From the NCBI GenBank assembly GCA_003024785.1, contig PUQB01000525.1:77071-141070 (forward strand): DNA of 64,000 bases, in the 5' to 3' direction. The notes beneath the pieces are model-generated. The model worked only from the letters and a program-made list of their open reading frames with translations. It did not search any database and was not told the origin of the DNA. Of this stretch, positions 1 through 64,000 are shown one piece after another (within the stretch, counting starts at the first letter, position 1; each line of letters begins with the position of its first letter). Made by a program: the position numbers and the translations under genes. Origin of the DNA: Selaginella tamariscina (lineage: Eukaryota; Streptophyta; Lycopodiopsida; Selaginellales; Selaginellaceae).

Positions 1-1754
1 GATGAAGCAACGAAGATACTGTTCTAAGGTCTGAATTGTGCGTTCGGACTGCCCATCGTTTTGTGGGTGATATCCTGAAGAAAGATCCGCTTTAACCTGT
101 AGACTCCGAAGAAGCTCTCGCCAAAACTTGGACATGAATTGTGGACCTCGATCGGAAACAATGCTCTCAGGAAGACTATGGTGTCGGAACACTTTGCGGA
201 TCACCAACTCAGCAGTTGTCTGGCCTGTAGCAGTCTTGTTACATGGTAGGAAATGAGCATGTTTGGTGAAACGGTCAACCACCACAAGAACTGCATCAAT
301 CCACGAGAAGGAGGAAGATCTGTGAGGAAATCCATGAAATGGATCTCCAAGGAGCAAAGGAACAAGAAGAGGACGAAGAAGACCAGAGGGTGCATGACGA
401 GGCATCTTCGACCTATTGTAGGTGTCAAACTCCGTATAAAACCTTTCCACAAAACCTCGTAACCCAGGCCACCAATAGTTGCGAGTCACCAACTCAACTG
501 TCTTGGCCACACCAAAATGTTCTGTAGCCGGGGTATCATGACAATCCTGTACCACAAGAGTCCTACAAACACCAGCAGGAACGTACAGGAGACCTTCCCG
601 GTACAGGAGTCCGTCCTGAATGGCAAACAGCGTGTAGTCTGAACGGGAACTGGAGGAAGAGGAGCTTGCAATGTCAGGACTAATGTGTGTGAACACATTC
701 CTTGCCAAGTCGTCTGTAGCCAACTGCGAACGATGTCCTGTAGAAGTGTTGAATCTGCTGGACCCGATGAACCTGTAGTGCCGCAAGCCGAAATCGATCA
801 GGACCCAACAACACTTGTCTTTGACAGTTATATGCAGGATCGCCTGGTCGGTGCAAGGTAAGATCGCCTAGACAATGCGTCCGCCTTGCCATTCCGAAAA
901 CTGGGCCTGTAACAATGACGAAATCAAAACATGATAGGAACTCCGCCACCTAGCCTGTCGTCGACTGAGAACTCGAGCCGTTTGAAAATTACTCCAAGTT
1001 CTTGTGATCCGTAAAACTTGTACAGGATGCGCAGCACCTTCTAGGAAATGCCGCCACTCCTCGAACGAATCCACAATAACCTTGAGTTCCTTGTCATGAA
1101 TCTCGTAATTGAATCTCCGCCGAAAGGAACTTACGAGAGTGAAAAGCTATAGGATGAAGCAACTTGTCTTCTCAACTTGTAATAGGACGGATCCTACTGC
1201 AAAATCCGAGGCATCTGCTTCAACGAAGAAAGGTCGAGAAGGATCAGGATGTGCTAAAATCGGAGCTGTCGTGAAGGTTGTCCTTAAGTGTTGAATGCAT
1301 GTTCCGCCTTGTCGGACCAAGAGAAAACCTTTGTGCGCTTGGTGAGTTCCATGAGTGGAAGTACACGCTTGGAGAAGTCCTGTATGAACCGCTTGTAGAA
1401 GTTTGCAAAGCAAGGAAACATTGTACATCCCGTATAGACTTGGGCCCTCTCCACTCCACGATGGTCTTCACCTTGTGCATGTCCATGGAAACGCCGCATG
1501 AGAGACGATGTAGCCCAAGAACTCACAGAATCCCTATCGAAAAAACACTTCTCCACCTTCGCATACAGGCCATGCTCGTGAAGCCGCTGTAGAACCAATC
1601 GTACATGCTTGTCATGTGCCGCCTGGTCCTTGGAGAAATCAAAATGTCGTTGAGGTAGATCACCACAAACTGGTCCAAGAAGTCACAAAAGATGTCGTTC
1701 ACCATGTGTTGGAACACAGCTGGGGCATTGGTAAGGCCGAAAGCATCACCGTGT
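1..1754 (-). pseudogene. Ty3/gypsy pol, 3' portion (RT C-terminus, RNase H, integrase), copy 1
   Basis: On the minus strand, broken frames read from the reverse transcriptase palm (LTNAPAVFQ, then YLNDIL where functional elements have YxDD, near 1640-1735) through the connection domain ([12 protein letters not shown], about 1375-1400) to RNase H ([12 protein letters not shown], about 1195-1235) and integrase remnants down to position 1. The D-to-N change in the YxDD box and many frame breaks show that the copy is dead. The element continues beyond the left edge. It stops abruptly at 1754 because element A is inserted there, and its upstream half resumes at 16602. A sister copy (copy 2, 19707-27903) gives the uninterrupted arrangement for comparison. 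Confidence 0.88.
1751..1754. repeat. Left target-site duplication of element A (GTGT)
   Basis: GTGT lies immediately left of the inverted repeat and recurs at 16598-16601 immediately right of the other one. The uninterrupted sister gypsy copy near 20900 reads CACC-ATGT-ACTCGAA, while here the flanks are CACC-GTGT and GTGT-ACTCGAA. Deleting element A and one GTGT therefore restores the reverse transcriptase sequence exactly. Confidence 0.85.
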
Positions 1755-1781
1755 ATGCAAGTTGTAACTAAAATGGGCATG
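1755..1781 (+). repeat. Left terminal inverted repeat of element A
   Basis: Begins ATGCAAGTTGTAACTAAA and ends GGGCATG. It matches the reverse complement of 16571-16597 at 25 of 27 positions (differences at positions 6 and 19). Confidence 0.87.
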
Positions 1782-2292
1782 GCTATAGTCCCATTTCCTA
1801 ATAATTAGCAATTTTAGCTATTATTAGCATTTTTCTAGAATATATGTTTGAAAAGAGAATATTCTTTAGAATATATGTTTGAAAAGAGAATATTCTTTAG
1901 AATATATTTTGAAAAGAGAATATTCTTTAGAATATTCTATTTTGTATTCTACCCTTTAATAAATTATAGCATTCATTGAACAACAATTAATAACATTATA
2001 AAAGTAGAATGTATTAAATTATATAATATATTGCCTAATATAATTAAGGAAGAGCATAAGAGGTACATTTATAAATATTGATGTTGTTATTAAAATATTA
2101 ATATTTAAATATAACATTATTAATTAAAATTTATAGTAGTAATATATATATAAAATCCTATAATAATATAGTCAATCTTCCATATCATTTTTTAAATTTA
2201 TATAGTTAAGTATACAATTTGGTACTATTATTAAAGAGTTTATAATAATTATGAATATTAAATATATGATATTTTATAATTTTGTAATTGCT
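1782..2292. other. AT-rich left subterminal region of element A, no gene
   Basis: Strongly AT-rich sequence between the left inverted repeat and the 3' end of the DUF7869 gene. Apart from the 31-bp tandem repeat listed separately I see no coding potential here. Confidence 0.7.
1838..1930. repeat. 31-bp tandem repeat with GAATATTC
   Basis: Three consecutive copies of a unit of about 31 bp beginning GAATATATGTTTGAAAAGAG and ending in AATATTCTTTA. The last copy has lost two bases. Each unit holds GAATATTC, a palindrome with the nGAAnnTTCn form of a plant heat-shock element. Confidence 0.85.
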
Positions 2293-5200
2293 TTAAGCTT
2301 CAGAAAACATACATTCCCTTGCAGTTTTGTTAATCGTGACTTTATCAACGCTTCTTAACATCCACCCATATCGAATGGATTTAACATTTATAAAACATGC
2401 TGGGTCTTTTTGATTGGGAGACCATGTTTTCTCTAGGCATCCATTATATCTTTCGCTCTCCTTCTCGTGTCGCCTTTTTTGTGGTTTGAACCATGCAACC
2501 TTAACAATACTATTTTTTGTGATTACTTCAGGTGTGTCGATAATTTGACCCATCCAAATAGGCTGATTATATGACGCATCTGGAGTAATGAGAACCATCA
2601 TTAGTTTTTGAAGATCCTTGCAGCAATCAAAGTATGCTTTAGGTTTTTGGTTCCTTTGTCCAACAAAGTGTGGGGTTTGCACTTCACATCACTACTGGCT
2701 TCTATGTCGTCTATGCTCAGTGATGTCATTTCAATCTCCTCTCGCCACCTTGTTTTAGGCCAGAAAGGGTGTTGCAATTCTGTACTTGTGACAGTAGGCC
2801 CTTCCAACTCTCGAACAACAGTCTCCCAATAGTTGACCACATGCTTATATAGTTCTGAGTAACCAGTTGCCTTATCAGAATTCTTTGGCATCGATTTTTG
2901 AACCCATGCCACATATTTTTTGATGCCATCAATAATAACCTCTTGTTCCTTGAGCTGGGCACTCAATGGAATAGGGTCTGGTTGTCCTTCTGGGAGAAGT
3001 GGCTTTCCATCCTCTCCACTTTTGAAGAGCATTAAGCCCTCTTTCGGTAACCACTCCTGCTCTGATGGCCGTAACTTGTACTGCATAATAGGTATACCAT
3101 CTCGTATGGAGAAAAAGAATTGTAGCGGCACAAGGTGACCAACTAAAGAATCACTCCCTTCTTTTATATACTCCTTGAGAAATTTTTTGAAGTCTGGCAC
3201 CTCAGTCACAAGCAAAGCACAACTTTTTTTGGAGATGCAATTTTCAAAAAGATTCATCATATGCGGTAAGGTAAGTGCACTTGTCCTTTTTGTAGAGTTG
3301 GAGACCTTGCTGAAGAACGCATCAATATCTTCATGAGTGTGACCAACCATAAGGAAACTGAGCGTGATTGTTTCAAACACACCTTTGGCAACAAGCATTG
3401 ACAAGTATGCTAGCACATATCTAGAAAATAAAAGTAAGTATGAGCTTGAGAAACCCTTAAGTAAAATGATTTACCTATTTTTGTTCTCGCCTGCACAATT
3501 ATCCATCTGTAAAAGCAAATGACGAGGAAGCTTATTTGATGTTGAGGACACATGTACACTATTTGAGCTAGATCCCTCCACTGAACCTGAACTCTCAACA
3601 GGGCCATCTGTTTTTTGTGCAGGTTGCTGACAATGCCTCTCATATTCCCAAGTAGCCTCAAGTGCAGATGTGTTCATGAGAGCATTATGTAAAGGTTGAA
3701 GGTGTTGTTTCTTCACTTTGAGATCACTGATAGGACTTGTCTGTGAGTGGGCTTCAAGGTTTCTGAAACACATGGCTAACGACCCAATAGTGAAATTGGA
3801 GTCGCTAGACCAATGTGGAAGTGAAAAGTGTCCATATGACTCACAACCGTGTCCATGTGTTAGCACACCTGTCAATGAAATCGGAAGTTTCATGACATTT
3901 CCAAGCACTTTGGTGTTGCAAAGAGCTTTGGAATGCTGGTCTTTGAATGATCCATCTTGTCATGGATCAAGCACAGGTACTCTGATGGGCGTGACACAGA
4001 AAGCATGCGGTGTGCATAGTACTGAGACCGGCAAGTTTGTTGTGCAATCATGTGGGCCTCCATCTTCCTTTGAATGGTAGTGATCTCCACCAAGGTTTTT
4101 GCACAAGCCTCTGCAGCCTTCAATGATGTACAAGTGTCACACTTAGAAAAGCTAGAGTGTTTTGCAATCTCCACATCCTTAAAATGAGTATTCCATATGT
4201 TGTTGAAGGTACCAGTGCAGATTGCTTGGAGCCCCATCAAACTGAGGCACTTGTTCACATGTTCACACAGTTTCAATTGAGTGTAGATTGAAGGTAAAAC
4301 CTTGAGATTTTCCCTGACCCCTGCATTTGTGGTTCGGCATTTGTGAGGCATCCTGTCTGCATTTGCTTCCACAAAAGCCTTGAGTATCTCTATGGCTGCC
4401 ATGATGTGAGAGCGGGTTTTGACCAAGCGAGTGTTCCCATGAACTGAGGTTCGCGCTCCATCTAGCCACTCATCCCTCCGACGGTAGAACGTGGTCTTTG
4501 GGATCCCGTATATACTGTACCAAGCTTTGAAGAGATGGCCACCTTATTAAATACCATGGATGTACTCTGATAACCTGTGTCCGAGGCCATTCCATCAATA
4601 CACCCAGTTAGTGCAGCATATACAAACTCATGCCTTTGCTTTTGGGTGAGCATACGAAAGACATGTCTACATTGGGTAATTTCATTCCGGTCTGCCATCT
4701 GACAACACTTCTTCTTGCAACAGTCAATCATGGAAATGCTCGTAACACTTTCGGAAGATGTAGGATCCATCTTTACCCTCTTGCTGAAACTTGCAGGGGA
4801 AGATCTACAACCCATGAATCGCCTTTTTCTTACAATAGGACCAATGCAAGGAACCTCTTCAAATATGAGTTGTTCTTCCGGGTTGTTATTATTGAAATCC
4901 AACCCAGAATATGTTGAACCATCTTGCCGTCTTAATTCAGATGTTCGCCACCTCACGAGGGATCCAGGATACAATGTGCCATTAGGTGAAACCTCTGTCA
5001 CAACTACACCCACGAAGTCGGACCCTAGTTTCTCTTCTGACACTGCTTCCATTGGATTTATAGCTGTGATGATGCCTCTTCCGACTTCAATCTCATGAAG
5101 AAAGAGAATCACCTCATCCATCACAGCAGGCAAGCCATCATCTGGTAAACTCGTGCTACTATTTGTTTGTGACTCTGCATATTCTGTGTCAGCCTTGACT

Positions 5201-5421
5201 TCATCCAAATTCCACAATACAGGAGAACCCTCCTCAAATTCCATTCCCAGAACCTCAACATGCTTGTAAATGGTGTTCACCCATACGTACACACAAGATC
5301 CTTGGGCAATATTGTGACATGATGCATTATTATCTCGAACTTCCACAGTTCCAGTGCCAACTATCTCGTTGTTCCGAAGAAGACATACTTTATCTCCAGT
5401 ATTAAACATATTGTCCTGCAC
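2293..5421 (-). pseudogene. DUF7869-type transposase-like gene of element A, frame-broken
   Basis: On the minus strand, four large open segments follow one another. The N-terminal segment (5421-4462) has a Tudor/agenet-like opening (GDKVCLLRNNEIVGTGTVEV) and a cysteine-rich patch (DCCKKKCCQM). The frame breaks by one base near 4540; the continuation reads FKAWYSIYGIPKTTFYRRR and then a Cys-rich helical part (KCDTCTSLKAAEAC, about 4130). A second one-base break lies near 3900, before LPISLTGVLTHGHG. The DUF7869 core follows: LLLQMDNCAGENKNR, split by a 54-bp phase-2 intron (3421-3474), then VGHTHEDIDAFFS. A third break near 2660 leads to the C-terminal YNQPIWMGQIIDTPE segment. The conserved Asp residues of QMDNC and HEDID suggest an RNase H-like fold, but this is inferred. 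A splice acceptor-like TGTGCAG just upstream (about 5416-5422) may mean an upstream exon. Confidence 0.75.
3421..3474 (-). other. 54-bp spliceosomal intron in the DUF7869 gene
   Basis: Donor GTAAATC and acceptor TTTTCTAG on the minus strand. Splicing joins ENKNR to YVLAYLSMLV, which restores the continuous DUF7869 core. The size fits the other introns of the window. Confidence 0.8.
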
Positions 5422-5560
5422 ATAAATAATTGTATTATTTATGATATCTGTTTATGCAATATTTTTAAGAAATCTGAATTACGGTTACTTAATAATATGC
5501 ATATGCAATAATACATAATTATGTTTAGAGATAATATCTCATGTTTGATTAATACAACTG
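5422..5560. other. AT-rich 5' flank of the DUF7869 gene
   Basis: Short AT-rich stretch between the DUF7869 gene and palindrome array 1. No coding potential. It probably holds the promoter or an upstream intron of the minus-strand gene. Confidence 0.5.
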
Positions 5561-6080
5561 ATGGGCGGGATTAATCCCGCCCACGAATCCCTCCGACGAG
5601 GAACGGTCGGCGGGATTAATCCCGCCGCCGACTCAACCCCTTCGAGGAGAGTCGGCGGGATTAATCCCGCCGGCTCTTCCTTGTCGGAGGGAGTCCAAGG
5701 CGGGATTAATCCCGCCCACAATTCTTACGACGGGGAATGGGTGGCGGGATTAAACCCGCACATAACTCTCTCCAAAACTATGATTTCAAAGAGATCTCGG
5801 GATAAATCCTGTCCCCAAATCCTTAAAACAGGGATGTGGTGGCGAGATTAATCCCGCCACCCCTTCCCTGCCTCCTAAAATGGTTGGCGGGATTAATCCC
5901 GCCGACAACTCTTTCTAATAAATTCTGGTAACTCTTCATCAGTTGAGAAGGTTATCGGCGGGATTAATCCCGCCACTCTTTTTCAGTGGCGGAGAAGCAT
6001 TGCCCGAGAGATGGTGGCGGGATTAATCCCGCCACCTCTTCGAAGAGGCAAAAAGAAATGGCCGGATTAATCCCGCCGCC
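5561..6080. repeat. Palindrome array 1 (GGCGGGATTAATCCCGCC)
   Basis: About ten copies of an 18-bp sequence that is its own reverse complement, or close variants (GGCGGGATTAAACCCGC, GGCGAGATTAATCCCGCC). The first five start about every 45 bp (near 5563, 5609, 5652, 5698 and 5743); the rest are looser. The spacers of about 25-28 bp are GC-rich and also carry short self-complementary pieces (TCCGACGAGGA, CTCCGACAAGG). The array adjoins the 5' end of the DUF7869 gene, so it could act on its promoter, bind the transposase, or bind the ParB-like protein. Confidence 0.93.
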
Positions 6081-7440
6081 CGGTTAACCTAGAATATTAA
6101 GTTAAAAGGATATTTAAACGGGATAAATCCCTAACGGAATATATTATAATCCTAATGCATTCCTAAACCCCTAAATTGTAATTTTAAGAGAGAATGTAAG
6201 AGAGTGAATCTTTATAAGTATTTTTAAATTTGTTTATAATACTTACTTGTAAACAGCACTGAAGGCGCCGTGCTTTCCTATAAAGAATAGCACCCAATTT
6301 AATCTCGCTCCTGAGATGATCACTATGAAGAAAAAAGAAGATCTAAAGAGTGAAAAATACAGAAATGAAGAAACCCTTGCCGGAGAAAGAACCAGATCTG
6401 AATTTGAGTGGGAAATTAAATGCATTTTCAAATTTACATGTCAGACCGACAATACATATGTCAGAAATTCAAATTTTTTAAAAAGAACAGAAAATAAAAT
6501 TTAAGATGAGTTGACACAAATATCCGACACTCTGACATATATACTCTCCAGTTCCAATGAGTATTTTAAAATTGCATTTAATGTTATTCAAGTGATTCAA
6601 GCTGTTTAATATTACGAAATTTTAGACTATATTCTACATTCTTAGTATTCAAGTATATTTATATTATATATATATATATAAATATATACTTATACAATAA
6701 ATAAATTGATATATTATTATGTATCATTTAAAATATATTCATAGTCTGTTTATTATTATTTTCTTAATTACTCGAGTATTTAGTTTTCATTTCCTAGTAT
6801 CAATGGGATATTCTTTAATATTTTATTAATATTTGAAGAATATTCTAATATTAAACCTGATTATCATAATTAAATTAGTCTTGTTCTTAATTATTGCAGT
6901 AATTATTCTACATTTGTATATATTAATGGGATTTTCTCAATTAATTTGTTATTATTTCAAGAATATTCATGTGTTAAACCTTATTATCAATATTAAATTA
7001 ATACACACTATGAACATATTTTAAATTATACATAATATACATCATTTTATCTAATATATAGTCATATATAGTTTTAATAATATATATATTAATATCATTT
7101 CCTTAATTACTTGAGTAATTAATCTTCTTTATATTAATGGGATATTCTTTATTATTTTCTTATTATTCCAAGAATATTCCAATATTAAACATGATTATGA
7201 TAATTAATTTAGTTAATTATTTGAGTACTTAATTTACATTTGTATATATTAATGGGATTTTCTCAATTAATTTCTTATTATTTCAAGAATATTTCAATGT
7301 TAAACCTTTTTATCAATATTAAATTAATATATATTATTAAAACTATATATGGCTATATATTAGATAAAATCATATATTATTATGTATAATTTAAAATATG
7401 TTCATAGTGTGTTTATTAATATTATTTTCTTAATTATTCG
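6081..7440. other. AT-rich spacer of element A, no gene
   Basis: Very AT-rich sequence with only short chance open frames. Internal repeats are visible: a block containing TATATTAATGGGATTTTCTC and TTATTTCAAGAATATT occurs near 6915 and near 7245, and TTTAAAATATRTTCATAG occurs near 6730 and 7390. Nothing here looks translated. Confidence 0.7.
6995..7415. repeat. Large imperfect inverted repeat, about 75-95-bp arms
   Basis: The arm at about 6995-7090 (containing TATGAACATATTTTAAATTA) is the reverse complement of about 7327-7415 (containing TAATTTAAAATATGTTCATA). The loop is about 235 bp. The RNA or single strand could fold into a long hairpin. Confidence 0.75.
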
Positions 7441-8570
7441 ATGTTTGTTTTGCACACATATATAAACACAATCATAAATTTACACACGCATTACAAGAAC
7501 TTACAAAAACACATATGCACACACATGCACAACCCTAAACCAAACTGAAGAAATATGTTGCTTCTTTATTGAAAACATCATGTTCAACGCATGTATGATA
7601 TATGTACTCAATCTGTGTGTATGTAACACATTGAATTTACATGTGTAATATTTATATTAAGCTTGTTGGGAGCTAAACCCTAAACCCTGTGTATACATGT
7701 GTGTACAAAAATAATTTTTCAACACTCTCTCTTCACACCATGCATGATCCATCCTAAACCCTAAACCCTAATATGTAACACAATGAATTTACTCATGTAA
7801 TATGTATGTATGTCTGTGTGTATACACGTGTGCATGTATATATGTGTACTCTGTATGTATATATGTGTACTTTCTGTCTTCTCTCATACATACACACCAT
7901 GCATGATCCATGTTAATATGTACTGTCTCTCTTCTCTCAAACATACACACCATGCATGATCTATAATATGTACTCGGTCTCTCTAATATTATGTACTAAT
8001 ATGTATGTATGTCTGTGTGTATAATACACACCATGCATGATCCATAATATGTACTGTCTCTCTTCTCTCATATACTATGTATGTATATCTGTGTATAATA
8101 TGTGTAAGTATATATGTGTACTAATATATGCAATGTGTACAAAAATAATTTTTCAACACTCTCTCTTCTCTCATACATACACACCATGCATGATCCATCC
8201 TAAATCCAAAACCCTAAACCCTAAACCCTAAACCCATGTAATATGTATGTATGTCTGTGTGTATACACGTGTGTATGTATATATTATGTGTATTAATATA
8301 TGCAATGTGTATGTATGTATTGATACACATGAAACTTTAACACTCTCATGGACACACACATGTTAAATCCCTGCATGATTTATATTTTTGGGGTGTATGT
8401 GATACACCACACACACGCACGCGCTAATAATATAATGAAAGAATATTCGTTTAGGGCGAATCTATATTTTATTCTTTTTAGGGTTTAAGTATATTCTCAG
8501 AAGGAATATTCTATTAGGGTTAATATATATATTTAATTCCTTTAGGGTTTAGGTATATTCTTAGGGTTTC
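7441..8570. repeat. Degenerate TG/CA-rich repeats with telomere-like CCCTAAA blocks
   Basis: No gene. Repeated phrases such as ACCATGCATGATCCAT (near 7739, 7898, 8032 and 8183) and ATGTATGTATGTCTGTGTGTAT mark diverged tandem duplications. Plant telomere-type blocks CCCTAAA occur at about 7674-7688, 7753-7771 and 8205-8236 (three to four units). GGGTTT-type pieces lie at 8479-8565. The blocks are too short to be a telomere and look like interstitial telomere-like sequence. Confidence 0.8.
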
Positions 8571-8623
8571 AAGAGGCGGCGGCTGTGAAATCGGCGGCGG
8601 CGGCTGTGCACACAGGTGAGATC

Positions 8624-8654
<31 letters not shown>

Positions 8655-8918
8655 ATATGTATAGGAGTGTGCGTATAAATTTATTTATTAGTTTTATCTC
8701 TCGCACACACACGCACACTCCTGTGTATGTATATGTGTGTGTGGGTGTGTGTTTGTTTATCTGTATGATTTTATTTGTTTCGCTCACACACGCATACACA
8801 CGATATACATATACACATATATATATACCTATATACATATATACATACATATATTATGTGTACCAGTATCTGTAAATTTTTTTTATTGATCTATCTCTCC
8901 CACACACACGCACACTGC

Positions 8919-8984
<66 letters not shown>

Positions 8985-9729
8985 ATCAATGCATATTAAC
9001 AAATAGTATACAACACTAGTTTATATATATGCTTATATATTCATATGGGTTATATATCTATATACACACATATATATATGTGTGTGTTTATCTGTATAAT
9101 TTTATTTATTTATTAGTTTTATCTCTCGCACACACACGCACACTCCTGTGTATGTATATGTGTGTGTGTGTGTGTGTTTGTTTATCTGTATGATTTTATT
9201 TGTTTCGCTCACACACGCATACACACAATATACATATACACATATATATACCTATATACATATATACATACATACAACACTAGTTTATATATATGCTTAT
9301 ATATTCACAGACTCTCTCTTTTCTCTATGGATTATATATCTATATACACACATATATATGTGTGTGTTTATCTGTATAATTTTATTTATTTATTAGTTTT
9401 ATCTTTCGCACACACACGCACACTCCTGTGTATATATATGTGTGTGTGTGTGTTTGTTTATCTGTATGATTTTATTTGTTTCGCTCACACGCATACACAC
9501 GATATACATATACACATATATATACCTATGTACACACATATATTATGTGTACCAGTACTGTATAATTTTATTTATTTATCTATCTCTTGCACACACACGT
9601 ACACTCCTATACATACATACATACATACATATATATATATATATACACACACACATATATATATGTGTGTGTTTTTATCTGTATAATTTTTTTATTTATT
9701 AATTTTATCTCTCGCACACACGCTAAGCC
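8571..9729. repeat. CA/TG/TA microsatellite arranged in tandem units of about 285-425 bp
   Basis: Long (CA)n, (TG)n and (TA)n tracts, including a CA run at about 8922-8962. Higher-order units can be recognised by TATCTGTATGATTTTATTTG (near 8758, 9184 and 9468) alternating with TATCTGTATAATTTTATTTA (near 9090, 9370 and 9676). Open frames across the region translate only to Tyr/Ile/His/Thr/Val repeats and are not genes. Confidence 0.9.
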
Positions 9730-11620
9730 CCTCGAGCGGCGGGATTAATCCCGCCGCTATATGGTTGGGGCCATGGCGGCGGGATTAATCCCGCCGCCGA
9801 GGCCCTTCACGCAGGCTATGGGCGGCGGGATTAATCCCGCCGCTCTACGACAAACCGAAGAGCGGCGGGATTAATCCCGCCGCCCATGGCCTGTGTGAGG
9901 GGCCTCGGCGGCGGGATTAATCCCGCCGCTCACCCATGCCCTGCGCGGAATGCGGCGGGATTTATCTCGCCGGCAATGGCCTGTGTGAAGGCCCTAATGG
10001 GCGGGATTAATCCCGCCGGATTCCGCGCAGGGCATTTACAGGGGATGGGCGGCGGGATTAATCCCGCCGCTCATGAGGCTAACCGAAGAGCCTGCATGAA
10101 AGATCCTGCACGGAAGGCTAACCGAAGAGCCTGCATGACATGTCCTGCGCGTAAGGCGGCGGGATTAATCCCGCCGCCCAGGGAATTCACGCAGGACATG
10201 AACGGCGGGATTAATCCGGCCCCACGCTCATGCCCTTCGCGGAGGGCGGCGGGATTAATCCCGCCGCTCAGGCACTTCCGCAGGATATAAGCGGCGGGAT
10301 TAATCCCGCCCCCACCCATCCCTGTTCAAAATGCCGCAGCCAATATATATGTGTGAGCGCATGATTTACGAGAGGGCGGCGGGATTAGTCTCTCGATGTT
10401 GAATCAATCCCGACTAACTCTGTCTGAGACGGAGAAGGTTTACAAAATACCAATGGAGGGAACTGAGAAGGGTGGTGGGATTAATTTCACCATCCCTTAC
10501 ATGGTGGGCGGGATTAATCCCGCCGCGTACGCATGCCCTGCGCGGAATCGGGCGGGATTTATCCCGCCGCCATTGGCCTTCCTGAAGGGCCTAGGCGGCG
10601 GAATTAATCCCGCAAGATTTCGCACAGGGCATTGGCGTTCGACGGGATTAATCCCGCCGACTAAGGCCTGAGTGAAGGGCCTGGGACGCGGGATTAATCT
10701 CGCCGTGTACGCATGCCCTGCGCGGAATCGGGCGGGATTTATCCCGCCGCCATTGGCCTTCCTGAAGGGCCTAGGCGGCGGGATTATCCCGCAAGATTTC
10801 GCACAAGGCATTGCCGTTCGGCGGGATTAATCCGCCGACTAGGCCTGAGTGAAGGGCCTGGGACGCGGGATTAATCTCGCCGCGTACGCATGCCCTGCGC
10901 GGAATCGGGCGGGATTTATCCCGCCGCCATTGGCCTTCCTGAAGGGCCTAGACGGCGAGATTAATCCCGCAAGATTTCACACAACATTGCCCGTTCGGCG
11001 GGATTAATCCCGCCGACTAAGGCCTGAGTGAAGGGCCTGGGACACGGGATTAATCTCGCTGCGTACGCATGCCCTGCGTGGAATCGGGCGGGATTTATCC
11101 CGCTGCCATTGGCCTGCCTGAAGTGCCTAGGCGGCGGATTAATCCCGCCCTATTCCGCGCAGGGAATTGGCGTCCGGCAGGATTAATCCCACCGCATAGG
11201 GACCGAGTGAAGGCCCTGGGCGGCAGGATTAATCCCACCGAGCCTTCAATGCCTGTTGGAGGAATGAATCCCGCCACCCTTCCTTTGTTTTTCTCCATTG
11301 GTGAGTCGGACCAATCCCAAACGTTTCTGTTTGAGACGTAGAAGGTTTTCAACATACCAATGGAGAGAATTGGGAAGGGTGGGGAAATTCATTTAACCAT
11401 CACTTACATGGTGGGCGAGATTAATCTCGCCCCTTTCTGGAGTCACTGAAGGGTGTGAGAAATAAATCCTGCCCAGTTCTCTCTGAGACCGAGAAGGGTG
11501 GCAAGATTAATTCCGCACTCCCGTTCAAGGCCTCCAGAAAGGTGGCGAGATTAATCCCACCACTCTTTCAGGAGGCATTGAAGGGGTGGCGAGATTAATC
11601 CCGCCGCACCTTCCATGTGA
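9730..11620. repeat. Palindrome array 2 (core GGCGGGATTAATCCCGCC, often extended to 24 bp)
   Basis: More than two dozen copies of the palindrome. The left part (9735-10310) is best preserved, with many 22-24 bp perfect copies of form GCGGCGGGATTAATCCCGCCGC at about 40-48 bp pitch. Variants (GGATTTATCCC, GGATTAATCTC) accumulate rightwards, and copies beyond 11300 are degenerate. Spacers are themselves related and partly complementary to one another: CATGCCCTGCGCGGAAT and ATTCCGCGCAGGGCAT are inverted forms, and GCCTGTGTGAAGGGCCT recurs. The array ends about 330 bp upstream of the ParB-methyltransferase start. The centre GGATTAATCC also contains two inverted TAATCC homeodomain-type cores. Confidence 0.93.
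10527..11240. repeat. Higher-order repeat, four units of about 178 bp, within array 2
   Basis: Units start at GTACGCATGCCCTGC at about 10527, 10707, 10884 and 11063 (spacings 180, 177, 179). Each unit contains three to four palindrome variants in the same order: a GGATTTATCC form, a half-decayed form ending CCCGCAAGATTTC, a GGATTAATCCCGCCGACT form and a GGATTAATCTCGCC form. The array therefore grew by duplication of a multi-palindrome block. Confidence 0.85.
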
Positions 11621-11720
11621 ATATATATGTGTATTAGTATATATAAGTTGCATATCTCATTTTATTTACTTTTATCATCTTATCATAATATTTCGAGTAA
11701 AAGCTAGGAATCTATGTAAA

Positions 11721-11805
11721 ACTGTCCAGAGCTCACATTTGTGGTGGTTCTAAAACGAAATGTTATCTTTCTTTTGCACTAACACAAATGTGAGCTTCGG
11801 ACAGT
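11721..11805. other. Hairpin-forming inverted repeat upstream of the ParB-methyltransferase gene
   Basis: The arm 11721-11743 (ACTGTCC then GAGCTCACATTTGTG) pairs with 11783-11805 (CACAAATGTGAGC then GGACAGT) at 21 of 23 positions, with a 39-base loop. It lies about 145 bp before the gene start and could be a leader hairpin, a small-RNA fold-back or a protein-binding inverted repeat. The rest of 11621-11949 shows no gene. Confidence 0.75.
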
Positions 11806-13173
11806 TAATTACGTCTACTTCTCTCTGTGTATTATTTTTGTATATTCGGGTTTATACAAGTGTGTGTGCGTTTTTATATGATTTGTATTCATAGTGTATT
11901 ATTTTGCAGAAGGATGATTTGATCAAACAAGGAGATCGAGTCATTAGTATGGAGTCGTCGTCAAATTCTGGGTAAGAATTAAAATAAAATCTGTTATACT
12001 CGGATACTTGAACTAATCATTTTTGTATTCAAATGTGGAATTGAGGTGACATTAAAGACAAGAGTAGGAGAAGAGATGGGCAGGGGGATTCTGGAATCAA
12101 CTTGGCCATATTTTAAGATAAATGGGAAGCGCATTGGAGCAACCATGGCTGCTGTCAAATTAACCTCTGTCACATCTCATGGACAAGCAAAACAATGGAA
12201 AGTAGATTCGCTAGTCAAAACACCCGAAAGCAGGCTGCGAACCCAGATTGGACGATTCTCGACACATATGCCTTGTTCCATCCAATGTCACGTTCTCAGA
12301 TCCAGAGGTCGTCAGTTACAACATTAATTTCGAGTGGTTTTGTCGACTTGTGGATAATGACGTTCACGTGTTCACTAATGATGTTGACCTTGGAGTTCTT
12401 CTTCACAACTCAACGAAAGCCCATCTATAGAGGGGATCCATCTGGATGTCTACTTCGAAAATCTTCAGACTCATCGAGTAGGTGTATTGTCAAGAGATAT
12501 TGCTTCACAATACAGAAAATCAGCAAGTGAAGCAATCTTCCCTCTTCACATTGAAGAAGAACACAGCGACATCATAATGGAGATTAAGAGGATGGCTCGG
12601 TCTCAGGTTCTCTACAGATCACGTTCAATTTGCTTAGGGAGCTTTGGGAGCTAGAAGAGTGTACCGAGAACACTAGAACAACTGCAACCAGGAACGTGTA
12701 GCTGAGCTCATGGAGAAGATGAAGGACGACAATTCTTATACCGTTCCACATAATGCTGTTTTGTGTCCATACTATGAAAGAAGGAAGGGCGCTGACAAAG
12801 TCTGGATCACAACACCAGAACAACTCATGAAGATTCAGACGGAGAATAAAAATCTATCAAGTACTACATCATTAGTGGCCAGCACACAATAACGGCAGCC
12901 CAACGACTTCTCGATGAACACAACAAAGGAACGATGGCAACAAAACTTTCCGAGCATACCCGTGAGAAGCTGACAAAAAGATCGGCGTTTTTAGCTAAGC
13001 CGAATCTCACAATCGAGCAGTACCATAAGTTATCGGCGGAATGGGACGCTGCCGACACCAACCACTACAACAGCAAAATATGGGAGAAGTTTAAACACAC
13101 GCGAGCCGTGTGGGAATCTCTTCAGCGACCACAAAGAGCTACCGCAGGGAATACACAATCTGCGGAATACCGG

Positions 13174-13234
13174 GTAAGCAAATTGTTTGGGCGGGATTTA
13201 TCTCGCCGGTATATTAATCTGTCTTTTTCCTCAG
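13174..13234 (+). other. 61-bp intron containing a palindrome copy
   Basis: Donor CGG|GTAAGC, acceptor CCTCAG|AGAGTTG. Splicing joins SAEYR to RVEEIAAVDFAQ. The intron contains GGCGGGATTTATCTCGCC, a variant of the array palindrome, at about 13190-13207. Confidence 0.75.
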
Positions 13235-14077
13235 AGAGTTGAAGAAATTGCAGCAGTTGATTTTGCCCAGGTGGGCGGGAAGGAAACATCCTTTCTGATG
13301 ATGTTGATTTCTTGCCCCGAAGATAGGATCTTTGCCAAATGGTTGGGGATTATGGAATCCTTTTCAAAAGGAACACTGAAGAAGAAGCAGACAAGTGAAG
13401 GGGAGCCCTCAGAAAAGTCTGCAAAGAAACCCAGTAAGACGCCGAAGGCTAAGTCTGTTCAATCTACAAAGGATGTAGACAACGATTTCAAGCTCACATG
13501 GTTGAAGCCTTTAAATGGAACAACGATGGAGGAGATGGAAGTCTTGGCTGATTTGGTGATCGATGGCAAACTACAAATTAATAACAGCAGCCCAACCTCT
13601 CCTTTTCATCTCAAGGCAATGGAGTTGAAGACGGTCAGGCATTTCAAGGAGTGGTTGGGAATACACTGCCACAAACTGGGTTGGACCTCGACTTCAACAT
13701 ATGAAGAGGTAGCAAATATTTGCATGTGACGAACGATGATATGCTTGTCGAATGGGTGAACCAATCGGAAGATCTAGGCAAGAATCTATTGCACGCCAAC
13801 GCCAAAAAGGAGAACATTGGGATGACGCCTTCTCTTATGGCAGTCCTTCAGCAGCGGAGAACCGAATTGAACCTTATAAAGGAGGATGCTACGAATCACG
13901 ACAAGCCCTACAGATGTTTGTTGTTAGATTCGGAGACTTTATGGGGTAACATCACTGCTTGTAGGAAACCGTTTCAATTGTTCGTGATGGATCGGCGGGT
14001 GTCAAAAAATCTTTCGACAGATAGGGCACTAGAGGATCTGGTGGAGAAACTTAGCCGTGCAAGCATATACATAGAAG

Positions 14078-14130
14078 GTATTTATTATTGAATTCATGCT
14101 TGCGCTCTTCACTGATACCTACTTTTTCAG
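14078..14130 (+). other. 53-bp intron in the element A methyltransferase
   Basis: Donor GAAG|GTATTT, acceptor TTTTTCAG|GTATTT. Splicing yields SIYIEGIYFLILAHVTDTF, a continuous beta-strand/helix stretch after motif IV. Confidence 0.75.
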
Positions 14131-15145
14131 GTATTTATTTCTTGATTCTTGCTCATGTCACCGATACTTTTGCCTTCGCCTTCGCCAAGAAGAATAGACA
14201 TCGTTGGACAGGATTTTATATGAACGATGCTAATCCCAAGTGCATTGATACGTTGTTCACTTGGTTGTTAGGAATGCGCCAAACAATTTCAAGCTTCCAA
14301 ATGACTGGCCAGGCATCTGTTTGCACTCCAACGGCCCTGAACCTCCATCCGATACACCGATAGGTATGAGTGACGTATTCGGCAATGTACGTTATCCAAA
14401 CATTACAAGTCAAGCGGCACGGAGCATCGTCAACTTGATCAGGGGTCCTCACAGTGATGCGTGGGTTTTTGACTACTGCACTAGGGGGTCCGTCTTGAAG
14501 GAGTGTTACCTTCGGCATACATGTGTGTTTGCCGTTGAAAGGATAAGACCATGGTTGAGGACCTGAACAAGTGGATAGATTGGGTCTCAACTGAGTACCC
14601 CAACGATCCATAAAGGCGTATTTGAGAAAGTTCCCTCCAGATAAGTGCGATAGCTCTGAAGGTGAATCTGGTTCAATCTCGGAGTCTGAGAACGAACTTC
14701 AATCAGATATTAGACCGGAAGTTATCTCGAGGAGTACAGAACATTCGCACACTCCAGGACCCATGGAAACATCAATAGAAGATGCAGAAGATCTTGAACC
14801 ATCTCACAAGCGGCTTAGACCTTCTTCGCCTCACTCAGAAGGTAATAGCGAAGAAGAATTGATAATGAATTGATAGAGTGATGAATAGTTGTAAATGAGT
14901 GTAACATAAGGCATTTTTGTATATTTCTTTTATATTTGTACAGAAAATAAATTCTCAAGGATTAATGAAGCTTTTAGTTCAAACATGGGTCACACATTAA
15001 CAAGGTAAATAATATACCTTGATAATTTTAAGGTCAGCTAATTATCATTTTGCAGATGTAATGAAATAATTGAGAACATGGATTTTCAGCATTGCCATGA
15101 GGTAAGAGAGGGGTTTGGCGACAATTTCTTGTGCCACATGTCAGA

Positions 15146-16324
15146 ATGACAGAGTTCATGCAGGAAATGGATAATAATGCAGCTCAAAACATCGTTACCA
15201 TGGGGGCCACTTCATCATCATTTTTATTGGCTTCAGTTCCGAAATCAATTTCTTCAGCGCATGCAATATCTGAATCTTGTAAGGATGATGTACAATTAAA
15301 TGATGAAGGGATAGGCAACGAGATAGTGGCAACGGATAAATGTGAAAGGGAGCAAACAAGTGATTTGCAAAGTATTCAAGAGGCAACGCTATCTCATGTT
15401 ACTCATGGCCATATTGTGTTGTTGGATGTCAATGGTGTTCTGCTTCATCGACAAAGGCCCAGGATAGAAAAAAGAAATCAAACAAGGAGATTTCATTCCT
15501 TGTCATGGTAAATTTCGATATGATATTATTTTTCGTCCAGGGTTGGATCGTCTCTTTCAAAAGCTTAAGGAGATGGGTGCGCTTGTGGGGATTTGGTCAT
15601 GCATGCAGATTCATAACTTAACACCGCTGTTGATTTACTTAAGAAACATTGTAGTGTTGCAGAAGAGGTGATTCGTAAAGATTGGATTTTTGACCAGCGA
15701 ATATGTTATAAACCTCTCGAATTTCACAATATAAGAAAGGAAAGCAAGCCATACTTCTTCAAGAATGAAAGAATAATTGGGACTCATGGGGAGATCAGTC
15801 GCTTAAGGATAATGAAGAACGCACATATCTTAGTAGTAGACGACTCTCCTCAGAAGGCTATGCTCAACCAAAACATTGCTTGTATTCATCCAATCACTTT
15901 CGATCCATATTCTGATACCGATATCATGGATGAGCTAGTGAACTACTTGGATACGTGCCTCAGAAAGAAGAATCTCGAAAATTTTTGTGAGCAGTATCCA
16001 CCGTATCATACATTTCCTGAAGCTTTTCTTTCTCGTGATATTGAATTTTATAAAATGAAGGATAGCAACCGGGCGCTTTATAATATTATTCTTAAGGAAC
16101 GTCAGTTTTTAGATGAGCCTTTATGCAGACCTTCTCTTATCACATCTTATGTATTAACAAGGATGGCAACTCCCAATTGCATTCGTGAGAGTGTTAAGTG
16201 GTGGCAACAACATCAAGATATTGACCAAAATGATTTGATTAATCCGGAGAGTGATGATTTAGACAAAATGAAAAGATTTCTTTGTATGATAGAAGAAAGT
16301 ATTTATAAAAAATTAACATGTTGA
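15146..16324 (+). pseudogene. FCP1/NLI-type HAD phosphatase-like gene in element A
   Basis: The segment from about 15146 encodes a Ser-rich N-terminus and then GHIVLLDVNGVLLHR (about 15408-15450), the nucleophile loop of a HAD/FCP1-type phosphatase with DVNG in place of the usual DxDx(T/V). Broken frames follow: GLDRLFQKLKEMGALVGIWS (about 15542-15600), then VIRKDWIFDQRICYK, ILVVDDSPQKAMLNQ (about 15824-15868, the acidic motif), and NYLDTCLRKKNLENFCEQYP, which resembles the C-terminus of plant FCP1-homology proteins. At least two frame breaks lie between 15500 and 15670. FCP1-type enzymes dephosphorylate Ser/Thr residues such as those of the RNA polymerase II tail. It may be a host gene captured by the transposon, which I infer from position only. 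The start is uncertain. Confidence 0.68.
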
Positions 16325-16570
16325 TAAGAAAATGATTTCATTTGTAATTATGTTTGATAGTATTTCTTCATTATTGTAAACTATTTTTAGAATAATATGA
16401 ATATTCTAAGATATTTTAGGAATATTCCTTACTAAGTAAGGTTATTGAAGGATTAATTAATTAATTAATTAATATTTAAGGCTTAATTACATATTAATTA
16501 AATGATTAATTAATAATTAAAACTTAAGTATTAATTAGTAATTTATTTTATATTCCCATTTTTCACGTAT
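16325..16570. other. AT-rich right subterminal region of element A
   Basis: No gene. Contains TTAATTAATTAATTAATTAA-type runs and GAATATTC-type palindromes at about 16396-16430, mirroring the GAATATTC repeats inside the left end. Confidence 0.7.
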
Positions 16571-16597
16571 CATGCCCACTTTAGTTACAACGTGCAT
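16571..16597 (-). repeat. Right terminal inverted repeat of element A
   Basis: Reads CATGCCCACTTTAGTTACAA and ends CGTGCAT on the plus strand. Its reverse complement matches 1755-1781 at 25 of 27 positions. Confidence 0.87.
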
Positions 16598-16601
16598 GTG
16601 T
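16598..16601. repeat. Right target-site duplication of element A (GTGT)
   Basis: Same tetranucleotide as 1751-1754, followed directly by gypsy reverse transcriptase sequence (ACTCGAAGTGTCCATACC) that also occurs in the sister copy near 20900. Confidence 0.85.
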
Positions 16602-18180
16602 ACTCGAAGTGTCCATACCTTGTACGAAAGGCAGTCTTCCACTCATCGCCTGGACGAATTCGTACAATAGGCCCTCGTAAGTCGATCTTCGTGAACACTT
16701 TGCTCCTCACAGTCGATCGAAGTTCCGGGATCAACTGACAACGGGTATCGATTCCGAGTGGTGACTTGATTCAAACCCCTGTAGTCCACAACCAAACGTA
16801 AACTCCCATCCTTCTCTTGACAAAGAAAATAGGCGCTCCTGCAGGGACTTTGAGTGACGAATGAAGCCGGATGCCAAGTTGTCCTCGATGTACTGATGAA
16901 GAAGAACCTCCAACTCTGTGGGTGACAATGCGTAAATCGGTCCGAACGGTGAGTCTTTCCTTCCGCAAGATCAATAGGACAGTCGTAGGACCTGTGAATA
17001 GGAAGAACTGCAGCCTTGTGCTTGTCAAAAACGTTCTGAAAGTAGTGATACTTGGATGGTAGGGAAGAGGAGGAGAAGGAACAGAAGCAGGAGAAGGAGA
17101 TTGAAAAACAGGAGAGTCAAACAGAAAGGTAGAAGAGGACGTAGGAGTTACTTGAAAGGCAAAAAGGTGGAAAGGAGCAGATCAGTGGCAAGTTCATGCA
17201 TGGTAGTGGTAAGAACTCGGAGAGGAAAGGAGGGAGCTGTGACTGAAAAAGAGGAAGGATCTTGGGGGTGGAACCGAAACAGAGTAATGAAAAGAGGCAG
17301 GATTGGGAGAAACAGATGTGAATGTTGACAAGTGTACAGGATTGAAGAAATCCTGTACAGAAGTCCGTGGATGCACAGGAGTGAGGAGAGCCTATGAGTG
17401 TGCTGACGAACCAACAGGAGGTGAATCCTGTTGAGGAGGAACCTTCGACACTGGTACAGGATTGGAAACCCTGTATAAGAATCCGCGAACTTACAGGAGT
17501 GGAGAGGAACTGACATGAGGTGAATCCTGTCGAGGAGGAGTCTTCAACACTGGTACAGGAACAGGCATGGTCAATCTTGTAGCTTGTACTGCCTCAGACA
17601 CCAAGATGTATCCTGCACGCAGGAAGGTACAGGATTGATCCTGGCTGCTGGAGAGGAAAACGTGAGCGTCCTAGATCTCCAGTCGATCTGCGGATTTGCA
17701 ACAACGAACCATGGCATGCCAAAAATGATGGGAGTCGACCGAGTCTTGATCAAGTTGAAGGAAATTGAACAGTTGAATGCACCATGATTGCAAGAGAGGT
17801 TGGTAGCGTGGGTAACTGCGCCAGAAGCAATCAAACGACCATCGGCCACCTCTACAGGAACTGCACGCTTCAACTTCACCACCGGAATGCCATGTTGAGC
17901 TGCAAAAGTGTCATCCATGAAACATGCATTTGCACCGGTGTCTAACAGGGCAAACTCCTTGAGCTCTCGGTTACTGGCGAATGTGTACAGGAAACTTGAG
18001 TGATGAATGGTATGAGCAGCACCAATGGAGCCTGCACCTACGTCCAACTTTGCGGCTCCTAGACAAAGTGACATTGAAGTTTTCCGACTGAACTTCAGCT
18101 TCGGCTTCACGCGTTGAACTTTCTTTTTATTAGGACATTCCGCCACCTTATGTCCTGCTGCACCACAATACAAGCATAGG
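16602..18180 (-). pseudogene. Ty3/gypsy copy 1: zinc knuckle, protease and RT N-terminus
   Basis: On the minus strand this is the upstream half of the reverse transcriptase interrupted by element A. Visible parts are a CCHC zinc knuckle (CGAAGHKVAECP, about 18130-18170), an aspartic protease with ALLDTGANACFMDD (about 17915-17960), a Pro/Ser-rich linker, and the RT fingers (APIFFVKRR, about 16800-16830). The 17571-18173 segment is a clean open frame, whereas the RT part is frame-broken. Confidence 0.85.
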
Positions 18181-19030
18181 TTCTCACCCGACGACGTTGC
18201 TTCTCAGCAGTTGAAAGTGGGCCATGCTTGGATTTGTTAACCTCCATAGGAACTGCTCCAGAAGGTGTTGTAGGAACATGTGCTACGGCTACAGGATTGG
18301 TGGCAGGAACTACTGACAGAATTTTTCCTGACGGCGCTCAAACAAACGGTTGTCGCAGCGAACGGCCTGTTGCATGATCTCCGCTAACGTTTGAGCATCC
18401 GGTAATGTAAGAGAAGTCCTTCACATCATCTCTCAGTCCAAAACGGAAGTGTTCGATCAATGCAATCTCGTCCCATGGAATGTTCGTGCACAATTGCTGA
18501 AATTCGAATGCATAAACGGAAGCTGGTCTGGATCCTTATGTGAGCTTCCATAACTTCGTGCATGCAGAACGGTACTTATCGGGATCTCCAAAACAGGCTT
18601 CAAAGGCAGCCACGAAACCTTCAAAGTCCTCCATCAATGGTCGTCACGCTCCAGCAAGGGAGCAACCCAAGCTCGTGGAGATCCACTTAGTAAGGATGCC
18701 AAAAGGCCAACCTTTTGTGCATCCGTCGAGTAGCGGCGTGGTTGCATGCGGATCAAGAGTCGGATCTGATTCAGGAAACCTTGAAAATCGGTGTGTGATT
18801 GCCACTAAACTTTTCTGGCATGCTGATCTTCGGCTCCGAAGAAAAGTTCGATGGAGAGGAAACCACCGATGCTTGAGAGAGAGCCTGCGCAGCAGCCTTA
18901 GAGGATGTGTCAGCAGCTGCATGCGCCGCGTTGGTGGAACCTTGCAGATCCGTGACCACTTGGCGCAAAGTGGCCAGCTCGTGAAGCAACATTTGGTGCT
19001 CGCGTTGAAAGTGCTGAAATCGGCCATGAT
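18181..19030 (-). pseudogene. Ty3/gypsy copy 1 gag
   Basis: Minus-strand remnants of gag start near 19027 (MADFSTFN) and continue with HELATLRQVVTDLQGSTNAA and EKFSGNHT (about 18780-18990). The downstream capsid part is frame-broken. The same gag opening recurs in copy 2 near 27370-27470. Confidence 0.75.
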
Positions 19031-19706
19031 CTATGAAAGAAAAACAAAAGAGGAAATGAAGGAAGAAAACGAAGGAAAAAAAAAAGTAACTAGGAATCGG
19101 AGAGCTAGGGAAGCAATTACTATCAAACTGTCAAGCCACGATCCAGGAACCAGGAAGAGAGTAGGATTCTAGGAACAGGAAGGCTTGACTCAGGAAACAA
19201 GACCGAGAACAGGAGAACTAGAATAAGACAGGAACAGGACGGATCCAGGATCAGGATAGGATCCGGGAGCAAGACAGGAAAGCGCAAGACAGGATCCAGG
19301 AACAAGATATGAACAAGACATGATCCAGGAGCAAGACAAGAGCAGGAGGCAAAGAGCAAGACAAGAACAAGACAAGAACAAGAATGATCGTAGAAAGACT
19401 GGTGTTGATAGTAACTGATTGTACAACAATTAGGTCGGAGCTTGTTATGCTCACAACTCCAAGCTAATCTGGTCATGAGTCTAATCTAGTCATGAGCTAA
19501 GAATAGTGTCTCTATCCTCTAGGCATATCCTGTAGCATATCCTATATGGCATATCCTATAGGAATATCCTATAGTATATCCTGTAGGAATATCCTGCAAG
19601 CATATCCTGTAACCCGTATCCTATATCCGAAATCCTGCATCCTATATCCTGTATCCGGAATCCTATATCCTGTATCCGGAATCCTATTCCTTATCGGGTT
19701 GTGACA
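19031..19706 (-). repeat. 5' leader and LTR of gypsy copy 1 with ATCCTGTA-type tandem repeats
   Basis: Non-coding. The LTR start TGTCACAACCCGATA reads on the minus strand from 19706, directly abutting integrase sequence of copy 2. Inside, about 19510-19690 is a run of short repeats of form ATATCCTGTA/ATCCTATA. Copy 2 has the equivalent boundary (TGTCATGACCCGATA) at 27903. The inner LTR edge and primer-binding site are not resolved. Confidence 0.7.
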
Positions 19707-22700
19707 ACCAATAGTTGCGAGTCACCAACTCAATTGTCTTGGCCACACCAAATGTCCTGTAGTCGGGGTATCATGACAACCTATACCACATGAGTCCTAT
19801 AAACTAACAGGAACGTACAGGAGACCTTTCCGGTACAGGATTCTGTCCTGTATGGTAAACAACTTGTAGTCTATACGGGAACTGGAGGACGAGGAGCTTG
19901 CGATGTCAGAACTAATGTGTGAGAACACATTCTTTACTAAGTCGTCTGTAACCAACTGCAAACAATGTCCTGTAGAAGTGTTGAATTTGCTGGAGCCTAA
20001 TGAACCTGTAGTGCCACAAGCCGAAATTGATCAGGACACACAACATTGCTTTTGACAGTCATATGCAGGATCGCTTGGGGTCGGTGCAAGATAAGAGTGC
20101 CTAAACATTGCATCTGCTTTGCCATTCCAAAGCCAGGCCTATAGACGATGACAAAATCAAAATGTGATAGGAATTTTGCCCACCTAGCTTGTTACCGACT
20201 GAGAACTTGAGCCGTTTAAAAAAACTCTAGGTTCTTGTGATCCGTAAGAACTTGTACAGGATGACAACACCTTCCAGAATGCCACCACTTCTCAAACGAA
20301 TCCACAATGGCCTTGAGTTCCTTGTCATGAATCTCGTAATTGATCTCTGTCAAAAGAAATTTATGAGAGTGAAAGGCTACAAGATGGAGTAATTTGTCTT
20401 CTCCAACTTGTGATAAGATAGAACCTACTGCAAAGTTCGAAGCATTTACTTCAATAAAGAAGGGACGAGAAGAATCAAGATGTGCTAAAATTGGAGCTGT
20501 CGTGAGGCGTCCTTGAGTGCTGTGAATGCATGTTCCACCTTATCGGACCAAGAGAAATCCCATGTGCACTTGGTGAGTTTCATGAGTAGAATTACACGCT
20601 TGGAGAAGTCATGTATGAATCGCCTGTAGAAGTTTGCAAAGCCAAGGAACATTGTATGTCTTGTACAGACTTGGCCTCTCTCACTCCACGATAGTCTTCA
20701 TCTTGTGCATGTCTATGGAAACACCAGCAGGAGAGACGATGTAGCCCAAACTCCATAGTATCCTTGTCATGTGCTGCCTGGTCCTTGGAGAAAAATCAAA
20801 ATTTATCGAGGTAGATCACCACAAACTGGTTCAAAAGTCGCGAAGATGTCATTCACATGTGTTGGAACACGGTTGGGTATTTGTAAGTCCGAAAGGCATC
20901 ACCATGTACTCGAAATGTCCATACCTTGTACGAAAGGCAGTCTTCCACTCATCGCCTGGATGAATCCGTACAAGATTGTAGGGCCTCTTGTAAGTCGATC
21001 TTTTGTGAACACCTTTGCTCCTCGTAACCGATCGAGAAGTTTCAGGATCAATGGCAATGGGTATTGGTTCTGGATGGTGACTTGATTCAAACCCCTGTAG
21101 TCCATAACCAAACGCAAAACTCCCATCTTTCTTCTTGATGAAGAAGATAGGTGCTCTTGCAGGGGACTTTGAGTGATGAATGAAGCCAGATGTTAAATTG
21201 TCCTCAATGTACTGCAAGAACCTCCAATTCTGTTGGTGACAAGGCATAAATTGGTCCAAATGGTGGAGTCTTCCCTTCGTAAAATCGATAGACAGACGTA
21301 GGACCTGTGAATAGGAAGAACTGCGCCTTGTGCTTATCAAAACATCCTGGAATGAGTGATACTTGGATGGAAGGAAGAAGTAAAAGGAGAAGAGGGGGAT
21401 TGAAAAACAGGAGAGTCAGATACAGAGAGGTAGAAGAGGACGTAGGAGTTACTTAAAAAGTAAAGAGATGAAAAGGAGCAAGATCAGTGGCAGTTCATGC
21501 ATAGTAATGTAAGAACTCGGAGAGGAGAGAGGAAGCTGAGAATGAAAAAGAGGAAGGATCGGGGGATGGAACAGAAGCAGAGTAATGAAAAAAGGCAGGA
21601 TTGGGAAAACTTGTGCTGATGTTAACGATGTACAGAATTGGAAAATCCTGTATAGAAGTCTGTGAATGCACAAGAGTGAGGATAGCCTACGAAAAGTGCT
21701 AACAAATTGACAAGAGGTGGATCATGTTGAGAAGGAACCTTCGACACTAATATAGGATTGAAAGAACCCTATACAGGAATCCGTGAATTTACAGGAGTGG
21801 AGGAGCCTGCGGGTGTGAGAACTGACATGAGATGATCCTGTCGAGGAGGAATCTTCAACACTGATACAGGAGTAGGCACAGTCAATCCTGTAGCTTGTAC
21901 TGCCTTAGACACTAAGGTCATATCTTGCATGCAGAAAGGTACAGGATTGATCCTGGCTGCCAGAAAAAAAAAACGTGAGGATCTTAGACCTCCAGTCGAT
22001 TTGAGGATTTGCAACCACGAAGCCCAAAACAATGGAGTCATCTGAGTCTTTATCAAGTTGAAGGAAATCGAACAATTGAATGTGCCATGGTGCAAAAGAG
22101 AGGTGTGGTAGCATGGGTAACTTCGTCAGAAGTAATTAGACGCCATCTGCAACCTCTACAGGAATTGCACGCTTCAACTTTACCACCAGAATGCCATGCT
22201 GAGCTACAAAAGTGTCATCCATGAAAGCATGCATTTGCACTAGTGTCTAACAAGGCAGACTCTTGAGCTCTCGATTATTGAGAGTGAATGTGTATAGGAA
22301 ACTTGAGTGATAGAATGGTGTGAGCAGCACCAATGGAGCTTGCACCTACATCCACTTCGCGGCTCCTAGATGAAGTGGATAACTAAACTTCAGCTTCAAC
22401 TTCACATGTCTTGAACTTCCTGGCTTTAACGGACATTCTGCCACCTTGTGTCTGCTTCACCACAATACAAGCATAAGTTTCACCGTGACAACATTGCTTC
22501 TCAGAAGCTGAAGTGGGCCACGCTTGTATTTGTTGACCTCCATAAGAACTACTCTAGAAGATGTCGTAAAAACATGTGCTATAGCTACAGGATTGGCTAG
22601 CAGGAATTGCTGACAAGATTTTTTCTAACGCGCCGAACAAACAGTTGTCGCAGCGAACGGGCTTGTTGCATGATCTCTACTAAGGTTTGGACATCCGGTA

Positions 22701-23216
22701 ATGTAAGGAGAAGGTCCTTCACATCATCCCTCAACTCAAAACGGAACTGTTCGATTAATGCAGTTCATCCCATGGAATGTTCGTGCAAAAGTTACTGAAA
22801 TTTGGATGCAAAGATGGAACTGGTCGGGATCCTTGTGCGAGCTTCCTTAACTTCGTGCATGTGGAATAATACTTATCAAGATTTCTAAAGTAGGCTTCAA
22901 AGTAGCCATGAATCCTTCGAAGTCTTTTATTAATGGGTCGTCACGCTCCAGCAAAAGAGCAACCCAAGCCCATGGGGATCCAACTAGTAGGATGCCAAAA
23001 GGCCAACCTTTTGTGCATCGGTTGAGTAACAGTGTGTTGCATGAAGATCAAAAGCTTGATCTAATTTAGAACCTTGGAATTAGTGCGATTGCCACTGAAT
23101 TTTTTGGTATGCTGATCTTCGGCTCCAAAGAAGATTTCAATGGAGAGGAAACCATGGATGCTTGAGACAGAGCCTATTTAACAGCCTTGGAGGATGCATC
23201 AGCAGCTGCATGCATC
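19707..23216 (-). pseudogene. Ty3/gypsy copy 2: integrase-RNase H-RT-protease-gag, decayed
   Basis: Minus-strand copy of the same family as copy 1 but more decayed. RT remnants include [13 protein letters not shown] and [12 protein letters not shown] (about 20900-21190). The protease/zinc-knuckle region corresponds to about 21770-22470 and gag to about 22500-23216, all in broken frames. Its integrase is cut at 19707 by insertion of copy 1, so the 3' part lies off the left edge. Its gag is cut at 23220 by element C and resumes at 27363. Confidence 0.83.
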
Positions 23217-23220
23217 GCTA

Positions 23221-23718
23221 TTAAATAAGAAACAGGAAAACCTCACCATTTCCTGTTTAACCGTTTCCTTTCTCTCTACCTTCAAGAAAGGCTACACACT
23301 TTCTTTATATCAACTCTTCACATATTATATATCAAAACACCTTCTCTCAAAACCACAATGACTGGTCTTCAAAGTCAAGGGCAAGAACAAATTGGCTATT
23401 GCCTTGTTACATCCATTCATTAAGAGTATACATATCACACACACAAATCTTATAATATGCACCTTCATTTCTAACATGAATACAAGAGAACAAAGTGTGG
23501 AGACTCTCTCTCTCCTGTTGGAACTTCTTGTGGAGACCCCTTCTCCGTTGCCCTAACTATTCCTTAACTACCCTTCCTCTCGCCACATCATCCTTTTCCT
23601 TACTCACCTTTTCCTCCCGTAAGGATTTTCCTTCTTCACAGTGTTTCCTTCTATGCCTTCCTACCCTTATTCTCTCCACAATAGGACGTCCTATGCTCCT
23701 AATATTTTACCTTTGACA
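23221..23718 (-). repeat. LTR of element C (left, 3' LTR)
   Basis: Shares extended sequence with 26899-27362, for example CCTCACCATTTCCTGTTTAA, GAGACCCCTTCTCCGTTGCC and TCCTAATATTTTACCTTTGA. It is about 35 bp longer than the other LTR because of extra sequence near 23405-23480. Confidence 0.85.
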
Positions 23719-24299
23719 TTGCCCCCTCCTTATTTGTTGCTGTTCACGGCAACTATCCTACTCCTTCCTTTGGATGTTGATCTTCATGGTACTGTGGATT
23801 CTCTCCTTTGTACTTCCAAAAGTTATTCCTCTCTTTCCTGAGTTCTTGGTTGAAAGTTGATATCTTAAATTACAGCACTTGATTTCCTACATCTTGTTTC
23901 TTAGGCTCACATTTGCTTTCTCTTCCTGTTCCTGAATAGTTTTTTCCTTTTGTTCCTTTGGCTTCTTTTCTGTGTTTATATTCACTTGCTTTAAAGGATA
24001 TGTGGTATACACAATGTATACTCTAAGTTGTTCCTGCAAATCAATCTTATATGGGATTGCTTTATAGAACTTTTCATGTAATCCAGGTCTGTCGTTTTCT
24101 TTCTTCTTAACAATTTTCTTTCTACGTGAAGGTCAATATCTATTAAGACCTTTAAATTAGGATATGCTTTCAGGAATTCTACTTCTTCTTGATCATCTAG
24201 CCCATTAAACCAATCATATCCTTCTAAAACAAGAGATTGGATTTTCTTTTTAACATACCTTTTAATATGATTATAGATCACTAGTTTTTCCTTCTCCTT

Positions 24300-26790
24300 C
24301 TACTATCATCTTTCCTGTTCTCCAGTTCTAAATAACCTTATCAGACTTAATCCATGGTCTAGCTAAGAACTTAGTATATGTTGCATCATGTCCTTCCATT
24401 CACAGGACTATTAAGGATATTTTAAATTTAAGTCCTTTAACAGATATAGTAACTGCCCTTACTATACCTAATGGCCTTACACTTCGTTGATCAGCCATTT
24501 TAAGGTTAAATGGGGCAGGTTGGATTGGTCCTAAACCATCCTTTTACATTCACCTTCTTCAATAAAATTCACACATGAACCTCCATTTATTAACACTCTC
24601 TTTAACTTATTCATACCCACATATACTGTGATGCAAAGAACTTGTCTATCATAATCACCTTCATACATTACTTCCTTATCCATTTTATAAATTGTACATC
24701 CTTCATTCGAAGGTGATGTTTGTTGAATCAGACTTAATGCATTCAATACCTAATTTCTTATGTAAGGAGCTACATGTATCAACTGTCCAAGCGTAACCTT
24801 TACCTCCTAATTTATAGCTTGGTGATACATGGAGTCCATTGTCATATCCTGTAATGGTAACAATGAAAAACCTTGTTTACCTTTGTTTATAGCACCTTTG
24901 TCTATACCTTCTAATTCATTATCAGTCCAACCTTTTTGGTCAGGATTTTGCTCCTGCTTGTTTACATGTTCCTGTAACAAGCTCTCCTTCTTGTTAGGAA
25001 TAGTTTCTATCTCTCCTTCTCCATAACAAGAATATTCCTTCTCTTTCCCTTGAAGAGCTATAATTGCCCTTGCAACGGGTGGACACTCATTTTTTCCCTC
25101 CTCTATTTGAATTAGCCGTGTTGTAGGCTGCACATTAGTCATTTTGGTGGAAGTAAGAGGTTGCACATTCCGCTTGGGAATATGTCCTGTTTCACCACAT
25201 GTATAACAAACTTGGGATGGAAAATTCCTACCATGTGGTCCTTGTCTATCACTTATCTGATTATATTGCTCATTTTTACCTCTTTGACCTTGATAAAGTC
25301 TTGCTTCTCCTCTATACTATTTATCATTTCTTTCTCTATAGGATATATCCTTCTGTCATCCATTATATGGACCATTTCTTTCTCCATAATACCTATCCTC
25401 TCTGTTTTATAAGGAACATCATTCCTTTTCTCATAATATCCATTGTTCATATTCTGATAAGGAATTTCATTCCTTCTGCCATATATATTATTCTTGTTCT
25501 CATAAGGAATAATATTATCATTCCTATCATTCCCACGGTTCTTATTAGGTGGGAACCTTTTAGGAGGTGGACGTTCATCCATTCTCCATTCTGTCTCTAT
25601 ACCAGCCACATTCTGGTTCAGGAATGTCTACAGTTTCGAGCCACATGTCCTTCCTTTCTACATATTTGGCACGTAGGCAGTTGCAGCCTACATTACTCCA
25701 CTGTATGGCTAGGATTGTTACATTTAGTGCACCATACCTTTGCTTTTATCTCCTCCTTAACTGTGATTCTTTTCAAAGTTTTCATCATTTGAGCCAATGC
25801 TTTCTCATCTATTATATATTTCGAACCTTTACTACATCAGCTTCCTTTTTTTCTTCATCAGAGGATTCTTCTTTTCTTTCCATATACTTTCAACTTTTCT
25901 TTCTAATCTTTTCTATTGCCTTCTCTTCTTCTCATATATTTTTAATTGATTAATGAGATCCTCTCTATCCTTTTCATTGATAGAGTGCTAGATCTCTATA
26001 TGGTTTTAGCAACCCTTGCTTATACCATTGCAATAAGGCATCCATCTTTACATATGCCTTACACTTTTTCTCATGTTTCTTAAAACGGTGTGTATATTCA
26101 TCTATCTTTTCTGTTTTGCCTTGAAGGATAGTCCTTAACTTCTCTAAATGTTCCTCCGGCAATTCCTCCTTTCTGAAATATTCCTTAAAGCATCAGTAAC
26201 CTTCTGATAATCCTCTCTGACTTCCTTTTCAAATCATAATACCAAGTCAGAGGCATTTCCTTTCAATGTATGTGGAAATATAAGCAGCCTTTCTGCATCC
26301 GTCACCTTATACAGTTTTACTACCTCTTCAAACTGTTGTAAGTGCCTTTTCGGATTTTCTTTCTTTCCTGCAGAGAATGTGGGATACATCACCGTACCCC
26401 CAAACATTCCCGGGAAAAGTGCCATATTTGTAATAATCCTTTGCTTGGTGTATTTCCTCTTACACCTTCCTCCCTTCCTCTTCGGGAGTTCTCAGGAGAT
26501 CCTTCTCCTTGCAATCTCGGTCTATGAACAGGCACTCCTTCCTCTCACAGTCTCCTCTAAACCAGCTGTTTGATACTGCCTCCAATTCTCTGGATCAGCC
26601 TCAGATTTCTGTATTGTTTCTGCAATATCCTCTACTATCTTCAAGGATATTTTGACGTCTATTTTTGTCAGTTTCAGGTTGCTGTTGGGCAGCCACTTAT
26701 TGGCCTGCCTTTGGTTCCTTTGATCAGCTAAGGCTGGATCAGGACGATGGTTCCTCCAGGTTCCATTCATTCCTTCTCCTTTACACATCC
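24300..26790 (-). pseudogene. Element C gag with zinc knuckle and protease-like remnant
   Basis: Minus-strand frames show a capsid domain (YPTFSAGKKENPKRHLQQFE, about 26310-26400; EKIDEYTHRFKKHEKKC, about 26040-26110), a hydrophilic Asn/Arg/Tyr-rich linker (25250-25610), a zinc-knuckle remnant CYTCGETGHIPKR (about 25155-25205) in which the last Cys is missing, and a protease-like stretch with VLINGGSCVNF (about 24555-24600) where an active enzyme would have D-(T/S/G)-G. The frames are broken. No polymerase domain follows. Confidence 0.75.
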
Positions 26791-26898
26791 AGCTCTACAC
26801 CTTCTGAGCCTTTTTCAGAATGAAAATTTTGTCACTTTTAACCTCTTTTCTTAATGAATGCTAACATGCAATGGCGAAATCCCTCCATGGTCGCCAAA

Positions 26899-27362
26899 TG
26901 TTAAACAAGAAAACATGAAAACCTCACCGTTTCCTGTTTAACCGTTTCCTTTCTCTTACTTTCAAGAAAGGCTACACACTTTCTTTCTATCAACTCTCCA
27001 CATATATATATATATAAAAACACCTTCTCTCAAAGCCACAATGACTGGTCTCCGAAGTCAAAGGCAAGAACGGATTTTGGCTATTGCCTTGTTAGATCCA
27101 TTCATTGACTCTCTCTCTCTCCTGTTGAACTTCTTGTGGAGACCCCTTCTCCGTTGCCCTAACTACTCCTTAACTACCCTTCCTCTCGCCACGTCATCCT
27201 TTTCCTTTTCCTTTTCCTTATTCACCTTTCCTTACTCACCTTTTCCTCTTGGTAAGGATTTTCCTCCTTCACAACCTTTCTTTCCATGCTTCTTACAAAC
27301 CTTCATACCCTTATTCTCTCCACAGTAGGACATCCTATGCTCCTAATATTTTACCTTTAACA
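26899..27362 (-). repeat. LTR of element C (right, 5' LTR)
   Basis: Begins TGTTAAACAAGAAAACATG and ends CTTTAACA, followed by GCTAC and the resumed copy 2 gag. Confidence 0.87.
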
Positions 27363-27903
27363 GCTACGTTGGTGGAACCTTGCAGATCTGTGACCACTTT
27401 GCGCAAAGTGGCTAGCTCATGAAGCAACATTTGGTGTTCGTGTTGAAATTGCTCAAAATTTGTCATGATTTGTGAAAAAAAAAAGGAGGAAAACGAAGGA
27501 AAAGAACCAAGAAAAAAAAAGTAACTTGAAATCAAGGAGTTATGAAAGGAGTTACTATCAAACTATCAAACCACAATCCAAGAGTAAGGAGGCTTAACTC
27601 AGAGCAGGACAAGAACTAGGAATAAGACAAGAACAATAGGCAAGAACAAGACAAAAATGATCGTCGAATGACTAGTGTTGATAGTAACTGATTGTATAAC
27701 AATTAAGTCAGAGCTTTTATACTCACAACTCCAAGAGCTAATATAGGCATGAGCTAAAAATATACTCCAAGAGCTAATCTAGTCATGAGCTAAAAATAAT
27801 GTCCCTTATTTTGTAGGTATATCCTGTAAGCATATCATGTATCCCATATCCTATATCATGTATTCCGTATCCTGTATCCCGTATCTTGTATCGGGTCATG
27901 ACA
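27363..27903 (-). repeat. Start of gag, leader and 5' LTR of gypsy copy 2
   Basis: Resumes copy 2 after element C: HELATLRKVVTDLQGSTN on the minus strand (27363-27420), then non-coding leader and an LTR that begins TGTCATGACCCGATA at 27903. The next base starts copy 3 gag in the opposite orientation, so copy 2 is inserted in copy 3. Confidence 0.8.
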
Positions 27904-30900
27904 TTAGAAGGTTTAATAGACAACCGAATTAGTCACCATCGAATCGAAGTGCAAGTCCCTTTGTCGGAAGTTCTAAGTTTTTGGATACATCAAGACCCAT
28001 CGAATCTCAGAAATTGCTAGTGTTACCATCACCTTAGTAGGTCAAGGGCTTGGCTCCAAAGACTACTCCCTCACAATCCATAGGGGGGTTTGTACATGTT
28101 ACAATTGTAACAAGCTTGGTCATTTCGCTAGAGAATGTCGGACACCCTCACAACAATCAAAGTCATTTCAAGGCGATGGTAGAAGAGGAAGTTGCTGAAC
28201 TAGAAATGCTTGAAGATCTAAAGATGAGTCAGAAGAGGTAATGTTGTGCCAGACACAACCTGCCTTATTCGCTATTCAAGACAAAACTGACCCTTTCTAT
28301 ATTTGACAAAAAGGATACAAGGGGACCGAGTCCGAATGATGATTGATACTGGACCAACATACAACTTCATATCGACTAGTTAGCTCGTTAATTGAATTTG
28401 GATGTAATAAAGATGTGTGAAATAAAGATCAATTTTAACAAAGGTTCTCAAAATACTAATAATATAGTAGGGCAGTTCTTGTCCAAATCAAAATTGAAAG
28501 GTTAAGTTAGACTTAGTTGTCTTGAATATGATGGGTTTGAATTTGTTTTGGGTATGGAATGATTCATAAATATGTAATCGAAATGAGGGGTTCCGGAGAT
28601 AATCGAAACATGCTTGCAACAGACAAAGAGGACGTTAGAAAAACAACGCTCGGGATGGAAACACTAATTGATAAGGATTGGAATCCTATGTTTCTTACCT
28701 TAACTCAGTTGCATAAGGCGGTTAGACATCGAGAACGTGTATTTCTTACAATGGTTTTGGATACTATTGGAGTCAAAATAGGAGATGGTCAAGAATCTAT
28801 TCCCGAACCTATTGGATGTGTTGCCGGAAAACTTGCCGCTCAGTTACCTCCACATCAAGTTGTGGACCACAAGATAAAGATTTTGTTAGGTTCGTCTCCA
28901 TTGGCAAGAGCCCCATATTGGTTGAATCCTCAAGAGTTAGTAAAATTGAAGAGACAGCTAACAGAATTGATTGGTCGAGGACACATTCGACCTAGTCGAT
29001 CACTGTATGGTGCACTGATCTTGTTTGTTATGAAAAAGGATGGTATGATGCGAATGTGTGTGGACTATTGAGCGCTAAACGTGATAACTATTAAAAATAA
29101 GTATCCTTTTCCATGTGTGACGACTTATTTGATAGGTTATCGAAAGCAAAGTATTTTTCCAATAGACTTGAGATCTGGGTACCATCAGATTCAGGTAGTA
29201 GAGAATGACATTGAGAAAACCGCTTTTCGAATGCATTATGGATCATTTGAATTTCTAATCTTGCCATTTGGGTTGTGCAATGCTCTAACAACTTTTTGCA
29301 TAATGATGGATGATGTGTTTAGAGACTATCTAAACAAGTTCATAGTGGTGTATATTGATGACATTCTGGTTTTCAGTTCGACAATTGAGGAACATGTGGA
29401 ACACTTAGAAAAAGTGTTTCAGAGGTTGAGAAAGAACCAGTTGTATGCTAAAGAAAACAAGTGCGCATTTGGTTAAACCAAGATAGATTTTTTTGGGATA
29501 CTCGATCTCAGGTGAGAAGGTTGCCATGGATCTAAAGAAAATTCAAATTATTACCGAGTGGACGACTTTGAAGGATGTGCATGAAGTTAGATCATTTCTT
29601 GTTCTGACGGGGTATTACCGAAGATTCATAAAGAGGTACTCAGAGATAGCGGCATCATTAACAGATCTCATGAAAAACATTCTATGGCATTGGACTTCAG
29701 AGTGCCAACGGGCATTTGTCAAACTCAAAGAAGCTATCTCTTTTGAGCTAGTTTTGCAATTGCCCATCTTTGAAGATCCATTTGAGTAGAGTGTGATGTT
29801 TTCGACTTTGCAATTGGTAGTGTATTGCAATAAAAGGACATCTAGTGTCCTTTTTCTTAAAGAAGTTAGATGTCACGCAAACTCGATGCCTACCTCACAA
29901 AAAGGAGATGTATGCTATTGTTGCTTCCTTGAGTATTGGCATCATTATCTTCCAAGTCATGGCACTGTGGTTTGGCAGATAGTGTAACTCTAAGGTATTT
30001 TGAAACGCACTAAAGCTATCACCAAAGTATGCTAGATGGCAGCAGAAGTTGGCACGATTTCAGCCTGAAATCAGACATAAAGCGGGAAGGACAATGTGGT
30101 AATTGATGCACTTAGTAGAAGGGTCATCTTCGTATTATGTCAACACCCGTGTCAACTTTGGTGGATGAATTTGTGACGGCGTATCCTCAGAACGTTTGCT
30201 AAGGAGGCTTTGAACGTGGTGCAAAGAGGAAACAAGTTCATCAATTACGAAGAGATGGTAATATTCCAAGCAGGAAATAGAAAGTCGAATGGATGCACTC
30301 AAACAGGCACATTTTGCATGCGAGATGGAGTTCTTTATTATAAAGAAAAGAGACTCTATGTTCCAAAGGGACATGAGGGAAGGCTGTTAAAGAGAGCATC
30401 ACGACGTTCCTTTGGGGACATGGTGGAAGGCATAAGACGTTGGCTTTGTTGAAACAGGGATTTATTGGTAGGTATGATAATGTTGCCAAGTATGTTAAGA
30501 CATGCCCCACATGTCAACAAGTGAAAAGTCGATCGCAAAAACGAGCTGGGAAGTTACAGTGTATACCGATTCCAGAGGCCATTTCAAAGTGTTACTTTGA
30601 ACTTTATTATGGGATTGCCAAAATCTGCACTCATGGTGGTGGTCGATCAGTTTTCAAAGGTTGCTCATTTTGTTCCAATTGTAGAGATAGTGAATGCAAA
30701 ATAAGCAGCGAAGTTTTCTTCCACAAAGTCGTAAAAGTGCGCAGACTACCAGAAACCATGATCTCAAATCAAGATCCTCGATTACAGGGAAGTTTTGGGG
30801 AATGTTTAAGCAGTTTGGTACGATGCTAAAGTTCAATACGGCTTACCATCCGCAAACAGATGGTCAAACGGAGAGGGTGAATAGGCAAGTCGAGGACTAT

Positions 30901-31625
30901 CTCAGATGCTATGTTTCAAGGTGATCAACTTAATTGAGCTGAACACTTGGATATGGCTAAGATATGTTACAATAACTCAACACAACATTACGATCGGTGT
31001 GTAGCTCAATGGAAGTGTTTAACTGGGAATAGGGTGACATTTCTCATAGTATGGGTTTACGAAAGACGATGTCAATTGAGTTCCTTCTATGCACAGTTAC
31101 TGGACAGTTGTATTTGGACATGGAAGCTGCTCATCAAGTGATGTTGCAGCACAAGAAAGACATCATCAGTAATACGATAAGCATGGTAGGATTGTAGAGT
31201 ATCAGTTGGGATATGGTGTATTGCTGAGTACCAAAAACTTGAAGGTTCCAACGACTCTTCGAGGAAGTTTCTATCGCACTACATAGGTCCATACGAGGTG
31301 GTGAGCGAGTAGGGAGTGGTTATGGGTTAGATCTTCCACCGGAGTTGGAGCAATACACAATGTGTTTCATGTCAATTACTCAAGCAATTCCAAAAGAATG
31401 AGAAACATCCGCAGAGATATGAAAACTTACATCCGCTTCCTGAGCTGGTCGGCAATACGAAGGAGTTAGAGTTGAGTGATTTGGATGCAAAGATATTAAA
31501 CGCCGAGGGTCGCGGAAGCACAAATGAGAAATCTTGTTAAGTGGAAGGGTTACCTGGCAATGCAAGTCGACATGGGAACCATTGGAGAATCTACAGAATG
31601 CTGGAGGTAGTGAATGATTTGAGGT
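27904..31625 (+). pseudogene. Ty3/gypsy chromovirus copy 3 (partial gag, protease, RT, RNase H, integrase, chromodomain)
   Basis: Plus-strand copy of the family that is better preserved in copy 4. In order: a zinc knuckle (CYNCNKLGHFARECR, about 28090-28140), a decayed protease (MMIDTGPTYNF, about 28335-28370), RT with [13 protein letters not shown] and [12 protein letters not shown] (about 29245-29385), RNase H, the integrase HHCC region with CPTCQQVKSRSQKR (about 30505-30545), the integrase core ([20 protein letters not shown], about 30840-30900), and a chromodomain piece VKWKGY (about 31540-31600). Numerous stops and shifts are present. The gag N-terminus was cut off by insertion of copy 2. 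Confidence 0.87.
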
Positions 31626-32019
31626 GAGGTCTCAAGCTGTTGGTATGATGATGAGAAATAAATTCACTTATATCTTATTAACCTAGGGCTGACGACAACC
31701 TTAATTAGAGGCCTCCAATATAATTGCTAGTTAACTTCAAGAATTAACTAACTTGTTGTTGTGTCGGGTAATAGACTTTGCAAACATGCAAAAGGTCTCC
31801 AAGTGACTTCTTATCACAGGTGGTGCCTCGGCAGCTAAGTTCACTCAGTGAACGACGGTTCTTAAGTACTTGGTTCGCATAATGCAAGGGGGTAAAACTT
31901 GTGAACTTTTGCTAATCCGCATAAAATGATTAGCGTTAGTTTTCATTATTTTCCTAACTGTCTAATCTTGGAGTTTAGATGTTAACAAGGACATTGACAT
32001 TTTCCAAAGGTGGGGAGTG
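31626..32019 (+). other. 3' untranslated region and polypurine tract of copy 3
   Basis: Non-coding spacer between the chromodomain remnant and the LTR. The purine-rich tract AAAGGTGGGGAGTG (about 32005-32018) directly precedes the LTR start TGTCATAC and is the probable polypurine tract. Confidence 0.65.
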
Positions 32020-32679
32020 TGTCATACTCCACCCTTTACTTTGGGGTTTGATTGTTGTTACCTACCGAGATGTGTGACGAACCCTGTAATGAGAACAGCC
32101 TCTTGCTTAGTGCACTTAGGTTTTGGGATAGTCTGGCCGACTGTCACTATGTACCTCGAGAAACTCTAGGCGAAGGTAATACTTACCTTCCAAAAACCTC
32201 CCCGGTTTGACGTTACAAGATAGGTTTTCGTTAAATATAGCTTGTCAAAAAGGGTTAGGGACACCCTAGGGGACCTAACCCCACGCTTAATATTTGCCCC
32301 TAGGGTTAGGGGTTAGGTTAGGACATCCTAATTTCATTAAGGGCTAGGATTTCTGTGCCAGCCCACTTACTCATTAGGAAAATAGGGGGGGGGGGGGGGG
32401 GGGCTCTGTCACATAATTAAGGTAAAGTAGTAATGAGGCTTCCTAGGTTCAAAAGAGAGCTCGTTAACCTCCTACCGGTGCAAGCTAAGTTGTGTCGTCA
32501 AGGCGCAACCCTCTGTTGTGCTGCCCAACTTCCACACAACAGGGGTACGTCCCACCTTTGGGTTAGACTATCCCTATTGTTGGCAGGATCTCACCTTTAT
32601 GACAGGAGTACGTTACTTAAGGAGTTAGTCAAATTCCTTGGTCCGAAACCTACTGGCAAGTTCAAAGGCATTGCTCAAG
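32020..32679 (+). repeat. 3' LTR of copy 3, first part
   Basis: Starts TGTCATACTCC and stops at TTGCTCAAG where copy 4 is inserted. The remaining part is 39915-40189. A 19-base run of G lies at 32385-32403. Left flank TCAAG and right flank CCGAG compare with TCGAG in an uninterrupted LTR (about 32938-32944 on the opposite strand), consistent with a 5-bp target duplication that has mutated on each side. Confidence 0.8.
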
Positions 32680-33631
32680 TTGCAGAGTTTTTACTGGTGC
32701 CACAAAGCAGCTTGCCATGTGCCAACTTGGAATCCTCTCTGGAAACCCCACGAAATCTGGTAAAATAACTCGTATTAGGAACCCAAGTCTTAGGAACTCA
32801 AACCCCTAACTAACTAAGTCCACGAATGAGACTCACCTTGTGAATTGGGATACAAGGACTAGCCAAGCCTTAGGTGTCGTTCCTAGCTTGGCGTGGTTGA
32901 GGCAGCTGGAGCAAGGCCTCAACCACTAGTTTGCGGAACGTGAACTCGAGCAATGCCTTTGAGCTTGCAAGCAGGTTTTTGGACTAAGGAATCTGACTAA
33001 CTCCTTGGAAGTGATGTGCCCCTATCTCAAAGGCAAGATCCTGCCAACGATAAGGATAGTTTAACCCTAGAGTGGGTTGTACCCCTGTCGTGTGGAAGTT
33101 AAGGTGGCACAATGGAGGGCTGCACCTTGACGACACAAGCTTAGCTTGCATCGGTAGGAGGTTAACGAGCTCTCTTTTGAACCCAGGAAGCCTCACTACA
33201 TATACTCTACCTTATTTATGTGACGGACCCCCCCCTGTTTACCTAAATAAGTAAGTGGGCTAGCACGGAAATGCCAACCCTTAGAGAAAATGGTTGTCCT
33301 AACCTAACCCTAACCTAACCCCTAGGGGGGGGGTATTAGGGCATGGGGTTAGGGCAACCCTAGGGTTAGGTCAACCCTAAGGCTTTTTGACAAGCTATAT
33401 TTAACGGATTTTTGTAACGTCAAACTGGGGGAGAGTTTTCTAGAGGGTAAGTACTACCTTCACCTAGAGTTTCTCGAGGTACCTAGTGACAGCTAGTCGG
33501 ACTACTCCTAAACACCTAAGTGCACTAAGCGGGGCTGTTTCTCACTACAACTAGAGTTTGCCACACAACTCAATAGGTAACAACAATCAAACCCCAAAGT
33601 AAAGGGTCGAGTCATAGTAAAAACTATGACA
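32680..33631 (-). repeat. 3' LTR of copy 4
   Basis: About 952 bp, matching 38993-39914 along its length (shared TTTTTACTATGACTCGACCC at the start on the minus strand, GGTGCCACAAAG near the end). It lies inside the LTR of copy 3. Confidence 0.85.
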
Positions 33632-34030
33632 CACTCCCCGCCTTTGGAAATGTCAACGTCCTCGTTGATGTCTAACTCCAAGACTAGACTAGGTTAGAAA
33701 AAATTAACTAAAAACTAACGCTAATCACTTTATGCGAAGTCAGCAAAAAGTTCACAAGTTTTATTACCCCCTTGCATTACGTGAAGCCAAGTACTTAAAC
33801 CATCGTTCACTGAGTGACAACTCAGCTGCCAGAGGCACCACTGCGACAAGAAGTCACTTGGAGACCTTTTGCATGTTTGCAAAGTCTGTCACCCGACACA
33901 GACAACAAGTTAGTTAATTTCTTTAAGTTAACTCGAATTTATATTGGAGGCCTTTAGTTAAGGTTGTCTATAGGCCCCTAGGTTAATAAGAAATAAGTTC
34001 ACTTTATTTCTCATCATCATTACTAACAGT
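33632..34030 (-). other. 3' untranslated region of copy 4
   Basis: Non-coding, homologous in opposite orientation to 31626-32019. The tract AAAGGCGGGGAGTG reads toward the LTR on the minus strand and is the likely polypurine tract. Confidence 0.6.
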
Positions 34031-36660
34031 TTGAGACCTTGCCTCAAACTCCTTCATTATCTCCATCGCGTTCTGTAGATTATCCAATGGTCCCATGTCG
34101 ACTCGCATGTCGAGTAACCCTTCCACTTAACAAGATATTCTCGTTTATGTTTCCGTGTCCCTCAGCATTTAATATCCTTTGCATCCAAAATCGACTCAAC
34201 TTCGAACTCCTTCATATCGCCAACCAGCTCAAGAAGCAGACGTAAGTTTTCATATCTCTGCGAATGTTTCTCATCCTTGTGGAATGGCTCGAGTAAATTG
34301 ACATGAAACACATTGTGTATTATTCCTCAACTCCAGAGGAAGATCTAACTCATAAGCCACTTTCTCTACTTGCTTCACCACCTTGTATGGACCTATGTAG
34401 TGCGAAAAACTTCCTTGAAAGAGTCATTGGAACCTTCAGGTTTTTGGTACTCAACAATACCATATTCCCAACCTGATACTCTACATCTCGCCGATGCTTA
34501 TTGTATTACTGACGATACCTTTCCTGTGCTGCAGCCATCGCTTGACGAGCAGCTTCCCATGTCCGATACAATTGTCCTGTGAACTCTGCTACAGATGGAA
34601 CTCGATTGCTATCGTCTTTCGGTAACACCATACTCTGAGGAATACCACCCTTATTCCCATTAACACTTCCATCGGGCTACATCCGATTGCAGTGTGTGTC
34701 GAGTTATTGTAACATATCTCAGCCATATCAAGTGTTCAGCCCAATCAAGTTGATCACCTTGAACATAGCATCTGAGATAGTCCTCGACTTGTCGTTCACT
34801 CTCTCCGTTTGACCATCTGTTTGCAGATGGTAAGCTGTACTGAACTTCAGCATCGTACCAAACTGCTTAAACAACGTCCCCAAAACTTCCCGTAAACGAG
34901 GATCCGATCTGAGATCATGGTTTCCAGTAGTCCGCGCACTCTTATGACTTCGTGGAAGAACAACTTCGCTGCTTGAATTGCATTCACTGTCTCTACAGTT
35001 GGAATGAAATGAGCAACCTTTGAAAACCGATCGACTACCACCATGAGCGCGTTAAAACCACAAGATTTTGGCAATCCCATGATAAAGTCCAAAGTAACAC
35101 TTTGAAATGGCCGCTCTGGAATCGGTATACACTGCAACTTCCCAGCTCGTTTTTGCGATCGCTCTTTACTTGTTGACATGTGGGGCATGTCTTGACATAC
35201 TTGGCAACATCATTTATCATACCCGGCCAATAGAATCCCTGTTTCAACAAAGCCAATGTCTTATGCCTTCCACCATGTCCTGCCAAAGGAACGTCGTGAT
35301 GCTTTTAACAAGCCTCTCCCTCCATGTCCCTTTTGGAACGTAGAAATAGAAGCGAATGGATGCATCAAACGCACATTCGATGCGAGATGGATTTACCATC
35401 TCTTCGTAATTGATGAACTTGTTTCCTCTTTGCCACCAGGCTCAAAGCTCCTTAGCAAACTTGTCCTGAGGATACGCCGTCACAAATTCATCCACCAAAG
35501 TTGACACGGGTGCTGACATAATGAAGATGACCCTTTCTACTGAGTGCATCAGCTACCACATTGTCCTTTCCCGCCTTATGTCTGATTTCAGGCTGAAATC
35601 GTGCCAACTTCTGCTGCCATCTAGCATACTTGGCGATAGCTTCGGCTGCGTTTCAAAATACCTTAGAGTTACACTATCTGTCCAAACCACAGTGCCATGA
35701 CTTGGAAGATAATGACGCCAATACTCCAAGGAAGCAACAATAGCATACATCTCCTTTTCGTGAGTAGGCCATCGAGTTTGCGCGGCATCTAACTTCTTCG
35801 AAAAAGGACACTGGATGTCCTTTCTGTTGCAATACACCACCAATTGCAAAGTCGGAAGCGTCACATTCTACTTCAAAGGGATCTTCAAAGATGGGCAACT
35901 GCAAAACTGGCTCAGAAGAGATAGCCTCTTTGAGTTTGACGAACGCACGTTGGCACTCTGGAGTCCAATGCCATGGAATGTTTTCGTAAGATCTGTCAAT
36001 GGGGCCGCTATTTCCGAGTAACCCTTTATGAATCTTCGGTAATACCCTGTCAGACCAAGAAATGATCTAACTTCATGCACGTCTTTTAAAGTCATCCACT
36101 CAGTAATAGCTTGAATTTTCTTTGGGTCCATGGCAACCTCCCCACCTGAGATCAAGTGTCCCAAGAAATCTATCTTGGTTTGACCAAATGCGCACTTGCT
36201 TTCTTTAGCATACAACTGGTTCTCTCTCAACCTCTGAAACACTTTTTCTAAGTGTTCCACATGTTCCTCAATTGTCGAACTGAAAATCAGAATGTCATCA
36301 ATATACACCACTACGAACTCGTCTAGATAGTCTCTAAACACATCATCCATCATTGTGCAAAAAGTTGCTGGAGCATTGCACAACCCGAATGGCAAGACTA
36401 GAAACTCAAATGATCCATAACGCGTTCGAAAAGCGGTCTTCTCAATGTCATTCTCTGCTACCCGAATCTGATGGTACCCCGATCTCAAGTCTATTCTTGA
36501 AAAATACTTTGCTTTTGATAGCCTATCAAATAAGTCGTCCACTCGTGGAAGAGGATACTTATTTTTGATAGTTATCGCGTTCACGCTCGATAGTCCACAC
36601 ACATTCGCATCGTACCATCCTTTTTCATTACAAACAAGATAGGTGCACCATACGGCGATC
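34031..36660 (-). pseudogene. Chromovirus copy 4: RT, RNase H, integrase, chromodomain
   Basis: Minus strand. RT is in a long open frame (35868-36602) with [17 protein letters not shown] and [13 protein letters not shown], so the YxDD box is intact. RNase H follows ([14 protein letters not shown], about 35840-35880). Integrase zinc-finger and core remnants follow (HGGRHKTLALLKQGFYWPG, about 35215-35280; CPTCQQVK, about 35170; GLPKSCGFNALMVVVDRFSK, about 35015-35075), and a chromodomain VKWKGYS near 34110-34140. The last 800 bp are frame-broken. Confidence 0.88.
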
Positions 36661-37840
36661 GACTAGGTCGAATGTGTCCTCGACCAATCAATTCTGTCAG
36701 CTGTCTCTTCAATTCTACTAACTCTTGAGGATTCAACCGATATGGGGCTCTTGCCGGTGGAGACGAACCTGGCAAAATCTCTATCTGTGGTCCACACTCG
36801 ACGTGGAGGTAACTCGGGCGGCAAGTCTTCTGGCAACACATCCTTAAACATGTTCAAGACTTCCAAAATAGGTTCAGGAACAGATTCTTGACCATCTCCT
36901 ATTTTGACTTCACCAGTATCCAAAACCATTGCAAGAAACACACGTTCCCGATGTCTAACTGCCTTACGCAACTGAGTTAAGGTAAGGAACATAGGATTCC
37001 AATCCTTATCAGTTAGCGTTTCCATTTGAGCGTGTTTTCTAATGTCCTCTTTATCTGCTGCAAGCGTGATTCGATTATCTCCGGAACCCCTCATTTCGAT
37101 TACATGTTTATGGAACCATTCCATACCCAAAACAAAGTCAAACCCCGTCATATTCAAGACAACTAAGTCTAGCTTAGCCTTCCAATCTTTGATTTGGACA
37201 GGAACTGCCCTTGCTATATTATTAGTATTTTGAGAACCTTTGCCAAAATTGATCTTTATTTCACACATCTTTATTACATCCAAATTCAATCGACGAGCTA
37301 GACTAGTCGATATGAAGTTGTATGTTGCTCCAGTATCGATCATCATTCGGACTCGGTCCCCTCGTATCCTTCCTGTCAAATATAGCAAAGGGTCAGTTTT
37401 GTCTTGAATAGCGAATAAGGCAGGTTGTGTCTGGCACAACATTACCTCTTCTGACTCATCTTCCGGATCTTCAAGCGTTTCTGGTTCAGCAACTTCCTCT
37501 TCTACCATCGCCTTGAAATGTCCTGATTGTTGTGAGGGTGCCTGACACTCTTTAGCAAAATGACCAGGCTTGTTACAATTATAACATTTCACAACCCCGC
37601 CTGCGGAACGCGGGGGAGCAGACTTTGGAGCCGATCCTTTGGCCTGCTGAGGAGGTGGTAACGCCAATGGTTTCCGAAATCCGGTGGGTCTTGATGTGTC
37701 CGAAAACTTGGAACTGCCAACAAAGGGACTTGCACTTCGAATTGATGGCGATTGATCTGGTCGCCTATCAAACCTTCTGAACCCAGACTTTGGAGGAAAC
37801 TCCTTGTTTAGGTTTTGCTTCCTCCCCTTTGTACAAGTCT
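36661..37840 (-). pseudogene. Chromovirus copy 4: zinc knuckle, aspartic protease, RT fingers
   Basis: Open frame on the minus strand with CYNCNKPGHFAKECQ (about 37545-37590) and a pepsin-type protease with MMIDTGATYNFIST (about 37305-37350) and FVLGMEWF (about 37115-37140). A one-base break near 36800 precedes the RT start ([17 protein letters not shown] and [12 protein letters not shown], about 36615-36760). Protease motifs look intact. Confidence 0.87.
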
Positions 37841-38600
37841 TCTAACGACATGCCATAAGCAACCTTTTGAGCTGCCTCTTGACATTCCCGATAGCTTGTT
37901 GGCTTGTACCTTAAGATTTCTCTTCGCGTTTCTCATTCAAGCTAGCCATGAAGCAACTTCGAGCTTCATCATCGCTCATATTTGGCACCAATCGCCGTAC
38001 ACTTTCGAATCGATAAACGTGGTCCATTGGACTTCCCCGAACTCCCTGTTGACAAAGTGCCAGGTCAGCACGCAATCGCAAACCGAGATCATCCGGCATA
38101 TACTGCTTTTTGATCTCCTTTTTCATGTGCTTCCAGCTGTTTCGGTATCCACGTTCACCTTCAACAATTCGCCACCAAGTCTTAGCTTCTTCTTTAAGAA
38201 ACTGCTTGGCACATGCAACCTTTTCTGTCTTTCTCACGGAAGCAGCCTCGAAATAGCTTTCCATATCATACAACCAGTCATCCAAAACCTTGTAATCCTT
38301 TGAACCCATGAAATTCGAAGGCTTTACCGGTTTGAATTTACTGGGACCTCCACCACCTACTTCCGTCGAAGAATCTGATTCAGAGGAACCTGACTCTGAG
38401 TCATGCTTCTTCTTCTTTTTCCGTGTGTCTGTTGCAACATCTGGCACTGCAGTATTCGTTGGAATCCGAACGGCAACATTATCGATTCGGTCGTTCAACC
38501 CCAAAACATCCCCTCGAAGTTCGTTTAGGGCATCCATCATTATTTTCGCCAACCAGGTCGTTGTCTAACTAGGGGGTCGACCTGGATCAGCCTCATCCAT
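37841..38600 (-). pseudogene. Chromovirus copy 4 gag (capsid)
   Basis: Minus-strand frame with an Arg/Asp/Ser linker (SGSSESDSSTEVGG, about 38370-38410) and a retrotransposon gag domain (DYKVLDDWLYDMESYFE, about 38255-38305; EEAKTWWRIVEGER, about 38155-38200; MPDDLGLRLRADLALCQQG, about 38050-38105). A frame break near 37915 separates it from the zinc-knuckle region. The likely start lies near 38540. Confidence 0.82.
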
Positions 38601-38992
38601 CTCCTCATTTTGAGCCTCTGCGACAGCCCTCTCTGCCTCAGGCTCTGGTTGCTTTTTTGCTCATCGTATTGAACCCTAGTTTCAACACTCGGAGAATATG
38701 CTTGGAATATTCCCAATGTGAAAGTTGGAAACACCCTGCACAGGTTGTACACCCACACACATCAGCTTAAACTAGCATAAGACTTTCGGACATACCTAGA
38801 ATCTCACGCCGACTCACTGAGCAAGTGTTCTCCGAAGTTTGACAACTCACAGGATCAAACTCTCTGCGCAGAATACAGACATGTCAACCGAAAGCAATAG
38901 AGTATATCAAGAATTTAGAGTTATCTAAACATTGAAAACCCTACGACTTAAGGCAGTCCTACTGACCGCAGAGAACTTGCTCCGATACCAAT
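38601..38992 (-). promoter_or_regulatory. Leader and tRNA-Met-type primer-binding site of copy 4
   Basis: Non-coding leader. TGGTATCGGAGCAAG on the minus strand (38976-38990) lies two bases inside the 5' LTR end and resembles the TGGTATCAGAGC initiator-tRNA(Met) primer-binding site of many plant LTR elements, with one mismatch. Confidence 0.75.
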
Positions 38993-39914
38993 TGTCAGAG
39001 TTTTTACCTGGTGCCACAAAGGCGGCTTGCCAGGTGCCAACCCTGGAATCCCCTCTCTGGAAACCCCACGGAATCTGGTAAATAACCCGTATTAGGAACC
39101 CAAGCCTTAGGAACTCAAACCCTAACTGACTAAGTCCACGAACGAGACTCACCTTGTGAATCAGGATACACGGACTAGCCGAGCTTTAGGTGTCGTTCCT
39201 AGCTTGGCGTGGTTGAGGCGGCCGGAGCAAGGCCTCAACCACTAGTTTTGCGGAACGTGAACTCGGGCAATGCCTTTTGAGCTTAACTCCTTGGAAGTGA
39301 CGTGCCCTATCTCAAAGGCAAGATCCTGCCAACGATAAGGATAGTCTAACCCTAGGGTGGGTTGTACCCCTGTCGTGTGGAAGTTTGGGCGGCACAAGAG
39401 GGTTGCACCTTGACGACACAAGCTTAGCTTGCACCGGTAGGAGGTTAACGAGCTCTCTTTTGAACCCAGGAAGCCTCACTACATATACTCTACCTTATTT
39501 ATGTGACGGACCCCCCCCCCCTGTTTACCTAAATGAGTAAGTGGGCTGGCACGGAAATGCCAGCCCTTAGAGAAAATGGTTGTCCTAACCTAACCTAACC
39601 CCTAGGGGGGGGTATTAGGGCGTGGGGTTAGGGCAACCCTAGGGTTAGGTCAACCCTAGGGGTGTCCCTAACCCTTTTTGACAAGCTATTTTAACGGAAC
39701 CTGTACGTCAAACTGGGGGAGAGTTTTCTAAGGGTAAGTACTACCTTCGCCTAGAGTTTCTGAGTACCTAGTGACAGCCGGCCACTACCCCTAAACACCT
39801 AAGTGCACTAAGCGGGGCTGTTTCTCACTACAACTAGGGTTCGCCACACAACTCGGTAGGTAACAACAGTCAAACCCCAAAGTAAAGGGTCGAGTCATAG
39901 TAAAAACTATGACA
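38993..39914 (-). repeat. 5' LTR of copy 4
   Basis: On the minus strand starts TGTCATAGTTTTTACTATGA at 39914 and ends CTCTGACA at 38993 beside the primer-binding site. Confidence 0.87.
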
Positions 39915-40189
39915 CCGAGTTCACGTTCTGCAGAACTAGTGGTTAAGGCCTTGCTTCGATTGCCTCAACCACGCCAAGATAGGAATGATACCTATAGCTC
40001 GGTTGGTCTGCATATCCTGATTCACAAGGTGAGCCTCGTTCGTAGACTTAGTTAACTATGGACTTGAGTTCCTAAGGGTTGGGTTCCTAATACGGGTTAC
40101 TTTACCAGATTCCGTGGAGTTTCCAGAGAGGAGATTCCAGGGTTGGCACCTGGCAAGCCACCTTCGTGGCACCAGGTAAAACTCTGACA
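39915..40189 (+). repeat. 3' LTR of copy 3, second part
   Basis: Continues the LTR interrupted at 32679 and ends AAACTCTGACA at 40189. The two parts sum to about 935 bp, the expected LTR length. Confidence 0.82.
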
Positions 40190-40490
40190 ATCGTTACATA
40201 ACGCCTATATGGCATCTGCAATTCTTGCTTATACTATTGAAGCAATCTTCCTTAACATATAATTCACATTTCTTTTTCATGCTTTTTAAAATGGTGTGTA
40301 TATTCTTTTATAGTTTTAGTTTTTCTTTACAGAATATTCTGAGCTTCTCCAAGTGCTTTTTTAGCAACTCTTCTTTTTTAAAGTATTCTTTAAAAGCTTC
40401 TGTAACTTTTTTATAATCTTTTCTCACATCTTTCTTTAACTTATAATACCAATCGGATACATTTCCTTTTAATGTTTGAGAAAATATTTA
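40190..40490 (-). pseudogene. Gag relic related to element C
   Basis: Shares phrases with element C gag near 25990-26250: CTTGCTTATAC, the AAAATGGTGTGTATATTC/AAACGGTGTGTATATTCAT pair, CTTCTCCAAGTG/CTTCTCTAAATG, and ATAATACCAA. Copy 3 appears to have landed in it. Confidence 0.6.
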
Positions 40491-42896
40491 ATGTGTGGAC
40501 TCTAAGAGATGCATTATTCTCCTCTATAACTCCACTATAGCCTTCACAACCCTTCTAGCCTTTCTTGCCCTCACCGAATCTTATCCTCCTTTGCCTCTTC
40601 ATACTAACCATCCTAACCATTTATTTCCTGCCTGCATAGGATTCTTTTACCATCATAAAATTTTTTCTTGTCATTATAGTATTTTTTCCTGTATCCATAA
40701 GATTTTCCTGTATCCATAGGATTTTCCTATTACACATTTCTTATAAGTTATTCCTCTAATATAAGAAAGTATTATGTTTCTATATGCTATATTTTTTGCC
40801 TTTAACAATAACTATTTAATAAATGTGGGAAATACAGATGTGTTGAAAAAAAGTTCCAAGCTATCCGTAAAGCCGAGCAAGTTGGTCAAGCTCAACCAAC
40901 TCAGCCTCCACAAGCTGAAAATCCTCATGTTCATGATGAAGAAGTTGACTTTGAAATGCATTAAAAAATTATTCAATATCTAACTTTTACAGTAAGTCCT
41001 TTGCTTTTCTTTTATGCTTTCTTTGTTTGACTAACTTATTTGAATTTTGGGGCTCGGAACGACAAGTGAATTCCCAAGTTTGGTTCTGTTTAATTTAATT
41101 TAAATTGAACCTGCTTAATTAAATTTGTTAAATTTAATTTAATGCCTCTTTGTGTGAATGCAAATTAGCAACATTAACCTTTAAATTAAATATGTGCTAT
41201 GTTCTAATTTTGATATTAAATTAAATTGGTACCAATGTGACACAAATTGAGTTTGTAGTTAAATTAAATTACCCTAATTTAATTATCCTAATTTAATCAT
41301 TCATGGGAGGAGCCCCTATATATATATTGCAGCATAAATTTAAATCAAAATTCAAAAGAAATAATAAATTGTGATTTTGTTCAAAAAAAATTCTAAATTA
41401 TGAATTTTACACAATAGTATAATTTTACATATTTAAAAATAATAATTAATTTTAATATTTAGATATAATCTTTCAGGCAAGCATGGTTACAGAAGGTTAC
41501 CCCAACTGGATAGGTGTAATTGCAAATATATAAACACACAATCTACAATTTTGTGGAAAAGAAATCATATGATTTATTTTATGTAATAATGAAATGGGTT
41601 TGTTTTAAAACCTAATATAACAATGTAAAACCACATTATATTCAAATTTAATAATTTCTCACGTTTATTACAAAACTTAGTAAAATATAACATTCATATG
41701 GTACACATAACATCAGTATATGATAAGAAAATAGACACATATATTTATTAAGCCTATGCAGGCCTATTTACACACAGTTTTACATACACATACAGGATGT
41801 TTTACATCAGTTTCACATCGTAAACTTACATTTATAGTCTAGAGGTGCATTTTAATTTCATATGAGTTTCACATTTACTTACATAGAGATTGGAGGTTTC
41901 ACAATGTCTCACACAGTGATAGGTTCAAAGATATTTTCTGCAGATAATGTTTAATGATTATAAAATACTTTGACCTTATTATAATATAAGATTTATATAA
42001 TCTATTGCATTAAAACAAATCAAATATTAAACATAAAAATTTGGGTATAATCCATTTTATAAACCAGAGCTTTAAAAAACAAAATTCTGATTATATTAAT
42101 ATTATATTTAATAGACTGTGTAGCAACACCTCCACATAAAGTAAGGTTCAAATTTTTTATCTAGCAGCACAAGATCCAACCGTTAGATCCCCGATCTCAC
42201 AAGGAAAATACAGTCTACCGTAATTAAGCGCTAAGTATTACACCTTATAACCCTACGTGACACTTTTCCACGTGCGCCAGCGTTCATTTTGACACGACAG
42301 CGGAAGAGCAGTTTACCGGCTCTATTTTGAACTAATCGTTTTAATCATAAGAAAATCTGCTTTTTCATTGTTTTGATAAAAGTGATAGAATAAATACATT
42401 CTTGTTAATAAATTATCCTTAAGAATATACGATATTAATTTATCAAATGTGGAAGTCGTCACTGTTTGCTGCTTATCACATTGGCAAAGACACAAGTGTA
42501 TTCCATATTTGAAATAAACAGTTTGAAAGCCCATTATTGTTTCAAAACATAGAGTACAAATCAATTTTTATTAAATATTTAATCACTATAATCTCAAAAT
42601 ACAATTCAAAACCTAAAAAATGAGAGGAACAACTTAATCTTGGCTTAAAGAATCTATATAGGAACTGACCGTGTGTGAGAGAGAGAGAGATAGAGCTGTT
42701 TACTTAGTTCTTGTGAATTAACAATTTTACATAAGCAAATAATATAATAAATTTTCCTCAAGAAGAAGCCAAAACTATCAAAATATTTACATATGCTAGT
42801 CATTGTCGATGAGGCTAACGATGGTTAAGTTGAACTCTTAACGTTTAGTGAGTTAAACTAACCGTCGGATTCAGAAACACATAATAGGTGACGTGT
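40491..42896. other. AT-rich intergenic stretch without a recognisable gene
   Basis: Mostly AT-rich. One short plus-strand frame at about 40818-40963 reads GKYRCVEKKFQAIRKAEQ and ends DEEVDFEMH, with a less AT-biased composition. It could be an exon or relic but I do not recognise it. TAATTTAATTTAAATTGAAC-type runs occur at 41090-41290 and a short GA run at 42677-42690. A minus-strand frame at 42322-42564 has no recognisable domain. Confidence 0.5.
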
Positions 42897-43260
42897 ACCC
42901 ATGGGAATCCAGATGTCGGAATCAACTGCAATCAAGCGGATGATAGTCCGTGTCTCTGGACCGGGATCACCTGCAACGAGAATCAGACCAAATTTCAAGC
43001 GGTCCGGTGAGCAGATTCGATGGCGCGTCGAGCTACCATTGGTGCCGAGAGCTGCAGGAAGCGATCCGGTGAAGCGATTCGGTTTTGAAGATGCTTTGCA
43101 AAGGTGGGCAGCTAGAAGTGCTAATCAGATCCGGGCCGATGCCGTCCGAGCTCGGACACTGCAAGAGCCTGATCAAGGTACGTCCCGGCCGAAATCAGCT
43201 CTCTGGACAGATTTCGGAAGGCCTTCTAGGACTCAAGGCGCTGGAGATGATACCGGTTGA
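42897..43260 (+). pseudogene. N-terminal relic of an LRR receptor-like kinase
   Basis: Broken plus-strand frames show an LRRNT_2-type start (DDSPCLWTGITCNENQT, about 42935-42985) and a leucine-rich repeat (MPSELGHCKSLIKV, then NQLSGQISEGLLGLKALEM, about 43140-43245). There is no signal peptide, no further repeats and no kinase domain. The similarity ends where element B appears to begin, so insertion may have truncated it, although I did not find the missing part on the other side. Confidence 0.6.
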
Positions 43261-43324
43261 CAGGGTACACTCCAGCCAGGAGTGTCGCCATTTGGAGGCT
43301 TGGGGCCCAGGAGGCCTGGGCTCG

Positions 43325-43400
43325 AATATTCAAGAATATTCTAGAATATTTTGGAATATTCTTTCTGGTCGGCAGTATTGGCCTCAGTCGGCAAAAAAGA
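43325..43400. repeat. Left subterminal GAATATTC cluster and CAGTCGGCA motifs of element B
   Basis: GAATATTC-type palindromes follow one another as alternating GAA/TTC at 2-base spacing, a form that fits a near-perfect heat-shock element array. They are followed by GGTCGGCAG and CAGTCGGCA. This is downstream of the methyltransferase stop codon (43475), so a subterminal transposase-binding role is equally possible. Confidence 0.75.
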
Positions 43401-44848
43401 ATTCTATTAAAAACTGTTGTATTTCTTTTTAATTTTTTTTTTATTAGCTTAATTTATTACTCAATATACATTAGCTAAAGTTTCTTCTTCATCTTAAGTA
43501 AAGCTGCAGTTCTCGAACCACCAGATACGCTTGGACGTGGAGGTGTTTGAGTAGGTAACTCTTCTGGTCTAATGTTTTCTGCAAGCTTGTTTGATGCCAA
43601 CCTAGAGAGTTCGAAACTCTTTTCGGTTCCTATAATATCTTTCCGGCTCGACGGCAGCTAACAATGATGACCCGGTTCCGGAACCAATATCCCAGACTAG
43701 GTCGCCAGGTCTACTGAGACGCTCGATCAAAAGCTGCATGAGTCGAACACTCTTCGGTTGAATCATAATCCTGCACAATCTTCCATTAGGATAAACATAG
43801 CAAAGACTTCCTTACCAAGCCTCCTGATAACGGTCGGCAGTGTCGATGAGGATCGTGTTCGTCAACGCCAGAGTGTTTGGCCTCTTCGACTTCTTCTCAG
43901 AGCTTTGCAGCACCAAGAGAACTAACAAGTTATCCTGCCACATAGACCAAGTTAAACTTGAACTTGAATAGCTAGCTTACCTTAATTTGTCACGGTATCC
44001 CCAGCCTCGTGCACGGTAAACGCTGTAAGTCCTGCAACCTCCAAGTTGATTACTGCAGCCGCCTGAATCACCGCCGAAACAGAAGGAGAACTCGCGAAGA
44101 CGACCCATGAAACCACTCGCTGCCAAGTGCATTCCACTGAACTGCAAGGCCTCCTCAAACTTCACCGGATCTAGCTGCACAATGTCCTTGTTTGATGCTA
44201 GCACCTCCATATACAAGCTCATTGGGCAAGTCGAGGATGATGAGGTTGAAAGCCGTATTCACCTACCACTTCCTGGAACAACGTTTGTGACTCAACCGTA
44301 TGTAGGTCTGTCAACCTGTTCTCGGAGCTTGGTGTACACCTCTGTCTGGGAAGCACCTGGCTCGAAGAGAAAGACCTGCTCATCTCCTCCATGTCGCACA
44401 CAGCTAGTCGTAGGATCCACGGGATGCAGCCAGGTCGGGATGAAGGTCATCAGGTCGTCCTTGATGTCCAAACTAGCTACAAGTGGCTACCTCATTGATT
44501 GTAAAGTCGAATGCCGGCGGAGGTGCTGTAGAAGAGCTTGGTCCCGCTCCCGATCCCTTTGCAGGTGTAGTTGTCTTCCGCACCGTCTTCTTCATCTTGC
44601 TCTTCTTGATAGCCTCTACTTCTTCTGGCTCCCAAACAATCGCTGGTAGATCATTGGCGTGCATGTCGAATAGTGTGCTCTCCCAAGCTGGTGGCTGTTG
44701 CGACGGACAGTCGAGCCAGAATGGAACATGCTCCCGTTCGAACGGTGTTAGAGCTCCTCTGCTCTTCGACCACATGTGAGGCTCGCTTGTATGATCTGTC
44801 CACAGCTTCATCGTATGGGACGGTGTCATTTGCTTCGCCAGTATGAAC

Positions 44849-44894
44849 CTGCAACACAAAGTCAGACAGTAGCAATGCTGGATTGAAAGCTTAC
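44849..44894 (-). other. 46-bp intron in the element B gene
   Basis: Donor TGGAG|GTAAGC and acceptor GTTGCAG|GTTCAT. Splicing joins RRMIW to RFILAKQMTP. Confidence 0.75.
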
Positions 44895-45758
44895 CTCCAT
44901 ATCATCCGACGCGCAGATTCCTCACGCTCCAGAAACTCATTCGGCTCCATCGAATAAGTGAACCGTATGCAGTCATGGAAGGGCTGAAAGACCAGGCACT
45001 TGCTCCGAATTCTCATCTCGTCAAACCAGCTCATGAAGTCGACATCCGTTCCAACTTCTTCACCATCCTCTCGCAACCCCTTAAGGATCTGAATGGCTTC
45101 CTCGCGCACAGCCTTCCAATATAAGTCCAAGGTGAACCACTTGATCCACTCTTTGTCCTGCATGCCCGGTAGCCCAAGTGTCTGTTGTTCTGCCTTGGAT
45201 TCGAGACGGGTGAGCTTGTTGAGGTATCGGAGTCGCAGCATGTTTGGAATCTTCGCCCTTGACATCGCATACAGCTTCTCAATGCCCATCCAGCGACACT
45301 GCTTATGAGAGATGTTTGTCACCTTCTGGAACCACTCCTCCCCCAAGTCTGGGTCTATGATGGAGAGGAACTTGTGCATACGCTTGTCATGCTTCTTGTA
45401 TACTAGCTGCTTAGGTTCACCTCAACCTGTGGATTGCCCTTAGCACTGGTGACTGCTCTGTCGAGATCATCGTCGATCTCGTTCTGCACATAGAACAAGT
45501 TAAAAATTTCTTTCCTATAAATTAAATCGGAGGTTACCTTGAAAAGTATCTTTGCGCAGATCAGGTTCGGAAGAGGATGCCAAGCCGTCTTTCCTGATGA
45601 ACTCTCCTTCCACTTCCGCACCTCAAGACGATCAACCTCCGTGAGTGACTCGAGGATTTTCTGAGTTCCTTCTGTACTAGTGCAGACCGCCTTTACAGCG
45701 AGGAGAATATGTGGTAGCGTTGTTTCCACAGATGTTGCTGAAGATCTGTTCAACGAAA

Positions 45759-45801
45759 CTGTAAGTCTAAACTCTTAACAAAAAGAAAAGAAAATACTCA
45801 C
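45759..45801 (-). other. 43-bp intron in the element B ParB gene
   Basis: Donor AACAT|GTGAGT and acceptor GACTTACAG|TTTCG on the minus strand. Splicing gives FQSIN followed by ISLNRSSATS. Confidence 0.75.
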
Positions 45802-46779
45802 ATGTTAATCGATTGGAACATCGAAACCAGTTGAAGAATGTCGAGGTTCTCCGTGGAGATGAAACTCGATCGAACGCGAATAGCCCATCGCTGGTTGTCC
45901 TCTGCATCCTCTCGGTACAGCTTCTGCAAAGCCTGTAGCCTATGGTTCCCGTCCCAGCAGCTAAACTTCCTGTTTGAGAGCCTTGAAGCCCACTGTTTGT
46001 ACTCCGGCTGAGTAAGAGCTTGCTCGAAAGACCGGTGCTGCTCGTACTGAATCGTGTCCTTCGACAGCTCCGATAGCTCCTCAGCAGTGAGTCGATCTCC
46101 GATGGACAGAATGAACAAGGCCGTGTTGCGTAGATAACCAGCCTTCTTCAACGATGACACCAGCCTGTCCAAGTCCCCTGGGTTCACTCGTCGAACCACC
46201 TCGTTGGAATGTATTCTGCAGATGGGCACATCAGGAGGATCACCAAGTCCCTTGATAGTAATTTTGTCGAGCAGGTTTGCTGAGCTCTCCAAATGCAGGC
46301 TCGCCGGTATGCTGTATAACTCCTTCGGCTCCTTATCGCTCTTCGCCTTCTTGCCTTTTGAATCAGCTTTCCCGCGGCCTCTCTTTTTGCTGACTGCCTC
46401 CTCCAAGTCGTCCTCGCTAGCTTCAGCTGCCTCTGTCATCTGCACTTGCTCGTTCAGGACTGCAACCTCAGCGGATGAAGGAGGCAACTGCGACGAGCTC
46501 TCCGGGAAATCTGTGATTGTTGGTGGAGGCTGTTCTTGCTCAACTGCTACTACTCCAGACTGAGTCACTGGAGGATCCTCCTTTGTACATTAGATGGTTC
46601 TCCTCTCTTGCCTCGCTTCTGCTTCGATATCCTCTTCTCTTCCCGTGGCTCTTCATCAGGCGCAGTCTCTAGTAGACGTTTTGAAGCTCTCACCATTTTG
46701 AACTCTGGAAAGTAAACACACAAGTCAATTGATGAGGAGTCAAAATAAAAAAACAAACAAAGATGACTAACCTTGTGGC

Positions 46780-47740
46780 TGCCGACTCAAGCTAGATGCT
46801 GCCGACCCTCTCAGTCGGCAGAGAGATGTAGAAGAAAAAACCTGCCGACTGAGATAGTTTGTGCCGACTCTGTCAGACGGCACAGAAGAGATAATGGTGC
46901 CGACTGAGATAGGATGGTGCCGTCCCTCTCAGACGGCACAAATGGGAAGACCCATTAACTGTTTTAAAAGAAATACTTGAGACGCAAAGAAAAAAAAAAC
47001 TAATTCAAAATACCTTGTGGCTGCCGACTGAAGAAGGATGGTGCCGTCACTCTCAGTCGGCACAAATGGGAAGACACTATAACTCTGAAAAAAAACATTG
47101 TTATACGGATACTTGAGCCGCAGAGCAAAATATAAACAAATTCAAAATACCTTGTGGCTGCCGACTGAAGAAGGATGGTGCCGTCACTCTCAGTCGGCAC
47201 AAATGAGAAGACACATTAACTCTGAAAAAAAACAATGTGATACGAATACATGATCCAGAAAGCAAAAAATAAATATATCGAACATACCTTGTGGCTGCCG
47301 ACTGAACTAGGATGGTGCCGTCACTCTCAGTCGGCACAAATGGGAAGACCCATTAACTCTGAAAATAAAAACCTTGTGATACGAATACTTGAGCCAGAAA
47401 GCAAAAAAAAACAAATCGAAAATACCTTGTTTTTGCCGACTGAACCAGGATGGTGCCGTCACTCTCAGTCGGCACAAATGGAAAGACCCATTAACTCTGA
47501 AAAAAAAACATTGTGACACGTATACTTGAGCCGCAAGGAAAAAAATAAATAAATCGACGATACCTTGTGTTTGCCGACTGAACCAGGATGGTGCCGTTGC
47601 TCTCAGTCGGCACAAATAAGAAGACCCTATATCTCTGGAAAAAGAAATACTTTGAGCAGCAAATCATAAAATACAGAAATTACACATACCTTGTGGCCGC
47701 CGGCTGAGCAGGATGGTGCCGAGAATCTAAATCGGCACAG
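46780..47740. repeat. 137-bp tandem array with inverted TGCCGACTG / CAGTCGGCA (element B)
   Basis: Six clear units begin TACCTTGTG or TACCTTGTT at about 47011, 47148, 47285, 47423, 47561 and 47687 (spacings 137, 137, 138, 138, 126). A looser one at about 46769-46940 holds three further motif pairs. Each unit has TGCCGACTGAA, about 11 bp, GGTGCCGT, and CTCAGTCGGCAC, so a 9-bp inverted repeat sits within about 40 bp. AT-rich linkers with AAAAAACATTGTGATACG follow. The array lies just upstream of the methyltransferase start at 46696 and within the shared promoter region of the two divergent genes. Confidence 0.92.
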
Positions 47741-48236
47741 AAATCTCCATTGTTATACTTGGGCGCTGCACGAATCGAGTCGAAATGGATGGCGCCGCAG
47801 TGGAAACCGTAACTCTGAGATCTGAGATTAAAGAAACCCTCTGGATCTGCCGCAGTGGAAACAGATCTGAGATTGAAAGAACCCTAGCCGCAATGGAAAC
47901 AGTAAACCCTATCTACCAAAAAACCCTAGCCGCAATGAAAACAGTGAACCCTACGGAATAAATGTGACATTAATATTTAGGGTTTATTTTAAAATATGTG
48001 AATAATTGGTAAATGTGAAGATATTTCAAATCATAAAAGGTAGAAATTAAATTAAATCGGTGATACTAGAGAGGACATCATTAAGAACACTGTGAACTGG
48101 GCAGCATAGAATTAATTATATACAAACGTGTATTCACGTTTATTGTTAACGATTGTAATTTTTTTTTGGTAAGAGAAAGTGTGTTTAATCTTTTGCTTTG
48201 CTTTCCTAAACCACCGAGCTTTCTCCTTGCGTTGTC
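47741..48236. promoter_or_regulatory. Remainder of the divergent intergenic region of element B
   Basis: No gene. Three to four imperfect repeats of CCGCARTGGAAACAG followed by AACCCTA/AGATCTGAGATT at 47790-47960, then AT-rich sequence up to the transposase start. It lies between divergent starts, so it probably contains the promoter of the plus-strand gene. No unambiguous TATA box was assigned. Confidence 0.5.
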
Positions 48237-51200
48237 ATGGCCAGAGTTACCTATGAAGGCATTGACAAAGATTTCCCAGTCGATGAAGATGGAAATGCTT
48301 TTGTGTTTGAACATGATCTTCACATTGCTTTCAACATTCCTTGTTGGTTCAGTATACATGTGGTTCAATTGATGTCAGTTTCTGCGAGTTCTGGAGAAGA
48401 TGTGGAGTTGTTACCAGAAGGCAATGCATCAAACCAGTTTGTCTTTTACACATTGTGCCCGGCAAAGGGCCCGTTGTTCAGGTTGCGGACAGAGGAGCGT
48501 GAGGAATCCATGCTGGTGTGTCTTCTAAGAGCAGACAAATGTAGGATAGGGAAGGATCTCATTGGTTCGTCTGAAGTTAAACGAGTCTCTGAACTACCGC
48601 AGATATACAATGGAAATGTCATTTTCGAACTTCCCCCTAAGACAGAAAGCACAGAGAAGTACTCGGGGATGAATCGCAAGGATGGCTGCTACCATTGGAC
48701 ACACCCGAGCACAACACACTGGCATGTTCCGGCGCGAGTCAGTCGAAGTTCATGTGTCGGCATCTCCAATGCATCAATCCTACTGCCCCTACTTGGCTTT
48801 TGAGAAGAAAGCAAATGAATGTCACTTCAAGGGTGCTGTGGAGAAGGCAAAGACAACTGAGACAGGCAAAGTAATAGGCATAAAATGTAAGCATTGTGGA
48901 GAGGAGCCATTGCTGGTGCACACTTGTCCGGCTTATGTGTACTACATTCTGCCAGACGACATTTCTTTTACAAGGTTGTTCATTCACAGAGGTGTTCATC
49001 AGCATCCAGTCAGCCCCTCCAGTGTCAGCTTCAAACGTTCAGCGAGCCAGATCTAGTGTCAGCAACGTGGTAAAGAGCAGTCCGCGAACCAATCAACGAG
49101 TGATTGAGTTTCAAGCCGCGCGTGAGCTCATCTTTGAAGAACTTTTCAAGGAAGAAGGAGAAGTCTCGTACACTGGTTTACTCTCAAAACTTGAACCTCT
49201 AACAAACCATCGAAGGTATTTTTTTTTAGATCTCTACACACTGACGTGACCTTTTCTTTAGGACTCGGGACTGGATTACACAATCAAGACAGAAGGAGAC
49301 ACACTTTAGAGAGGGTTACGAGGGTCTTCTGGAGCTGAAGACAAAGCTGCCAATACCTTTCATTCACGTCATACATGTTCCAGGGATGGAACTGCATGGT
49401 GCTGAGGAGCAGCCTCTGATCTTCAAAATGACAGTTGAGGGACCGGGTTCAGGAGTTGAGTACATCAGAAGGTGTCAAAGTGGAGGAGACCTTCATGATC
49501 AATGGGTTGTTCTGGACCACACGCACCGCATACCAGACTGGGCGACAATTGGAATACACCTTTATGACCCATTGTAAGTTGTAAAACTCTTCATAACACT
49601 TTCTAATCTTCGTTATCTAACGCTCTCTTGCAGTGTCAGATCCATGGTGACTATAGCTTACGCAGATATGTGCCGCGAAGATAATGTTGCAGTGCTGAAG
49701 TTCTTGAACACAATGCTAGAGGTTTGTAAGAAGCAGGGTTTGGAGAATGTCAACTTTGCTGGTTTCATGTCGGATGAGGCTGGAGCGATATGGATAGCCT
49801 TGCGCCAAGTATTCAACAACGGAGCAAAGATGAAAGGGAGGGAAAGAAGCTGTCTGTTTCACTTTATGCAATCCGTGCGTCAGGTGACAAAGAAATGGAT
49901 CGCAGAAGAACATCGCGAAGAACACATGAAGCTTGCTCGTGCCTGGCCTGCAGCACTGAATGAACAATCTAAGAAAGAACAACTGGCAATTCTCGAGTCT
50001 TTTGGGAAGGACGAGCGTCAAACATTCGAGCTTTGAAGACATGGCTGTCTTGGTGGATCAGGCATGAGGACCACATCTCCATGGCGGAACTGGGAGACAT
50101 GACAGAAGAAGGACTCGCGAGCGTTCCAACTACAAACAATGCTGAAGTGATTCACACGAGAGCAAGAAGAGCAAGATTGGCCAAAAGAGTACCACTGCTG
50201 GAGGCGACAATGTTAGACCTCACCGATGCAGTTATGCAGAGTGCGAAGGTGAAAGCGGCAATAGAAGGGAGGTATACAGGGTCAGGGCCTTCGAAGGAAA
50301 CTCTGTTGAAACGAGTGCAACGCAAACTCTCTGAGGGGAAAAGTGTATCTCCATCAACAATTATTAATCTGGTGGAAGGCGAGGAACACTTGACCAGCCC
50401 GGAGTTCACGAGTACCACTAACGTTCGAGTGCAAACTGTTAGGAGAACAGTCACAGGAACAGAACAGTCTGATGCTCGACGTTCACACAGACATGATGTA
50501 GAGTACACAGAGCGGGTGGTCCAAAACAACAGGAGAAAGAGGTTAAGGTTCGAAGAGGTTTCGGAGAGAGAGATTGCTCAAACAGAGTGGGCCATCAGAC
50601 GAATCGGAGCATCCAGTAAGGTTAAGTGTTTGGGGATGAATCAGGAAGGAACTGCTCTGTGTGGAAAACCAATCGGTTATCCAAGCAGAGTGCCAGCACC
50701 AGGATTCTATGGAAAACGAATGTACATTGATGCCTTGGGGAATGAGGAGTATGTACAACAGATGATGTGGTTCTGCCCAAAAGATTCAGGGTGTTTCACG
50801 CGGCCAAACGGCAAAATTCTTCGGTCACGAATTCCAACACCACCAACGGTTTGGCCTGTGCTCAAGGAAACGAAGCTGACAAGTGAGGAGGTCAGAGAAC
50901 TACAGGATGCAGGCTTTGTTCTGGAAGGTTTACAGGGGATGGCAGGAAGAGTAGATGAGGGTCAGAAGGACAAAACACCATCGCCACCACGTGGAGCTGG
51001 ATCTACAACAATTCCACCTTTCGAAGGACGTATGGTTCGGACTCCAACAAAAATGTCTAAGGAACAAGAGAAGAATTTCCGCAAGGCCAAGACGTTTTTA
51101 GGTTGTGTGCGAAATGTTGAAGTGACAGCTAGAGGACGGAAGGAGGCTTTCGTTGTGTCGGCAGGAAATGACTCTGCAAAGGTGACTATTAATACTTATC

Positions 51201-51400
51201 CTTCATGCAGTTGTTCTACATTTCAGAAGAGCAAAAGTTGGAGCCCATGTGTACACATGTACTTCGTCTATAGCCGTGTGCTTGGCTTGAACCCGGAAGT
51301 CACATATTTTCTACAAAGGCGATCGCTCAGTGACATGGAGGTCCACCGTTTGCTGGTGAATTGCAACAGAGTTCATGACCCACCGGTGCTACAAGGATAA
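48237..51400 (+). pseudogene. MULE-type transposase with SWIM zinc finger (element B)
   Basis: Start ATG at 48237 (MARVTYEGIDKDFPVDEDGN). A Cys/His-rich N-terminal part resembles FLYWCH/WRKY-like MULE domains (KCKHCGEEPLLVHTC, then FIHRGVHQHPV, about 48885-49010). The catalytic region begins after intron 49216-49261 with WVVLDHTHRIPDW (about 49502-49540). Intron 49574-49633 follows, then GFMSDEAGAIW (about 49760-49795) and CLFHFMQSVRQ (about 49850-49882), the C..H hallmark near the end of MULE catalytic cores. The C-terminus has the SWIM finger CSCSTFQKSKSWSPCVHMYF (51206-51268). One-base breaks lie near 48730, 49010 and 50025. The two Asp boxes are intact and the third acidic residue is not assigned. 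The gene is divergent from the ParB-methyltransferase gene, with the 137-bp array between them. Stop at 51398-51400. Confidence 0.78.
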
Positions 51401-51434
51401 ATGGTTTAGGGTTTAGGATAATGTTTTATTAAGC

Positions 51435-51593
51435 CAGTCGGCATATATTAACCAGTCGGCATATTAAAAAAACTTATATATTCTAGAATATTCTTGAGAA
51501 TATTCTAGAATATGCTAGAATAACCCTAGAATATCCGCGAATATACTAGAATAATATGAAGCCTCCTGAGCCGGAGCTCCTTTTCGCCGAGAC
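51435..51593. repeat. Right subterminal CAGTCGGCA motifs and GAATATTC cluster of element B
   Basis: Two CAGTCGGCA motifs in direct orientation (near 51436 and 51453), then TTCTAGAATATTCTTGAGAA-type alternating GAA/TTC blocks and further AGAATA units to 51560. This mirrors the left end. Confidence 0.75.
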
Positions 51594-52008
51594 CCTTTTA
51601 AAATGTAAAGTTAATACACTTTTCTCTAAGGTAGCAATTACGGTTTAATTATGTGTGTATCTATAATTTTTTCCCACCTCCTAAATAGACTAATATTAAA
51701 TAAACATACACAGCTATAATAGTTTATGTGAAGACTCTCCGTTTCACAACTTATTGTTAATTTTGGACTGGAACTCCTGTGGAGCATTCCCTAGACTAAT
51801 CCATGAATCCTTGGCACCGGGGATTTATGTGGAAATGAAATTCCTTATATGTTTATAGCAGTGCAATGAGGCGCAGTCATTTTGACTTAAACTCAAAATT
51901 AACATTTATCATGATTAATTAAGATTAACTTAATTGGATGGCATATGTTAATGATTTCACGTTATAATTGTTAATTAGATTCATAGCATATAATTTATAT
52001 AACTTAAT
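51594..52008. other. Intergenic, no gene seen
   Basis: AT-rich sequence right of element B without coding signals. Confidence 0.5.
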
Positions 52009-53790
52009 TTGAAAGCAAATTTGACAGTAAATCACTGTTTGCAATCAATAATTCTTGCATCTCATTTCACTGGTTTATACATGCATTTCATAGCAAGGGC
52101 TAGAGAAGTATCGAGCAATATAGACATGGAAGAATCGTCACGGGACGAGGAAATAGAGAAATGCATACTTGAAGGTCTCAAGTATCTACACGAATGAGAG
52201 AGAGAACATACAACCAAATGGGGATACATATGAACCGCTTGTTACGTGGTTTCTTGAGAATGAGAAAACTCTGAGTTTGATGAGATTGTGGAGTGGATTA
52301 AGGACGATGGGTTTGCTTGCTATCTAGCCTGTTCAAGAGCTTCGGTACACTTGGGAGGCATAAGATGCTGAGTATTACTTCAATCTAGTAGGTACTCATG
52401 TACATCATATTCATATTTTATACATACTGATATACATATGCACACATGTATCATTAAGTATGTAGTCTCACTTTATTATCTATATTATATATTATCAAGA
52501 TGTCTAATATGTATGCAAGCTATCTGTATACAAAGAATACATTCACATATGTAGGTATTATCACACTTAATATTGGTAACTTACTAACAGGTGTTACTGA
52601 GGAACTTTTGACCGAGTATTTGATGCATACGTGCAAGGCATTGTTTATCAATGAAAAGGTGAATCTCTCTCTCTCTCTCTCTCTCTCACTCACACACACA
52701 CAAACACACACACACACACTTACTTCCAGGTTGACGAAGCTTTCAAGGTGTTTAGATGTGCTACAAAAGTTTGAAGTGAAGCCTGCTTACACTGCTTATA
52801 CCATTCTTGTTAACCTTGCATGCAAAGCAGGACAAGTAAGTTCTTCTATTTTTTCATCTTATTATTATATATGTAACATTAATACAAAGTTTTGATTCAT
52901 TACATCTTTACTTTTAATTAAGTTTTATTTTTCTGACTTAAGCTTTTCTACATTGTAGATACACAATGCATTGGATCTAATTCAGGAAATGCATGAAAAG
53001 AATATGCATTTGCCTTCGAGCTCTTTCACCCTCTTTGATAGCCTTCGCACATTGCTCGCAACCACAAGGAATAATATATATAAAGTTTATACACACAAAA
53101 GAGTACAAGTGTGCGTGCGTGTTTATTTTATGTCTATGTATATGTTATGTAATAATAAAATTAATAAAGGACCTTCGTTGGCAGGTGTTTGAGCTGTTCG
53201 CAGCTATGCGGAGGATGGGTGTGCTCATTCGAGGCTTACAACTATCTTATTCGTTCTTATATGAGTAAAGTCTGATCGTCAACATGTTGTTATTTGTTTG
53301 TAATGTTACACTTAATTGTCGTTATGTTATTCATATTATGGTAGACAAGATGTTCAATATACTTGAAGAAATGAAGGATTTGTGTTTGGAACATACAACA
53401 GAAACATATAATGCTGTTATTCAGGCTTTGGGGAACGCTGTAGTTTATGTGTGTGTGCACGCGGGTGCGTTTTATGTGTATTGTGTATGTTTATAACACC
53501 CATACGGCCACACACTGCATATATTACTAGTTCTATTTCTTTGCACACATCTATTATATCTTGTATGACACGCTAATAGACGATACCTATACGTGAAGAG
53601 TTCCATACGTGTCACAGCGCGTGCGGGCCGTGTGTGTGTGTGTGTGAGAGAGAGGTGGGGAGGAGGGGAGAGGGAGAGGGAGAGGGAAGAGAGAGGAGAG
53701 AGAGGAGAGAGAGACTGACATTATTTTGGATACGCAGAAGCAATTTTCACGAGCACTTGCTGTACTCCGTGATGGAAAATGATAATGTGC
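52009..53790 (+). pseudogene. Decayed P-class PPR gene with several introns
   Basis: Exon-like pieces on the plus strand carry PPR helices: KVDEAFKVF then FEVKPAYTAYTILVNLACKA (about 52730-52835), IHNALDLIQEMHEKNMHLPS (about 52958-53020), KVFELFAAMRRMGV (about 53183-53225), MFNILEEMKDLCLEHTTET (about 53350-53405) with YNAVIQALGN, and KQFSRALAVLRDG (about 53738-53777). The spacing and V-x-P-x-x-x-T-Y style indicate 35-residue P motifs, a family of organelle RNA-binding proteins. Intervening introns contain (CT)n/(CA)n at about 52663-52715 and a GA-rich run at 53640-53715. Frame breaks and missing repeats argue that it is broken. Confidence 0.6.
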
Positions 53791-54007
53791 TCCAGATGCC
53801 GGGACAATGTTAGACTCATTTTTGCCATCCCAGACTCATTAATCTTTCGAATTAATCAGTTTGTTAACCGGGATTTATATGGAATACTATGGGTATATTC
53901 TATACGTAGTAATGCGCTACTGTGCAGCGTGTGTACGGCGGCGGCCACGTAAATTAGTCTCACGGTATTTATGCAAGTTGCAATATATAATATATTATAT
54001 AAGGGTC
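53791..54007. other. Intergenic, no gene seen
   Basis: No coding or repeat signal beyond AT-rich pieces. Confidence 0.5.
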
Positions 54008-54480
54008 ATTTCACCCACACTTAGCAGTCAAATCCTTAATCATAACTTTCATTAATTAGCCGGAAATATATAATTACTATGCCAAAAATATGTAATAAAT
54101 AAAATTAAGGGACGGTAAAGAAGGGGGAGGGGTCATTTAGCATCCCTTAACTTACCGTCCGACATTATTTATTATATATTTCCGGTGCATTAATGAAGGC
54201 CATGCTTATGGTTTGACTGCTAGTGTGTGGTCATTTCGCACCACACTTAGCAGTCAACCTTAAGCGTGGCCTTCATTAATGCAGCGAATATATAATTACT
54301 GTGGAAATATGTACTAAATAAAATTAAGAGATGCTAAGGAGGAGGAGGGTCGTTTAGCGTCCCTTAACTTACCGTCCGGCATTATTTATTAATATTTCCG
54401 GCTGCATTAATTAAGCCATGCTTAAGGGTTTGACTGCTAAGTGTGGTGCACCACACTTAGCAGTCAAACCCTTAAGCATG
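54008..54480. mobile_element. Tandem fold-back MITEs (two units plus a partial third)
   Basis: Each unit of about 215-225 bp starts CACACTTAGCAGTCAA, runs through ATTAATGCAGC/GGAAATATATAATTAC and AAATTAAGGGACGGTAA, then the reverse complement TTAACTTACCGTCC, AATATTTCCGG, CATTAAT and finally TTTGACTGCTAAGTGTGG. The whole unit is therefore an inverted repeat. Two units are joined head to tail at about 54232-54245, and a third begins at about 54449 before ending at CCCTTAAGCATG. No coding capacity. Confidence 0.83.
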
Positions 54481-55982
54481 AGACACATTAAAGTTCACAC
54501 TTATAACATGTTTAACGAATATTCCTTTTAAGATTAATCTGGAATATTTGAGCCAACACTTTATGAAAATTTGCAGAATATTCAGAGGAGATTTTAAAAT
54601 ATTCTATGCCCGAGCCTCTTTTTGGTGGGACGCCTGTAAGATTGCATGCTTAATCTTGACCCCAACGTAGCTACCTAGATCTCTATGTCTTTAGCACATC
54701 CTCCTTGGTTGTTATTGTCCCAGTGTCAGGGAATAGCAGGGAATGCAACTCCGACACTGAAGAAATTGAATCCTTGACACTAGTCACGGTACGTGATAGA
54801 AACATTGGTATCACTTAAACTGTCACTCCATTTGACATGTTCATCTTTGCTAATATTGCTCAATTAATGAAGCAACATATATAGTCCACTGCTTGTTGAT
54901 CCCATTATTTTCATTCTTAATGCATTCGATGTGCATCTAGACTAGAATCTATTTCCAGCTCCATCCATGATGCCATTAACCCCCATGTATTGCATCTAAG
55001 ACTTCTCCACGAGCCAAAGTCCTGAAGATCAAAATCCATGTTGCTAGAGACTCCGGATTTGATAGCAAATTAGAAATAAAGAAAAATTATCTAATTAAGA
55101 AGGGTGTTAAAACTCACCCACCACCGATTATGTAAAAATAAAAAATCTAGCTCTAACCCTAGCCTGGATTTGTGAATGTTGGCCTAGAATTGGGAAAGCA
55201 ACATTGCCACATGGCACATTAGACTTTAGTCTCTATAATTTAAGGTCCGAAGCGAGGTTTAGTATGGACTAGGATAATTTAAATACTAGAGATGATGTAT
55301 TAATTGGTGACCTATTTGTTAAATAATGCATTCCAGAATATGCTTTGATGCTAATTAAAATTTGTGACACACATTTTCAGCAAGAGACAAAGGTTTTCAA
55401 CAAGAGACAAAACCAGCGTTGAAGTCTAATATGTTTGAGGCACATTTTTCCTGCTCCAACAAAATGTCACCACTATCATGTTAATTAATTTCTATAATAA
55501 CACACCTTCTAATGATTGCCTTGGATATGTCTCAATTTATGTGTCTGAGTACTGATGTATTATTGGAATCTTTGCACAAAATATTCCACAATATGAAAGC
55601 TTAGCTGAATAAGTTGTCTGCCTTAGCATAATTATAGATAAACAAAGTGAAATAAAATTTATTTCATATTTTAATTCTAGCAATAGCCATTATTTTAAAA
55701 TGTAAAATATTGTTGTTATTATTTATTAAATTGTGTTGGAAATTAGAATAAAACAGAATGAAATAATATAATTAATTAATTATATTAATAATAAATTATT
55801 GAAATGAAATAAATCAAATAAACAAATGCTAACATGATATGATTCAAGTTATTATAGACTTTTATATATTATTTATTTAAAGTAAAGGTTGATGCGAGAA
55901 AGTCCGTAGGTTACAAGTTACTATGACAGGACGGGACCAAGCTATACGGAAGTTCTTACACCAAGACGTTTAGGGAATTGCA
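54481..55982. other. Intergenic stretch, no gene recognised
   Basis: AT-rich. A GAATATTCC and GGAATATT cluster at 54517-54605 is followed by GCCCGAGCCTCTTTTTGG, which loosely resembles the end sequences of element B and may be a small related relic. Nothing else stands out. Confidence 0.45.
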
Positions 55983-58020
55983 ATGGGTAGAATAGCACTT
56001 TGCATTTTATACATCTTTATTACATTCTTCTCTTCTCAATGCAGCGGCACAAGAAGAATTGCAACCGGACATGCTCCCAGATACAAAACCAGGACTTGTC
56101 ATTCCCAACGGAGGAAATACAACTGAAGGTAGTCAATTTCAGCAGAATCTCAATACCGTCTGCGATTTCTCTATAACAATACACCTGCCAATGGTTATGC
56201 AACTTGCCTTGGGTACGGTGACCCTTCAAATACAGCTTATGCTCACGCTGGCTGTTACAAAAATTCTAACCAAAACACATGTGGAGAGTGTGTCAAAAAT
56301 GCTTATACATTTATTGATAACGCTTTTCCACTAACTGTTGGTGCTCGTACTTGGATAAATGATACCAACTCCCGTTGCTACTTGAAGATTTGAAAATTAC
56401 AACTTCACCCAAGACTTCGTCTCGTCAGGTAATTTACCAGGGTCGTGTGTGTGCTGTGCGTGTTTGTGTGTGATGCACAAGTACATAAACTCATGACTAT
56501 CCAGGTACTCTGGGCGTGACAGGTCCAAACACTTCAATAGCCGCAACACCAACTCCTACTGCTGCTCTTTCACCTCCAGCTCAAGGTCAATATGACAAAT
56601 GAGCACCGTTTTACAACATTTCAAAATTTTCTTTTCCCAGGAGGCGGGCCCTCTGCACCAATAGGAGGCGCTATAGTTCTGGTGGTACTGTGCATTATTG
56701 TGTTAATTTGTTTCCTCACAAAGAGGAAACAGATTTCTAAGTACCAAGGCCATGTTGAACTTGAAGCCAGTATCGAAGGACCTGTTGTTTTCTCATATCA
56801 TGAATTGAGTGTAGCGACAAATGATTTCAATGAGCAGAGAAAGCTTGGTCGAGGTGGATTTGGAACGGTTTATAAGGTGTGTGCGCGTGTGCGTGTGTGT
56901 ATCCGATAAAAAGACTATGGCAGGCTGTTTTTCCAAATGGAGACCAACTAGCCGTGAAGAAACTATCAATGCAATCTAATCAAGGAAAGAACGAGTTTAT
57001 AAACGAAATAAACATTATCACAAGTATCCAACATAGACACCTAGCAAGGCTGAAGGGATACTGCGTAGAGGAAGCAAAGACTGCTGGTTTACGAGTTCTT
57101 TGAAAACGGTAGCCTTGACCAAGCATATATGGTACATTTCTCTATAGAGGTGCGGTTGTACAGTACATATGAACTCGGTTATATATGCAGGTTCACAACG
57201 AGATTTGGTTTTGGACTGGAGTTCTGGGTATCAAATTGCACTTGGTGTTGCTCGAGGGCTTGCCTATCTACATGAAGAATCACATATACAGATTATTCAC
57301 CGAGATATTAAAGCTAGCAACATTCTGTTGGGCAATAACTTACAGCCGAAGATCTCGGATTTCGGACTATCAAAGCTCTTTGATGACGCTGTAGGTCTCG
57401 CTACAAGCACAAGGGTGGCTGGTACTGTGTAAGTAATAACTTGGAAAAATATTGCATGTGTTAAGCTTTGGCTGAATGACAGTGGGTATCTCGCACCAGA
57501 GTATGCAACACAAGGACGTCTAACATCTAAAGCTGATGTATTCAGCTTTGGAGTTCTTGTTCTAGAGATTGTAAGCGGCAGAAGATGCATGGAATCCAAC
57601 CTTACCACCTCAGCAAGAGATTCTTCTACTCTGGGTATTTATATATATATATATATAAGACGTTGATATATATAATTAAGACGTTGATATATAACACTTG
57701 CGGCACAGACCTGGAACCTCTACAACTCTGGGAGACTGAGAGAGCTTGTGGATAAACGATTAGGCAATAACTACAATGAAGAAGAGGTGGATAGGTTGAT
57801 CAGAGTAGCAATGTTATGTACACAAGAGCTTGAGGAAAACCGGCCAACAATGAGCGGTGTTGTGGCAATGCTACTGAGATACCTCGAACTCGGACCTCTC
57901 CCACAAAAGGGCCCAAGCTATTATGGGCAAATCGTAACTACACTTCGAAATACATCTTCAAGACCCATCCCTTACTCGAACTTCACTGAGAGCCCTGTGA
58001 CAGTCCTAGAGGCTCGCTAA
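55983..58020 (+). pseudogene. Gnk2/CRK-type receptor-like kinase, copy 1, frame-broken
   Basis: Starts MGRIALCILYIFITFFSS, a probable signal peptide. One Gnk2-type extracellular domain follows in shifted frames (GSQFQQNLNTV; GDPSNTAYAHAGCYKNS and CGECVKNAYTFID; about 56130-56350). A Thr/Pro-rich stalk and a membrane span ([19 protein letters not shown], about 56660-56720) lead into the kinase: [28 protein letters not shown] (about 57290-57330), [33 protein letters not shown], and the C-lobe to VTVLEAR. At least four short introns are visible (for example 57429-57482 and one beginning GTATTTATATATAT near 57639). A frame break near 57075, between GYCVE and RLLVYEFF, and others in the ectodomain make it non-functional as read. 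All catalytic kinase motifs are nevertheless conserved. Confidence 0.82.
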
Positions 58021-58465
58021 AAGATATGTTAATCATGTTTAAGTGCCTTATCTTTAACCTATGTGTAAGTGCCTTATACTTCATGATATTCGAGAGGAGC
58101 ACATACCTAGTACCAAGGCTGGGTTCAAGCTCTCGCGTACATTCACCACGCTCTACATCTTTGTTGGTAGAGCATGCACTGAGCAAGGATGTCCATGCAC
58201 TTCTGCTTGGATAGAAGGGCATTCCATTAAGTAGATCCTCAGACTGCTCTAGCAAGCCACCAGCCCTATGATCTGCAGTTGCCTCCACGAAATGATCACT
58301 AATCATGCTCCTGAACCATCTTCCACCTTCTTCCACACGTTCAAGTCACTCCATGCCCCAGAAACGACACCTCGTCCTCCTTTCAGAGCCATGTATTGAA
58401 ACATAACTCTTGCATTCTCGTCTTGCCCCTTCTGGGCCTGTGCTGCTACAACTGCGGTCCAAGAT
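56520..58465 (+). repeat. Left arm of the large inverted duplication
   Basis: Nearly identical in reverse complement to 62055-64000. It covers the kinase from its stalk to the stop, plus the convergent 3' tail of a PPR gene. Both arms measure about 1.95 kb in the window. The right arm runs off the edge, so the true arm length is longer. Confidence 0.88.
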
Positions 58466-59160
58466 GATTTGTTCTTCTCTGGAATCTGCTCAAAAATTTC
58501 CTTCACTTTCTCAATATCCCCAGCTTGGGCGGATGCATTTATCATGGTGTTCCATGATGCCCTGTCTCTGTTAGGCATTGAACCGAATATCTCCTCCGTG
58601 GTCAAATGCCCATATTGGGCATAGGTTGTAAGAAACGTGTTCCACCCCGATAAGGTATCTTCTCAAAGACTTCTTTGGCTTCATCCGGTAGCATTCATTG
58701 CACACGCTTGCATCATAACGTTCCACGAGACCTCATTTCGATCCGGCATTTCAAAGAACAAGATGCCCGGTGTTGGGCACATAACGCGATCAGAGAAGTC
58801 CAGGTTACAACATCTTTCTCAGGAACAAACGAAGTGACTCCTCAATGTGACCCCTCTCACCATACCCTGAATCATCACGTTCCAGGATATCTTGTTGCAC
58901 TTGGGCATTTTCTCAAGCACGATTCTTCCTTTCTCTGGATGCCCGTAGGGCACACATCGTCAAGATCGCATACTGTAAAGAAATGCCAAGCTTCGTGCAT
59001 ATGCCCGTTGTGGGCATATGCAGCAGCTGATAACCCAATACCTATCACAAGGCGTCTAGCAACTACAGCATTTTCTTCTTCCTCGGCTTTTGCTCTCTCA
59101 TCCTGTTCTTGCAGGTTTGCCTCTGTCAATCCCCATCGATCGGCCCCTGCAAACATACAT
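58000..59160 (-). pseudogene. PPR relic convergent with the kinase, left copy
   Basis: Minus-strand PPR S-type motifs in broken frames: AAAYAHNGHMHEAWHFF (about 58985-59035), KCNKISWNVMIQGM (about 58855-58900), MPDRNEVSWNVMMQACA (about 58700-58750), NRDRASWNTMINASAQAGDI (about 58510-58575), SWTAVVAAQAQKGQDENARV (about 58400-58460), GGRWFRSMISDHF (about 58290-58330) and RYVLLSNI near 58110. The tail runs into antisense of the kinase stop. The portion up to 58465 is duplicated at 62055-62530. Confidence 0.75.
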
Positions 59161-59500
59161 TTTCACCTCTTGCACAACTGCCTGTACTCAATGCATTACA
59201 CACAAAGATGGTTGAATGCATTTCAGTATCAGAGCAAACCTATTGTCTTTCTATATCCTGTTCCATCAATGCGTTTCCCTGGAACTCGTGGTTTTGTTTC
59301 GGCAGGTCGACTTCTTTTCTCGCTGCAAGCTCTTGTCTTAGCGCCTGGGCTTCAGCTTCTGCAGCAGCAAGCTGACCGCAAACATTGTTGCACAGACCGT
59401 CAATGAAAATTATCCGCAAGTTCATCTTTCTCTGAATCCAACGCAATTGCTCTGACTAGACACTGTTGCCTTCTTCGAAGTCTGCCCCATCTTAATCCCA
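59020..59500 (-). pseudogene. Unrecognised coiled-coil fragment
   Basis: Minus-strand segments ALDSEKDELADNF, then QLAAAEAEAQALRQELAARK (about 59310-59370) and LQEQDERAKAEEEENAVVAR (about 59050-59110), separated by an intron-like stretch, are Ala/Glu/Arg-rich with heptad character. MGQTSKKATV near 59490 may be the start. I do not recognise the family. It abuts the PPR relic and may be a captured exon or a neighbouring gene remnant. Confidence 0.4.
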
Positions 59501-59677
59501 AGCATACCACGCCACACGGTTTTATCGTACTCGCCTTAATACTTAATATATTTCTAAACTGTCACTTGCTTGTCTATGCACCCTGCATGTGTCAATATGA
59601 TCTCAGTATCACAGGTCAATGAGGGATGAGATGGGGAATTGTTGGTTTGATACAACACTCAAAAACGGGCATTTGCA

Positions 59678-61600
59678 GTGCAGAAATGCATACGGGACTG
59701 TAGATGCCCATTCTGGGTATCTTCTTCTGGAATGCGCTTTGTGAAGAGGTTCATAACCACTAGCTCAGTGACACACAGTGCGCCTCCGGAAGAATGGATA
59801 CGTGCAGAAGTCAATTCGATTGCTGCCTGGATAAAGAGATGTGCAGAGGAGAAATTGTTTGCCAGAGGCAAATCTATCCATCAGACTCTGCTGCAGACAA
59901 CCCACAGCAGGAACAGGTTTCTCCTGAACAAGCTCATGGAAATGTACGGGAAATGCGGGAATGTGGTAGATGCAAAGAAGATTTTCGATGGGATCGAGGA
60001 CCCAAATGTGTACTCGAAAACCATCATGATCAGTGCGTTTCTAGACAACGGGCATTTGCTGAGAGCGAAGGAGATGTTCGAACGGGCCTCTGCAGGAGAC
60101 GTTGTGCTGTGGAATACGATGCTAGTGGGCTTTGTTCAGTACGGGCATCTCGATAGCGCAAGGAGGCTCTTTGAGAAATCTCCCCAATGGAATGTTGTGA
60201 CATGGAATGCGCTGATCACTGGATATGCCGAAAACGGGCACTTTGTGGAGGCTCACGAGCTCTTTGTAAGGATGCCGGAGAGAGACATTGTCTCATGGAA
60301 CGTGATTTTCCAGGGATATGCACTCAATGGACATATAGAGAAGGCCAGAACAGCGCTTGAGAAAATGCCGCAGCAGAATGTGATTTCATGGACTGGCATG
60401 ATCACTGCGTACACCACGTATGGGTATCTAGACGAGGCAAGATGCTTGTTCGATGCAATGCATGAAAGGAATGTGGTCTCATGGAACGCAATTGTGGTAG
60501 CGTATACACAGAGCGGGGAAGTGAATCACGCTAAGAACATGTTTGATAGAATGCCAGAACAAGATGTAATCTCTTGGACTGCGATGATGACTGCATATGC
60601 TCAGAAGGGGCATCCGACAGAAGCTAGAAGCATGTTTGATAATACAAATTATCGGGATATAGTCTCATGGAACACCATGATTGGAGCATATACCCAGAAC
60701 GGGGATCTGCTCCAATCAAAGCAAATGTTCAACAAAATGCCAGTGTGGGACATCGTTTCATGGAACTCAATGGTCTCGGCTTATGCCCAACACGGGCATC
60801 TGCAGAAATCGAGGAGTCTGTTTGAGAACATGCCTCGCAGGGACACAATATCATGTGACGCACTCATGCTTGCTTACGCACAAAACGGGGATTTAGATGA
60901 GGCTTTTGAGATCTTTGATCGAATGCCTCAGCAGGATGCGACCTCGTGGAACATCTTGTTAACAGCATATGCCCAGAATGGAAAACTGGACAAGACCCAG
61001 GAGATGTTCCAGACCATACCAACTTGCAATGTAGTAACGTGGAATGCTATGATCGCGGCATACGCACAGGTTGGTCGTGTCTGTGAGGCAAGACAGATGT
61101 TTGATTCGATGGTTAATCGGAACTTGGTTTCCTGGAACTCGATGATTCAAGCATATGCCCAGAACGGGCATAGCGAGGACTCTTTTGAGTTTCTCAAGCT
61201 CATGGAACACGAAGGTGTGAAACCTGATGAACTTACAGCATTTGCAATACTCACAGCTTGTAGCTACAAAGGGATGCTTCAGAAGGCACACTATTATTTT
61301 GCCCATATGATTTCGGAGCATAGTTTGTGTCCAAGCTTCGAGTTGTACTGTTTCATGGTGGATATAATAGCAAGGGCTGGAGAATTACACGATGCAGAAG
61401 AGTTGATTAGGAGTATGCCTCACTCGCCAGACAACGTGGCATGGACTAGCTTGCTTGGCGCTTGTAGGCTACAAAGTGATGTCCACCGTGGAGCTCGTGT
61501 TGCTGACTTCGCTGCCATGTCAGATCCCAGGATTCTGCTCCATATTCCTTGCTGGCCAGCATGCTATGACGATGGCTGTTGTAAGTGTATATACATATAA
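59678..61600 (+). CDS. S-motif pentatricopeptide repeat protein (640 codons), E-motif end shifted
   Basis: A single uninterrupted frame. Translation may start at the second Met (MRFVKRFITTSS), whose basic Ser/Thr-rich sequence fits an organelle-targeting peptide. About 13 repeats of roughly 31 residues follow, of form NVVSWNAMIxAYAQNGHLxEA-xx-FDxMP, from about residue 85 to 515. A longer L/S-type repeat (GVKPDELTAFAILTACS) and an incomplete E region (VAWTSLLGACRLQSDVHRGA) come next. The expected continuation SAPYSLLASM lies in another frame near 61530, so a one-base shift probably cuts the end short. No DYW domain is visible. Such proteins bind organelle RNA and often act in C-to-U editing. 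It is the only long open gene in the right third of the window and lies between the arms of the inverted duplication. Confidence 0.87.
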   Translation: MQKCIRDCRCPFWVSSSGMRFVKRFITTSSVTHSAPPEEWIRAEVNSIAAWIKRCAEEKLFARGKSIHQTLLQTTHSRNRFLLNKLMEMYGKCGNVVDAKKIFDGIEDPNVYSKTIMISAFLDNGHLLRAKEMFERASAGDVVLWNTMLVGFVQYGHLDSARRLFEKSPQWNVVTWNALITGYAENGHFVEAHELFVRMPERDIVSWNVIFQGYALNGHIEKARTALEKMPQQNVISWTGMITAYTTYGYLDEARCLFDAMHERNVVSWNAIVVAYTQSGEVNHAKNMFDRMPEQDVISWTAMMTAYAQKGHPTEARSMFDNTNYRDIVSWNTMIGAYTQNGDLLQSKQMFNKMPVWDIVSWNSMVSAYAQHGHLQKSRSLFENMPRRDTISCDALMLAYAQNGDLDEAFEIFDRMPQQDATSWNILLTAYAQNGKLDKTQEMFQTIPTCNVVTWNAMIAAYAQVGRVCEARQMFDSMVNRNLVSWNSMIQAYAQNGHSEDSFEFLKLMEHEGVKPDELTAFAILTACSYKGMLQKAHYYFAHMISEHSLCPSFELYCFMVDIIARAGELHDAEELIRSMPHSPDNVAWTSLLGACRLQSDVHRGARVADFAAMSDPRILLHIPCWPACYDDGCCKCIYI

Positions 61601-61689
61601 AATATATACACCCTAGTTAGATTCGTAGAAATCACATTGGATTTTCAAAAGATGCAACCATATTAGTTCTGTTCCAAGTACAGTTCCAG

Positions 61690-62420
61690 GCAGCATTCAG
61701 GCAATAGCAGAACTTATCAAGTCATATGGCGCTAAGGAGCAGCTCTCAGACGGCAGGAGCTTGCACTCAAGCCTTCTCAAATGGCAGTCCCAAGACCGAT
61801 ACATTGGGAAGCGCAGCTCGCATTCGAAAACATCCGATGCAGAAACGAGTTCTCATGGACAATGCTCTTTACTGCATATGCCCAAAACGGGCATATCGAG
61901 AAAGCCAAGCGTTTCTTTGACAGAATGCCTGTTCGAGATGGAATGCGATCATATCTACACATGTCTATGCAGGGGAGTACCACTGCGTGGAATTTCCTTT
62001 CACAGAGATGGCGCAGAGGACAAGGCCGTCGTGGAATGCTATGTTGCAATCATATGCCGCAGTTGTAGCAGTACATGCCCAGAAGGGGCAAGACGAGAAT
62101 GCAAGAGTTATGTTTCAATACATGGCTCTGGAAGGACAGATAGTGGACGAGGTGTTTTTTCTGGGATTCTAACGGCATGGAGTGACTCTGGACGTGTGGA
62201 AGAAGGTGGAAGATGGTTCAGGAGCATGATTAGTGATCATTTTCGTGGAGGCAACTGCAGATCATTACTGTTGCATGGTTTATTTCCTTGCCAAGCCTGG
62301 CTTGCTAGAGCAGTCTGAGGACCTACTTAATGGAATGCCCTTCTAAGTGCATGGACATCCTTGCTCAGTGCATGCTCTACCAACAAAGATGTAGAGCATG
62401 TAGCCGAATGTATGCGAGAG
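61690..62420 (+). pseudogene. Truncated PPR gene, right copy
   Basis: Starts with a typical PPR N-terminal stretch (ELIKSYGAKEQLSDGRSLHS, about 61708-61767), then NEFSWTMLFTAYAQNGHIEK (about 61845-61905) and FFDRMPVRD, SWNAMLQSYA, VVAVHAQKGQDENARVMFQY (about 62065-62125), GRVEEGGRWFRSMISDHF and EDLLNGMPF. Frames change at least five times and internal repeats are missing. The part from 62055 on is the inverted duplicate of the left relic. Confidence 0.75.
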
Positions 62421-64000
62421 CTTGAACCCATACATATGTGCTCCTCTCGAATATCATCAAGTATAAGGCACTTACATAGGTTAAAGATAAGGCACTTAAA
62501 CATGATTAACATATCTTTTAGCGAGCCTCTAGGACTGTCACAGGGCTCTCAGTGAAGTTCGAGTAAGGGATGTTCCGGGGCTTGAAGATGTATTTCGAAG
62601 TGTAGCCACGATTTGCCCATAATAGCTTGGGCCGTTTGTGGGAGAGGTCCGAGTTCGAGGTATCTCAGTAGCATTGCCACAACACCGCTCATTGTTGGCC
62701 GGTTTTCCTCAAGCTCTTGTGTACATAACATTGCTACTCTGATCAACCTATCCACCTCTTCTTCATTGTAGTTATTGCCTAATCGTTTATCCACAAGCTC
62801 TCTCAGTCTCCCAGAGTTGTAGAGGTTCCAGGTCTGTGCCGCAAGTGTTATATATCAACGTCTTATATATATATATATAAACAATACCCAGAGTAGAAGA
62901 ATTTCTTGCTGAGGTGGTAAGGTTGGATCCATGCATCTTCTGCCGCTTACAATCTCTAGAACAAGAACTCCAAAGCTGAATACATCAGCTTTAGATGTCA
63001 GACGTCCTTGTGTTGCATACTCTGGTGCGAGATACCCACTGTCATTCAGCCAAAGCTTAACACATGCAGTATTTTCCAAGTTATTACTTACACAGTACCA
63101 GCCACCCTTGTGCTTGTAGCGAGACCTACAGCGTCATCAAAGAGCTTTGATATTCCGAAATCCGAGATCTTCGGCTGTAAGTATTGCCCAACAGAATGTT
63201 GCTAGCTTTAATATCTCGGTGAATAATCTGTATATGTGATTCTTCATGTAGATAGGCAAGCCCTCGAGCAACACCAAGTGCAATTTGATACCCAGAATTC
63301 CAGTCCAAAACCGAATCTCGTTGTGAACCTGCATATATAACCGAGTTCATATGTACTGTACAACCGCACCCTCTATAGAGAAATGTACCATATAATGCTT
63401 GGTCAAGGCTACCGTTTTCAAAGAACTCGTAAACCAGCAGTCTTTGCTCCCCTCTACGCAGTATCCCTTCAGCCTTGCTAGGTGTCTATGTTGGATACTT
63501 GTGATAATGTTTATTTCGTTTATAAACTCGTTCTTTCCTTGATTAGATTGCATTGATAGTTTCTTCACGGCTAGTTGGTCTCCATTTGGAAAACAGCCTG
63601 CCATAGTCTTTTATCGGATACACACACGCACACACGCGCACACACCTTATAAAACCGTTCCAAATCCACCTCGACCAAGCTTTCTCTGCTCATTGAAATC
63701 ATTTGTCGCTACACTCATTCATGATATGAGAAAACAACAGGTCCTTCGATACTGGCTTCAAGTTCAACATGGCCTTGGTACTTAGAAATCTGTTTCCTCT
63801 TTGTGAGGAAACAAATTAACACAATAATGCACAGTACCACCAGAACTATAGCGCCTCCTATTGGTGCAGAGGGCCCGCCTCCTGGGAAAAGAAAATTTTG
63901 AAATGTTGTAAACGGTGCTCATTTGTCATATTGACCTTGAGCTGGAGGTGAAAGAGCAGCAGTAGGAGTTGGTGTTGCGGCTGTTGAAGTGTTTGGACCT
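62055..64000 (-). repeat. Right arm of the large inverted duplication
   Basis: Reverse complement of 56520-58465 with few differences. It continues beyond the window, and the last bases correspond to 56520. Confidence 0.88.
62518..64000 (-). pseudogene. Gnk2/CRK-type receptor-like kinase, copy 2 (continues past the edge)
   Basis: Minus-strand duplicate of the 55983-58020 gene from its stalk to the stop at 62518-62520. Kinase motifs [14 protein letters not shown] (about 63195-63240), [20 protein letters not shown] and ENRPTMSGVVAMLL are present. The frame break after GYCVEG near 63455 lies at the same place as in copy 1 but differs by one base. A few bases around the activation-segment exon (near 63165-63190) are also missing, shifting ISDFGLSK. 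The ectodomain is outside the window. Confidence 0.82.

What the first reader, a model, noticed from the sequence alone, without database searches (positions are those of the whole stretch)
1755..51593. Two unrelated DNA transposons share one plan: divergent transposase and ParB-methyltransferase genes around arrays of symmetric sites
Seen: element A has a DUF7869 transposase-like gene (minus), palindrome arrays, and a ParB-methyltransferase (plus). Element B has a ParB-methyltransferase (minus), an array of inverted 9-mers, and a MULE/SWIM transposase (plus). The transposases and the repeat sequences differ, yet the layout is the same. Established knowledge: bacterial ParB binds palindromic parS sites, and ParB-methyltransferase fusions occur in phages. 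Inference: the ParB-methyltransferase may be a module that recognises or modifies the element's own symmetric repeats, for instance to mark the element, protect it from silencing, or control the divergent promoters. I know of no described plant system of this kind.
Basis: partly seen in the sequence, partly recalled or inferred. Interest (0 to 1): 0.95.

Follow-up and report, generated by a model that had tools for sequence, protein, structure and literature searches.

The report
Plant jumping genes with private site-arrays
Two unrelated kinds of jumping gene in this plant genome each carry a second large gene, resembling a bacterial DNA-binding and DNA-methylating protein, facing away from the transposase gene across arrays of repeated symmetric DNA sites, a layout that hints at a self-recognition system.

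Summary
Element A (1755-16597; TIRs, GTGT duplication) has a DUF7869 gene and a divergent ParB-like/MTase-like gene, with 42 copies of GCGGGATTAATCCCGC (chance 0), 41 of them between the two genes. Element B (43280-51595; 9-10-bp duplications in 8 of 15 copies) has a ParB-like/N6-N4-MTase gene, a divergent MULE/SWIM-like transposase, and 23 half-sites TGCCG[AT]C in near-fixed geometry between them. Both belong to near-identical, high-copy families. I found a third family, C: its proteins differ from B's to synonymous saturation, yet the best non-coding match is the half-site TGCCGACTG, now in a 22-bp palindrome about every 40 bp. Of 8 loci picked by the MTase domain, 7 have an array. C palindromes number 1135 genome-wide (reversed control 0); on 6 of the 8 contigs listed they lie 3.15-3.17 kb from a listed MTase hit. 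Limits: no profile recognises ParB; the MTase catalytic motif is DLPN, not DPPY, in B and C; the half-site also lies at B/C ends, so the transposase may bind it. Transposon-borne ParB-MTases are published for a brown alga (green and red cases cited there), with the same binding hypothesis. New here: a plant case, a MULE-like carrier, candidate sites.

The parts
1751..1754 (.). A: target site duplication GTGT, left (right copy 16598-16601)
   Evidence: flanks are gypsy reverse-transcriptase sequence that a related copy in the window carries uninterrupted
1755..1781 (+). A: left terminal inverted repeat ATGCAAGTTGTAACTAAAATGGGCATG
16571..16597 (-). A: right terminal inverted repeat
   Evidence: same end in a second copy, L044
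1836..1942 (.). A: subterminal GAATATTC repeats, left
16390..16431 (.). A: subterminal GAATATTC repeats, right
2296..5421 (-). A: DUF7869 transposase-like gene, frames broken in this copy
   Evidence: Pfam PF25273 E 8.6e-47 on the joined reading
5565..6076 (.). A: palindrome array 1, 10 sites, beside the DUF7869 gene
9739..11604 (.). A: palindrome array 2, 31 sites with up to 2 mismatches; 21 of 30 gaps are 44-46 bp
11949..14873 (+). A: ParB-like/MTase-like gene, frames broken in this copy; a palindrome lies in its intron at 13191
   Evidence: reading; fuller exons in copy L042; no profile hit
15101..16324 (+). A: NIF/FCP1-like phosphatase gene (cargo)
   Evidence: Pfam PF03031 E 5.5e-12
43280..51595 (.). 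B: whole element, 8.3 kb; 9-10 bp TSD in 8 of 15 other full-length copies, none found at this copy
43324..43362 (.). B: subterminal GAATATTC repeats, left
51476..51556 (.). B: subterminal GAATATTC-like repeats, right
43368..43393 (.). B: two half-sites at the left end
51434..51461 (.). B: two half-sites at the right end
43475..46696 (-). B: ParB-like plus N6/N4-type MTase-like gene with several short introns, frames broken in this copy
   Evidence: PF01555 E 4.3e-7 here, 3.9e-9 with letters of another copy; hhalign to phage MTases probability 96.4
46780..47737 (.). B: array of eight units with half-sites at 0, +20, +34 (the last lacks the middle one) and a degraded ninth; part of it (46972-47643) is a 137-bp tandem repeat
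48237..51400 (+). B: MULE/SWIM-like transposase gene, frames broken in this copy
   Evidence: SWIM below cut-off (E 0.0088; 0.0041 in family C); 9-10 bp TSDs; DDE residues read by eye

Best explanation
Each element is a recently amplified DNA transposon that carries its own sequence-specific DNA-binding accessory protein. The protein (ParB-like part plus, in B and C, a SAM-lobe methyltransferase-like part) recognises a half-site arrayed between it and the transposase gene, and so marks the element's control region, coordinating or shielding both promoters much as VANC proteins do for VANDAL transposons. Shown: element limits, gene layout, arrays, array-MTase linkage, half-site conservation between families B and C while synonymous sites are saturated, conservation of both protein parts between B and C. 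Inferred: that the ParB-like part is ParB-like in fold, that this protein is the binder, and that binding activates or protects rather than represses. Self-methylation is possible but not the preferred reading, because the catalytic motif is changed.
For: Arrays far above chance. 7 of 8 MTase-selected loci have an array. C palindrome: 1135 sites, 0 reversed-pattern controls, 3.15-3.17 kb from a listed MTase hit on 6 of 8 listed contigs. B against C: 4-fold sites 21 of 89 identical, yet the best non-coding matches are the half-site, and ParB-like 58%, MTase 51% and 72%, transposase segment 76% aa identity survive. In A the array motif is not found near the element ends. A's transposase and its partner share an N-terminal domain (score 68, best of 2000 shuffles 53). 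A palindromic element (L039) keeps two such genes and the site array with no transposase match in 9.9 kb. VANC precedent: short motifs in tandem repeats of non-coding DNA bound by an element-encoded protein (passages of PMC5735166).
Against: No ParB profile hit at E up to 10 in Pfam or in NCBIfam (at E up to 1). In B and C the half-site is at both ends too, as a transposase site would be, and the transposase is kept just as well. One MTase-selected locus without an array (L036, truncated gene). Two C-type arrays (C1, C13) have no MTase hit among the 150 listed. Within family B, pN/pS for the ParB-MTase rests on 12 changes (7 N, 5 S). A and B second proteins are hardly alignable.
Confidence: 0.5

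Rival explanations
1. The half-sites are binding sites of the element's own transposase: at the ends for excision, in the array for auto-regulation or titration. The ParB-MTase does something else, such as acting on chromatin or repair.
For: Half-sites at both ends of B and C; the transposase is conserved along with the half-site at least as well as the ParB-MTase.
Against: A's array motif is not found near A's ends. In B 23 half-sites sit in the intergenic array against 2 at each end. L038 and L039 have arrays and a ParB-MTase gene but no transposase match, though they could be mobilised in trans.
Confidence: 0.33
2. The protein is an active adenine-N6 or cytosine-N4 methyltransferase that methylates the element's own sites as a self mark, as the first reader and the Ectocarpus authors suggest.
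For: SAM-binding lobe in B and C: PF01555 up to E 1.8e-9, hhalign probability 96-97 to phage DNA methyltransferases.
Against: Motif IV is DLPN, without the aromatic residue, in 29 of 29 B/C-type sequences, at a B-C divergence where synonymous sites are saturated; in A the apparent place reads DRRV. The pattern used accepted DLP or DPP only, so a quite different motif would have been missed.
Confidence: 0.15
3. The arrays are enhancers that capture a host transcription factor; the ParB-MTase is unrelated cargo.
For: Array motifs sit between divergent genes; A's palindrome contains CCCGCC, resembling an E2F half-site (recalled).
Against: B/C and A use wholly different motifs in the same host, and the C motif is tightly linked to the MTase gene. 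No host factor was tested.
Confidence: 0.1
4. Passive tandem repeats without function.
For: Tandem repeats arise by slippage; part of the A array has a 179-bp higher-order unit and part of the B array a 137-bp one.
Against: The half-site stands out between B and C after saturation and with a changed geometry; A motif CpGs show no excess of transitions (6 of 180 CpG bases against 18 of 270 other C/G bases, my tally).
Confidence: 0.03

Closest known systems
Transposon-borne ParB-like + N4/N6 methyltransferase genes of algae (Sola1-1_Ec32 of Ectocarpus; green and red algal cases cited there)
   Same: [quoted passage not shown] the authors proposed binding and epigenetic modification of the element's own sequence (PMC12477816).
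   Different: Here in a plant genome, in a MULE-like element as well, with candidate site arrays between the genes; the passages and section 5 part 1 that I read mention no arrays. ParB part not profile-confirmed here; catalytic motif changed.
VANDAL transposons and VANC anti-silencing proteins of Arabidopsis
   Same: Element-encoded protein, short motifs in tandem arrays in non-coding parts, motif differs between families (passages of PMC5735166 and PMC10398659).
   Different: Not known to me as ParB or methyltransferase proteins (no comparison was run); demethylation was shown there, nothing functional is shown here.
TET/JBP genes carried by fungal DNA transposons of several superfamilies
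   Same: One kind of DNA-modifying accessory moves between unrelated transposon superfamilies (passages of PMC12730594).
   Different: Different enzyme; no site arrays mentioned in the passages read; there the genes are reported as related, here A and B are hardly alignable.
Bacterial ParB-parS
   Same: Palindromic sites and a ParB-like box (recalled for ParB).
   Different: No ParB profile hit; arrays of up to tens of sites; a eukaryotic transposon; no partition function suggested by the data.

Membership tests
MULE / Mutator-like transposon (B, C) | 8-10 bp target site duplication (recalled) | tested here: met
   exact 9-10 bp match at the ends in 8 of 15 full-length B copies, in some including one base shared with the element edge; 7 of 15 without a convincing one. 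C was not tested.
MULE / Mutator-like transposon (B, C) | MULE transposase domain in Pfam | tested here: not met
   no MULE-domain hit; so called MULE-like only
MULE / Mutator-like transposon (B, C) | SWIM zinc finger | tested here: inconclusive
   E 0.0088 and 0.0041, below the curated cut-off
ParB (ParBc domain) | profile match | tested here: not met
   no ParB family at E up to 10 in Pfam for A, B or C, in NCBIfam for A and C, or at E up to 1 for B; HMMER filters drop most matches above about 0.1
ParB (ParBc domain) | ParB box (V.NP..R..n / G.H...A) | tested here: inconclusive
   read by eye in A (L042) and B/C; A against B 13 of 2000 shuffles; structure model useless, pLDDT 37
N6/N4 DNA methyltransferase | SAM-binding lobe (motif I) | tested here: met
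   B and C: PF01555 over cut-off; A: not detected
N6/N4 DNA methyltransferase | catalytic (D/N/S)PP(Y/F/W) | tested here: not met
   DLPN in 29 of 29 B/C-type sequences; none found in A
Sola (A) | 4-bp TSD (recalled; one search listed no source that I read) | tested here: met
   GTGT on both sides of the window copy; no other copy tested on both sides
Sola (A) | Sola transposase homology | not tested
   no Sola reference was compared; DUF7869 is what Pfam names it
VANDAL/VANC anti-silencing system | element-encoded protein binding an arrayed motif and removing silencing | not testable with these tools
   arrays present; binding and methylation need experiments

The most novel reading that the evidence does not exclude
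Plant transposons run private ParB-parS-like recognition systems. A bacterial-type ParB/methyltransferase fusion with an altered, perhaps non-catalytic, active site acts as a sequence-specific marker of the element's divergent promoter, arose or was captured in at least two unrelated transposon superfamilies, and kept its half-site while the site geometry was rewired from spaced inverted pairs (B) to contiguous 22-bp palindromes every 40 bp (C).
Probability: 0.3. Interest if true: 0.88.

Novelty: new variant of a known kind. Interest (0 to 1): 0.72.

Why it matters
The published algal ParB-methyltransferase accessory genes had a proposed role in recognising their own transposon; the passages I read report no test of it. 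Here is a plant genome with at least 150 loci of each of two kinds (capped lists), at least two unrelated carriers, and concrete candidate binding sites whose core outlasts saturation of synonymous sites. That makes the hypothesis testable with ordinary binding assays and modified-base sequencing, and it would be a second kind of sequence-specific self-recognition by plant transposons beside VANC.

Tried and rejected
Heat-shock elements: the terminal GAATATTC repeats of B look like perfect HSEs, but in family C and L039 the repeats are 11 or 22 bp apart, not in 5-bp phase, so I dropped the idea; the repeats themselves are real (11 of 21 window copies lie in four ~200-bp end windows; 0 of 20000 random sets had all four occupied).

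Phage origin of the ParB part: tblastn of the B ParB exon against 50,697 phage records gave 1 hit at E 4. The MTase lobe has phage relatives (589 records at E up to 1); the four I opened (of 40 listed) are stand-alone methyltransferases of 245-310 aa. Protein database: the joined B protein gave no hit at E 0.01 among 7997 scored candidates, the ParB exon none at E 0.1 among 280, the transposase exon none at E 0.001 among 7994. In viral contigs: the A palindrome 1 contig, judged chance and not followed; the B pair 0; transposase relatives 0. Structure of the ParB exon alone: pLDDT 37, not used; the second job was not spent because genome loci are not among the sources that tool names. A repeat that I suspected inside the DUF7869 protein was not significant (421 of 2000 shuffles). 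The whole-protein best match between A and B second proteins is a low-complexity linker (10 of 500 shuffles); transposase N-terminus against the B partner: nothing (135 and 240 of 500). The cytosine test of protection in A is weak because copies in an array are not independent. An early joining of the B frames hid motif IV; other copies showed it. The silent/replacement count for the transposase used stop-to-stop frames that include some out-of-frame tails. The genome-wide count of the A palindrome did not complete.

Prior-art searches for a land-plant case: (listings only); the one paper in which I saw a ParB-methyltransferase in a transposon was PMC12477816. Its refs 50 and 51 were not read (51 not held; 50 not looked up). 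PMC4738411 is not held. PMC12695648 (passages) has no mention of ParB. DUF7869 appears in no paper of that library.
Full report
What the window is. The window lies in a 300,702,823-base, 1391-contig genome (G000:C866:77071-141070). Short introns of about 50 bases, gypsy-type retroelements and a PPR-like open frame (all read by eye) point to a plant; the assembly size fits what I recall of Selaginella tamariscina, but no call names the organism (only looked the name up).

Element A (1755-16597). A 27-bp terminal inverted repeat (ATGCA[A/C]GTTGTAACTAAA[A/G]TGGGCATG) with GTGT on both sides interrupts a gypsy reverse transcriptase; a related gypsy copy in the window (20849-21340) runs through the site. 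The same right end is seen in a second copy (L044). It carries a DUF7869 gene on the minus strand (E 8.6e-47), a NIF/FCP1-like phosphatase (E 5.5e-12), and a plus-strand gene without any Pfam hit. In another copy (L042) an exon broken in the window reads on as YPCRVKYCSVNPNFNYRPLNQERVAELMEKM, followed in the next exon by YYIISGQHTITAAQRLL, which by eye looks like a ParB N-terminal domain, but Pfam and NCBIfam give no ParB at E up to 10. Its methyltransferase half is not detected by profile. The exon 13178-13726 has at least 150 matches at 98-100% identity, the window's own included (150 of 4771 candidates scored).

A's arrays. GCGGGATTAATCCCGC with up to two mismatches occurs 42 times, none expected: 10 sites at 5565-6076 next to the DUF7869 gene, 31 at 9739-11604 next to the ParB-like gene (21 of 30 gaps are 44-46 bp), and one in an intron of that gene. 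None lies near the ends of A. L042 keeps the second array and the intron site. A's transposase-like protein and its partner share an N-terminal domain (Smith-Waterman 68; best of 2000 shuffles 53), weakly like Transposase_23 in the transposase (E 0.011, below cut-off).

Element B (43280-51595). Its array matches at about 100% over its full length 40 times in the genome, the window's own included (40 of 505 candidates scored). Of 20 other copies fetched by the array, 15 align end to end at 98.6-99.5%; L014 and L019 run into N, L018 and L032 into a contig end, and L033 has an inner deletion. Of the 15, 8 have an exact 9-10 bp repeat directly at the ends (in some cases one base is shared with the element edge), 7 have no convincing one; none was found at the window copy. 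The plus-strand gene is transposase-like: SWIM below cut-off, DDE residues by eye, no MULE domain in Pfam. The minus-strand gene ends in an N6_N4_Mtase lobe (E 4.3e-7 in the window, 3.9e-9 with letters of another copy); hhalign to four phage methyltransferases gives probability 96.4. The ParB-like part again has no profile hit.

B's array. Eight units repeat half-sites TGCCG[AT]C at 0, +20 and, inverted, +34 (within one base; the last unit lacks the middle one), and a ninth is degraded; 23 half-sites sit in the array and two at each element end; four more lie within the two genes, and five elsewhere in the window, against about 6.4 expected by chance in the whole window. In 18 of 20 fetched copies the array stretch has 23 half-sites, in one 22 and in one 16.

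Test on loci chosen without regard to arrays. PF01555 finds at least 150 loci over cut-off (150 of 739 candidates scored). Seven of 8 have an array of half-sites beside the gene (at least four 9-mers within 1.2 kb); the eighth (L036) is a truncated gene. Five of 8 still have the transposase (L034, L035, L037, L040, L041; rearranged in L037, cut short in L035); L038 has none in 9.9 kb, L036 only a 44-residue piece, and L039 is a palindromic element of two such genes with no transposase match. The DUF7869 exon of A matches none of the 8.

Family C. L041 has the same divergent plan, with ParB-like/MTase and transposase genes far from B's. Where aligned (B read from L020), amino acid identity is 58% (ParB-like), 51% and 72% (MTase) and 76% (a 105-residue transposase segment), while third codon positions are 34-40% identical and 21 of 89 four-fold sites are identical, which is saturation. 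Between the two intergenic stretches the best BLAST matches (E 0.003 to 0.14) are all the half-site, for example CTCTCAGTCGGCACA; what follows (E 0.49 and up) mixes half-sites with A-rich and other short matches. In C the half-sites form CCCAGTCGGCATGCCGACTGGG, about every 40 bp. The core CAGTCGGCATGCCGACTG occurs 1135 times in the genome, the reversed pattern 0 times; the 50 sites listed fall in arrays on 8 contigs, and on 6 of these a listed MTase hit lies 3153-3166 bp downstream (on C112 the list ends inside the array).

Catalysis. The N6/N4 catalytic tetrapeptide is DPPY-like (recalled); here it reads DLPN in 29 of 29 sequences (20 B copies, 8 MTase-selected loci, the window). My pattern accepted only DLP or DPP, so it could not have found a wholly different motif. 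In A the corresponding place seems to read DRRV. I therefore do not file these as active methyltransferases.

Selection. Among 15 B copies the ParB-MTase gene has 7 replacement and 5 silent changes (pN/pS 0.40), the transposase 8 and 10 (0.23, in stop-to-stop frames with some out-of-frame tails): few, and only suggestive on their own. The B-C comparison is the stronger evidence that both proteins are maintained.

Who binds the sites? In B and C the half-site lies at both ends and between the genes, so the transposase is a serious candidate. In A the array motif is absent from the ends, which favours a regulator there. No case that separates the two proteins within one intact family was found, and the genome-wide count of the A palindrome could not be obtained.

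Known work. Dinatale et al. 2025 (PMC12477816; outline, passages and section 5 part 1 seen) report a 1104-aa ParB-like plus methyltransferase gene opposite the transposase in Sola1-1_Ec32 of a brown alga, cite green and red algal cases, and propose binding and modification of the element's own sequence. VANC proteins bind arrayed motifs in VANDAL transposons and undo silencing (passages of PMC5735166 and PMC10398659). TET/JBP genes move between fungal transposon superfamilies (passages of PMC12730594). I saw no plant ParB-MTase transposon in the listings, which show only the top rows of an open-licence library.

Verdict. Real, more than chance, high-copy and recent. The kind of accessory gene is known from algae; the plant setting, the MULE-like carrier, the arrays and the conserved half-site are what I found no report of. 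The mechanism remains inferred.

Noticed in passing
window 1836-1942, 16390-16431, 43324-43362, 51476-51556: GAATATTC repeats lie just inside both ends of both unrelated elements, and also near both ends in L039 and family C (L041); 11 of the 21 copies in the window lie in these four ends.
   Followed up: partly
L039 (C531) 665-8103: A palindromic element made of two inverted halves, each with a ParB-MTase gene and part of the site array, without a transposase match.
   Followed up: partly
window 15101-16324: Element A carries a NIF/FCP1-like phosphatase gene as further cargo.
   Followed up: no
window 2296-5421 and 11949-14873: The DUF7869 protein and its divergent partner share an N-terminal domain resembling Transposase_23.
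   Followed up: partly
window 54004-54479: A 217-bp tandem repeat that by eye shows strong inverted symmetry, perhaps a foldback or MITE-like element.
   Followed up: no
window 59678-61600: A long single-exon PPR-like open frame of 640 aa, read by eye.
   Followed up: no
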